Part shown: piece after piece, positions 1 through 64,000 of the stretch
Layout: every line of letters begins with the position of its first letter
Numbering within the stretch: position 1 is the first letter of the stretch
Assembly (NCBI RefSeq): GCF_000003605.2
Contig: NW_003134283.1
Span: 38,968 to 102,967, forward strand
Origin: Saccoglossus kowalevskii
Lineage: Eukaryota; Hemichordata; Enteropneusta; Harrimaniidae
Length of the DNA: 64,000 nucleotides
Direction of reading: 5' to 3'
The notes under the pieces: generated by a model
What the model was told of the DNA's origin: nothing
Databases searched by the model: none
What the model saw: the letters and a program-made list of their open reading frames with translations, nothing else
Translations under genes and position numbers: made by a program

Positions 1-210
1 CGCGATTTTCCACTATAAATGATTGACATCACTGTAAGAAAGAATGCAGGAACGTTGTTTTATATGTTTTACATGTGTGTGATGAAAAAAAATTCAACAG
101 CTTGTTTACTGAGGAGTCGCCCATGCAAGTACTAAACACGCCCGATTGTGCTTTACTTTAAACATTTGTCGGTGACCTAACCACACGGCTGCATGGATTA
201 TTTGAAATTA

Positions 211-226
211 AGCCGATTTGGCGGCT
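211..226. other. Short inverted repeat AGCCG-N6-CGGCT (representative copy)
   Basis: A 5 bp stem with a 6 nt loop lies in the variable first third of the monomer. The family A form (GGTGGCT) weakens the stem to a G-T pair and the family B form (GGCCGCT) breaks it. The pairing is therefore not maintained across families, and a structural role is unlikely. Confidence 0.4.
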
Positions 227-253
227 ATTTCATGTTTTTGCATGTTTTAAAAT

Positions 254-261
254 CGATATCG
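254..261. other. Palindrome CGATATCG (representative copy)
   Basis: A perfect 8 bp palindrome in families A, C, D, F, G and H. Families B and E read CGATATTG at the same place. It is a useful diagnostic site separating the two large groups of monomers. Confidence 0.6.
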
Positions 262-425
262 CTGGCACAGGTAACTTCTAGAATTGACGTATGACCTCTA
301 CATACTTGGAGTAACAGTACGGTAATTTAACAGTATTTAACAAAAATATTTATTCACATTTTCGAACTTTTATCTATGAGACTTGTTAATATGATATCAC
401 AGGTACCAATTCCGAATGAAACTAC

Positions 426-454
426 CAACTTTACAATCGCTTTTCACAACTTTG
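426..454. repeat. 21 bp subrepeat pair, internal copy
   Basis: CAACTTTA at 426 and CAACTTTG at 447 are 21 bp apart and share flanking CAA/CA context. The same motif and spacing occur again at 771, 792 and 813. The two blocks are therefore related, and they are the exact sites joined in the 1300 bp hybrid units. Confidence 0.7.
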
Positions 455-560
455 TAACTAATTTTTGTCGATTCTTCGGTTGGCTGTTGTGATAATCTGC
501 TTATATATGAGGCATTATCGATACATTTACTTAATGTTTTCAACATTTAACTGCGGGGTT

Positions 561-574
561 GTCATTACAATGAC
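561..574. other. Inverted repeat GTCATT-AC-AATGAC (representative copy)
   Basis: Perfect 6 bp arms with a 2 nt spacer lie just after CTGCGGGGTT. The element is intact in most monomers. The exceptions I saw are units 18 and 19 (GTTATT), 36 (AATGAATT), 40 (ATTATAATGAC) and the second half of unit 51 (AATGATTAGG). It could be a protein-binding dyad, but only the symmetry and its retention are seen. Confidence 0.55.
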
Positions 575-770
575 TTAGGATAAATATACAAGCTTCTTCG
601 CCAACATTTCGTTCGTTTTGTCAACTTTGCACCCTGTTTTCTAACAGTTTACAGTCAGCTCATGTGAACATCTATAGGCAGCTTTCAACTGATTTTATCA
701 AATTTGTCGACTTTACAACTGCGCGTTTCTATATGCCAACAACTTAGGTCATACATACGAATACATCTAC

Positions 771-820
771 CAACTTTGTAATAACTTTGCACAACTTTGC
801 AATAAATTTAAACAACTTTG
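771..820. repeat. 21 bp subrepeat triplet, distal copy
   Basis: CAACTTTG begins at 771, 792 and 813, exactly 21 bp apart, with a further half-step AACTTTG inside the first period. This is probably a relic of a short ancestral tandem repeat. Unit 17 has lost exactly 21 bp here, which shows that the subrepeat still promotes slippage. Confidence 0.75.
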
Positions 821-840
821 TACGGTGTGTTAACAGCTTA

Positions 841-953
841 AAACCCACTACGTGCCGACGACATAAACAACTTGTTCTTGAAAATTAGAAGGATTTTGAA
901 AACTTTTTATTAAATTAAAATAGTTACAACAATTCCGCGATTTTCCACTATAA
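841..953. repeat. Most conserved block of the monomer (representative copy, crosses units 1-2)
   Basis: From CCCACTACGTGCCGACG through TTGTTCTTGAAAATTAG and the AT-rich TTAAATTAAAATAG to CCGCGATTTTCC, nearly every copy in the window reads the same. Offsets 100-240 of the unit, by contrast, differ strongly between families. The contrast suggests recent homogenisation focused here or constraint such as protein binding; which one is not decided by sequence alone. Confidence 0.6.
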
Positions 954-1865
954 ATGATTGACATCACTGTAAGAAAGAATGCAGGAACGTTGTTTTATAT
1001 GTTTTACATGTGTGTGATGAAAACAATTCAACAGCTTGTTTACTGAGGGAGTCGCCCATGCAAGTACTAAACACGCCCGATTGTGCTTTACTTTAAACAT
1101 TTGTCGGTGACCTAACCACACGGCTGCATGGATTATTTGAAATTAAGCCGATTTGGCGGCTATTTCATGTTTTTGCATGTTTTAAAATCGATATAGCTGG
1201 CACAGGTAACTTCTAGAATTGACGTATGACCTCTACATACTTGGAGTAACAGTACGGTAATTTAACAGTATTTAACAAAAATATTTATTCACATTTTCGA
1301 ACTTTTAACTATGAGACTTGTTAATATGATATCACAGGTACCAATTCCGAATGAAACTACCAACTTTACAATCGCTTTTCACAACTTTGTAACTAATTTT
1401 TGTCGATTTTTCGGTTGGCTGTTGTGATAATCTGCTTATATATGAGGCATTATCGATACATTTACTTAATGTTTTCAACATTTAACTGCGGGGTTGTCAT
1501 TACAATGACTTAGGATAAATATACAAGCTTTTTCGCCAACATTTCGTTCGTTTTTTCAACTTTGCACACTATTTTCTAACAGTTTACAGTCAGCTCATGT
1601 AAACATCTATAGGCAGCTTTCAACTGATTTTATTAAATTTGTCGACTTTACAACTGCGCGTTTCTATATGCCAACAACTTAGGTCATACATACGAATACA
1701 TCTACCAATTTTGTAATAACTTTGCACAACTTTGCAATCACTTTAAACAACTTTGAACGTTAACAGCTTAAAACCCACTACGTGCCGACGACATAAACAA
1801 CTTGTTCTTGAAAATTAGAAGGATTTTGAAAACTTTTTATTAAATTAAAATAGTTACAACAATTC
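936..1865 (+). repeat. Monomer 2 (family G)
   Basis: Shares AAACACG, ACACGGCTG and GACGTATG with unit 1. It has GATATAGCTGG and loses GGTGTG near its end (GAACGTTAACAGC), a deletion also seen in units 32 and 38. It also reads CCAATTTTGTAAT like those two units. Confidence 0.95.
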
Positions 1866-2802
1866 CGCGATTTTCCACTAATAATGATTGACATCACAGT
1901 AAGAAAGAATGAAGGAACGTTGTTTTATATGTTTTACATGTGTGTGATGAAAAAAAATTCAACAGCTCGTTTACTGAGGGAGTCTCCCATGCAAGTACTA
2001 ACCAGGTCCAATTGTGCTTTACTTTAAACATTTGATGGTGACCTAACCACATAGCTGAAAGGATTATTTGAAATTAAGCCGAATTGGCGGCTATTTCATG
2101 TTTTTGCATGTTTTAAAATCGATATCGCTGGCACAGGTAACTTCTAGAATTGACCTATGACCTCTACATACTTGGAGTAACAGTACGGTAATTTAACAGT
2201 TTTTACTAAAAATATTTATTCACATTTTCGAACTTTTAACTATGAGACTTGTTAATATGATATCACAGGTACCAATTCCGAATGAAACTACCAACTTTAC
2301 AATCGCTTTTCACAACTTTGTAACTAATTTTTGTCGATTTTTCGGTTGGCTGTTGTGATAATCTGCTTATATATGAGGCATTATCGATACATTTACTTAA
2401 TGTTTTCAACATTTAACTGCGGGGTTGTCATTACAATGACTTAGGATAAATATACAAGCTTCTTCGCCAACATTTCGTTCGTTTTTTCAACTTTGTACAC
2501 TGTTTTCTAACAGTTTACAGTCAGCTCATGTGAACATCTATAGGCAGCTTTCAACTGATTTTAATAAAATTGTCGACTTTACAACTGCGCGTTTCTATAT
2601 GCCAACAACTTAGGTCATACATACGAATACATCTACCAACTTTGTAATAACTTTGCACAACTTTGCAATCACTTTAAACAACTTTGAACGGTGTGTAACA
2701 GCTTTAAACCCACTACGTGCCGATGACATAAACAACTTGTTATTGAAAATTAGAAGGATTTTGAAAACTTTATATTTAATTAAAATTAGTTACAACAATT
2801 TC
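1866..2802 (+). repeat. Monomer 3 (mosaic, E-like)
   Basis: Begins CCACTAATAATG (an inverted TA) and has GAATGAAGG, a marker otherwise seen only in unit 33. TTTGATGGTGACC is shared with units 44 and 45. The second half is ordinary. Confidence 0.95.
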
Positions 2803-3740
2803 CGCGATTTGCCGCTATAAATGATTGACATCACAAGTAAGAAAGAAATGCAGGAACGTTGTTTTATATGTTTTTACATGGGGTGATGAAAAAAATTCAA
2901 CAGCTTGTTTATTGAGGGAGTCTCCCATGCAAGTACTAACCAGGCCCGATTGTGCTTTACTTTAAACATTTGTCGGTGACCTAACCACATAGCTGCAAGG
3001 ATTATTTTGAAATTAAGCCGAATTGGCCGCTATTTCATGTTTTTGCATGTTTTAAAATCGATATTGCTGGCACAGGTAACTTCTAGAATTGACCTATGAC
3101 CTCTACATACTTGGAGTAACAGTACGGTAATTTAACAGTTTTTAACAAAAATATTTATTCACATTTTCGAACTTTTAACTATGAGACTTGTTAATATGAT
3201 ATCACAGGTACCAATTCCGAATGAAACTACCAACTTTACAATCGCTTTTCACAACTTTGTAACCATTTTTTGTCGATTTTTCGGTTGGCTGTTGTGATAA
3301 TCTGCTTATATATGAGGCATTATCGATACATTTACTTAATGTTTTCAACATTTAACTGCGGGGTTGTCATTACAATGACTTAGGATAAATATACAATCTT
3401 CTTCGCCAACATTTCGTTCGTTTTTTCAACTTTGCACCCTGTTTTCTAACAGTTTACAGTAGGCTCATGTGAACATCTATAGGCAGCTTCCAACTGGTTT
3501 TATTAAATTTTTGGACTTTAGAACTGCGCGTTTCTATATGCCAACAACTTAGGTCATACATACGAATACATCTACTAACTTTGTAATAACTTTGCACAAC
3601 TTTGCAATCACTTTAAACAACTTTGAACGGTGTGTTAACAGCTTAAAACCCACTACGTGCCGACGACATAAACAACTTGTTCTTGAAAATTAGAAGGATT
3701 TTGAAAACTTTTTATTAAATTAAAATAGTTACAACAATTC
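2803..3740 (+). repeat. Monomer 4 (E/B mosaic)
   Basis: Opens with the TTTGCCGCTATA variant found also in units 6 and 15. It carries ACATAGCTGCAAGG, GGCCGCT and ATATTGCTGG. The AAATTTTTGGACTTTAG string near the end recurs in unit 50. Confidence 0.95.
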
Positions 3741-4675
3741 CGCGATTTTCCACTATAAATGATTGACATCACAGTAAGAAAGAATGCAGGAACATTGTTT
3801 TATATGTTTTAAATGTGTGTGATGAAAAAAAAGTCAACAGCTCGATTACTGAGGGAGTCTCACATGCAAGAACTAACCACGCCCGATTGTGCTTTACTTT
3901 AAACATTTGTCGGTGACCTAACCACACAGCTGCATGGATTATATGAAATTAAGCCGATTTGGCGGCTATTTCATGTTTGTGCATGTTTTAAAATCGATAT
4001 CGCTGGCACAGGTAACTTCTTGAATTGACCTATGACCTCTACATACTTGGAGTTACAGTACGGTAATTTAACAGTATTTAAACAAATATTTATAGACATT
4101 TTCGAACTTTTAACTATGAGACTTGTTAATATGATATCACAGGTACCAATTCCAAATGAAACTACCAACTTTACAATCGGTTTTCACAACTTTGTAACCA
4201 TTTTTTGTCGTTTTTTCGGTTGGCTGTTGTGATAATCTGCTTATATATGAGGCATTATCGATACATTTACTTAATGTTTTCAACATTTAACTGCGGGGTT
4301 GTCATTACAATGACTTAGGATAAATATACAAGCTTCTTCGCCAACATTTCGTTCGTTTTTACAACTTTGCACACTGTTTTCTAACAGTTTACAGTCAGCT
4401 CATGTGAACATCTATAGGCAGCTGTCAACTGATTTTATCAAATTTGTCGACTTTACAACTGTGCGTTTCTATATGCCAACAACTTAGGTCATACATACGA
4501 ATACATCTACCAACTTTGTAATAACTTTGCACAACTTTGCAATGACTTTAAACAACTTTGAACGGTGTGTTAACAGCTTAAAACCCACTACGTGCCGACG
4601 ACATAAACAACTTGTTCTTGAAAATTAGAAGGATTTTGAAAACTTTTTATTAAATTAAAATAGTTACAACAATTC
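3741..4675 (+). repeat. Monomer 5 (family D, with 66-codon open frame)
   Basis: D markers are CTCGATTAC, TCTCACATG and GTTTGTGCATG. GAGTTACAG and TTTAAACAAATATTTATAGAC open a 66-codon frame at 4032-4232. GCTGTCAAC and ACTGTGCG link it to unit 19. I do not regard the frame as a gene. Confidence 0.95.
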
Positions 4676-5609
4676 CGCGATTTGCCGCTATAAATGATTG
4701 ACATCACAGTAAGAAAGAATGCAGGAACGTTGTTTTATATGTTTTACATGTGTGTGATGAAAAAAAATTCAACAGCTTGTTTACTGAGGGAGTCTCCCAA
4801 GCAAGTACTAACCAGCCCGATTGTGCTTTACTTTAAACCTTTCTTGGTGATCTAACCACATAGCTGCAAGGATTATTTGAAATTAAGCCGAATTGGCCGC
4901 TATTTCATGTTTTTGCATGTTTTAAAATCGATATTGCTGGCACAGGTAACTTCTAGAATTGACCTATGACCTCTACATACTTGGAGTAACAGTACGGTAA
5001 TTTAACAGTTTTTAACAAAATATTTATTCACATTTTCGAACTTTTAACTATGAGACTTGTTAATTTGATATCACAGGTACCAATTCCGAATGAAACTACC
5101 AACTTTACAATCGCTTTTCACAACTTTGTAACTAATTTTTGTCGATTTTTCGGTTGGCTGTTGTGATAATCTGCTTATATATGAGGCATTATCGATACAT
5201 TTACTTAATGTTTTCAACATTTAACTGCGGGATTGTCATTACAATGACTTAGGATAAATATACAAGCTTCTTCGCCAACATTTCGTTCGTTTTTTCAACT
5301 TTGCACCCTGTTTTCTAACAGTTTACAGTCAGCTCATGTCAACATCTATAGGCAGCTTTCAACTGATTTTATCAAATTTGTCGACTTTACAACTGCGCGT
5401 TTCTATATGCCAACAACTTAGGTCATACATACGAATACATCTACCAACTTTGTAATAACTTTGCACAACTTTGCAATCACTTTAAACAACTTTGAACGGT
5501 GTGTTAACAGCTTAAAACCCACTACGTGCCGACGACATAAACAACTTGTTCTTGAAAATTAGAAGGATTTTGAAAACTTTTTATTAAATTAAAATAGTTA
5601 CAACAATTC
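4676..5609 (+). repeat. Monomer 6 (E/B mosaic)
   Basis: Same TTTGCCGC opening and GGCCGCT as unit 4, with local changes CCCAAGCAAG and TTTCTTGGTGATC. ATGTCAACATC near the end is shared only with unit 7, which suggests local exchange between neighbours. Confidence 0.95.
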
Positions 5610-6539
5610 CGCGATTTTCCACTATAAATGATTGACATCACAGTAAGAAAGAATGCAGGAACGTTGTTTTATATGTTTTACATGTGTTTCATGAAAAAAA
5701 AATCAACAGATCGTTTACTGAGGGAGTCTCCCATGCAAGTACTAACCACGCCCGATTGTGCTTTACTTTAAACATTTGTCGGTGACCTAACCACATAGCT
5801 ACAAGGATTATTTGAAATTAAGCCGATTTTGCGGCTATTTCATGTTTTTGCATGTTTTAAAATCGATATCGCTGGCACAGGTAACTTCTAGAATTGACCG
5901 ATAACCTCTACATACATGGAGTAACAGTACGGTAATTTAACAGTATTTAACAAAAATATATATTCACATTTTCGAACTTTTAACTATGAGACTTGTTAAT
6001 ATGATATCACAGGTACCAATTCCGAATGAAACTACCAACTTTACAATCGCTTTTCACAACTTTGTAACTAATTTTTGTCGATTTTTCGGTTGGCTGTTGT
6101 GATAATCTGCTTATATATGAGGCATTATCGATACATTTACTTAATGTTTTCAACATTTAACTGCGGGGTTGTCATTACAATGACTTAGGATAAATATACA
6201 AGCTTCTTCGCCAACATTTCGTTCGTTTTTTCAACTTTGCACCCTGTTTTCTAACAGTTTACAGTCAGCTCATGTCAACATCTATAGGCAGCTTTCAACT
6301 GATTTTATCAAATTTGTCGACTTTACAACTGCGCGTTTCTATATGCCAACAACTTAGGTCATACATACGAATACATCTACCAACTTTGTAATAACTTTGC
6401 ACAACTTTGCAATAACTTTAAACAACTTTGTACGGTGTGTTAACAGCTTAAAACCCACTACGTGCCGACGACATAAACAACTTGTTCTTGAAAATTAGAA
6501 GGATTTTGAAAACTTAAATTAAAATAGTTACAACAATTC
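5610..6539 (+). repeat. Monomer 7 (family F)
   Basis: CAGATCG, AGCTACAAGG and GATTTTGCGG match units 13 and 38. A 6 bp deletion in the terminal A/T tract (AAAACTTAAATT, about 6509-6520) accounts for the 930 bp length. Confidence 0.95.
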
Positions 6540-7474
6540 CGCGATTTTCCACTATAAATGATTGACATCACAGTAAAAAAGAATGCAGGAATGTTGTTTT
6601 ATATGTTTTACATGTGTGTGATGAAAAAAAATTCAACAGCTTCTTTACTGAGGGAGTCTCCCATGCAAGTACTAACCACACCCGATTGTTCTTTACTTTA
6701 AACATTTGTCGGTGAGCTAACCACACAGGTGCATGAATTATTTGAAATTAAGCCGATTTGGCGGCTATTTCATGTTTTTGCATGTTTTAAAATCGATATC
6801 GCTGGCACTGGTAACTTCTAGAATTGACCTATGACCTCTACATACTTGGAGTAACAGTACGGTAATTTAACAGTATTTAACAAAAATATTTATTCACATT
6901 TTCGAACTTTTAACTATGAGACTTGTTAATATGATATCACAGGTACCAATTCCGAATGAAACTACCAACTTTACAATCGCTTTTCACAACTTTGTAACTA
7001 TTTTTTGTCGATTTTTCGGTTGGCTGTTGTGATAATCTGCTTATATATGAGGCATTATCGATACATTTACTTAATATTTTCAACATTTAACTGCGGGGTT
7101 GTCATTACAATGACTTACGATAAATACACAAGCTTCTTCGCCAACATTTCGTTCGTTTTTTCAACTTTGCACCCTGTTTTCTAACAGTTTACAGTCAGCT
7201 CATGTGAACATCTATAGGCAGCTTTCAACTGATTTTATTAAAATGTCGACTTTAGAACTGCGCGTTTCTATATGCCAACAACTTAGCTCATACATACGAA
7301 TACATCTACCAACTTTCTAATAACTTTGCACAACTTTGCAATCACTTTAAATAATTTTTAACGGTGTGTTAACAGCTTAAAACCCACTACGTGCCGACGA
7401 CATATACAACTTGTTCTTGAAAATTAGAAGGATTTTGAAAACTTTTTATTAAATTAAAATAGTTACAACAATTC
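6540..7474 (+). repeat. Monomer 8 (mosaic)
   Basis: Carries GTGCATGAATTATTTG (shared with unit 32), CTTCTTTACTG, TTACGATAAATACAC and a diverged TTTAAATAATTTTTAACGG near its end. It does not fit one family. Confidence 0.95.
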
Positions 7475-8410
7475 CGCGATTTTCCACTATAAATGATTGA
7501 CATCACAGTAAGAAAGAATGCAGGAACGTTGTTTTATATGTTTTACATGTGTGTGATGAAAAAAAATTCAACAGCTCGATTACTGAGGGAGTCTCACATG
7601 CAAGTACTAACCACGCCCGATTGTGCTTTACTTTAAACATTTGTCGGTGACCTAACCACACAGCTGCACGGATTATATGAAATTAAGCCGATTTGGCGGC
7701 TATTTCATGTTTGTGCATGTTTTAAAATCGATATCGCTGGCACAGGTAACTTCTAGAATTGACCTATGACCTCTACATACTTGGAGTAACAGTACGGTAA
7801 TTTAACAGTATTTAACACAATTATTTATTCACATTTTCGAACTTGTAACTATGAGATTTGTTAATATGATATCACAGGTACCAATTCCGACTGAAACTAC
7901 CAACTTTACAATCGCTTTTCACAACTTTGTAACTAATTTTTGTCGATTTTTCGGTTGGCTGTTGTGATAATCTGCTTATATATGAGGCATTATCGACACA
8001 TTTACTTAATGTTTTCAACATTTAACTGCGGGGTTGTCATTACAATGACTTAGGATAAATATACAAGCTTCTTCGCCAACATTTCGTTCGTTTTTTCAAC
8101 TTTGCACACTGTTTTCTAACAGTTTACAGTCAGCTCATGTGAACATCTATAGGCAGCTTTCAACTGATTTTATTAAAATTGTCGACTTTACAACAGCGCG
8201 TTTCTATATGCCAACAACTTAGGTCATACATACGAATACATCTACCAACTTTGTAATAACTTTGCACAACTTTGCAATCACTTTAAACAACTTTGAACGG
8301 TATGTTAACAGCTTAAAACCCACTACGTGCCGACGACAGAAACAACTTGTTCTTGAAAATTAGAAGGATTTTGAAAACTTTTTATTAAACTAAAATAGTT
8401 ACAACAATTC
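7475..8410 (+). repeat. Monomer 9 (D 5' half, C-like 3' half)
   Basis: D markers in the first third. Then CCGACTG, TTATCGACAC, ACAACAGCGCG, CGGTATG and GACAGAAAC. These last three are shared only with unit 10, so the 3' half belongs to the duplicated block. Confidence 0.95.
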
Positions 8411-9346
8411 CGCGATTTTCCACTATAAATGACTGACATCACAGTAAGAAGGAATGCAGGAACGTTGTTTTATATGTTTTACATGTGTGTGATGAAAATA
8501 AATTCAACAGCTCGATTACTGAGGGAGTCTCCCACGCAAGTACTAACCAGGCCCGATTGTTCTTTACTTTAAACATTTGTCGGTGACCTAACCACACAGC
8601 TGCATGGATTATATGAATTTAAGCCGATTTGTCGGCTATTTCATGTTTTTGCATGTTTTAAAATCGATATCGCTGGCACAGGTAACTTCTAGAATTGACC
8701 TATGACCTCTACATACTTGGAGTAACAGTACGGTAATTTAACAGTATTTAACAAAACTATTTATTCACATTTTCGAACTTTTAACTATGAGACTTGTTAA
8801 TATGATATCACAGGTACCAATTCCGACTGAAACTACCAACTTTACAATCGCTTTTCACAACTTTGTAACTAATTTTTGTCGATTTTTCGGTTGGCTGTTG
8901 TGATAATCTGCTTATATATGAGGCATTATCGACACATTTACTTAATGTTTTCAACATTTAACTGCGGGGTTGTCATTACAATGACTTAGGATAAATATAC
9001 AAGCTTCTTCGCCAACATTTCGTTCGTTTTTTCAACTTTGCACACTGTTTTCTAACAGTTTACAGTCAGCTCATGTGAACATCTATAGGCAGCTTTCAAC
9101 TGATTTTATTAAAATTGTCGACTTTACAACAGCGCGTTTCTATATGCCAACAACTTAGGTCATACATACGAATACATCTACCAACTTTGTAATAACTTTG
9201 CACAACTTTGCAATCACTTTAAACAACTTTGAACGGTATGTTAACAGCTTAAAACCCACTACGTGCCGACGACAGAAACAACTTGTTCTTGAAAATTAGA
9301 AGGATTTTGAAAACTTTTTATTAAATTAAAATAGTTACAACAATTC
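8411..9346 (+). repeat. Monomer 10 (C/D, recent duplicate)
   Basis: The first half (AGAAGGAATG, CCCACGCAAG, GATTTGTCGG) is nearly identical to unit 11 and the second half to unit 9. This is the signature of a one-unit tandem duplication with breakpoints inside monomers. Confidence 0.95.
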
Positions 9347-10282
9347 CGCGATTTTCCACTATAAATGATTGACATCACAGTAAGAAGGAATGCAGGAACG
9401 TTGTTTTATATGTTTTACATGTGTGTGATGAAAATAAATTCAACAGCTCGATTACTGAGGGAGTCTCCCACGCAAGTACTAACCAGGCCCGATTGTTCTT
9501 TACTTTAAACATTTGTCGGTGACCTAACCACACAGCTGCATGGATTATATGAATTTAAGCCGATTTGTCGGCTATTTCATGTTTTTGCATGTTTTAAAAT
9601 CGATATCGCTGGCACAGGTAACTTCTAGAATTGACCTATGACCTCTACATACTTGGAGTAACAGTACGGTAATTTAACAGTATTTAACAAAACTATTTAT
9701 TCACATTTTCGAACTTTTAACTATGAGACTTGTTAATATGATATCACAGGTACCAATTCCGACTGAAACTACCAACTTTACAATCGCTTTTCACAACTTT
9801 GTAACCAATTTTTGTCGATTTTTCGGTTGGCTGTTGTGATAATCTGCTTATATATGAGGCATTATCGACACATTTACTTAATGTTTTCAACATTTAACTG
9901 CGGGGTTGTCATTACAATGACTTAGGATAAATATACAAGCTTCTTCGCCAACATTTCGTTCGTTTTTTCAACTTTGCACCCTGTTTTCTAACAGTTTACA
10001 GTCAGCTCATGTGAACATCTATAGGCAGCTTTCAACTGATTTTATTAAAATTGTCGACTTTACAACTGCGCGTTTCTATATGCCAACAACTTAGGTCATA
10101 CATACGAATACATCTACCAACTTTGTAATAACTTTGCACAACTTTGCAATCACTTTAAACAACTTTGAACGGTGTGTTAACAGCTTAAAACCCACTACGT
10201 GCCGACGACATAAACAACTTGTTCTTGAAAATTAGAAGGATTTTGAAAACTTGTTATTAAATTAAAATAGTTACAACAATTC
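9347..10282 (+). repeat. Monomer 11 (C/D, recent duplicate)
   Basis: The 5' part duplicates unit 10. From about 9804 it departs (GTAACCAATTT, CACCCTG, ACAACTGCG, CGGTGTG), marking the right edge of the duplication. Confidence 0.95.
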
Positions 10283-11218
10283 CGCGATTTTCCACTATAA
10301 ATGATTGACATCACAGTAAGAAAGAATGCAGGAACGTTGTTTTATATGTTTTACATGTGTGTGATGAAAAAAAATTTAACAGCTCGATTACTGAGGGAGT
10401 CTCACATGCAAGTACTAACCACGCCCGATTGTGCTTTACTTTAAGCATTTGTCGGTATCCTAACCACACAGCTGCACGGATTATATGAATTTAAGCCGAT
10501 TTGGCGGCTATTTCATGTTTGTGCATGTTTTAAAATCGATATCGCTGGCACAGGTAACTTGTAGAATTGACCTATGACCTCTACATACTTGGAGTAACAG
10601 TACGGTAATTTAACAGTATTTAACAAAACTATTTATTCACATTTTCGAACTTTTAACTATGAAACTTGTTAATATGATATCGCAGGTACCAATTCCGACT
10701 GAAACTACCAACTTTACAATCGCTTTTCACAAGTTTGTAACCAATTTTTGTCGATTTTTCGGTTGGCTGTTGTGATAATCTGCTTATATATGAGGCATTA
10801 TCGATACATTTACTTAATGTTTTCAACATTTAACTGCGGGGTTGTCATTACAATGACTTAGGATAAATATACAAGCTTCTTCGCCAACATTTCGTTCGTT
10901 TTTTCAACTTTGCACCCTGTTTTCTAACAGTTTACAGTCAGCTCATGTAAACATCTATAGGCAGCTTTCAACTGATTTTATCAAATTTGCCGACTTTACA
11001 ACTGCGCGTTTCTATATGCCAACAACTTAGGTCATACATACGAATACATCTACCAACTTTGTAATAACTTTGCACAACTTTGCAATCACTTTAAACAACT
11101 TTGAACCGTGTGTTAACAGCTTAAAACCCACTACGTGCCGACGACATAAACAACTTGTTCTTGACAATTAGAAGGATTTTGAAAACTTTTTATTAAATTA
11201 AAATAGTTACAACAATTC
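10283..11218 (+). repeat. Monomer 12 (D/C mosaic)
   Basis: D opening with TCTCACATG, then GTATCCTAACC and AAAACTATTT of family C. Private changes include AACTTGTAGAATTG, CACAAGTTTG and GAACCGTGTG. Confidence 0.95.
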
Positions 11219-12156
11219 CGCGATTTTCCACTATAAATGATTGACATCACAGTAAGAAAGAATGCAGGAACGTTGTTTTATATGTTTTACATGTGTTTGA
11301 TGAAAAAAAATTCAACAGATCGTTTACTGAGGGAGTCTCCCATGCAAGTACTAACCACGCCCGTTTGTGCTTTACTTTAAACATTTGTCGGTGACCTAAC
11401 CACATAGCTACAAGGATTATTTGAAATTAAGCCGATTTTGCGGCTATTTCATGTTTTTGCATGTTTTAAAATCGATATCGCTGGCACAAGTAACTTCTAG
11501 AATTGACCTATGACCTCTATATACTTGGAGTTACAGTACGGTAATTTAAACAGTATTTAAAAAAAATATTTATTCACATTTTCGAAACTTTTAACTAAGA
11601 GACTTGTTAATATGATATCACAGGTACCAATTCCGAATGAAACTACCAACTTTACAATCGCTTTTTACAACTTTGTAACCATTTTTTGTCGATTTTTCGA
11701 TTGGCTGTTGTGATAATCTGCCTATATATGAGGCATTATCGATACATATACTTAATGTTTTCAACATTTAACTGCGGGGTTGTCATTACAATGACGTAGG
11801 ATAAATATACAAGCTTCTTCGCCAACATTTCGTTCGTTTTTTCAACTTTGCACCCTGTTTTCTAACAGTTTACAGTCAGCTCATGTGAACTACTATAGGC
11901 AGCTTTCAACTGATTTTATTAAATTTGTCGACTTTACAACTGCGCGTTTCTATATGCCAACAACTTAGGTCATACATACGAATACATCTACCAACTTTGT
12001 AATAACTTTGCACAAATTTGCAATCACTTTAAACAACTTTGAACGGTGTGTTAATAGCTTAAAACCCACTACGTGCCGACGACATAAACAACTTGTTCTT
12101 GAAAATTAGAAGGATTTTGAAAACTTTTTATTAAATTAAAATAGTTACAACAATTC
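11219..12156 (+). repeat. Monomer 13 (family F)
   Basis: CAGATCG, GATTTTGCGG, CACAAGTAAC and CTCTATATAC match unit 38. The 3' half (AACTAAGAG, TGACGTAGG, GAACTACTATAGG, CACAAATTTGC) is shared with unit 14. Confidence 0.95.
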
Positions 12157-13094
12157 CGCGATTTTCCGCTATAAATAATTGACATCACAGTAAGAAAGAA
12201 TGCAGGAACGTTGTTTTTATATGTTTTACATGTGTGTGATGAAAAAAAAATTCAACAGCTCGTTTACTGAGGGAGTCTCCCATGCAAGTACTAACCAGGC
12301 CCGATTGGGCTTTACTTTAAACATTTGTCGGTGACCTAACCACATAGCTACAAGGATTATTTTAAATTAAGCCGAATTGGCCGCTATTTCATGTTTTTCC
12401 ATGTTTTAAAATCGATATTGCTGGCACATGTAACTTCTAGAATTGACCTATGACCTCGACATACTTGGAGTAACAGTACGGTAATTTAACAGTTTTTAAC
12501 AAAAATATTTATTCACATTTTCGAACTTTTAACTAAGAGACTTGTTAATATGATATCACAGGTACCAATTCCGAATGAAACTACCAACTTTACAATCGCT
12601 TTTTACAACTTTGTAACCATTTTTTGTCGATTTTTCGATTGGCTGTTGTGATAATCTGCCTATATATGAGGCATTATCGATACATATACTTAATGTTTTC
12701 AACATTTAACTGCGGGGTTGTCATTACAATGACGTAGGATAAATATACAAGCTTCTTCGCCAACATTTCGTTCGTTTTTTCAACTTTGCACCCTGTTTTC
12801 TAACAGTTTACAGTCAGCTCATGTGAACTACTATAGGCAGCTTTCAACTGATTTTATTAAATTTGTCGACTTTACAACTGCGCGTTTCTATATGCCAACA
12901 ACTTAGGTCATACATACGAATACATCTACCAACTTTGTAATAACTTTGCACAAATTTGCAATCACTTTAAACAACTTTGAACGGTGTGTTAACAGCTTAA
13001 AACCCACTACGTGCCGACGACATAAACAACTTGTTCTTGAAAATTAGAAAGATTTTGAAAACTTTTTATTAAATTAAAATAGTTACAACAATTC
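12157..13094 (+). repeat. Monomer 14 (E/B, 3' half copied with unit 13)
   Basis: Opens CCGCTATAAATAATTG and has TTTTTCCATG and CTCGACATAC. From AACTAAGAG onward it is essentially identical to unit 13, consistent with conversion or exchange over half a monomer. Confidence 0.95.
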
Positions 13095-14033
13095 CGCGAT
13101 TTGCCGCTATAAATGATTGACATCACAGTAAGAAAGAAAGAATGCAGGAACGTTGTTTTATATGTTTTACATGTGTGTGATGAAAAAAAATTCAACAGCT
13201 TGTTTACTGAGGGAGTCTCCCATGCAAGGACTAACCAGGCCCGATTGAGCTTTACTTTAAACATTTGTCGGTGACCTTACCGCATAGCTGCAAGGATTAT
13301 TTGAAACTAAGCCGAATTGGCGGCTATTTCATGATTTTGCATGTTTTAAAATCGATATTGCTGGCACAGGTAACTTCTAGAATTCATCTATGACCTCTAC
13401 ATACTTGGAGTAACAGTACGGTAATTTAACAGTTTTTAACAAAAATATTTATTCATATTTTCGAACTTTTAACTATGAGACTTGTTAATATGATATCACA
13501 GGTACCAATTCCGAATGAAACTACCAACTTTACAATCGCTTTTCACAACTTTGTAACTAATTATTGTCGATTTTCAGTTGGCTGTTGTGATAATCTGCTT
13601 ATATGTGAGGCATCATCGATACATTTACTTAATGTTTTCAACATTTAACTGCGGGGTTGTCATTACAATGACTTAGAATAAATATACAAGCTTCTTCGCC
13701 AACATTTCGTTCGTTTTTTCAACTTTGCACACTGTTTTCTAACAGTTTACAGTCAGCTCATGTGAACTTCTATAGGCAGCTTTCAACTGATTTTATTAAA
13801 TTTGTCGACTTTACAACTGCGCGTTTCTATATGCCAACAACTTAGGTCATACTTACGAATACATCTACCAACTTTGTAATAAATTTGCACAACTTTGCAA
13901 TCACTTTAAACAACTTTGAACGGTGTGTTAATAGCTTAAAACCCACTACGTGCCGACGACATAAACAACTTGTTCTTGAAAATTAGAAGGATTTTGAAAA
14001 CTTTTTATTAAATTAAAATAGTTACAACAATTC
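13095..14033 (+). repeat. Monomer 15 (family E)
   Basis: TTTGCCGC opening and a 4 bp AAAG tandem gain (GTAAGAAAGAAAG, about 13129-13141). GAATTCATC and GAAACTAAG are shared with unit 18. Private TATGTGAGGCATCATCG. Confidence 0.95.
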
Positions 14034-14966
14034 CGCGATTTTCCGCTATAAATAATTGACATCACAATAAGAAAGAATGCAGGAACGTTGTTTTATATGT
14101 TTTACATGTGTGTGATGAAAAAAAATTCAACAGCTTGTTTACTGAGGGATTCTCCCATGCAAGGACTAACCACGCCCGATTGTGCTTTACTTTAAACATT
14201 TGTCGGTGACCTTACCGCATAGCTGCAAGGATTATTTAAATAGCCGAATTGGCCGCTATTTCATCTTTTTGCATGTTTTAAAATCGATATTGCTGGCACA
14301 GGTAACTTCTAGAATTGACCTATGACCTCTACATACTTGGAGTAACAGTACTGTAATTTAACAGTTTTTAACAAAAATATTTATTCACATTTTCGAACTT
14401 TTAACTATGAGACTTGTTAATATGATATCACAGGTACCAATTCCGAATGAAACTACCAACTTTACAATCGCTTTTCACAACTTTGTAACCTTTTTTGTCG
14501 ATTTTTCGATTGGCTGTTGTGATAATCTGCTTATATATGAGGCATTATCGATACATATACTTAATGTTTTCAACATTTAACTGCGGGGTTGTCATTACAA
14601 TGACTTAGGATAAATCTAGAAGCATCTTCGCCAACATTTCGTTCGTTTTTTTCAACTTTGCACCCTGTTTTCTAACAGTTTACAGTCAGCTCATGTGAAC
14701 ATCTATAGGCAGCTTTCAACTGATTTTATTAAATTTGTCGACTTTGCAACTGCGCATTTCTTTATGCCAACAACTTAGGTCATACAAACGAATACATCTA
14801 CCAACTTTGTAATAACTTTGCACAACTTTGCAATCACTTTAAACAACTTTGAACGGTGTGTTAATAGCTTAAAACCCACTACGTGCCGACGACATAAACA
14901 ACTTGTTCTTGAAAATTAGAAGGATTTTGAAAACTTTTTATTAAATTAAAATAGTTACAACAATTC
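14034..14966 (+). repeat. Monomer 16 (family B)
   Basis: ATTTAAATAGCCG, GGCCGCT, CATCTTTTTGC and GTACTGTAA match unit 50. From about 14741 it carries TTTGCAACTGCGC, TTTCTTTATGCC and CATACAAACG, which match unit 42 at 39393. Confidence 0.95.
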
Positions 14967-14986
14967 CGCGATTTTCCGCGATTTTC
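14967..14986. repeat. 10 bp tandem duplication
   Basis: CGCGATTTTC is present twice in direct succession (14967-14976 and 14977-14986). No other unit in the window has this, and unit 43, its otherwise close twin, lacks it. The event therefore postdates the copying between 17 and 43, or was lost in 43. Confidence 0.9.
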
Positions 14987-15754
14987 CGCTATAAATAATT
15001 GACATCACAGTAAGAAAGAATGCAGGAACGTTGTTTTATATGTTTTACATGTGTGTGATGAAAAAAAAATCAACAGCTTGTTTACTGAGGGAGTCTCCCA
15101 TGCAAGTACTAACCACGCACGATTGTGCTTTACTTTAAAAATTTTTCAGTATACTAACCACACAGGTGCATCAATTATTTGAATTTAAGCCGATTTGACG
15201 GCTATTTCATGTTTTTGCATGTTTTAAAATCAATATCGCTGGCACAGGTAACTTCTAGAATTGACCTATGACCTCTACATACTTGGAGTAACAGTACGGT
15301 AATTTAACAGTATTTAACAAAACTATTTATTCACATTTTCGAACTTTTAACTATGAGACTTGTTAATATGATATCACAGGTACCAATTCCGAATGAAACT
15401 ACCAACTTTACCATCGCTTTTCACAACTTTGTAACTATTATTTGTCGTTTTTTCGGTTGGCTGTTGTGATAATCTGCTTATATATGAGGCATTATCGATA
15501 CATATACTTAATGTTTTCAACATTTAACTGCGGGGTTGTCATTACAATGACTTAGGATAAATCTACAAGCATCTTCGCCAACATTTCGTTCGTTTTTTTC
15601 AACTTTGCACCCTGTTTTCTAACAGTTTACAGTCAGCTCATGTGAACATCTATAGGCAGCTTTCAACTGATTTTATTAAATTTGTCGACTTTACAACTGC
15701 GCGTTTCTATATGCCAACAACTTAGGTCATACATACGAATACATCTACCAACTT

Positions 15755-15778
15755 TGTAATAACTTTAAACAACTTTGA
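15755..15778. repeat. 21 bp deletion junction in the subrepeat triplet
   Basis: The sequence reads TAATAACTTTAAACAACTTTG where other units have an additional GCACAACTTTGCAATCACTTT-type step. Exactly one 21 bp period is missing, as expected for slippage between AACTTT repeats. Confidence 0.85.
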
Positions 15779-15892
15779 ACGGTGTGTTAATAGCTTAAAA
15801 CTCACTACGTGCCGACGACATAAACAACTTGTTCTTGAAAATTAGAAGGATTTTGAAAACTTTTTATTAAATTAAAATAGTTACAACAATTC

Positions 15893-16829
15893 CGCGATTT
15901 TCCGCTATAAAAAATTGACATCACAGTAAGAAAGAATGCAGGAACGTTGTTTTATATGTTTTACATGTGTGTGATGAAAAAGAAATTCAACAGCTTGTTT
16001 ACTGAGGGAGTCTCACATGCAAGTACTAACCAGGCCCGATTGTGCTTTACTTTAAACATTTGTCGGTGACCTAACCACATAGCTGCAAGGATTATTTGAA
16101 ACTAAGCCGAATTGGCGGCTATTTCATGGTTTTGCATGTTTTAAAATCGATATTGCTGGCACAGGTAACTTCTAGAATTCATCTATGACCTCTACATACT
16201 TGGAGTAACAGTACGGTAATTTAACAGTTTTTAACAAAAATATTTATTCACATTTTCGAACTTTTAACTATGAGACTTGTTAATATGATATCACAGGTAC
16301 CAATTCCGAATGAAACTACCAACTTTACAATCGCTTTTCACAACTTTGTAACTAATTATTGACGATTTTAAGTTGGCTGTTGTGATAATCTGCTTATATA
16401 TGAGGCATTATCGATACATTTACTTAATGTTTTCAACATTTAACTGCGGGGTTGTTATTACAATGACTTAGGATAAATATACAAGCTTCTGCGCCAACAT
16501 TTCTTTCGTTTCTTCAACTTTGCACACTGTTATCTAACAGTTTACAGTCAGCTCATGTAAACATCTATAGGCAGCTTCCAACTGATTTTATTAAATTTGT
16601 CGACTTTACAACTGCGCGTTTCTATATGCCAACAACTTAGGTCATACATACAAATACATCTACCAACTTTGTAATAACTTTGCACAATTTTGCAATCACT
16701 TTAAACAACTTTGAACGGTGTGTTAACAGCTTAAAACCCCACTACGTGCCGACGACATAAACAACTTGTTCTTGAAAATTAGAAGGATTTTGAAAACTTT
16801 TTATTAAATTAAAATAGTTACAACAATTC
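15893..16829 (+). repeat. Monomer 18 (family E)
   Basis: GAATTCATC, GAAACTAAG and ACTAATTATTG link it to unit 15. The 3' half (TTGTTATT, CTTCTGCGCC, TTTCTTTCG) is shared with unit 19. One extra C in AAACCCCAC near 16737. Confidence 0.95.
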
Positions 16830-17764
16830 CGCGATTTTCCACTATAAATGATTGACATCACAGTAAGAAAGAATGCAGGAACGTTGTTTTATATGTTTTA
16901 CATGTGTGTGATGAAAAAAAATTCAACAGCTCGATTACTGAGGGAGTCTCACATGCAAGTACTTACCACGCCCGATTGTGCTTTACTTTAAACATTTGTC
17001 GGTGACCTAACCACACAGCTGCATGGATTATTTGAAATTAAGCCGATTTGGCGGCTATTTCATGTTTTTGCATGTTTTAAAATCGATATCGCTGGCACAG
17101 GTAACTTCTAGAATTGACCTGTGACCTTTACATACTTGGAGTTACAGTACGGTAAATTAACAGTATTTAAACAAATATTTATAGACATTTTCGAACTTTT
17201 AACTATGAGACTTGTTAATATGATATCACAGGTACCAATTCCGAATGAAACTACCAACTTTACAATCGGTTTTCACAACTTTGTAACCATTTTTTGTCGA
17301 TTTTTCGGTTGGCTGTTGTGATAATCTGCTTATATATGAGGCATTATCGATACATTTACTTAATGTTTTCAACATTTAACTGCGGGGTTGTTATTACAAT
17401 GACTTAGGATAAATATACAAGCTTCTGCGCCAACATTTCTTTCGTTTCTTCAACTTTGCACACTGTTTTCTAACAGTTTACAGTCTGCTCATGTGAACAT
17501 CTATAGGCAGCTGTCAACTGATTTTATCAAATTTGTCGACTTTACAACTGTGCGTTTCTATATGCCAACAACTTAGGTCATACATACGAATACATCTACC
17601 AACTTTGTAATAACTTTGCACAACTTTGCAATCACTTTAAACAACTTTGAACGGTGTGTTAACAGCTTAAAACCCACTACGTGCCGACGACATAAACAAC
17701 TTGTTCTTGAAAATTAGAAGGATTTTGAAAACTTTTTATTAAATTAAAATAGTTACAACAATTC
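16830..17764 (+). repeat. Monomer 19 (D/A mosaic, with 66-codon open frame)
   Basis: GAGTTACAG and TTTAAACAAATATTTATAGAC as in unit 5 open the frame at 17121-17321. The 3' half combines unit 18 markers with GCTGTCAAC and ACTGTGCG of unit 5. Confidence 0.95.
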
Positions 17765-18701
17765 CGCGATTTTCCACTATAAGTGATTGACATCACAGTA
17801 AGAAAAAATGCAGGAACGTTGTTTTATATGTTTTACATGTGTGTGATGAAAATAAATTCAACAGCTTGTTTACTGAGGGAGTCTCCCATGCAAGTACTAA
17901 CCACGCACGATTGTGCTTTACTTTAAACATTTGTCGGTATCCTAACCACACAGGTGCATCAATTATTTGAATTTAAGCCGATTTGGCGGCTATTTCATGT
18001 TTTTGCATGTTATAAAATCGATATCGCTGGCACAGGTAACTTCTAGAATTGACCTATGACCTCTACATACTTGGAGTAACAGTACGGTAATTTAACAGTA
18101 TTTAAAAAAAAACAATTATTCACATTTTCGAACTTTTAACTATGAGACTTGTTAATATGATATCATAGGTACCAATTCCGAATGAAACTACCAACTTTAC
18201 AATCGCTTTTCACAACTTTGTAACTAATTTTTGTCGATTTTTCGGTTGGCTGTTTTGATAATCTGCTTATATATGAGGCATTATCGATACATTTACTTAA
18301 TGTTTTCAACATTTAACTGCGGGGTTGTCATTACAATGACTTAGGATAAATATACAAGCTTCTTCGCCAACATTTCGTTCGTTTTTTCAACTTTGCACAC
18401 TGTTTTCTACCAGTTTACAGTCAGCTCACGTGAACATCTATAGGCAGCTTCCAACTGAATTTATTAAATTTGTCGACTTTACAACTGCGCGTTTCTATAT
18501 GCCAACAACTTAGGTCATACATACGAATACATCTACCAACTTTGTAATAACTTTGCACAACTTTGCAATCACTTTAAACAACTTTGAACGGTGTGTTAAC
18601 AGCTTAAAACCCACTACCTGCCGACGACATAAACAACTTGTTCTTGAAAATTAGAAGGATTTTGAAAACTTTTTATTAAATTAAAATAGTTACAACAATT
18701 C
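17765..18701 (+). repeat. Monomer 20 (family C)
   Basis: AGAAAAAATGC, GAAAATAAATTC, CGCACG, TATCCTAACC. CTGTTTTGATAATC, CTACCAGTTTAC and CTCACGTG in the 3' half are shared with unit 21. Confidence 0.95.
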
Positions 18702-19638
18702 CGCGATTTTCCACTATAAATGATTGACATCACAGTAAGAAAAAAATGCAGGAACGTTGTTTTATATGTTTTACATGTGTGTGATGAAAATAAATTCAAC
18801 AGCTTGTTTACTGAGGGAGTCTCCCATGCAAGTACTAACCACGCACGATTGTGCTTTACTTTAAACATTTGTCGGTATCCTAACCACACAGGTGCATCAA
18901 TTATTTAAATTTAAGCCGATTTGGCGGCTATTTCATGATTTTGCATGTTTTAAAATCGATATAGCTGGCACAGGTAACTTCTAGAATTGGCCTATGACCT
19001 CTACATACTTGGAGTAACAGTACGGTAATTTAACAGTATTTAACAAAACAATTTATTCACATTTTCGAACTTTTAACTATGAGACTTGTTAATATGATAT
19101 CACAGGTACCAATTCCGACTGAAACTACCAACTTTACAATCGCTTTTCACAACTTTGTAACTAATTTTTGTCGATTTTTCGGTTGGCTGTTTTGATAATC
19201 TGCTTATATATGAGGCATTATCGATACATTTACTTAGTGTTTTCAACATTTAACTGCGGGGTTGTCATTACAATGACTTAGGATAAATATACAAGCTTCT
19301 TCGCCAACATTTCGTTCGTTTTTTCAACTTTGCACACTGTTTTCTACCAGTTTACAGTCAGCTCACGTGAACATCTATAGGCAGCTTTCAACTGATTTTA
19401 TTAAAATTGTATACTTTACAACTGCGCGTTTCTATATGCCAACAACTTAGGTCATACATACGAATACATCTACCAACTTTGTAATAACTTTGCACAACTT
19501 TGCAATCACTTTAAACAACTTTGAACGGTGTGTTAACAGCTTAAAACCCACTACGTGCCGACGACATAAACAACTTGTTCTTGAAAATTAGAAGGATTTT
19601 GAAAACTTTTTATTAAATTAAAATAGTTACAACAATTC
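18702..19638 (+). repeat. Monomer 21 (family C)
   Basis: The 5' half (CATCAATTATTTAAATTT) matches unit 22 and the 3' half matches unit 20, another half-offset duplication. Overlapping opposite-strand frames at 18614-18889 (minus) and 18720-18908 (plus) are by-products. Confidence 0.95.
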
Positions 19639-20574
19639 CGCGATTTTCCACTATAAATGATTGACATCACAGTAAGAAAAAATGCAGGAACGTTGTTTTA
19701 TATGTTTTACATGTGTGTGATGAAAATAAATTCAACAGCTTGTTTACTGAGGGAGTCTCCCATGCAAGTACTAACCACGCACGATTGTGCTTTACTTTAA
19801 ACATTTGTCGGTATCCTAACCACACAGGTGCATCAATTATTTAAATTTAAGCCGATTTGGCGGCTATTTCATGTTTTTGCATGTTTTAAAATCGATATCG
19901 CTGGCACAGGTAACTTCTAGAATTGACCTATGACCTCTACATACTTGGAGTAACAGTACGGTAATTTAACAGTATTTAACAAAACTATTTATTCACATTT
20001 TCGAACTTTTAACTATGAGACTTGTTAATATGATATCACAGGTACCAATTCCGACTGAAACTACCAACTTTACAATCGCTTTTCACAACTTTGTAACTAA
20101 TTTTTGTCGATTTTTCGGTTGGCTGTTGTGATAATCTGCTTATATATGAGGCATTATCGACACATTTACTTAATGTTTTCAACATTTAACTGCGGGGTTG
20201 TCATTACAATGACTTAGGATAAATATACAAGCTTCTTCGCCAAAATTTCGTTCGTTTTTTAAATTTTGCACACTGTTTTCTAACAGTTTACAGTCAGCTC
20301 ATGTGAACATCTATAGGCAGCTTTCAACTGATTTTATTAAAATTGTCGACTTTACAACTGCGCGTTTCTATATGCCAACAACTTAGGTCATACATACGAA
20401 TACATCTACCAACTTTGTAATAACTTTGCACAACTTTGCAATCACTTTAAACAACTTTGAACGGTGTGTTAACAGCTTAAAACCCACTACGTGCCGACGA
20501 CATAAACAACTTGTTCTTGAAAATTAGAAGGATTTTGAAAACTTTTCACAAAATTAAAATAGTTACAACAATTC
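19639..20574 (+). repeat. Monomer 22 (family C)
   Basis: A typical C unit with CCGACTG and TTATCGACAC. The terminal tract reads ACTTTTCACAAAATT instead of ACTTTTTATTAAATT (about 20541-20555), a rare change inside the conserved block. Confidence 0.95.
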
Positions 20575-21510
20575 CGCGATTTTCCACTATAAATGATTGA
20601 CATCACAGTAAGAAAGAATGCAGGAACGTTGTTTTATATGTTTTACATGTGTGTGATGAAAAAAAATTCAACAGCTCGCTTACTGAGGGAGTCTCACATG
20701 CAAGTACTAACCACACCCGATTGTGCTTTACTTTAAACATTTGTCGGTGACCTAACCACACAGCTGCACGGATTATATGAAATTAAGCCGATTTGGCGGT
20801 TATTTCATGTTTGTGCATGTTTTAAAATCGATATCGCTGGCACAGGTAACTTCTAGAATTGACCTATGACCTCTACATACTTGGAGTAAGAGTACGGTAA
20901 TTTAACAGTATTTAAAAAAAACAATTATTCACATTTTCGAACTTTTAACTATGAGACTTGTTAATATGATATCACAGGTAATAATTCCGAATGAAACTAC
21001 CAACTTTACAATCGCTTTTCACAACTTTGTAACTAATTTTTGTCGATTTTTCGGTTGGCTGTTGTGATAATCTGCTTATATATGAGGCATTATCGACACA
21101 TTTACTTAATGTTTTCAACATTTAACTGCGGGGTTGTCATTACAATGACTTAGGATAAATATACAAGCTTCTTCGCCAACATTTCGTTCGTTTTTTCAAC
21201 TTTGCACACTGTTTTCTAACAGTTTAAAGTCAGCTCATGTGAACATCTATAGGCAGCTTTCAACTGATTTTATTAAAATTGTCGACTTTACAACTGCGCG
21301 TTTCTATATGCCAACAACTTAGGTCATACATACGAATACATCTACCAACTTTGTAATAACTTTGCACAACTTTGCAATCACTTTAAACAACTTTGAACGG
21401 TGTGTTAACAGCTTAAAACCCACTACGTGCCGACGACATAAACAACTTGTTCTTGAAAATTAGAAGGATTTTGAAAACTTTTTATTAAATTAAAATAGTT
21501 ACAACAATTC
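20575..21510 (+). repeat. Monomer 23 (family D)
   Basis: CTCGCTTAC, TCTCACATG, GTTTGTGCATG, GAGTAAGAG. The usual GGTACC is lost (GGTAATAATTCC near 20978). TTAAAAAAAACAATTATTC is a variant of the A-rich spacer also seen in units 20, 34 and 61. Confidence 0.95.
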
Positions 21511-22446
21511 CGCGATTTTCCACTATAAATGATTGACATCACAGTAAGAAAGAATGCAGGAACGTTGTTTTATATGTTTTACATGTGTGTGATGAAAAAA
21601 AATTCAACAGCTCGATTACTGAGGGAGTCTCACATGCAAGTACTAACCACGCCCGATTGTGCTTTACTTTAAACATTTGTCGGTGACCTAACCACACAGC
21701 TGCATGGATTATATGAAATTAAGCCGATTTGGCGGCTATTTCATGTTTGTGCATGTTTTAAAATCGATATCGCTGGCACAGGTAACTTCTAGAATTGACC
21801 TATGACCTCTACATACTTGGAGTAACAGTACGGTAATTTAACAGTATTTAACAAAACTATTTATTCACATTTTCGAACTTTTAACTATGAGACTTGTTAA
21901 TATGATATCACAGGTACCAATTCCGACTGAAACTACCAACTTTACAATCGCTTTTCACAACTTTGTAACTAATTTTTGTCGATTTTTCGGTTGGCTGTTG
22001 TGATAATCTGCTTATATATGAGGCATTATCGACACATTTACTTAATGTTTTCAACATTTAACTGCGGGGTTGTCATTACAATGACTTAGGATAAATATAC
22101 AAGCTTCTTCGCCAACATTTCGTTCGTTTTTTCAACTTTGCACACTGTTTTCTAACAGTTTACAGTCAGCTCATGTGAACATCTATAGGCAGCTTTCAAC
22201 TGATTTTATTAAAATTGTCGACTTTACAACTGCGCGTTTCTATATGCCAACAACTTAGGTTATACATACGAATACATCTACCAACTTTGTAATAACTTTG
22301 CACAACTTTGCAATCACATTAAACAACTTTGAACGGTGTGTTAACAGCTTAAAACCCACTACGTGCCGACGACATAAACAACTTGTTCTTGAAAATTAGA
22401 AGGATTTTGAAAACGTTTTATTAAATTAAAATAGTTACAACAATTC
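21511..22446 (+). repeat. Monomer 24 (D 5' half, C 3' half)
   Basis: D markers, then AAAACTATTT, CCGACTG and TTATCGACAC. Private GGTTATAC, AATCACATT and AAAACGTTTTA. Confidence 0.95.
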
Positions 22447-23379
22447 CGCGATTTTCCACTATAAATGATTGACATCACAGAAAGAAAGAATGCAGGAACG
22501 TTGTTTTATAGGTTTTACATGTGTGTGATGAAAAAAAATTCAACAGCTTGTTTACTGAGGGAGTCTCCCATGCACGTACTAACCACGCCCGATTGTGCTT
22601 TACTTTAAACATTTGTCGGTGACCTAACCACACAGGTGCATGGATTATTTGAAATTAAGCCGAATTGGTGGCTATTTCATGTTTTTGGAAGTTTTAAAAT
22701 CGATATCGCTGGCACAGGTAACTTCTAGAATTGACCTATGACCTCTACATACTTGGAGTTACAGTACGGTAATTTAACAGTATTTAAACAAATATTTATT
22801 CACATTTTCGAACTTTTAACTATGAGACTTGTTAATATGATATGACAGGTACCTATTCCGAATGAAACTACCAACTTTACAATCGCTTTTCACAACTTTG
22901 TAACCATTTTTTGTCGCTTTTCGGTTGGCTGTTGTGATAATCTGCTTATATATGAGGCATTATCGATACATTTACTTAATGTTTTCAACATTTAACTGCG
23001 GGGTTGTCATTACAATGACTTAGGATAAATATACAAGCTTCTTCGTCAACATTTCGTTCGTTTTTCAACTTTGCACCCTGTTTTCTAATAGTTTACAGTC
23101 AGCTCATGTGAACATCTATAGGCAGCTTTCAACTGATTTTATCAAATTTGTCGACTTTACAACTGCGCGTTTCTATATGCCAACAACTTAGGTCATACAT
23201 ACGAATACATCTACCAACTTTGTAATAACTTTGCACAACTTTGCAATCACTTTAAACAACTTTGAACGGCGTGTTAACAGCTTAAAACCCAGTACGTGCC
23301 GACGACATAAACAACTTGTTCTTGAAAATTAGAAGGATTTTGAAAACTTTTTATTAAATTAAAATAGTTACAACAATTC
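22447..23379 (+). repeat. Monomer 25 (family A, frame broken)
   Basis: The first family A unit from the left: GGTGGCT, TTTGGAAG, GAGTTACAG. One T is missing in TGTCGCTTTTCGG (near 22916), which breaks the 66-codon frame, and GATATGACAGGTACC alters the EcoRV-like site. Confidence 0.95.
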
Positions 23380-24312
23380 CGCGATTTTCCACTATAAATG
23401 ATTGACATCACTGTAAGAAAGAATGCAGGAACGTTGTTTTATATGTTTTACATGTGTGTGATGAAAAAAATTCAACAGCTTGTTTACTGAGGAGTCTCCC
23501 ATGCAAGTACTAAACACGCCCGATTGTGCTTTACTTTAAACATTTGTCGGTGACCTAACCACACGGCTGCATGGATTATTTAAAATTAAGCCGATTTGGC
23601 GGCTATTTTATGTTTTTGCATGTTTTAAAATCGATATGGCTGGCACAGGTAACTTCTAGAATTGACGTATGACCTCTAAATACTTGGAGCAACAGTACGG
23701 TAATTTAACAGTATTGAAAAAAATATTTATTCACATTTTCGAACTTTTAACTACGAGACTTGTTAATATGAAATCACCGGAACCAAATCCGAATGAAACT
23801 ACCAACTTTACAATCGCTTTTCACAACTTTGTAACTAATTTTTGTCGATTTTTCGGTTGGCTGTTGTGATAATCTGCTTATATATGAGGCATTATCGATA
23901 CATTTACTTAATGTTTTCAACATTTAACTGCGGGGTTCTCATTACAATGACTTAGGATAAATATACAAGCTTCTTCGCCAACATTTCGTTCGTTTTGTCA
24001 ACTTTGCACCCTGTTTTCTAACAGTTTACAGTCAGCTCATGTGAACATCTATAGGCAGCTTTCAACTGATTTTATCAAATTTGTCGACTTTACAACTGCG
24101 CATTTCTATATGCCAACAACTTAGGTCATACATACAAATACATCTACCAACTTTGTAATAATTTTGCACAACTTTGCAATCACTTTAAACAACTTTGAAC
24201 GGTGTGTTAACAGCTTAAAACCCACTACGTGCCGACGACATAAACAACTTGTTCTTGAAAATTAGAAGGATTTTGAAAACTTTTTATTAAATTAAAATAG
24301 TTACAACAATTC
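23380..24312 (+). repeat. Monomer 26 (family G, with a 66-codon open frame)
   Basis: AAACACG, ACACGGCTG, GACGTATG and GAGGAGTC match unit 1, 23379 bp upstream. The frame at 23669-23869 is opened by GAGCAACAG plus TATTGAAAAAAATATT, different changes from those in family A. Several substitutions cluster at 23750-23790. Confidence 0.95.
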
Positions 24313-25612
24313 CGCGATTTTCCGCTATAAATGATTGACATCACAGTAAGAAAGAATGCAGGAACGTTGTTTTATATGTTTTGCATGTGTGTGATGAAAA
24401 AAAAATCAACAGCTTGTTTACTGAGGGAGTCTCCCATGCAAGTACTAACCACGCCCGATTGTGCTTTAATTTAAACATGTGTCAGTGAACTAAACACACA
24501 GCTGAATGGATTATTTGAAATTAAGCCGAATTGGTGGCTATTTCATGTTATTGGAAGTTTTGAAATCGATATCGCTGGCACAGGTAACTTCTAGAATTGA
24601 CCTATGACCTCTACATACTTGGAGTAACAGTACGGTAACTTAACAGTATTTAAAAAAATATTTATTCACATTTTCGAACTTTTACCTATGAGACTTGTTA
24701 ATATGATATCACAGGTACCAATTCCGAATGAAACTACCAACTTTACAATCCCTTTTCACAACTTTGTAACTAATTTTTGTCGATTTTTCGGTTGGCTGTT
24801 GTGATAATCTGCTTATATATGAGGCATTATCGATACACTTACCTAATGTTTTCAATATTCAACTGCGGGGTTGTCATTACAATGACTTAGGATAAATATA
24901 CAAGCTTCTTCGCCAACATTTCGTTCGTTTTTTCAACTTTGCACACTGTTTTCTAACAGTTTACAGTCAGCTCATGTGAACATCTATAGGCAGCTTCCAA
25001 CTGATTTTATTAAATTTGTCGACTTTACAACTGCGCGTTTTTATATGCCAACAAATTAGGTCATACATACAAATACATCTACCAACTTTGTAATAACTTT
25101 GCACAACTTTACAATCGCTTTCACAACTTTGTAACCATTTTTTGTCGCTTTTTCGGTTGGCTGTTGTGATAATCTACTTATATATGAGGCATTATCGATA
25201 CATTTACTTAATGTTTTCAACATTTAACTGCGGGGTTGTCATTACAATGACTTAGGATAAATATACAAGCTTCTTCGCCAACATTTCGTTCGTTTTTTCA
25301 ATTTTGCACCCTGTTTTTTAACAGATTACAGTCAGCTCATGTAAACATCGATAGGCAGCTTCCAACTGATTTTATTAAATTTGTCGACTTTACAACTGCG
25401 CGTTTCTATATGCCAACAACTTAGGTCATACATACAAATACATCTACCAACTTTGTAATAACTTTGCACAACTTTGCAATCACTTTAAACAATTTTGAAC
25501 GTTGTGTTAACAGCTTAAAACCCACTACGTGCCGACGACATAAACAACTTGTTCTTGAAAATTAGAAGGATTTTGAAAACTTTTTATTAAATTAAAATAG
25601 TTACAACAATTC
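24313..25612 (+). repeat. Monomer 27: 1300 bp hybrid unit
   Basis: The unit proceeds normally to about offset 798, then jumps back to about offset 433 and completes again, so ~366 bp are present twice. The first part is a diverged A-like sequence (CATGTTATTGGAAG, ACATGTGTCAGTG). The second part resembles unit 28 (AATCTACTTAT, AAACATCGATAGG). Confidence 0.95.
25101..25124. repeat. Crossover junction of hybrid unit 27
   Basis: GCACAACTTT from the distal subrepeat block is followed by ACAATCGC from the internal block. The shared CAACTTT makes the exact breakpoint ambiguous by a few bases. One T is missing afterwards (CGCTTTCAC rather than CGCTTTTCAC). Confidence 0.9.
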
Positions 25613-26535
25613 CGCGATTTTCCACTATAAATGATTGACATCACAGAAAGAAAGAATGCAGGAACGTTGTTTTATATGTTTTACATGTGTGTGATGAAAA
25701 AAAAATCAACAGCTTGTTTACTGAGGGAGTCTCCCATGCAAGTACTAACCACGCCCGATTGTGCTTTACTTTAAACATTTGTCGGTGACCTAACCACACA
25801 GGTGCATGGATTATTTGGAGTTAAGCCGAATTGGTGGCTATTTCATGTTTTTGGAAGTTTTAAAATCGATATCGCTGGCACAGGTAACTTCTAGAATTGA
25901 CCTATGACCTCTACATACTTGGAGTTACAGTACGGTAATTTAACAGTATTTAAACAAATATTTATTCACATTTTCGAACTTTTAACCATGAGACTTGTTA
26001 ATATGATATCACAGGTACCAATTTCGAATGAAACTACCAACTTTACAATCGCTTTTCACAACTTTGTAACCATTTTTTGTCGCTTTTTCGGTTGGCTGTT
26101 GTGATAATCTACTTATATATGAGGCATTATCGATACATTTACTTAATGTTTTCAACATTTAACTGCGGGGTTGTCATTACAATGACTTAGGATAAATATA
26201 CAAGCTTCTTCGCCAACATTTCGTTCGTTTTTTCAACTTTGCACCCTGTTTTTTAACAGATTACAGTCAGCTCATGTAAACATCGATAGGCAGCTTCCAA
26301 CTGATTTTATTAAATTTGTCGACTTTACAACTGCGCGTTTCTATATGCCAACAACTTAGGTCATACATACAAATACATCTACCAACTTTGTAATAACTTT
26401 GCACAACTTTGCAATCACTTTAAACAATTTTGAACGCTTAAAACCCACTACGTGCCGACGACATAAACAACTTGTTCTTGAAAATTAGAAGGATTTTGAA
26501 CACTTTTTATTAAATTAAAATAGTTACAACAATTC
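25613..26535 (+). repeat. Monomer 28 (family A, 12 bp deletion)
   Basis: GGTGGCT, TTTGGAAG, AATCTACTTAT. Near its end GAACGCTTAAAAC lacks the 12 bp GTGTGTTAACAG step (about 26434). The 66-codon frame is open at 25904-26104. Confidence 0.95.
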
Positions 26536-27488
26536 CGCGATTTTCCACTATAAATGATTGACATCACAGTAAGAAAAAATGCAGGAACGTTGTTTCATAA
26601 GGAACGTTGTTTTATACGTTTTACATGTGTGTGATGAAAATAAATTCAACAGCTTGTTTACTGAGGGAGTCTCCCATGCAAGTACTAACCACGCACGATT
26701 GTGCTTTACTTTAAACATTTGTCGGTATCCTAACCACACAGGTGCATCAACTATTTGAATTTAAGCCGATTTGGCGGCTATTTCATGTTTTTGCATGTTT
26801 TAAAATCGATATCGCTGGCACAGGTAACTTCTAGAATTGACCTATGACCTCTACATACTTGGAGTAACAGTACGGTAATTTAACAGTATTTAACAAAACT
26901 ATTTATTCACATTTTCGAACTTTTAACTATGAGACTTGTTAATATGATATCACAGGTACCAATTCCGACTGAAACTACCTACTTTACAATCGCTTTTCAC
27001 AACTTTGTAACTAATTTTTGTCGATTTTTCGGTTGGCTGTTGTGATAATCTGCTTATATATGAGGCATTATCGGTACATATACTTAATGTTTTCAACATT
27101 TAACTGCGGGGTTGTCATTACAATGACTTAGGATAAATATACAAGTATCTTCGCCAACATTTCGTTCGTTTTTTCAACTTTGCACCCTGTTTTCTAACAG
27201 TTTACAGTCAGCTCATGTGAACATCTATAGGCAGCTTTCAACTGATTTTATTAAAATTGTCGACTTTACAACTGCGCGTTTCTATATGCCAACAACTTAG
27301 GTCATACATACGAATACATCTACCAACTTTGTAATAACTTTGCACAACTTTGCAATCACTTTAAACAACTTTGAACGGTGTGTTAACAGCTTAAAACCCA
27401 CTACGTGCCGACGACATAAACAACTTGTTCTTGAAAATTAGAAGGATTTTGAAAACTTTTTATTAAATTAAAATAGTTACAACAATTC
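26536..27488 (+). repeat. Monomer 29 (family C, 17 bp insertion)
   Basis: C markers with CATCAACTATTTG. The 3' half has TTATCGGTACATATAC and AAGTATCTTCG, which recur in unit 31, two units away. Confidence 0.95.
26584..26612. repeat. 17 bp partial duplication of GGAACGTTGTTT
   Basis: GGAACGTTGTTT occurs at 26584 and again at 26601, separated by CATAA. The same 17 bp offset occurs in units 52 and 65 (there with TGTAA), so it is one event that has been copied and then diverged. Confidence 0.9.
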
Positions 27489-28424
27489 CGCGATTTTCCA
27501 CTATAAATGATTGACATCACAGTAAGAAAAAATGCAGGAACGTTGTTTTATATGTTTTACATGTGTGTGATGAAAATAAATTCAACAGCTTGTTTACTGA
27601 GGGAGTCTCCCATGCAAGTACTAACCACGCACGATTGTGCTTTACTTTAAACATTTGTCGGTATCCTAACCACACAGGTGCATCAACTATTTGAATTTAA
27701 GCCGATTTGGCGGCTATTTCATGTTTTTGCATGTTTTAAAATCGATATCGCTGGCACAGGTAACTTCTAGAATTGACCTATGACCTCTACATACTTGGAG
27801 TAACAGTACGATAATTTAACAGTATTTAACAAAACTATTTATTCACATTTTCGAACTTTTAACTATGAGACTTGTTAATATGATATCACAGGTACCAATT
27901 CCGACTGAAACTACCAACTTTACAATCGCTTTTCACAACTTTGTAACTAATTTTTGTCGATTTTTCGGTTGGCTGTTGTGATAATCTGCTTATATATGAG
28001 GCATTATCGATACATTTACTTAATGTTTTCAACATTTAACTGCGGGGTTGTCATTACAATGACTTAGGATAAATATACAAGCTTCTTCGCCAACATTTCG
28101 TTCGTTTTTTCAACTTTGCACCCTGTTTTCTAACAGTTTACAGTCAGCTCATGTAAACATCGATAGGCAGCTTCCAACTGATTTTATTAAAATTGTCGAC
28201 TTTACAACTGCGCGTTTCTATATGCCAACAACTTAGGTCATACATACGAATACATCTACCAACTTTGTAATAACTTTGCACAACTTTGCAATCACTTTAA
28301 ACAACTTTGAACGGTGTGTTAACAGCTTAAAACCCACTACGTGCCGACGACATAAACAACTTGTTCTTGAAAATTAGAAGGATTTTGAAAACTTTTTATT
28401 AAATTAAAATAGTTACAACAATTC
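27489..28424 (+). repeat. Monomer 30 (family C)
   Basis: Standard C unit. ACGATAATTT replaces ACGGTAATTT, and the 3' end has the A-type AAACATCGATAGGCAGCTTCC followed by C-type AAAATTG: a small conversion patch of about 30-60 bp. Confidence 0.95.
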
Positions 28425-29361
28425 CGCGATTTTCCGCTATAAATGATTGAAATCACAGTAAGAAAGAATGCAGGAATGTTGTTTTATATGTTTTACATGT
28501 GTGTGATGAAAAAAAAATCAACAGCTTGTTTACTGAGGGAGTCTCCCATGCAAGTACTAACCACGGCCGATTGTGCTTTACTTTAAACATTTGTCGGTAT
28601 CCTAACCACACAGGTGCATCAACTATTTGAATTTAAGCCGATTTGGCGGCTATTTCATGTTTTTGCATGTTTTAAAATCGATATCGCTGGCACAGGTAAC
28701 TTCTAGAAATTGACCTATGACCTCTACACACTTGGAGTAACAGTACGGTAATTTAACAGTTTTTAACAAAAATATTTATTCACATTTTCGAACTTTTAAC
28801 TATGAGACTTGTTAATATGATATCACAGGTACCAATTCCGAATGAAACTACCAACTTTACAATCGCTTTTCACAACTTTGTAACCATTTTTTGTCGATTT
28901 TTCGGTTGGCTGTTGTGATAATCTGCTTATATATGAGGCATTATCGGTACATATACTTAATGTTTTCAACATTTAACTGCGGGGTTGTCATTACAATGAC
29001 TTAGGATAAATATACAAGTATCTTCGCCAACATTTCGTTCGTTTTTTCAACTTTGCACCCTGTTTTCTAACAGTTTACAGTCAGCTCATGTGAACATCTA
29101 TAGGCAGCTTTCAACTGATTTTATTAAATGTGTCGACTTTACAACTGCGCGTTTCTATATGCCAACAACTTAGGTCAAACATACGAATACATCTACCAAC
29201 TTTGTAATAACTTTGCACAACTTTGCAATCACTTTAAACAACTTTGAACGGTGTGTTAACAGCTTAAAACCCACTACGTGCCGACGACATAAACAACTTG
29301 TTCTTGAAAATTAGAAGGATTTTGAAAACTTTTTATTAAATTAAAATAGTTACAACAATTC
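28425..29361 (+). repeat. Monomer 31 (C/E mosaic)
   Basis: Opens CCGCTATAAATGATTGAAATC, then C-type TATCCTAACC and CATCAACTATT. CAGTTTTTAAC and CCGAATG follow. The 3' half shares TTATCGGTACATATAC with unit 29. Private TCTAGAAATTG (+1) and CACACTTGG. Confidence 0.95.
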
Positions 29362-30292
29362 CGCGATTTTCCACTATAAATGATTGACATCACAGTAAGA
29401 AAGAATGCAGGAACGTTGTTTTATATGGTTTACATGTGTGTGATGAAAAAAAAATCAGCAGCTCGATTACTGAGGGAGTCTCACATGCAAGTACTAACCA
29501 GGCCCCATTGTGCTTTACCTTAAATATTTGTCGGTGACCTAGCCACACAGGTGCATGAATTATTTGAAATTAAGCCGATTTGGCGGCTATTTCATGTTTT
29601 TGCATGTTTTAAAATCGATATCGCTGGCACAGGTAACTTCTAGAATTGACCTATGACCTCTACATACTTGGAGTAACAGTACGGTAATTTAACAGTGTTC
29701 AACAAAAATATTTATTCACATTTTCGAACTTTTAACTATGAGACTTGTTAATATGATATCACAGGTACCAATTCCGAATGAAACTACCAACTTTACAATC
29801 GCTTTTCACAACTTTGTAACTATTTTTTGTCGATTTTTCGGTTGGCTGTTGTGATAATCTGCTTATATATGAGGCATTATCGATACATTTACTTAATGTT
29901 TTCAACATTTAACTGCGGGGTTGTCATTACAATGACTTAGGATAAATATACAAGCTTCTTCGCCAACATTTCGTTCGTTTTTTCAACTTTGCACACTGTT
30001 TTCTAACAGTTTACAGTCAGTTCATGTAAACATCTATAGGCAGCTTTCAACTGATTTTATTAAATTTGTCGACTTTAGAACTGCGCGTTTCTATATGCCA
30101 ACAACTTAGGTCATACATACGAATACATCTACCAATTTTGTAATAACTTTGCTCAACTTTGCAATCACGTTAAACAACTTTGAACGTTAACAGCTTATAA
30201 CCCACTACGTGCCGACGACATAAACAACTTGTTCTTGAAAATTAGAAGGATTTTGAAAACTTTTTATTAAATTAAAATAGTTACAACAATTC
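29362..30292 (+). repeat. Monomer 32 (D mosaic)
   Basis: CTCGATTAC and TCTCACATG with AGGCCCCATTG and CCTTAAATATTTG (the latter shared with unit 39). GAACGTTAACAGC and CCAATTTTGTAAT link its end to units 2 and 38. Confidence 0.95.
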
Positions 30293-31228
30293 CGCGATTT
30301 TCCACTATAAATGATTGACATCACAGTAAGAAAGAATGAAGGAACGTTGTTTTATATGTTTTACATGTGTGTGATGAAAAAAAATTCAACAGCTCGTTTA
30401 CTGAGGGAGTCTCCCATGCAAGTACTAACCACGCACTATTGTGCTTTACTTTAAACATTTGTCGGTATCATAACCACACAGCTGCATCAACTATTTGAAT
30501 TTAAGCCGATTTGGCGGCTATTTCATGTTTTTGCATGTTTTAAAATCGATATCGCTGGCACAGGTAACTTCTAGAATTGACCTATGACCTCTACATACTT
30601 GGAGTAACAGTACGGTAATTTAACAGTTTTTAACAAAAATATTTATTCACATGTTCGAACTTTTAACTATGAGACTTGTTAATATGATATCACAGGTACC
30701 AATTCCGAATGAAACTACCAACTTTACAATCGCTTTTCACAACTTTGTAACTAATTTTTGTCGATTTTTCGGTTGGCTGTTGTGATAATCTGCTTATATA
30801 TGAGGCATTATCGATACATTTACTTAATGTTTTCAACATTTAACTGCGGGGCTGTCATTACAATGACTTAGGATTAATATACAAGCTTCTTCGCCAACAT
30901 TTCGTTCGTTTTTTCAACTTTGCACACTGTTTTCTAACAGTTTACAGTCAGCTCATGTGAACATCTATAGGCAGCTTTCAACTGATTTTATTAAAATTGT
31001 CGACTTTACAACTGCGCGTTTCTATATGCCAACAACTTAGGTCATACATACGAATACATCTACCAACTTTGTAATAACTTTGCACAACTTTGCAATCACT
31101 TTAAACAACTTTGAACGGTGTGTTAACAGCTTAAAACCCACTACGTGCCGACGACATAAACAACTTGTTCTTGAAAATTAGAAGGATTTTGAAAACTTTT
31201 TATTAAATTAAAATAGTTACAACAATTC
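30293..31228 (+). repeat. Monomer 33 (C mosaic)
   Basis: GAATGAAGG as in unit 3, so the 32/33 boundary repeats the 2/3 boundary. Private CGCACTATTG, TATCATAACC, GGGGCTGTC and GGATTAATAT. Confidence 0.95.
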
Positions 31229-32166
31229 CGCGATTTTCCACTATAAATGATTGACATCACAGTAAGAAAGAATGCAGGAACGTTGTTTTATATGTTTTAA
31301 ATGTGTGTGATGAAAAAAAATTCAACAGCTCGATTACTGAGGGAGTCTCACATGCAAGTACTAACCACGCCCGATTGTGCTTTACTTTAAACATTTGTCG
31401 GTGACCTAACCACACAGCTGCATGGATTATATGAAATTAAGCCGATTTGGCGGCTATTTCATGTTTGTGCATGTTTTAAAATCGATATCGCTGGCACAGG
31501 TAACTTCTAGAATTGACCTATGACCTCTACATACTTGGAGTAACAGTACGGTAATTTAACAGTATTTAACAAAAACAATTATTCACATTTTCGAACTTTT
31601 AACTATGAGACTTGTTAATATGATATCACAGGTACCAATTCCGAATGAAACTACCAACTTTACAATCGCTTTTCACAACTTTGTAACTAATTTTTGTCGA
31701 TTTTTCGGTTGGCTGTTGTGATAATCTGCTTATATATGAGGCATTATCGACACATTTACTTAATGTTTTCAACATTTAACTGCGGGGTTGTCATTACAAT
31801 GACTTAGGATAAATATACAAGCTTCTTCGCCAACATTTCGTTCGTTTTTTTCAACTTTGCACACTGTTTTTCTAACAGTTTACAGTCAGCTCATGTGAAC
31901 ATCTATAGGCAGCTTTCAACTGATTTTATTAAATTTGTCGACTTTACAACTGCGCGTTTCTATATGCCAACAACTTAGGTCATACATACGAATACATCTA
32001 CCAACTTTGTAATAACTTTGCACAACTTTGCAATCACTTTAAACAACTTTGAACGGTGTGTTAACAGCTTAAAACCCACTACGTGCCGACGACATAAACA
32101 ACTTGTTCTTGAAAATTAGAAGGATTTTGAAAACTTTTTATTAAATTAAAATAGTTACAACAATTC
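31229..32166 (+). repeat. Monomer 34 (family D)
   Basis: CTCGATTAC, TCTCACATG, GTTTGTGCATG, TTATCGACAC. Two single-T gains in nearby homopolymers (about 31850 and 31871). Confidence 0.95.
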
Positions 32167-33100
32167 CGCGATTTTCCGCTATAAATGATTGACATTACAG
32201 TAAGAAAGAATGCAGGAACATTGTTTTATATTTGTTACATGTGTGTGATGAAAGAAAAATTCAACAGCTTGGTTGCTGAGGGAGTATCCCATGCAAGTAC
32301 TAACCAGGCCCGATTGTTCTTTACTTTAAACATTTGTCGGTGACCTAACCACACTGCTGCATGGACTATTTGAAATTAAGCTGATTTGGCGGCTATTTCA
32401 TGTTTTTGCATGTTTTAAAATCGATATCGCTGGCACAGGTAACTTCTAGAATTTACCTATGACCTCTACATACTTGGAGTAACAGTACGGTAATTTAACA
32501 GTATTTACAAAAATATTTATTGACATTTTCGAACTTTTAACTATGAGACTTGTTAATATGATATCACAGGTACCAATTCCGAATGAAACTACCAACTTTA
32601 CAATCGCTTTTCACAACTTTGTAACTAATTTTTGTCGATTTTTCGGTTGGCTGTTGTGATAATCTGCTTATATATGAGGCATTATCGATACATTTACTTA
32701 ATGTTTTCAACATTTAACTGCGGGGTTGTCATTACAATGACTTAGGATAAATATACAAGCTTCTTCGCCAACATTTCCTTCGTTTTTTCAACTTTGCACC
32801 CTGTTTTGTAACAGTTTACAGTCAGCTCATGTGAACATCTATAGGCAGCTTTCAACTGATTTTATCAAATTTGTCGATTTTACAACTGCGCGTTTCTATA
32901 TGCCAACAACTTAGTCATACATACGAATACATCTACCAACTTTGTAATAACTTTGCACAACTTTGCAATCACTTTAAACAACTTTGAACGGTGTGTTAAC
33001 AGCTTAAAACCACTACGTGCCGACGACATAAACAACTTGTTCTTGAAATTTAGCAGGATTTTGAAAACTTTTTATTAAATTAAAATAGTTACAACAATTC
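32167..33100 (+). repeat. Monomer 35 (family H)
   Basis: GACATTACAG, GCTTGGTTGCTG, GAGTATCCC, GGACTATTTG and AAGCTGATTTGG occur as a set only in units 35 and 37. ATTTACAAAAATATTTATTGAC shortens the A-rich tract. Several private single-base losses near the end (CTTAGTCATAC, AAACCACTAC). Confidence 0.95.
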
Positions 33101-34036
33101 CGCGATTTTCCACTATAAATGATTGACATCACAGTAAGAAAGAATGCAGGAACGTTGTTTTATATGTTTTATATGTGTGTGATGAAAAAAAATTCAACAG
33201 ATTGTTTACTGAGGGAGTCTCCCATGCAAGTACTAACCAGACCCGATTGTGCTTTACTTTAAACATTTGTCGGTGACCTAACCACACAGCTACATGAATT
33301 ACTTGAAATTAAGCCGATTTTGCGGCTATTTCATGATTATGCATGTTTTAAAATCGATATCGCTGGCACAGGTAACTTCTAGAATTGACCTATGACCTCT
33401 ACATACTTGGAGTAACAGTACGGTAATTTAACAGTATTTAACAAAAATATTTATTCACATTTTCGAACTTTTAACTATGAGACTTGTTAATATGATATCA
33501 CAGCTACCAATTCCGAATGAAACTACCAACTTTACAATCGCTTTTCACAACTTTGTAACTAATTTTTGTCGATTTTTCGGTTGGCTGTTGTGATAATCTG
33601 CTTATATATGAGGCATTATCGATACATTTACATAATGTTTTCAACATTTAACTGCGGTGTTGTCATTACAATGAATTAGGATAAATATACAAGCTTCTTC
33701 GCCAACATTTCCTTCGTTTTTTTAACTTTGCACACTGTTTTCTAACAGTTTACAGTCAGCTCATGTAAACATATATAGGCAGCTTTCAACTGATTTTATT
33801 AAATTTGTCGACTTTACAACTGCGTGTTTCTATATGCCAACAACTTAGGTCATACATACGAATACATCTACCAACTTTGTAATAACTTTGCACAACTTTG
33901 CAATCACTTTAAACAACTTTGAACGGTGTGTTAACAGCTTAAAACCCACTACGTGCCGACGACATAAACAACTTGTTCTTGAAAATTAGAAGGATTTTGA
34001 AAACTTTTTATTAAATTAAAATAGTTACAACAATTC
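33101..34036 (+). repeat. Monomer 36 (F-like)
   Basis: CAGATTGTTTAC, AGCTACATG, GATTTTGCGG, CATGATTATGC. TTTCCTTCG in the 3' half is shared with both flanking H units. The inverted repeat is damaged (AATGAATTAGG). Confidence 0.95.
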
Positions 34037-34974
34037 CGCGATTTTCCGCTATAAATGATTGACATTACAGTAAGAAAGAATGCAGGAACATTGTTTTATA
34101 TTTTTTACATGTGTGTGATGAAAAAAAATTCAACAGCTTGGTTACTGAGGGAGTATCCCATGCAAGTACTAACCAGGCCCGATTGTTCTTTACTTTAAAC
34201 ATTTGTCGGTGACCTAACCTCACAGCTGCATGGACTATTTGAAATTAAGCTGATTTGGCGGCTATTTCATTTTTTTGCATGTTTTAAAATCGATATCGCT
34301 GGCACAGGGAGGTAACTTCTAGAATTGACCTATGACCTCTACATACTTGGAGTAACAGTACGGTAATTTAACAGTATTTACAACAATATTTATTCACATT
34401 TTCGAACTTTTAACTATGAGACTTGTTAATATGATATCACAGGTACCAATTCCGAATGAAACTACCAACTTTACAATCGCTTTTCACAACTTTGTAACTA
34501 ATTTTTGTCGATTTTTCGGTTGGCTGTTGTGATAATCTGCTTATATATGAGGCATTATCGATACATTTACTTAATGTTTTCAACATTTAACTGCGGGGTT
34601 GTCATTACAATGACTTAGGATAAATATACAAGCTTCTTCGCCAACAATTCCTTCGTTTTTCAACTTTGCACCCTGTTTTGTAACAGTTTACAGTCAGCTC
34701 ATGTGAACATCTATAGGCAGCTTTCAACTGATTTTATCAAATTTGTCGACTTTACAACTGCGCGTTTCTATATGCCAACAACTTAGGTCATACATACGAA
34801 TACATCTACCAACTTTGTAATAACTTTGCACAACTTTGCAATCACTTTAAACAACTTTGAACGGTGTGTTAACAGCTTAAAACCCACTACGTGCCGACGA
34901 CATAAACAACTTGTTCTTGACAATTAGAAGGATTTTGAAAACTTTTTATTAAATTAAAATAGTTACAACAATTC
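34037..34974 (+). repeat. Monomer 37 (family H)
   Basis: Near copy of unit 35 at a distance of 1870 bp, with a 4 bp gain (CACAGGGAGGTAAC near 34304-34315). GTTTTGTAACAG is found only in units 35 and 37. Confidence 0.95.
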
Positions 34975-35905
34975 CGCGATTTTCCACTATAAATGATTGA
35001 CATCACAGTAAGAAAGAATGCAGGAACGTTGTTTTATATGTTTTACATGTGTTTGATGAAAAAAAATTCAACAGATCGTTTACTGAGGGAGTCTCCCATG
35101 CAAGTACTAACCACGTCCGATTGTGCTTTACTTTAAACATTTGTCGGTGACCTAACCACATAGCTACAATGATTATTTGAAATTAAGCCGATTTTGCGGC
35201 TATTTCATGTTTTTGCATGTTTTAAAATCGATATCGCTGGCACAAGTAACTTCTAGAATTGACCTATGACCTCTATATACTTGGAGTTACAGTACGGTAA
35301 TTTAACAGTATTTAAAAAAAATATTTATTCACATTTTCCAACTTTTAACTATGAGACTTGTTAATATGATATCACAGGTACCAATTCCGAATGAAACTAC
35401 CAACTTTACAATCGCTTTTCACAACTTTGTAACTAATTTTTGTCGATTTTTCGGCTGGCTGTTGTGATAATCTGCTTATATATGAGGCATTATCGATACA
35501 TTTACTTAATGTTTTCAATATTTAACTGCGGGGTTGTCATTACAATGACTTAGGATAAATATACAAGCTTCTTCGCCAACATTTCGTTCGTTTTTTCAAC
35601 TTTGCACACTGTTTTCTAACAGTTTACAGTCAGCTCATGTAAACATCTATAGGCAGCTTCCAACTGATTTTATTAAATTTGTCGACTTTAGAACTGCGCG
35701 TTTCTATATGCCAACAACTTAGGTCATACATACGAATACATCTACCAATTTTGTAATAACTTTGCACAACTTTGCAATCACTTTAAACAACTTTGAACGT
35801 TAACAGCTTAAAACCCACTACGTGCCGACGACATAAACAACTTGTTCTTGAAAATTAGAAGGATTTTGAATACTTTTTATTAAATTAAAATAGTTACAAC
35901 AATTC
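34975..35905 (+). repeat. Monomer 38 (family F)
   Basis: CAGATCG, AGCTACAATG, GATTTTGCGG, CACAAGTAAC and CTCTATATAC match unit 13, 23756 bp upstream. GAACGTTAACAGC near its end is shared with units 2 and 32. Confidence 0.95.
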
Positions 35906-36841
35906 CGCGATTTTTCACTATAAATGATTGACATCACAGTAAAAAAGAATGCAAGAACGTTGTTTTATATGTTTTACATGTGTGTGATGAAAACAAATTC
36001 AACAGCTTGTTTACTGAGGGAGTCTCCCATGCAAGTACTAACCAGGCCCCATTGTGCTTTACCTTAAATATTTGTCGGTGACTTAACCACATAGCTGCAA
36101 GGATTATTTGAAATTAAGCCGAATTGGCGGCTATTTCATGTTTTTGCATGTTTTAAAATCGATATTGCTGGCACAGGTAACTTCTAGAATTGACCTATGA
36201 CCTCTACATACTTGGAGTAACAGTACGGTAATTTAACAGTTTTTAACAAAAATATTTATTCACATTTTCGAACTTTTAACTATGAGACTTGTTAATATGA
36301 TATCACAGGTTCCAATTCCGAATGAAACTACCAACTTTACAATCGCTTTTCACAACTTTGTAACCATTTTTTGTCGATTTTTCGATTGGCTGTTGTGATA
36401 ATCTGCTTATATATGAGGCATTATCGATACATATACTTAATGTTTTCAACATTTAACTGCGGGGTTGTCATTACAATGACTTAGGATAAATATACAAGCA
36501 TCTTCGCCAATATTTCGTTCGTTTTTTCAACTCTGCACCCTGTTTTCTAACAGTTTACAGTCAGCTCATGTGAACTTCTATAGGCAGCTTTCAACTGATT
36601 TTATTAAATTTGTCGACTTTACAACTGCGCGTTTCTATATGCCAACAACTTAGGTCATACATACGAATACATCTACCAACTTTGTAATAACTTTGCACAA
36701 CTTTGCAATCACTTTAAACAACTTTGAACGGTGTGTTAATAGCTTAAAACCCACTACGTGCCGACGAGATAAACAACTTGTTCTTGAAAATTAGAAGGAT
36801 TTTGAAAACTTTTTATTAAATTAAAATAGTTAAAACAATTC
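35906..36841 (+). repeat. Monomer 39 (family E)
   Basis: AGGCCCCATTG and CCTTAAATATTTG as in unit 32. ACATAGCTGCAAGG, GAATTGGCGG and ATATTGC are typical E. The 3' half has TTCGATTGG, GATACATATAC and GTTAATAGC. Confidence 0.95.
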
Positions 36842-37755
36842 CGCGATTTTCCGCTATAAATAATTGACATCACAGTAAGAAAGAATGCAGGAACGTTGTT
36901 TTATATGTTTTACATGTGTGTGATGAAAAAAAATCAACAGCTTGTTTACTGATGGAGTCTCCCATGCAAGTACTAACCAGGCCCGATTGTGCTTTACTTT
37001 AAAATTTGTCGGTGACCTAACCACATAGCTGCAAGATTATTTAAATAGACAAATTGGCCGCTATTTCATGATTTGCATGTTTAAAATCGATATTGCTGGC
37101 ACAGGTACATCTAGATGACTATGACTCTACTACTGGAGTACAGTACGTATTTACAGTTTAACAAAATTATTTATTCACATTTTCGAACTTTTAACTATGA
37201 GACTTGTTAATATGATATCACAGGTACCAATTCCGACTGAAACTACCATCTTTACAATCGCTTTTCACAAGTTTGTAACTAATTTTTGTCGATTTTTCGG
37301 TTGGCTGTTGTGATAATCTGCTTATATATGAGGCATTATCGATACATTTACTTAATGTTTTCAACATTTAACTGCGGGGTTGTCATTATAATGACTTAGG
37401 ATAAATATACAAGCTTCTTCGCCAACATTTCGTTCGTTTTTTCAACTTTGCACCCTGTTTTCTAACAGTTTACAGTCAGCTCATGTTTACATCTATAGGC
37501 AGCTTTCAACTGATTTTATTAAAATTGTCGACTTTACAACTGCGCGTTTCTATATGCCAACAACTTAGGTCATACATACGAATACATCTACCAACTTTGT
37601 AATAACTTTGCACAACTTTGCAATCACTTTAAACAACTTTGAACGGTGTGTTAACAGCTTAAAACCCACTACGTGCCGACGACATAAACAACTTGTTCTT
37701 CAAAATTAGAAGGATTTTGAAAACTTTTATTAAATTAATATAGTTACAACAATTC
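36842..37755 (+). repeat. Monomer 40 (B 5' part, C 3' part; 914 bp)
   Basis: Opens as family B (CCGCTATAAATAATTG, TTTAAATAG, GGCCGCT) and ends as family C (CCGACTG, AAAATTG). Its short length is due to roughly twenty single-base losses concentrated in one patch, listed separately. Confidence 0.95.
36991..37165. other. Cluster of single-base deletions (suspected consensus error)
   Basis: Compared with other B and E units, many doubled bases have lost one copy: CAAGATTAT for CAAGGATTAT, ACAGGTACATCTAGATGACTA for a string with AAC, TTC, GAATTG and CCT, and CTACTACTGG for CTACATACTTGG. Sequence on both sides is normal. Losses of this density and type resemble poor consensus at low coverage. Confidence 0.75.
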
Positions 37756-38691
37756 CGCGATTTTCCACTATAAATGATTGACATCACAGTAAGAAAGAAT
37801 GCAGGAACGTTGTTTTATATGGTTTACATGTGTGTGATTAAAATAAATTCAACTGCTCGATTACTGAGGGAGTCTCACATGCAAGTACTAACCACGCCCG
37901 ATTGTGCTTTACGTTAAATATTTGTCGGTGACCTAACCACACAGCTGCATGGATTATTTGAAATTAAGCCGATTTGGCGGCTATTTCATGTTTTTGCATG
38001 TTTTAAAATCGATATCGCTGGCACAGGTAACTTCTAGAATTGACCTATGACCTCTACATACTTGGAGTAACAGTACGGTAATTTAACAGTTTTTAACAAA
38101 AATATTTATTCACATTATCGAACTTTTAACTATGAGACTTGTTAATATGATATCACAGGTACCAATTCCGAATGAAACTACCAACTTTACAATCGCTTTT
38201 CACAACTTTGTAACCATTTTTTGTCGCTTTTTCGGTTGGCTGTTGTGATAATCTGCTTATATATGAGGCATTATCGATACATTTACTTAATGTTTTCAAC
38301 ATTTAACTGCGGGGTTGTCATTACAATGACTTAGGATAAATATACAAGCCTTTTCGCCAACATTTCGTTCGTTTTTGCAACTTTGCACACTGTTTTCTAA
38401 CAGTTTACAGTCAGCTCATGTGAACATCTATAGGCAGCTTTCAACTGATTTTATCAAATTTGTCGACTTTACAACTGTGCGTTTCTATATGCCAACAACT
38501 TAGGTCATACATACGAATACATCTACCAACTTTGTAATAACTTTGCACAACTTTGCAATCACTTTAAACAACTTTGAACGGTGTGTTAACAGCTTAAAAC
38601 CCACTACGTGCCGACGACATAAACAACTTGTTCTTGAAAATTAGAAGGATTTTGAAAACTTTTTATTAAATTAAAATAGTTACAACAATTC
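37756..38691 (+). repeat. Monomer 41 (D mosaic)
   Basis: CTCGATTAC, TCTCACATG, but TTTTTGCATG and CAGTTTTTAAC. TGTCGCTTTTT and ACTGTGCG occur in the 3' half. Private AAGCCTTTTCG and ATTAAAATAAATTC. Confidence 0.95.
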
Positions 38692-39618
38692 CGCGATTTT
38701 CCGCTATGTATGATTCACATCACAGTAAGAAAGAATGCAGGAACGTTGTTTTATATGTTTTACATGTGTGTGATAAAAAAACATTCAACAGCTTGTTTAC
38801 TGAAGGAGTCTCCCATGCAAGTACTAACCACGCCCAATTGTGCTTTACTTTAAACATTTGTCGGTGACCTAACCACATAGCTGCAAGGATTATTTGAAAT
38901 TAAGCCGAATTGGCGGCTATTTCATGTTTTTGCATGTTTTAAAATCGATATTGCTGGCACATGTAACTTCTAGAATTGACCTATGACCTCTACATACTTG
39001 GAGTACAGTACGGTAATTTACAGTTTTTACAAAATATTTATTCACATTTTCGAACTTTTACTATGAGACTTGTTAATATGATATCACAGGTACCATTCCG
39101 AATGAAACTACCAACTTTACATCGCTTTTCACAACTTTGTAACTTTTTTGTCGATTTTTCGATTGGCTGTTGTGATAATCTGCTTATATATGAGGTATTA
39201 TCGATACATATACTTAATGTTTTCAACATTTAACTGCGGGGTTGTCATTACAATGACTTAGGATAAATATACAAGCTTCTTCGCCAACATTTCGTTCGTT
39301 TTTTCAACTTTGCACCCTGTTTTCTAACAGTTTACAGTCAGCTCATGTGAACATCTATAGGCAGCTTTCAACTGATTTTATTAAATTTGTCGACTTTGCA
39401 ACTGCGCATTTCTTTATGCCAACAACTTAGGTCATACAAACGAATACATCTACCAACTTTGTAATAACTTTGCACAACTTTGCAATCACTTTAAACAACT
39501 TTGAACGGTGTGTTAATAGCTTAAAACCCACTACGTGCCGACGACATAAACAACTTGTTCTTGAAAATTAGAAGGATTTTGAAAACTTTTTATTAAATTA
39601 AAATAGTTACAACAATTC
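38692..39618 (+). repeat. Monomer 42 (family E, with deletion cluster)
   Basis: CCGCTATGTATGATTCAC opening, CGCCCAATTG, ACATAGCTGCAAGG, CACATGTAAC. The 3' part (TTTGCAACTGCGC, CATACAAACG) matches unit 16. Open frames at 38976-39233 (plus) and 39038-39229 (minus) exist only because of the deletion cluster. Confidence 0.95.
39004..39146. other. Second cluster of single-base deletions, mostly A from AA (suspected consensus error)
   Basis: GAGTACAG, ATTTACAG, TTTTTACAAAATATT, TTTTACTATG, GTACCATTCC and TTTACATCGC each lack one A relative to nearly all other copies. About eight losses occur in 143 bp, then the sequence returns to normal. Confidence 0.75.
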
Positions 39619-40555
39619 CGCGATTTTCCGCTATAAATAATTGACATCACAGTAAGAAAGAATGCAGGAACGTTGTTTTATATGTTTTACATGTGTGTGA
39701 TGAAAAAAAAATCAACAGCTTGTTTACTGAGGGAGTCTCCCATGCAAGTACTAACCACGCACGATTGTGCTTTACTTTAAAAATTTTTCAGTATACTAAC
39801 CACACAGGTGCATCAATTATTTGAATTTAAGCCGATTTGACGGCTATTTCATGTTTTTGCATGTTTTAAAATCAATATCGCTGGCACAGGTAACTTCTAG
39901 AATTGACCTATGACCTCTACATACTTGGAGTAACAGTACGGTAATTTAACAGTATTTAACAAAACTATTTATTCACATTTTCGAACTTTTAACTATGAGA
40001 CTTGTTAATATGATATCACAGGTACCAATTCCGAATGAAACTACCAACTTTACCATCGCTTTTCACAACTTTGTAACTATTATTTGTCGTTTTTTCGGTT
40101 GGCTGTTGTGATAATCTGCTTATATATGAGGCATTATCGATAAATATACTTAATGTTTTCAACATTTAACTGCGGGGTTGTCATTACAATGACTTAGGAT
40201 AAATCTACAAGCATCTTCGCCAACATTTCGTTCGTTTTTTTCAACTTTGCACCCTGTTTTCTAACAGTTTACAGTCAGCTCATGTGAACATCTATAGGCA
40301 GCTTTCAACTGATTTTATTAAAATTGTCGACTTTACAACTGCGCGTTTCTATATGCCAACAACTTAGGTCATACATACGAATACATCTACCAACTTTGTA
40401 ATAACTTTGCACAACTTTGCAATCACTTTAAACAACTTTGAACGGTGTGTTAACAGCTTAAAACCCACTACGTGCCGACGACATAAACAACTTGTTCTTG
40501 AAAATTAGAAGGATTTTGAACACTTTTTATTAAATTAAAATAGTTACAACAATTC
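39619..40555 (+). repeat. Monomer 43 (twin of unit 17)
   Basis: Carries the full unit 17 marker set (CAGTATAC, GATTTGACGG, AATCAATATCG, TACCATCG, CTATTATTTGTCG). Identity ends near 40320, where it switches to C-type AAAATTG. The 21 bp deletion and 10 bp duplication of unit 17 are absent. Confidence 0.95.
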
Positions 40556-41491
40556 CGCGATTTTCCACTATAAATGATTGACATCACAGTAAGAAAGAAT
40601 GCAGGAACGTTGTTTTATATGTTTTACATGTGTGTGATGAAAAAAAATTCAACAGCTCGTTTACTGAGGGGGTCTCCCATGCAAGTACTAACCAGGTCCG
40701 ATTGTGCTTTACTTTAAACATTTGATGGTGACCTAACCACACAGGTGCATCAACTATTTGAATTTAAGCCGATTTGGCGGCTATTTCATGTTTTTGCATG
40801 TTTTAAAATCGATATCGCTGGCACAGGTAACTTCTAGAATTGACCTATGACCTCTACATACTTGGAGTAACAGTTCGGTAATTTAACAGTATTTAACAAA
40901 ACTATTTATTCACATTTTCGAACTTTTAACTATGAGACTTGTTAATATGATATCAGAGGTACCAATTCCGACTGAAACTACCAACTTTACAATCGCTTTT
41001 CACAACTTTGTAACTAATTTTTGTCGATTTTTCGGTTGGCTGTTGTGATAATCTGCTTATATATGAGGCATTATCGACACATTTACTTAATGTTTTCAAC
41101 ATTTAACTGCGGGGTTGTCATTACAATGACATAGGATAAATATACAAGCTTCTACGCCAACATTTCGTTCGTTTTTTCAACTTTGCACACTGTTTTCTAA
41201 CAGTTTACAGTCAGCTCATGTGAACATCTATAGGCAGCTTTCAACTGATTTTATTAAAATTGTCGACTTTACAACTGCGCGTTTCTATATGCCAACAACT
41301 TAGGTCATACATACGAATACATCTACCAACTTTGTAATAACTTTGCACAACTTTGCAATCACTTTAAACAACTTTGAACGGTGTGTTAACAGCTTAAAAC
41401 CCAATACGTGCCGACGACATAAACAACTTGTTCTTGAAAATTAGAAGGATTTTGAAAACTTTTTATTAAATTAAAATAGTTACAACAATTC
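40556..41491 (+). repeat. Monomer 44 (family C)
   Basis: GGTCCGATTG and TTTGATGGTGACC as in unit 3, then CATCAACTATTTG, AAAACTATTT, CCGACTG and TTATCGACAC. Private GACATAGG and CTTCTACGCC. Confidence 0.95.
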
Positions 41492-42427
41492 CGCGATTTT
41501 CCACTATAAATGATTGACATCACAGTAAGAAAAAATGCAGGAACGTTGTTTTATATGTTTTACATGTGTGTGGTGAAAATAAATTCAACAGCTTGTTTAC
41601 TGAGGGAGTCTCCCATGCAAGTACTAACCATGCCCGATTGTGCTTTACTTTAAACATTTGATGGTGACCTAACCACATAGCTGCAATTATTATTTAAATT
41701 GAAGCCGATTTGGCGGCTATTTCATGTTTTTGCATGTTTTAAAATCGATATCGCTGGCACAGGTAACTTCTAGAATTGACCTATGACCTCTACATACTTG
41801 GCGTAACAGTACGGTAATTTAACAGTATTTAACAAAACTATTTATTCATATTTTCGAACTTTTAACTATGAGACTTGTTAATATGATATCACAGGTACCA
41901 ATTCCGACTGAAACTACCAACTTTACAATCGCTTTGCACAACTTTGTAACTAATTTTTGTCGATTTTTCGGTTGGCTGTTTTGATAATCTGCTTATATAT
42001 GAGGCATTATCGATACATTTACTTAATGTTTTCAATATTTAACTGCGGGGTTGTCATTACAATGACTTAGGATAAATATACAAGCTTCTTCGCCAACAAT
42101 TCGTTCGTTTTTTCAACTTTGCACCCTGTTTTTTAACAGTTTACAGTCAGCTCATGTGAACATCTATAGGCAGCTTTCTACTGATTTTATTAAAATTGGC
42201 GACTTTACAACTGCGCGTTTCTATATGCCAACAACTTAGGTCATACATACGAATACATCTACCAACTTTGTAATAACTTTGCACAACTTTGCAATCACTT
42301 TAAACAACTTTGAACGGTGTGTTAACAGCTTAAAACCCACTACGTGCCGACGACATAAACAACTTGTTCTTGAAAATTAGAAGGATTTTGAAAACTTTTT
42401 ATTAAATTAAAATAGTTACAACAATTC
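41492..42427 (+). repeat. Monomer 45 (family C)
   Basis: TTTGATGGTGACC with ACATAGCTGCAATT, then TTGGCGTAAC, ATTCATATT and CTGTTTTGATAATC, all shared with unit 46. Confidence 0.95.
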
Positions 42428-43363
42428 CGCGATTTTCCACTATAAATGATTGACATCACAGTAAGAAAAAATGCAGGAACGTTGTTTTATATGTTTTACA
42501 TGTGTGTGATGAAAATAAATTCAACAGCTTGTTTACTGAAGGAGTCTCCCTTGCAAGTACTAACCACGCACGATTGTGCTTTACTTTAAACATTTGTCGG
42601 TATCCTAACCACGCAGGTGCATCAATTATTTAAATTTAAGCCGATTTGGCGGCTATTTCATGTTTTTGCATGTTTTAAAATCGATATCGCTGGCACAGGT
42701 AACTTCTAGAATTGACCTATGACCTCTACATACTTGGCGTAACAGTACGGTAATTTAACAGTATTTAACAAAACTATTTATTCATATTTTCGAACTTTTA
42801 ACTATGAGACTTGTTAATATGATATCACAGGTACCAATTCCGACTGAAACTACCAACTTTACAATCGCTTTTCACAACTTTGTAACTAATTTTTGTCGAT
42901 TTTTCGGTTGGCTGTTTTGATAATCTGCTTATATATGAGGCATTATCGATTCATTTACTTAATGTTTTCAACATTTAACTGCGGGGTTGTCATTACAATG
43001 ACTTAGGATAAATATACAAGCTTCTTCGCCAACATTTCGTTCGTTTTTTCAACTTTGCACCCTGTTTTTTAACAGTTTACAGTCAGCTCATGTAAACATC
43101 GATAGGCAGCTTTCAAATGATTTTATTAAAATTGTCGACTTTACAACAGCGCGTTTCTATATGCCAACAACTTAGGTCATACATACGAATACATCTACTA
43201 ACTTTGTAATAACTTTGCACAACTTTGCAATCACTTTAAACAACTTTGAACGGTGTGTTAACAGCTTAAAACCCACTACGTGCCGACGACATAAACAACT
43301 TGTTCTTGAAAATTAGAAGGATTTTGAAAACTTTTTATTAAATTAAAATAGTTACAACAATTC
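42428..43363 (+). repeat. Monomer 46 (family C)
   Basis: CGCACG, TATCCTAACC, CATCAATTATTTAAATTT as in units 21 and 22. TTGGCGTAAC and ATTCATATT as in unit 45. The 3' end has AAACATCGATAGG. Confidence 0.95.
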
Positions 43364-44299
43364 CGCGATTTTCCACTATAAATGATTGACATCACAGAAA
43401 GAAAGAATGCAGGAACGTTGTTTTATATGTTTTACATGTGTGTGATGAAAAAAAATTCAACAGCTCGATTACTGAGGGAGTCTCACATGCAAGTACTAAC
43501 CACGCCCGATTGTGCTTTACTTTAAACATTTGTCGGTGACCTAACCACACAGCTGCATGGATTATTTGAAATTAAGCCGATTTGGCGACTAATTCATGTT
43601 TTTGCATGTTTTAAAATCGATATTGCTGGCACAGGTAACTTCTAGAATTGACCTATGACCTCTACATACTTGGAGTAACAGTACGGTAATTTAACAGTTT
43701 TTAACAAAAATATTTATTCACATTTTCGAACTTTTAACTATGAGACTTGTTAATATGATATCACAGGTACCAATTCCGAATGAAACTACCAACTTTCCAA
43801 TCGCTTTTCACAATTTTGTAACCATTTTTTGTCGCTTTTTTGGTTGGCTGTTGTGATAATCTGCTTATATATGAGGCATTATTGATACATTTACTTAATG
43901 TTTTCAACATTTAACTGCGAGGTTGTCATTACAATGACTTAGGATAAATATACAAGCTTCTTCGCCAACATTTCGTTCGTTTTTTCAACTTTGCACCCTG
44001 TTTTTTCACAGTTTACAGTCAGCTCATGTAAACATCGATAGGCAGCTTCCAACTGATTTTATTAAATTTGTCGACTTTACAACTGCGCGTTTCTATATGC
44101 CAACAACTTAGGTCATACATACGAATACATCTACCAACTTTGTAATAACTTTGCACAACTTTGCAATCACTTTAAACAACTTTGAACGGTGTGTTAACAG
44201 CTTAAAACCCACTACGTGCCGACGACATAAACAACTTGTTCTTGAAAATTAGAAGGATTTTGAAAACTGTTTATTAAATTAAAATAGTTACAACAATTC
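43364..44299 (+). repeat. Monomer 47 (D/E mosaic, twin of unit 54)
   Basis: GGCGACTAATTC, TTTCCAATCG, CACAATTTTG, CTTTTTTGGTTGG and TGCGAGGTTG recur together only in unit 54, 6925 bp downstream. The D-type opening (CTCGATTAC) is not shared with 54. Confidence 0.95.
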
Positions 44300-45235
44300 C
44301 GCGATTTTCCACTATAAATGATTGACATCACAGTAAGAAAAAATGCAGGAACGTTGTTTTATATGTTTTACATGTGTGTGATGAAAATAAATTCAACAGC
44401 TTGTTTACTGAGGGAGTCTCCCATGCAAGTACTAACCACGCACGATTGTGCTTTACTTTAAACATTTGTCGGTATCCTAACCACACAGGTGCATCAACTA
44501 TTTGATTTTAAGCCGATTTGCCGGCTATTTCATGTTTTTGCATGTTTTAAAATCGATATCGCTGGCACAGGTAACTTTTAGAATTGACCTATGACCTCTA
44601 CATACTTGGTGTAACAGTACGGTAATTTAACAGTATTTAACAAAACTATTTATTCACATTTTCGAACTTTTAACTATGAGACTTGTTAATTTGATATCAC
44701 AGGTACCAATTCCGACTGAAACTACCAACTTTACAATCGCTTTTCACAACTTTGTAACTAATTTTTGTCGATTTTTCGGTTGCCTGTTGTGATAATCTGC
44801 TTATATATGAGGCATTATCGACACATTTACTTAATGTTTTCAACATTTAACTGCGGGGTTGTCATTACAATGACTTAGGATAAATATACAAGCTTCTTCG
44901 CCAACATTTCGTTCGTTTTTTCAACTTTGCACCCTGTTTTCTAACAGTTTACAGTCAGCTCATGTAAACATCGATAGGCAGCTTCCAACTGATTTTATTA
45001 AATTTGTCGACTTTACAACTGCGCATTTCTATATGCCAACAACTTAGGTCATAGATACAAATACATCTACCAACTTTGTAATAACTTTGCACAACTTTGC
45101 AATCACTTTAAACAACTTTGAACGGTGTGTTAACAGCTTAAAACCCACTACGTGCCGACGATATAAACAACTTGTTCTTGAAAATTAGAAGGATTTTGAA
45201 AACTTTTTATTAAATTAAAATAGTTACAACAATTC
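44300..45235 (+). repeat. Monomer 48 (family C)
   Basis: C markers with GATTTGCCGG, TTGGTGTAAC, TTGCCTGTTG and TTATCGACAC. The 3' end is A-like (AAACATCGATAGG, CTTCCAAC, ACAAATAC, CGATATAAAC). Confidence 0.95.
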
Positions 45236-46171
45236 CGCGATTTTCCGCTATAAACGATTGACATCACAGTAAGAAAGAATGCAGGAACGTTGTTTTATAT
45301 GTTTTACATGTGTGTGATGACAAAAAAAATCAACAGCTTGTTTACTGAGGGAGTCTCCCATGCAAGTACTAACCACTGCCGATTGTGCTTTAATTTAAAC
45401 ATTTGTCGGTGACCTAACCACACAGGTGCATGGATTATTTAAAATTAAGCCGAATTGGTGGCTATTTCATGTTTTTGGAAGTTTTAAAATCGATATCGCT
45501 GGCACAGGTAACTTCTAGAATTGAACTATGACCTCTACATACTTGGAGTAACAGTACGGCAATTTAACAGTATTTAAACAAATATTTATTCACATTTTCG
45601 AACTTTTAACTATGAGACTTGTTAATATGATATCACAGGTACCAATTCCGAATGAAACTACCAACTTTACAATCGCTTTTCACAACTTTGTAACCATTTT
45701 TTGTCGCTTTTTCGGTTGGCTGTTGCGATAATCTGCTTATATATGAGGCATTATCGATACATTTACTTAATGTTTTCAACATTTAACTGCGGGGTTGTCA
45801 TTACAATGACTTAGGATAAATATACAAGCTTCTTCGCCAACATTTCGTTCGTTTTTTCAACTTTGCACCCTGTTTTCTAACAGTTTACAGTCAGCTCATG
45901 TAAACATCTATAGGCAGCTTCCAACTGATTTTATTAAATTTGTCGACTTTACAACTGCGCGTTTCTATATGCCAACAACTTAGGTCATACATACGAATAC
46001 ATCTACCAACTTTGTAATAACTTTGCACAACTTTGCAATCACTTTAAACAACTTTGAAGGGTGTGTTAATAGCTTAAAACCCACTACGTGCCGACGACAT
46101 AAACAACTTGTTCTTGAAAATTAGAAGGATTTTGAAAACTTTTTATTAAATTAAAATAGTTACAACAATTC
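45236..46171 (+). repeat. Monomer 49 (family A, no open frame)
   Basis: GGTGGCT and TTTGGAAG with TTTAAACAAATATTT and TGTCGCTTTTT, but GAGTAACAG keeps the stop that closes the 66-codon frame. ACGGCAATTT is shared with unit 53. Confidence 0.95.
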
Positions 46172-47104
46172 CGCGATTTTCCGCTATAAAAAAATGACAT
46201 CACAGTAAGAAAGAATGCAGGAACGTTGTTTTATATGTTTTACATGTGTGTGATGAAAAAAAAATCAACAGCTTGTTTACTGAGGGAGTCTCCCATGCAA
46301 GTACTAAGCAGGCCCGATTGTGCTTTACTTTAAACATTTGTCGGTGACCTAACCACATAGCTGCAAGGATTATTTAAATAGCCGAATTGGCCGCTATTTC
46401 ATCTTTTTGCATGTTTTAAAATCGATATTGCTGGCACAGGTAACTTCTAGAATTGACCTATGACCTCTACATACTTGGAGTAACAGTACTGTAATTTAAC
46501 AGTTTTTAACAAAAATATTTATTCACATTTTCGAACTTTTAACTATGAGACTTGTTAATATGATATCACAGGTACCAATTCCGAATGAAACTACCAACTT
46601 TACAATCGCTTTTCACAACTTTGTAACTATTTTTTGTCGATTTTTCGGTTGCCTGTTGTGATAATCTGCTTATATATGAGGTATTATCGATACATTTACT
46701 TAATGTTTTCAACATTTAACTGCGGGGTTGTCATTACAATGACTTTAGGATAAATATACAAGCTTCTTCGCCAACATTTCGTTCGTTTTTCAACTTTGCA
46801 CACTGTTTTCTAACAGTTTACAGTCAGCTCATGTGAACATCTATAGGCAGCTTTCAACTGATTTTATTAAATTTTTGGACTTTAGAACAGCGCATTTCTA
46901 TATGCCAACAACTTAGGTCATACATACGAATACATCTACCAACTTTGTAATAACTTTGCACAACTTTGCAATCACTTTAAACAACTTTGAACGGTGTGTT
47001 AACAGCTTAAAACCCACTACGTGCCGACGACATAAACAACTTGTTCTTGAAAATTAGAAGGATTTTGAAAACTTTTTATTAAATTAAAATAGTTACAACA
47101 ATTC
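46172..47104 (+). repeat. Monomer 50 (family B)
   Basis: ATTTAAATAGCCG, GGCCGCT, CATCTTTTTGC, GTACTGTAA as in unit 16. AAATTTTTGGACTTTAG as in unit 4. Opens with CTATAAAAAAATGAC. Confidence 0.95.
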
Positions 47105-48404
47105 CGCGATTTTCCACTATAAATGATTGACATCACAGTAAGAAAAAATGCAGGAACGTTGTTTTATATGTTTTACATGTGTGGGATGAAAATAAATTCA
47201 ACAGCTTGTTTACTGAGGGAGTCTCCCATGCAAGTTCTAACCACGCACGATTGTGCTTTACTTTAAACATTTGTCGGTGACCTAACCACATAGCTGCAAG
47301 GATTATTTGAAATTAAGCCGAATTGGCGGCTATTTCATGTTTTTGCATGTTTTAAAATCGATATTGCTGGCACAGGTAACTTCTAGAATTGACCTATGAC
47401 CTCTACATACTTGGAGTTACAGTACGGTAATTTAACAGTATTTAAACAAATATTTATTCACATTTTCGAACTTTTAACTATGAGACTTGTTAATATGATA
47501 TCACAGGTACCAATTCCGAATGAAACTACCAACTTTACAATCGCTTTTCACAACTTTGTAACCATTTTTTGTCGCTTTTTCGGTTGGCTGTTGTGATAAT
47601 CTGCTTATATATGAGACATTATCGATACATTTACGTAATGTTTTCAACATTTAACTGCGGGGTTGTCATTACAATGACTAAGGATAAATATACAAGCTTC
47701 TTCGCCAACATTTCGTTCGTTTTTTCAACTTTGCACACTGTTTTCTAACAGTTTACAGTCAGCTCATGTGAACATCTATAGGCAGCTTTCAACTGATTTT
47801 ATTAAAATTGTCGACATTACAACTGCGCGTTTCTATATGCCAACAACTTAGGTCATACATACGAATACATCTACCAACTTTGTAATAACTTTGCACAACT
47901 TTACAATCGCTTTTCACAACTTTGTAACCATTTTTTGTCGCTTTTTCGGTTGGCTGTTGTGATAATCTACTTATATATGAGGCATTATCGATACATTTAC
48001 TTAATGTTTTCAACATTTATCTGCGGGGTTGTCATTACAATGATTAGGATAAATATACAAGCTTCTTCGCCAACATTTCGTTCGTTTTTTCAACTTTGCA
48101 CCCTGTTTTTTAACAGTTTACAGTCAGCTCATGTAAACATCGATAGGCAGCTTCCAACTGATTTTATTAAATTTGTCGACTTTACAACTGCGCGTTTCTA
48201 TATGCCAACAACTTAGGTCATACATACGAATACATCTACCAACTTTGTAATAACTTTGCACAACTTTGCAATCACTTTAAACAAATTTGAACGGTGTGTT
48301 AACAGCTTAAAACCCACTACGTGCCGACGACATAAACAACTTGTTCTTGAAAATTAGAAGGATTTTGAAAACTTTTTATTAAATTAAAATAGTTACAACA
48401 ATTC
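47105..48404 (+). repeat. Monomer 51: 1300 bp hybrid unit
   Basis: C-type opening (AGAAAAAATGC, CGCACG), E-type middle (ACATAGCTGCAAGG, ATATTGC), then A-type from GAGTTACAG with the 66-codon frame at 47396-47596. After the internal jump the second part has AATCTACTTAT, TTTATCTGCGG and AAACATCGATAGG. Confidence 0.95.
47891..47914. repeat. Crossover junction of hybrid unit 51
   Basis: TTGCACAACTTT joins ACAATCGCTTTTCAC exactly as in units 27 and 64. The flanking AATCTACTTAT downstream is also shared by all three, which points to one ancestral exchange. Confidence 0.9.
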
Positions 48405-49354
48405 CGCGATTTTCCACTATAAATGATTGACATCACAGAAAGAAAGAATGCAGGAACGTTGTTTTGTAAGGAACGTTGTTTTATATGTTTTACATGTGTG
48501 TGATGAAAAAAATCAACAGCTTGTTTACTGAGGGAGTCTCCCATGCAAGTACTAACCACGGCAGATTGTGCTTTAATTTAAACATTTGTCGGTGACCTAA
48601 CCACACAGGTGCATGGATTATTTAAAATTAAGCCGAATTGGTGGCTATTTCATGTTTTTGGAAGTTTTAAAATCGATATCGCTGGCACAGGTAACTTCTA
48701 GAATTGACCTATGACCTCTACATACTTGGAGTTACAGTACGGTAATTTAACAGTATTTAAACAAATATTTATTCACATTTTCGAACTTTTAACTATGAGA
48801 CTTGTTAATATGATATCACAGGTACCAATTCCGAATGAAACTACCAACTTTACAATCGCTTTTCACAACTTTGTAACCATTTTTTGTCGCTTTTTCGGTT
48901 GGCTGTTGTGATAATCTGCTTATATATGAGACATTATCGATACATTTACGTAATGTTTTCAACATTTAACTGCGGGGTTGTCATTACAATGACTTAGGAT
49001 AAATATACAAGCTTCTTCGCCAACATTTCTTTCGTTTTTTCAACTTTGCACCCTGTTTTCTAACAGTTTACAGTCAGCTCATGTAAACATCGATAGGCAG
49101 CTTCCAACTGATTTTATTAAATTTGTCGACTTTACAACTGCGCGTTTCTACATGCCAACAACATAGGTCATAAATACAAAGACATCTACCAACTTTGTAA
49201 TAACTTTGCACAACTTTTCAATCACTTTAAACAACTTTGAACGGTGTGTTAACAGCTTAAAACCCACTACGTGCCGACGACATAAACAACTTGTTCTTGA
49301 AAATTAGAAGGATTTTGAAAACTTTTTATTAAATTAAAATAGTTACAACAATTC
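48405..49354 (+). repeat. Monomer 52 (family A, 17 bp insertion, open frame)
   Basis: 950 bp. CGGCAGATTG, TTTAATTT, GGTGGCT, TTTGGAAG, GAGACATTATCG, ACGTAATG. Near copy of unit 65 at 12533 bp as far as TTTCTTTCG. 66-codon frame at 48711-48911. 3' changes include AACATAGGTCATAAATAC. Confidence 0.95.
48453..48481. repeat. 17 bp partial duplication of GGAACGTTGTTT
   Basis: GGAACGTTGTTT occurs at 48453 and 48470 with TGTAA between. The form is identical to that in unit 65 and slightly different from unit 29. Confidence 0.9.
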
Positions 49355-50288
49355 CGCGATTTTCCGCTATAAATGATTGACATCACAGTAAGAAAGAATG
49401 CAGGAACGTTGTTTTATATGTTTTACATGTGTGTGATGAAAAAAAAATCAACAGCTTGTTTACTGAGGGAGTCTCCCATGCAAGTACTAACAACGGCCGA
49501 TTGTGCTTTAATTTAAACATTTGTCGGTGACCTAACCACACAGGTGCATGGATTATTTAAAATTAAGCCGAATTGGTGGCTATTTCATGTTTTTGGAAGT
49601 TTTAAAATCGATATCGCTAGCACAGGTAACTTCTAGAATTGACCTATGACCTCTACATACTTGGAGTTACAGTACGGCAATTTAACAGTATTTAAACAAA
49701 TATTTATTCACATTTTCGAACTTTTAACTATGAGACTTGTTAATATGATATCACAGGTACCAATTCCGAATGAAACTACCAACTTTACAATCGCTTTTCA
49801 CAACTTTGCAACTAATTTTTGTCGATTTTTCGGTTGGCTGTTGTGATAATCTACTTATATATGAGGCATTATCGATACATTTACTTAATGTTTTCACATT
49901 TATCTGCGGGGTTGTCATTACAATGACTTAGGATAAAATATACAAGCTTCTTTGCCAACATTTTGTTCGTTTTTTCAACTTTGCACCCTGTTTTTCACAG
50001 TTTACAGTCAGCTCATGTAAACATCGATAGGCAGCTTCCAACTGATTTTATTAAATTTGTCGACTTTACAACTGCGCGTTTCTATATGCCAACAACTTAG
50101 GTCATACATACAAATACATCTACCAGCTTTGTAATAACTTTGCACAACTTTGCAATCACTTTAAACAATTTTGAACGGTGTGTTAACAGCTTAAAACCCA
50201 CTACGTGCCGACGACATAAACAACTTGTTCTTGAAAATTAGAAGGATTTTGAAAACTTTTTATTAAATTAAAATAGTTACAACAATTC
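49355..50288 (+). repeat. Monomer 53 (family A, open frame)
   Basis: CAACGGCCGATTG, GGTGGCT, TTTGGAAG, GCTAGCAC. The frame at 49646-49846 has an A-for-V and N-for-I change. AATCTACTTAT and TTTATCTGCGG are the markers found in the second halves of hybrid units 51 and 64. Confidence 0.95.
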
Positions 50289-51225
50289 CGCGATTTTCCA
50301 CTATAAATGATTGACATCACAGAAAGAAAGAATGCAGGAACGTTGTTTTATATGTTTTACATGTGTGTGATGAAAAGAAATTCAACAGCTTGTTTACTGA
50401 GGGAGTCTCCCATGCAAATACTAACCACGCCCGATTGTGCTTTACTTTAAACATTTGTCGGTAACCTAACCACACAGGTGCATGGATTATCTGAAATTAA
50501 GCCGATTTGGCGACTAATTCATGTTTTTGCATGTTTTAAAATCGATATTGCTGGCACAGGTAACTTCTAGAATTGACCTATGACCTCTACATACTTGGAG
50601 TAACAGTACGGTAATTTAACAGTTTTTAACAAAAATATTTATTCACATTTTCGAACTTTTAACTATGAGACTTGTTAATATGATATCACAGGTACCAATT
50701 CCGAATGAAACTACCAACTTTCCAATCGCTTTTCACAATTTTGTAACCATTTTTTGTCGCTTTTTTGGTTGGCTGTTGTGATAATCTGCTTATATATGAG
50801 GCATTATCGATACATTTACTTAATGTTTTCAACATTTAACTGCGAGGTTGTCATTACAATGACTTAGGATAAATATACAAGCTTCTTCGCCAACATTTCA
50901 TTCGTTTTTTCAACTTTGCACCCTGTTTTTTAACAGTTTACAGTCAGCTCATGTAAACATCGATAGGCAGCTTCCAACTGATTTTATTAAATTTGTCGAC
51001 TTCACAACTGCGCGTTTCTATATGCCAACAACTTAGGTCATACATACAAATACATCTACCAGCTTTGTAATAACTTTGCACAACTTTGCAATCACTTTAA
51101 ACAATTTTGAACGGTGTGTAACAGCTTAAAACCCACTACGTGCCGACGATATAAAACAACTTGTTCTTGAAAATTAGAAGGATTTTGAAAACTTTTTTAT
51201 TAAATTAAAATTGTTACAACAATTC
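50289..51225 (+). repeat. Monomer 54 (twin of unit 47)
   Basis: GGCGACTAATTC, TTTCCAATCG, TGCGAGGTTG shared with unit 47. The 3' end (CCAGCTTTG, CAATTTTG) is shared with unit 53. AAATACTAACC and GATTATCTG are private. Confidence 0.95.
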
Positions 51226-52157
51226 CGCGATTTTCCGCTATAAATGATTGACATCACAGTAAGAAAGAATGCAGGAACGTTGTTTTATATGTTTTACATG
51301 TGTGTGATAAAAAAAACAATCAACAGCTTGTTTACTGAGGGAGTCTCCCATGCAAGTACTAACCACGCCCGATTGTGCTTTACTTTAACATTTGTCGGTG
51401 ACCTAACCACATAGCTGCAAGGATTATTTGAATTTAAGCCGAATTGGCGGCTATTTCATGTTTTTGCATGTTTTAAAATCGATATTGCTGGCACAGGTAA
51501 CTTCAGAATTGACCTATGACCTCTACATACTTGGAGTAACAGTACGGTAATTTAACAGTTTTTAACAAAAATATTTATTCACATTTTCGAACTTTTAACT
51601 ATGAGACTTGTTAATATGATATCACAGGTACCAATTCCGAATGAAACTACCAACTTTACAATCGCTTTTCACAACTTTGTAACCATTTTTTGTCGATTTT
51701 TCGATTGGCTGTTGTGATAATCTGCTTATATATGAGGCATTATCGATACATATACTTAATGTTTTCAACATTTAACTGCGGGGTTGTCATTACAATGACT
51801 TAGGATAAATATACAAGCTTCTTCGCCAACATTTCGTTCGTTTTTTCAACTTTGCACCCTGTTTTCTAACAGTTTACAGTCAGCTCATGTAAACATCTAT
51901 AGGCAGCTTCCAACTGATTTTATTAAATTTGTCGACTTTACAACTGCGCGTTTCTATATGCCATCAACTTAGTCATACATACAAATACATCTACCAACTT
52001 TGTAATAACTTTGCACAACTTTGCAATCACTTTAAACAACTTTGAACGGTGTGTAACAGCTTAAACCCACTACGTGCCGACGACATAAACAACTTGTTCT
52101 TGAAAATTAGAAGGATTTTGAACACTTTTTATTAAATTAAAATAGTTACAACAATTC
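51226..52157 (+). repeat. Monomer 55 (family E)
   Basis: ACATAGCTGCAAGG, GAATTGGCGG, ATATTGC, TTCGATTGG. A few scattered single-base losses (TTTAACATTTG, AACTTCAGAATTG, CTTAGTCATAC, GCTTAAACCC) shorten it to 932 bp and may also be consensus errors. Confidence 0.95.
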
Positions 52158-53092
52158 CGCGATTTTCCACTATAAATGATTGACATCACAGAAAGAAAGA
52201 ATGCAGGAACGTTGTTTTATATGTTTTACATGTGTGTGATGAAAAAAAATTCAACAGCTTGTTTACTGAGGGAGTCTCCCATGCAAGTACTAACCACGCC
52301 CGATTGTGCTTTACTTTAAACATTTGTCGGTGACCTAACCACACAGGTGCATGAATTATTTGAAATTAAGCCGAATTGGTGGCTATTTCATGTTTTTGGA
52401 AGTTTTAAAATCGATATCGCTGGCACAGGTAACTTCTAGAATTGACCTATGATCTCTACATACTTTGAGTTACAGTACGGTAATTTAACAGTATTTAAAC
52501 AAATATTTATTCACATTTTCGAACTTTTAACTATGAGACTTGTTAATATGATATCACAGGTACCAATTCCGAATGAAACTACCAACTTTACAATCGCTTT
52601 TCACAACTTTGTAACCATTTTTTGTCGCATTTTCGGTTGGCTGTTGTGATATTCTGCTTATATATGAGGCATTATCGATACATTTACTTAATGTTTTCAA
52701 CATTTAACTGCGGGGTTGTCATTACAATGACTTAGGATAAATATACAAGCTTCTTCGCCAACATTTCGTTCGTTTTTTCAACTTTGCACCCTGTTTTTTT
52801 ACAGTTTACAGTCAGCTCATGTAAACATCGATAGGCAGCTTCCAACTGATTTTATTAAATTTGTCGACTTTACAACTGCGCGTTTCTATATGCCAACAAC
52901 TTAGGTCATACATACAAATACATCTACCAACTTTGTAATAACTTTGCACAACTTTGCAATCACTTTAAAGAATTTTGAACGGTGTGTTAACAGCTTAAAA
53001 CCCACTACGTGCCGACGACATAAACAACTTGTTCTTGAAAATTAGAAGGATTTTGAAAACTTTTTATTAAATTAAAATAGTTACAACAATTC
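52158..53092 (+). repeat. Monomer 56 (family A, open frame)
   Basis: First unit of the homogeneous A run. Frame at 52449-52649 with three residue changes relative to the common version. GATATTCTGC is shared with unit 64 and AAAGAATTTTG with units 57, 59 and 63. Confidence 0.95.
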
Positions 53093-54026
53093 CGCGATTT
53101 TCCACTATAAATGATTGACATCACAGAAAGAAAGAATGCAGGAACGTTGTTTTATATGTTTTACATGTGTGTGATGAAAAAAATTGAACAGCTTGTTTAC
53201 TGAGGGAGTCTCCCATGCAAGTACTAACCACGCACGATTGTGCTTTACTTTGAACATTTGTCGGTGACCTAACCACACAGGTGCATGGATTATTTGAAAT
53301 TAAGCCGAATTGGTGGCTATTTCATGTTTTTGGAAGTTTTAAAATCGATATCGCTGGCACAGGTAACTTCTAGAATTGACCTATGACCTCTACATACTTG
53401 GAGTTACAGTACGGTTATTTAACAGTATTTAAACAAATATTTATTCACATTTTCGAACTTTTAACTATGAGACTTGTTAATATGATATCACAGGTACCAA
53501 TTCCGAATGAAACTACCAACTTTACAATCGCTTTTCACAATTTTGTAACATTTTTTTGTCGCTTTTTCGGTTGGCTGTTGTGATAATCTGCTTATATATG
53601 AGGCATTATCGATACATTTACTTAATGTTTTCAACATTTAACTGCGGGGTTGTCATTACAATGACTTAGGATAAATATACAAGCTTCTTCGCCAACATTT
53701 CGTTCGTTTTTTCAACTTTGTACCCTGTTTTTTCACAGTTTACAGTCAGCTCATGTAAACATCGATAGGCAGCTTCCAACTGATTTTATTAAATTTGTCG
53801 ACTTTACAACTGCGCGTTTCTATATGCCAACAACTTAGGTCATACATACAAATACATCTACCAACTTTGTAATAACTTTGCACAACTTTGCAATCACTTT
53901 AAAGAATTTTGAACGGTGTGTTAACAGCTTAAAACCCACTACGTGCCGACGATATGAACAACTTGTTCTTGAAAATTAGAAGGATTTTGAAAACTTTTTA
54001 TTAAATTAAAATAGTTACAACAATTC
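53093..54026 (+). repeat. Monomer 57 (family A, open frame)
   Basis: Frame at 53383-53583. TTTGTACCCTG, TTTTTTCACAG and CGATATGAAC are shared with unit 63 (the first two also with 58). Private ACGGTTATTT. Confidence 0.95.
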
Positions 54027-54962
54027 CGCGATTTTCCACTATAAATGATTGACATCACAGTAAGAAAGAATGCAGGAACGTTGTTTTATATGTTTTACAT
54101 GTGTGTGATGAAAAAACAATTCAACAGCTTGTTTACTGAGGGAGTCTCCCATGCAAGTACTAACCACGCCCGATTGTGCTTTACTTTAAACATTTGTCGG
54201 TGACCTAACCACACAGGTGCATGGATTATTTGAAATTAAGCCGAATTGGTGGCTATTTCATGTTTTTGGAAGTTTTAAAATCGATATCGCTGGCACAGGT
54301 AACTTCTAGAATTGACCTATGACCTCTACATACTTGGAGTTACAGTACGGTAATTTAACAGTATTTAAACAAATATTTATTCACATTTTCGAACTTTTAA
54401 CTATGAGACTTGTTAATATGATATCACAGGTACCAATTCCGAATGAAACTACCAACTTTACAATCGCTTTTCACAATTTTGTAACAATTTTTTGTCGCTT
54501 TTTCGGTTGGCTGTTGTGATAATCTGCTTATATATGAGGCATTATCGATACATTTACTTAATGTTTTCAACATTTAACTGCGGGGTTGTCATTACAATGA
54601 CTTAGGATAAATATACAAGCTTCTTCGCCAACATTTCGTTCGTTTTTTCAACTTTGTACCCTGTTTTTTCACAGTTTACAGTCAGCTCATGTAAACATCG
54701 ATAGGCAGCTTCCAACTGATTTTATTAAATTTGTCGACTTTACAACTGCGCGTTTCTATATGCCAACAACTTAGGTCATAAATACAAATACATCTACCAA
54801 CTTTGTAATAACTTTGCACAACTTTTCAATCACTTTAAACAACTTTGAACGGTGTGTTAACAGCTTAAAACCCACTACGTGCCGACGATATAAACAACTT
54901 GTTCTTGAAAATTAGAAGGATTTTGAAAACTTTTTATTAAATTAAAATAGTTACAACAATTC
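54027..54962 (+). repeat. Monomer 58 (family A, open frame)
   Basis: Frame at 54319-54519, common protein version but two silent changes (AAT, ACA codons) shared with units 59 and 63. GAAAAAACAATTC is shared with unit 63. CATAAATACAAATAC and CTTTTCAATC resemble unit 52. Confidence 0.95.
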
Positions 54963-55897
54963 CGCGATTTTCCACTATAAATGATTGACATCACAGTAAG
55001 AAAGAATGCAGGAACGTTGTTTTATATGTTTTACATGTGTGTGATGAAAAAAAATTCAACAGCTTGTTTACTGAGGGAGTCTCCCATGCAAGTACTAACC
55101 ACGCACGATTGTGCTTTACTTTAAACATTTGTCGGTGACCTAACCACACAGGTGCATGGATTATTTGAAGTTAAGCCGAATTGGTGGCTATTTCATGTTT
55201 TTGGAAGTTTTAAAATCGATATCGCTGGCACAGGTAACTTCTAGAATTGACCTATGACCTCTACATACTTGGAGTTACAGTACGGTAATTTAACAGTATT
55301 TAAACAAATATTTATTCACATTTTCGAACTTTTAACTATGAGACTTGTTAATATGATATCACAGGTACCAATTCCGAATGAAACTACCAACTTTACAATC
55401 GCTTTTCACAATTTTGTAACAATTTTTTGTCGCTTTTTCGGTTGGCTGTTGTGATAATCTGCTTATATATGAGGCATTATCGATACATTTACTTAATGTT
55501 TTCAACATTTAACTGCGGGGTTGTCATTACAATGACTTAGGATAAATATACAAGCTTCTTCGCCAACATTTCGTTCGTTTTTTCAACTTTGCACCCTGTT
55601 TTTTTACAGTTTACAGTCAGCTCATGTAAACATCGATAGGCAGCTTCCAACTGATTTTATTAAATTTGTCGACTTTACAACTGCGCGTTTCTATATGCCA
55701 ACAACTTAGGTCATACATACAAATACATCTACCAACTTTGTAATAACTTTGCACAACTTTGCAATCACTTTAAAGAATTTTGAACGGTGTGTTAACAGCT
55801 TAAAACCCACTACGTGCCGACGATATAAACAACTTGTTCTTGAAAATTAGAAGGATTTTGAAAACTTTTTATTAAATTAAAATAGTTACAACAATTC
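54963..55897 (+). repeat. Monomer 59 (family A, open frame)
   Basis: Frame at 55254-55454. TTGAAGTTAAGCC is an intermediate toward TTGGAGTTAAG of units 28 and 60. GTTTTTTTACAG is shared with unit 56. Confidence 0.95.
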
Positions 55898-56831
55898 CGC
55901 GATTTTCCACTATAAATGATTGACATCACAGTAAGAAAGAATGCAGGAACGTTGTTTTATATGTTTTACATGTGTGTGATGAAAAAAAATTCAACAGCTT
56001 GTTTACTGAGGGAGTCTCCCATGCAAGTACTAACCACGCCCGATTGTGCTTTACTTTAAACATTTGTCGGTGACCTAACCACACAGCTGCATGGATTATT
56101 TGGAGTTAAGCCGAATTGGTGGCTATTTCATGTTTTTGGAAGTTTTAAAATCGATATCGCTGCCACAGGTAACTTCTAGAATTGACCTATGACCTCTACA
56201 TACTTGGAGTTACAGTACGGTAATTTAACAGTATTTAAACAAATATTTATTCACATTTTCGAACTTTTAACTATGAGACTTGTTAATATGATATCACAGG
56301 TACCAATTCCGAATGAAACTACCAACTTTACAATCGCTTTTCACAACTTTGTAACCATTTTTTGTCGCTTTTTCGGTTGGCTGTTGTGATAATCTGCTTA
56401 TATATGAGGCATTATCGATACATTTACTTAATGTTTTCAACATTTAACTGCGGGGTTGTCATTACAATGACTTAGGATAAATATACAAGCTTCTTCGCCA
56501 ACAATTCGTTCGTTTTTCAACTTTGCACCCTGTTTTCTGACAGTTTACAGTCAGCTCATGTACACATCGGTAGGCAGCTTCCAACTGATTTTATTAAATT
56601 TGTCGACTTTACAACTGCGCGTTTCTATATGCCAACAACTTAGGTCATACATACGAATACATCTACTAACTTTGTAATAACTTTGCACAACTTTACAATC
56701 ACTTTAAACATATTTGAACGGTGTGTTAACAGCTTAAAACCCACTACGTGCCGACGACATAAACAACTTGTTCTTGAAAATTAGAAGGATTTTGAAAACT
56801 TTTTATTAAATTAAAATAGTTACAACAATTC
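55898..56831 (+). repeat. Monomer 60 (family A, open frame)
   Basis: Frame at 56189-56389. TTTGGAGTTAAG as in unit 28. The 3' end is diverged: GTACACATCGGTAGG, CTGACAG, CATATTTGAACGG. Confidence 0.95.
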
Positions 56832-57766
56832 CGCGATTTTCCACTATAAATGATTGACATCACAGTAAGAAAGAATGTAGGAACGTTGTTTTATATGTTT
56901 TACATGTGTGTGATGAAAAAAAATTCAACAGCTCGATTACTGAGGGAGTCTCACATGCAAGTACTAACCACGCCCGATTGTGCTTTACTTTAAACATTTG
57001 TCGGTGACCTAACCACACAGCTGCATGGATTATTTGAAACTAAGCCGATTTGGCGGCTATTTCATGTTTGTGCATGTTTTAAAATCGATATCGCTGGCAC
57101 AGGTAACTTCTAGAATTGACCTATGACCTCTACATACTTGGAGTAACAGTACGGTAATTTAACAGTATTTAAAAAAACAATTATTCACATTTTCGAACTT
57201 TTAACTATGAGACTTGTTAATATGATATCATATGTACCAATTCCGAATGAAACTACCAACTTTACAATCGCTTTTCACAACTTTGTAACCATTTTTTGTC
57301 GATTTTTCGGTTGGCTGTTGTGATAATCTGCTTATATATGAGGCATTATCGATACATTTACTGAATGTTTTCAACATTTAACTGCGGGGTTGTCATTACA
57401 ATGACTTAGGATAAATATACAATCTTCTTCGCCAACATTTCGTTCGTTTTTTCAACTTTGCACCCTGTTTTCTAACAGTTTACAGTCAGCTCATGTGAAC
57501 ATCTATAGGCAGCTTCCAACTGATTTTATTAAATTTGTCGATTTTAGAACTGCGCGTTTCTATATGCCAACAACTTAGGTCATATATACGAATACATCTA
57601 CCAACTTTGTAATAACTTTGCACAACTTTGCAATCACTTTAAACAACTTTGAACGGTGAGTTAACAGCTTAAAACCCACTACGTGCCGACGACATAAACA
57701 ACTTGTTCTTGAAAATTAGAAGGATTTTGAAAACTTTTTATTAAATTAAAATAGTTACAACAATTC
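56832..57766 (+). repeat. Monomer 61 (family D)
   Basis: CTCGATTAC, TCTCACATG, GTTTGTGCATG, TTAAAAAAACAATTATTC. It interrupts the A run. Private ATCATATGTACC removes the GGTACC site. CAATCTTCTTCG is shared with unit 4. Confidence 0.95.
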
Positions 57767-58701
57767 CGCGATCTTCCGCTATAAATGATTGACATCACAG
57801 TAAGAAAAAATGCAGGAACGTTGTTTTATATGTTTTACATGTGTGTGATGAAAAAAATTCAACAGCTTGTTTACTGAGGGACTCTCCCATGCAAGTACTA
57901 ACCAGGCCCGATTGTGCTTTACTTTAAACATTTGTCGGTGACCTAACCACATAGCTGCAAGGACTATTTGAAATTAAGCCGAATTGGTTGCTATTTCATG
58001 TTTTTGCATGTTTTAAAATCGATATTGCTGGCACAGGTAACTTCTAGAATTGACCTATGACCTCTACATACTTGGAGTAACAGTACGGTAATTTAACAAT
58101 TTTTAATAAAAATATTTATTCACATTTTCGAACTTTTAACTATGAGACTTGTTAATATCATATCACAGGTACCAATTCCGAATTAAACTACCAACTTTAC
58201 AATCGCTTTTCACAACTTTGTAACCATTTTTTGTCGATTTTTCGATTGGCTGTTGTGATAATCTGCTTATATATGAGGCATTATCGATACATATACTTAA
58301 TGTTTTCAACATTTAACTGCGGGGTTGTCATTACAATGACTTAGGATAAATATACAAGCTTCTTCGCCAACATTTCGTTCGTTTTCTCAACTTTGCACAC
58401 TGTTTTCTAACAGTTTACAGTCAGTTCATGTGAACATCTATAAGCAGCTGTCAACTGATTTTATCAAATTTGTCGACTTTACAACTGTGCGTTTCTATAT
58501 GCCAACAACTTAGGTCATACATACGAATACATCTACCAACTTTGTAATAACTTTGCACAACTTTGCAATCACTTTAAACAACTTTGAACGGTGTGTTAAC
58601 AGCTTAACACCCACTACGTGCCGACGACATAAACAACTTGTTCTTGAAAATTAGAAAGATTTTGAAAACTTTTTATTAAATTAAAATAGTTACAACAATT
58701 C
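57767..58701 (+). repeat. Monomer 62 (family E)
   Basis: CGCGATCTTCCGC opening, ACATAGCTGCAAGG, GAATTGGTTGC, ATATTGC, TTCGATTGG. 3' end with GCTGTCAAC and ACTGTGCG as in units 5 and 19. Second non-A unit inside the A run. Confidence 0.95.
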
Positions 58702-59637
58702 CGCGATTTTCCACTATAAATGATTGACATCACAGTAAGAAAGAATGCAGGAACGTTGTTTTATATGTTTTACATGTGTGTGATGAAAAAACAATTCAAC
58801 AGCTTGTTTACTGAGGGAGTCTCCCATGCAAGTACTAACCACGCCCGATTGTGCTTTACTTTAAACATTTGTCGGTGACCTAACCACACAGGTGCATGGA
58901 TTATTTGAAATTAAGCCGAATTGGTGGCTATTTCATGTTTTTGGAAGTTTTAAAATCGATATCGCTGGCACAGGTAACTTCTAGAATTGACCTATGACCT
59001 CTACATACTTGGAGTTAATGTACGGTAATTTAACAGTATTTAAACAAATATTTATTCACATTTTCGAACTTTTAACTATGAGACTTGTTAATATGATATC
59101 ACAGGTACCAATTCCGAATGAAACTACCAACTTTACAATCGCTTTTCACAATTTTGTAACAATTTTTTGTCGCTTTTTCGGTTGGCTGTTGTGATAATCT
59201 GCTTATATATGAGGCATTATCGATACATTTACTTAATGTTTTCAACATTTAACTGCGGGGTTGTCATTACAATGACTTAGGATAAATATACAAGCTTCTT
59301 CGCCAACATTTCGTTCGTTTTTTCAACTTTGTACCCTGTTTTTTCACAGTTTACAGTCAGCTCATGTAAACATCGATAGGCAGCTTCCAACTGATTTTAT
59401 TAAATTTGTCGACTTTACAACTGCGCGTTTCTATATGCCAACAACTTAGGTCATTCATACAAATACATCTACCAACTTTGTAATAACTTTGCACAACTTT
59501 ACAATCACTTTAAAGAATTTTGAACGGTGTGTTATCAGCTTAAAACCCACTACGTGCCGACGATATGAACAACTTGTTCTTGAAAATTAGAAGGATTTTG
59601 AAAACTTTTTATTAAATTAAAATAGTTACAACAATTC
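58702..59637 (+). repeat. Monomer 63 (family A, open frame)
   Basis: Frame at 58994-59194 with Q changed to M by TTAATGTACGG. Otherwise a composite of units 57 and 58 (GAAAAAACAATTC, TTTGTACCCTG, CGATATGAAC), which suggests that a block including 57-58 was copied here. Confidence 0.95.
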
Positions 59638-60937
59638 CGCGATTTTCCACTATAAATGATTGACATCACAGTAAGAAAGAATGCAGGAACGTTGTTTTAT
59701 ATGTTTTACATGTGTGTGATGAAAAAAAATTCAACAGCTTGTTTACTGAGGGAGTCTCCCATGCAAGTACTAACCACGCCCGATTGTGCTTTACTTTAAA
59801 CATTTGTCGGTGACCTAACCACACAGGTGCATGGATTATTTGAAATTAAGCCGAATTGGTGGCTATTTCATGTTTTTGGAAGTTTTAAAATCGATATCGC
59901 TGGCACAGGTAACTTCTAGAATTGACCTATGACCTCTACATACTTGGAGTTACAGTACGGTAATTTAACAGTATTTAAACAAATATTTATTCACATTTTC
60001 GAACTTTTAACTATGAGACTTGTTAATATGATATCACAGGTACCAATTCCGAATGAAACTACCAACTTTACAATCGCTTTTCACAACTTTGTAACCATTT
60101 TTTGTCGCTTTTTCGGTTGGCTGTTGTGATATTCTGCTTATATATGAGGCATTATCGATACATATACTTAATGTTTTCAACATTTAACTGCGGGGTTGTC
60201 ATTACAATGACTTAGGATAAATATACAAGCTTCTTCGCCAACATTTCGTTCGTTTTTTCAACTTTGCACCCTGTTTTTTAACAGTTTACAGTCAGCTCAT
60301 ATAAACATCGATAGGCAGCTTCCAACTGATTTTATTAAATTTGTCGACTTTACAACTGCGCGTTTCTATATGCCAACAACTTAGGTCATACATACAAATA
60401 CATCTACCAACTTTGTAATAACTTTGCACAACTTTACAATCGCTTTTCACAACTTTGTAACCATTTTTTGTCGCTTTTTCGGTTGGCTGTTGCGATAATC
60501 TACTTATATATGAGGCATTATCGATACATTTACTTAATGTTTTCAACATTTATCTGCGGGGTTGTCATTACAATGACTTAGGATAAATATACAAGCTTCT
60601 TCGCCAACATTTCGTTCGTTTTTTCAACTTTGCACCCTGTTTTTAACAGTTTACAGTCAGCTCATGTAAACATCGATAGGCAGCTTCCAACTGATTTTAT
60701 TAAATTTGTCGACTTTACAACTGCGCGTTTCTATATGCCAACAACTTAGGTCATACATACAAATACATCTACCAACTTTGTAATAACTTTGCACAACTTT
60801 GCAATCACTTTAAACAACTTTGAACGGTGTGTTAATAGCTTAAAACCCACTACGTGCCGACGACATAAACAACTTGTTCTTGAAAATTAGAAGGATTTTG
60901 AAAACTTTTTATTAAATTAAAATAGTTACAACAATTC
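59638..60937 (+). repeat. Monomer 64: 1300 bp hybrid unit
   Basis: A-type from the start (GGTGGCT, TTTGGAAG), with the frame at 59929-60129 and GATATTCTGC as in unit 56. After the internal jump it matches the second part of unit 51 (AATCTACTTAT, TTTATCTGCGG) with TTGCGATAATC private. Confidence 0.95.
60424..60447. repeat. Crossover junction of hybrid unit 64
   Basis: TTGCACAACTTT joins ACAATCGCTTTTCAC, identical to the junction in unit 51 and, apart from one T, to unit 27. Confidence 0.9.
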
Positions 60938-61887
60938 CGCGATTTTCCACTATAAATGATTGACATCACAGAAAGAAAGAATGCAGGAACGTTGTTTTGT
61001 AAGGAACGTTGTTTTATATGTTTTACATGTGTGTGATGAAAAAAATCAACAGCTTGTTTACTGAGGGAGTCTCCCATGCAAGTACTAACCACGGCAGATC
61101 GTGCTTTAATTTAAACATTTGTCGGTGACCTAACCACACAGGTGCATGGATTATTTAAAATTAAGCCGAATTGGTGGCTATTTCATGTTTTTGGAAGTTT
61201 TAAAATCGATATCGCTGGCACAGGTAACTTCTAGAATTGACCTATGACCTCTACATACTTGGAGTTACAGTACGGTAATTTAACAGTATTTAAACAAATA
61301 TTTATTCACATTTTCGAACTTTTAACTATGAGACTTGTTAATATGATATCACAGGTACCAATTCCGAATGAAACTACCAACTTTACAATCGCTTTTCACA
61401 ACTTTGTAACCATTTTTTGTCGCTTTTTCGGTTGGCTGTTGTGATAATCTGCTTATATATGAGACATTATCGATACATTTACGTAATGTTTTCAACATTT
61501 AACTGCGGGGTTGTCATTACAATGACTTAGGATAAATATACAAGCTTCTTCGCCAACATTTCTTTCGTTTTTTCAACTTTGCACCCTGTTTTCTAACAGT
61601 TTACAGTCAGCTCATGTGAACTACTATAGGCAGCTTTCAACTGATTTTATTAAATTTGTCGACTTTACAACTGCGCGTTTCTATATGCCAACAACTTAGG
61701 TCATACATACGAATACATCTACCAACTTTGTAATAACTTTGCACAACTTTGCAATCACTTTAAACAACTTTGAACGGTGTGTTAATAGCTTAAAACCCAC
61801 TACGTGCCGACGACATAAACAACTTGTTCTTGAAAATTAGAAGGATTTTGAAAACTTTTAATTAAATTAAAATAGTTACAACAATTC
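60938..61887 (+). repeat. Monomer 65 (family A, 17 bp insertion, open frame)
   Basis: 950 bp, near copy of unit 52 until about 61612. There it switches to GAACTACTATAGG and GTTAATAGC of the kind seen in units 13 and 14. Frame at 61244-61444. This is the right boundary of the A domain. Confidence 0.95.
60986..61014. repeat. 17 bp partial duplication of GGAACGTTGTTT
   Basis: GGAACGTTGTTT at 60986 and 61003 with TGTAA between, identical to unit 52. Confidence 0.9.
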
Positions 61888-62820
61888 CGCGATTTTCCGC
61901 TATAAATAATTGACATCACAGTAAGAAAGAATGCAGGAACGTTGTTTTATATGTTTTACATGTGTGTGATGAAAAAAAAATCAACAGCTTGTTTACTGAG
62001 GGAGTCTCCCATGCAAGTACTAACCAGGCCCGATTGTGCTTTACTTTAAACATTTGTCGGTGACCTAACCACATAGTTGCAAGGATTATTTAAATAGCCG
62101 AATTGGCCGCTATTTCATGTTTTTGCATGTTTTAAAATCGATATTGCTGGCACAGGTAACTTCTAGAATTGACCTATGACCTCTACATACTTGGAGTAAC
62201 ACTACGGTAATTTAACAGTTTTTAACAAAAATATTTATTCACATTTTCGAACTTTTAACTATGAGACTTGTTAATATGATATCGTAGGTGCCAATTCCGA
62301 ATGAAACTACCAATTTTACAATCGCTTTTCACAACTTTGTAACCATTTTTTGTCGATTTTTCGATTGGCTGATGTGATAATCTGCTTATATATGAGGCAT
62401 TATCGATACATATACTTAATGTTTTCAACATTTAACTGTGGGGATGTCATTACAATGACTTAGGATAAATCTACAAGCATCTTCGCCAACATTTCGTTCG
62501 TTTTTTCAACTTTGCACCCTGTTTTCTAACAGTTTACAGTCAGCTCATGTGAACTTCTATAGACAGCTTTCAACTGATTTTATTAAATTTGTCGACTTTA
62601 CAACTGCGCGTTTCTATATGCCAACAACTTAGGTCATACATACGAATACATCTACCAACTTTGTAATAACTTTGCACAACTTTGCAATCACTTTAAACAA
62701 CTTTGAACGGTGTGTTAATAGCTTAAAACCCACTACGTGCCGACGACATAAACAAATTGTTCTTGAAAATTAGAAGGATTTTGAAAACTTTTTATTAAAT
62801 TAAAATAGTTACAACAATTC
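61888..62820 (+). repeat. Monomer 66 (family B)
   Basis: CCGCTATAAATAATTG, ATTTAAATAGCCG, GGCCGCT, ATATTGC. ATCGTAGGTGCC, GCTGATGTG and CTGTGGGG are shared only with unit 67. The GGTACC site is lost. Confidence 0.95.
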
Positions 62821-63753
62821 CGCGATTTTCCGCTATAAATAATTGACATCACAGTAAGAAAGAATGCAGGAACGTTGTTTTATATGTTTTACATGTGTGT
62901 GATGAAAAAAAAATCAACAGCTTGTTTACTGAGGGAGTCTCCCATGCAAGTACTAACCAGGCCCGATTGTGCTTTACTTTAAACATTTGTCGGTGACCTA
63001 ACCACATAGCTGCAAGGATTATTTAAATAGCCGAATTGGCCGCTATTTCATGTTTTTGCATGTTTTAAAATCGATATTGCTGGCACAGGTAACTTCTAGA
63101 ATTGACCTATGACCTCTACATACTTGGAGTAACAGTACTGTAATTTAACAGTTTTTAACAAAAATATTTATTCACATTTTCGAACTTTTAACTATGAGAC
63201 TTGTTAATATGATATCGTAGGTGCCAATTCCGAATGAAACTACCAATTTTACAATCGCTTTTCACAACTTTGTAACCATTTTTTGTCGATTTTTCGATTG
63301 GCTGATGTGATAATCTGCTTATATATGAGGCATTATCGATACATATACTTAATGTTTTCAACATTTAACTGTGGGGTTGTCATTACAATGACTTAGGAGA
63401 AATCTACAAGCATCTTCGCCAACATTTCGTTCGTTTTTTCAACTTTGCACCCTGTTTTCTAACAGTTTACAGTCAGCTCATGTGAACATCTATAGGCAGC
63501 TTTCAACTGATTTTATTAAATTTGTCGACTTTACAACTGCGCGTTTCTATATGCCAACAACTTAGGTCATACATACGAATACATCTACCAACTTTGTAAT
63601 AACTTTGCACAACTTTGCAATCACTTTAAACAACTTTGAACGGTGTGTTAATAGTTTAAAACCCACTACGTGCCGACGACATAAACAACTTGTTCTTGAA
63701 AATTAGAAGGATTTTGAAAACCTTTTATTAAATTAAAATAGTTACAACAATTC
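62821..63753 (+). repeat. Monomer 67 (family B)
   Basis: Near copy of unit 66, both 933 bp. Differs at a few positions (GTACTGTAA, CTGTGGGGTTG, GGAGAAATC, GAACATCTATAGG, AAACCTTTTATT). Confidence 0.95.
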
Positions 63754-64000
63754 CGCGATTTTCCGCTATAAATAATTGACATCACAGTAAGAAAGAATGC
63801 AGGAACGTTGTTTTATATGTTGTACATGTGTGTGATGAAAAAAAAAAATCAACAGCTCGTTTACTAAGGGAGTCTCCCATGCAAGTACTAAACAGGCCCG
63901 ATTGTGCTTTACTTTAAACATTTGTCGGTGACCAAACCACATAGCTGCAAGGATTATTTAAATAGCCGAATTGGCCGCTATTTCATGTTTTGCATGTTTA
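63754..64000 (+). repeat. Monomer 68, partial (family B), cut by window end
   Basis: The first 247 bp of a B unit (ATTTAAATAGCCG, GGCCGCT). GTTGTACATG, TTTACTAAGGG and GACCAAACC are private. The last bases lack one T twice (GTTTTGCATGTTTA), which may begin another low-quality patch. Confidence 0.93.

Follow-up and report, generated by a model that had tools for sequence, protein, structure and literature searches.

The window, i.e., the whole 64,000-bp stretch analyzed here, corresponds to the terminal 64 kb of contig C2590 (102,967 bp). A satellite monomer of ~936 bp makes up all of the window and the rest of the contig, in the long head-to-tail array of one monomer that defines satellite DNA. 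In the 572-Mb genome assembly searched, anchor copies of the monomer were localized on C2590 (112 copies in 103 kb), C829 (64 copies) and C4210 (14 copies); these three contigs are satellite almost end to end, with no unique anchoring sequence. The unit phase was set by cutting at TTCCGCGATTTTCC, with 62 exact anchor copies. In this phase, three units measure exactly 1300 bp, as the initial annotation had stated, and they are the only anchor spacings between 1100 and 1500 bp in the window.

1..64000, forward strand: satellite array of the ~936-bp monomer, 70 anchor copies in the window
24310..25609, forward strand: hybrid unit 27 (u27), 1300 bp
47102..48401, forward strand: hybrid unit 51 (u51), 1300 bp
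59635..60934, forward strand: hybrid unit 64 (u64), 1300 bp

In an alternative phase, u27, u51 and u64 measure 1300, 1315 and 1316 bp, respectively, because u51 and u64 carry 17 additional bp, AGGAACGTTGTTTTGTA, just downstream.

48452..48468, forward strand: 17-bp extra copy AGGAACGTTGTTTTGTA, right of u51
60985..61001, forward strand: 17-bp extra copy AGGAACGTTGTTTTGTA, right of u64

In the hybrids, 364-366 bp of the ~936-bp monomer are duplicated in tandem, and a P2 sequence on the left meets a P1 sequence on the right at a junction common to u27, u51 and u64, CACAACTTT followed by ACAATCGC. As previously claimed, this junction is identical in all three units: CACAACTTTACAATCGC occurs exactly three times in the window (at 25102, 47894 and 60427) and was absent from all 100 dinucleotide shuffles. 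We refer to the first and second copies of the duplicated segment as C1 and C2, and to the left and right haplotypes of u27 as lambda and rho.

25102..25118, forward strand: P2-left/P1-right junction of u27
47894..47910, forward strand: P2-left/P1-right junction of u51
60427..60443, forward strand: P2-left/P1-right junction of u64
24738..25103, forward strand: first duplicated copy C1 of u27, left haplotype lambda
25104..25468, forward strand: second copy C2 of u27, right haplotype rho
47530..47895, forward strand: C1 of u51, not lambda
47896..48260, forward strand: C2 of u51, rho
60063..60428, forward strand: C1 of u64, not lambda
60429..60793, forward strand: C2 of u64, rho

The three sites of the initial annotation are part of a larger set, since the exact junction is present in eight copies in the whole assembly, spread over the three contigs and with five copies on C2590 (reversed-pattern control, 0). 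The hybrids outside the window are designated hA, hB, x1, x2 and y1. The switch point consists of 7 identical bases inside a 25/29 imperfect repeat match between P2 and P1, which bear the CAACTTT motif and lie ~366 bp apart in the monomer. With 7 bases in common at the switch, hybrids can have the same junction without sharing an ancestor. The argument that independent exchanges would not hit the same bases is therefore not supported, and the junction alone is compatible with recurrence, i.e., with the same imperfect repeat pair recombining repeatedly, so that at least u51, u64 and y1 would be separate events with a common right-hand partner. Nevertheless, several CAACTTT motifs are available in the P2 region, and yet none of the 14 long irregular units of the three contigs, eight of which carry this junction, shows another P1-P2 register, which argues against recurrence.

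The flanks of the junction are more informative than the junction itself. The likeness of u27, u51 and u64 begins ~30-50 bp before the junction and extends rightwards only. Their pre-junction blocks differ by a mean of 12.3 positions in 282 bp (16,749 of 20,000 random triples were as close or closer) and are scattered over a 132-leaf clade in a tree of 189 blocks. These blocks are thus unrelated, contrary to the initial proposal that the whole 1300-bp hybrid unit had been copied. By comparison, triples drawn at random from the window blocks were as alike as the three post-junction blocks in only 19 of 20,000 cases. The three post-junction blocks fall in one 9-leaf clade out of the 189 blocks (support 0.813), with six hybrid and three ordinary blocks as its members, and not among different, unrelated monomers, the outcome named beforehand as evidence against a common source. 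The contrast applies even to u51 and u64, which are near-identical right of the junction and, left of it, no more alike than random monomers.

Downstream of the junction, the marker AATCTACTTAT is found in u27 as follows.

25171..25181, forward strand: marker AATCTACTTAT of u27

Further copies are located at 47964 (u51) and 60497 (u64) and, in ordinary units, at 26106 and 49848. The proposed linkage of the marker to the hybrids was confirmed as an association (3/3 hybrid blocks of the window versus 2/67 others; Fisher, 1.8e-4), but the marker is not private to them, with two of its five window copies outside hybrids. Considering the three contigs, the right marker is present in 7/8 hybrid C2 blocks and in 4/181 other blocks (Fisher, 1.7e-9, with copies treated as independent), and the four non-hybrid blocks that carry it are all at most 4 units from a hybrid. 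On the left side, lambda C1 was identified in five of the eight hybrids (u27, hA, hB, x1 and x2), with 0-4 differences in 282 bp and a clade support of 0.989 in the block tree. The remaining 184 C blocks of the three contigs all differ from it at 6 or more positions, and thus none of them has lambda. Both of these associations speak against recurrence.

Neither haplotype is complete in every hybrid. In u51, u64 and y1, lambda extends no further than 30-46 bp leftwards from the junction, and their left flanks differ among themselves and from lambda, and hA lacks rho beyond about +182; consequently, no long tract is common to all eight hybrids, and the sequence that they all share amounts to at most a few tens of bases. 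The B block of lambda also occurs at Y_12187 (4 differences), too near the contig end to see whether the junction follows. Additionally, rho is found in ordinary units, two of which (W_65056 and Y_9589) are identical to the C2 of x2, so a rho partner for a repeated event exists. Together with the 7 identical bases at the switch, this partner and the three divergent left flanks are what favors recurrence, which we nevertheless consider unlikely given the distribution of lambda and of the marker and the single register. Both haplotypes are complete in hB, u27 and x2. With lambda shared by five of the eight hybrids, the right marker by seven and both complete haplotypes by three, one founding junction is well supported. 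The argument for a single origin is a chain that runs through hB, u27 and x2. The single origin put forward in the initial annotation is supported; what counts against recurrence is the variants linked to the junction on both sides, which show clearly only once the five hybrids beyond the window are included.

Based on these observations, the junction probably arose once and then spread in short patches, while the neighboring sequence was swapped. The eight identical junctions, the linked haplotypes on both sides and the sharp haplotype ends can be read directly from the DNA. As a first step, a rare out-of-register event would have joined the imperfect CAACTTT motifs of P2 and P1, duplicating ~365 bp of one monomer and giving a founder junction with lambda on the left and rho on the right. 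We infer that this event was a microhomology or template-switch repair. Short-patch, gene-conversion-like exchange between repeats would then have carried the junction to at least eight places on the three contigs; the same exchange would have given u51, u64 and y1 a different left flank, and hA and x1 a different right one. That the spread took place by conversion and not by crossover is likewise inferred, from one genome, in which the direction of copying is invisible.

The lengths of the shared tracts bear on this distinction. Hybrid copies 12-54 kb apart have in common a stretch of only ~0.1-1.7 kb, with swapped flanks, as in short-tract gene conversion, where short tracts are common to distant copies with unrelated neighbors. 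At a distance of 54 kb, hA and u27 have a 1,191-bp tract in common across the junction, with 2 differences, while u51 and u64 (12.5 kb apart) share 1,191 bp rightwards with 7 differences, after which their likeness drops to the background level; therefore, no 12.5-kb block was duplicated. Large out-of-register sister exchanges could also have duplicated hybrid-bearing stretches as blocks that were later blurred. This is the classic satellite model (PMC8997354), and it agrees with the longest tracts of all, which join near neighbors (1,867 and 1,665), and with the somewhat greater likeness of adjacent units (lag 1/lag 32 = 0.84), which indicates that some local unequal exchange exists too. Nevertheless, tracts of only ~1.2 kb in the two distant pairs make it very unlikely. 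The longest near-identical tract between units at least 8 apart within C2590 has a score of 1,048. Since three of the four longest long-range contig tracts belong to hybrids, such tracts may not typify the array. In coarse simulations (3 runs each, final diversity of 0.036-0.069), the long-range tracts reached 12,384-21,543 under pure unequal exchange, 1,744-3,907 under conversion and 2,459 under a mixture of both. With small offsets, simulated unequal exchange made identity fall steeply with distance; the real array shows neither such a fall nor tracts of 12-21 kb, and its identity is nearly flat beyond 3 units. Mean monomer differences (lags 1, 2, 3, 4, 5, 8, 16, 32, 64 and 90) have no minimum beyond lag 1, and no higher-order repeat, i.e., a multi-monomer block with identity well above that among monomers, was found in the array. 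Block duplication or a higher-order repeat as the source of the hybrid copies was therefore not supported by the short tracts, the lag profile and the simulations.

An assembly or polishing artefact, with the reads of one hybrid assigned to several sites or used to correct them, would be favored by the lack of unique anchors in three contigs that are nearly all satellite, and by one-base homopolymer gaps resembling long-read errors, e.g., a T absent at +17 of hA, u27 and y1. However, the hybrid copies differ mutually at many sites, have different neighbors and lie on three contigs, and polishing seldom inserts 365 bp; we thus regard an artefact as quite improbable.

Additionally, it is conceivable, though doubtful, that P1 and P2, through their CAACTTT sub-repeats, form a recombination hotspot, with the junction region as a preferred end point of exchange. 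Flank breaks lie at most 75 bp from the junction on 4 of 16 sides, which, by rough estimate, is weakly above the expectation for ~500-bp tracts. With such a hotspot, the duplication would travel with tens of bases of flank and accumulate faster than neutral variants.

Satellite arrays have been described to evolve in concert through unequal exchange, gene conversion and break-induced replication (PMC8997354, PMC7463522), with conversion tracts that are short (50-200 bp) or long (>1 kb) (PMC7463522). The process proposed here is ordinary concerted evolution: the tandem repeats are homogenized by inter-copy exchange, within the tract range given in PMC7463522, and there is no difference in kind. 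What is particular is that one structural junction, present eight times and flanked by informative variants, acts as a natural tracer that separates short-patch copying from block duplication. Because the result agrees with known mechanisms, it is an unusually easy-to-follow example and not a surprise. Microhomology repair has been argued for maize centromeres (PMC8997354), and illegitimate recombination was proposed as one mechanism in Meloidogyne satellites, whose chimeric monomers likewise have junctions in a short conserved motif (PMC3694981). As described there, the higher-order repeats combine different families, joined at a CENP-B-box-like motif, whereas the present case involves one family, a partial self-duplication and the CAACTTT motif.

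Regarding RNA genes, no tRNA gene was found in the 64-kb window, and Rfam gave no match at E <= 1 in positions 1-10000; for two short stretches, its matches were all sub-threshold (5S, 14.2 bits versus a gathering score of 38). Nevertheless, comparison with the 5S rRNA gene of this same genome revealed a 43-bp fossil of it in the monomer, whose consensus matches nt 49-91 of that gene at 38 of 43 positions.

24429..24471, reverse strand: 43-bp 5S rRNA gene fragment, example in u27

Beyond these 43 bp, the spacers of four 5S loci gave no match better than one of 23 bp (E 0.061). A role of the stretch as a conserved working element was not supported, since it is more variable than the monomer average. 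The PcP190 satellite of frogs likewise contains 5S rRNA gene sequence; as described in PMC11675491, its repeats of ~190 bp hold a conserved 5S-like region of ~120 bp. Unlike that region, which resembles the whole 5S transcribed region, the fragment found here matches nt 49-91 only and occupies 43 bp of a 936-bp monomer.

The window carries 70 anchor copies at a spacing of about 936 bp, that is, one long satellite array, with a mean pairwise identity of 95.7% among its ordinary monomers (64, after removal of the three hybrids from the 67 units of one phase). The window forms the final 64,000 bases of C2590, a contig of 102,967 bp from a 572-Mb assembly with 4,830 contigs; the same satellite is also present on C829 (59,435 bp) and C4210 (12,957 bp). 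The ordinary monomer contains two similar motifs, P1 (CTACCAACTTTACAATCGCTTTTCAC) and P2 (TGCACAACTTTGCAATCACTTTAAAC), which match at 25 of 29 bases from CAACTTT onward, the first seven being identical. In the hybrids, the left part of P2 is joined to the right part of P1; thus, the intervening segment (about 365 bp) is present twice, as C1 before the junction and C2 after it. Since an exchange anywhere in the seven identical bases yields the same junction, the junction alone is no proof of one event.

The initial annotation described units 27, 51 and 64 (u27, u51 and u64) as one 1300-bp unequal-crossover product copied to three sites. Each unit is indeed 1300 bp long when cut at TTCCGCGATTTTCC; in another phase, the lengths are 1300, 1315 and 1316 bp, because 17 extra bases lie to the right of units 51 and 64. 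Their common junction, CACAACTTTACAATCGC, was recovered at 25102, 47894 and 60427, with no occurrence in 100 shuffles. The downstream marker AATCTACTTAT is present in all three hybrids but is not exclusive to them, which hold three of its five copies in the window. An exact search of the whole assembly located eight junctions (five on C2590, two on C829 and one on C4210; reversed control, none). A longer junction pattern, allowing up to three mismatches, retrieved only five, all exact, as it misses three junctions with a one-base gap at +17, where gaps were disallowed. The missing T, in hybrids hA (C2590, outside the window), u27 and y1 (C4210), falls in a homopolymer and could be a sequencing error. 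The chief source of doubt is the assembly, on which the whole analysis is based.

For comparison of the two sides of the junction, the array was divided into C and B blocks, with cores of 282 and 520 bp, respectively, gaps being uncounted in the differences. Background means are 10.1 differences for C blocks and 24.8 for B blocks. To the right, units 51 and 64 show one difference across the 282 positions of C2 and one across the 520 of the next B block; unit 27 is 3-4 differences away from both in C2 and 8-9 in the following B block. To the left, the C1 blocks of the three differ by 11-13 and the preceding B blocks by 14-26. Random triples of window blocks (20,000 draws) equalled the likeness of the C2 triple in 19 cases and that of the following-B triple in 5, against 16,749 for C1 and 2,369 for the preceding B. 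In a FastTree phylogeny of 189 C blocks from the three contigs, the three C2 blocks grouped within a nine-member clade (support 0.813) rather than with unrelated monomers, and the three C1 blocks came together only in a clade of 132. Units 27, 51 and 64 are therefore alike on the right and unrelated before the junction, so the proposed copying of the entire hybrid unit does not hold.

A single founder of the junction, with a left haplotype (lambda) and a right haplotype (rho), is indicated by the eight hybrids together. Lambda is common to five of them, whose C1 blocks differ mutually by 0-4 and by at least 6 from each of 184 other C blocks (clade support 0.989 in the same tree), and the right marker occurs in seven of the eight versus 4 of 181 other blocks. 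Both haplotypes are present in hB (C2590, outside the window), u27 and x2 (C829). Lambda and the marker are kept in hA, where rho is lost between about +126 and +182; in x1 (C829), lambda is retained and the marker is absent, the break falling between +17 and +75. Rho is kept in u51, which lost lambda within 31 bp of the junction, and in u64 and y1, which lost it between 31 and 47 bp. Thus, each hybrid retains at least one side of the founder. All eight C2 blocks are closer than random sets (only 7 of 20,000 as alike); for the eight C1 blocks no such closeness is clear (1,806 of 20,000), since three of them do not belong to lambda. Against a single founder, rho also occurs in the ordinary units W_65056 and Y_9589, and the lambda B block at Y_12187, with four differences, where the contig ends before a possible junction. 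Of the proposal of one hybrid copied three times, the observation and the single origin of the junction stand; copying of the unit as a whole does not.

Block duplication by unequal crossover would need equally long repeated blocks around copies 12.5 or 54 kb apart; none were present, and this route is not supported. Units 51 and 64 are alike for 1,191 bp rightward and then fall to background, and hA and u27 have 1,191 bp in common across the junction, with two differences. Between other hybrid pairs, common tracts measure 63 bp at the shortest and about 1.7 kb at the longest; the scoring tract of the u64-y1 pair, over 2,825 bp, contains 62 differences and reflects subfamily resemblance. Within C2590, the longest near-identical tract at a distance of at least eight units scores 1,048 (C and B columns, linkers excluded), and three of the four longest such tracts belong to hybrids. 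Simulations (three runs each, diversity only roughly fitted at 0.036-0.069) gave longest tracts of 21,543, 12,384 and 19,567 for pure unequal exchange at mean offsets of 1.25, 4 and 20 units, of 1,744 and 3,907 for conversion tracts averaging 500 and 1,000 bp, and of 2,459 for a mixture of both. Mean differences are nearly flat past three units (lag 3/lag 32 = 0.98), with a local identity excess (lag 1/lag 32 = 0.84). Per unit pair, tracts scoring at least 400 number 0.11 between neighbours, 0.048 at a distance of 2-3 units, 0.005-0.023 beyond that and 0.018 between contigs. We read the spread as mostly distance-independent short-patch copying, with local unequal exchange playing some part. 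The named process matching this pattern is gene conversion, whose one-way character a single genome does not reveal. The turnover of this satellite is ordinary; what is unusual is how clearly the tracer can be read.

Separately, two units 24.6 kb apart (window ~14974-15500 and 39616-40142) have 99.0% identity and an exact match of 527 bp, and ~21 bp of the CAACTTT sub-repeats are missing from the first alone; this is another long-range copied patch.

Anchor spacing identifies 14 long irregular units across the three contigs, eight of the 365-bp-duplication kind. Units X 12986, Y 915 and Y 2966 have another junction in common, one base apart:

C829 (X, reverse complement) ~13918; C4210 (Y, reverse complement) ~1850 and ~3901: second partial-duplication junction, linked variant CCGTATG.

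This is probably another single event, copied, with three copies on two contigs. Three irregular units are single (W 1857, W 35559 and X 21952). One of these three, at C2590 ~36284 outside the window, bears at its junction a short stretch of neighbouring sequence copied in inverted orientation (AAACTGTTAAATTAC), the kind of trace expected from template switching. The short homologies and inverted filler suggest that new junctions arise by microhomology-mediated or template-switching repair, and we infer such an origin for the 365-bp event itself. PMC8997354 reports that a case for microhomology-mediated end-joining has been made for maize centromeres.

The monomer also carries a 5S rRNA fragment:

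Monomer consensus 12-54 (phase of the 67-unit cut; e.g., window 24429-24471), minus strand: 43 bp, of which 38 are identical to the 5S rRNA gene of this same genome (nt 49-91).

The last 30 of the 43 bp are free of mismatches, and the score is 61 versus a best of 28 in 400 shuffles. This stretch presumably covers much of the internal promoter of 5S genes. Its variability is 0.064 versus a monomer average of 0.043 (781 of 893 windows as low or lower); the stretch is thus taken as a fossil rather than a working promoter. Of 18,217 first-look candidates in the genome search, 47 are listed as scored matches to 5S, located on C3485, C2212 and C3801. The 5S rRNA genes there form tandem arrays with spacings of at least two kinds, ~1,139 bp (C3485) and ~1,580 bp (C2212 and C3801).
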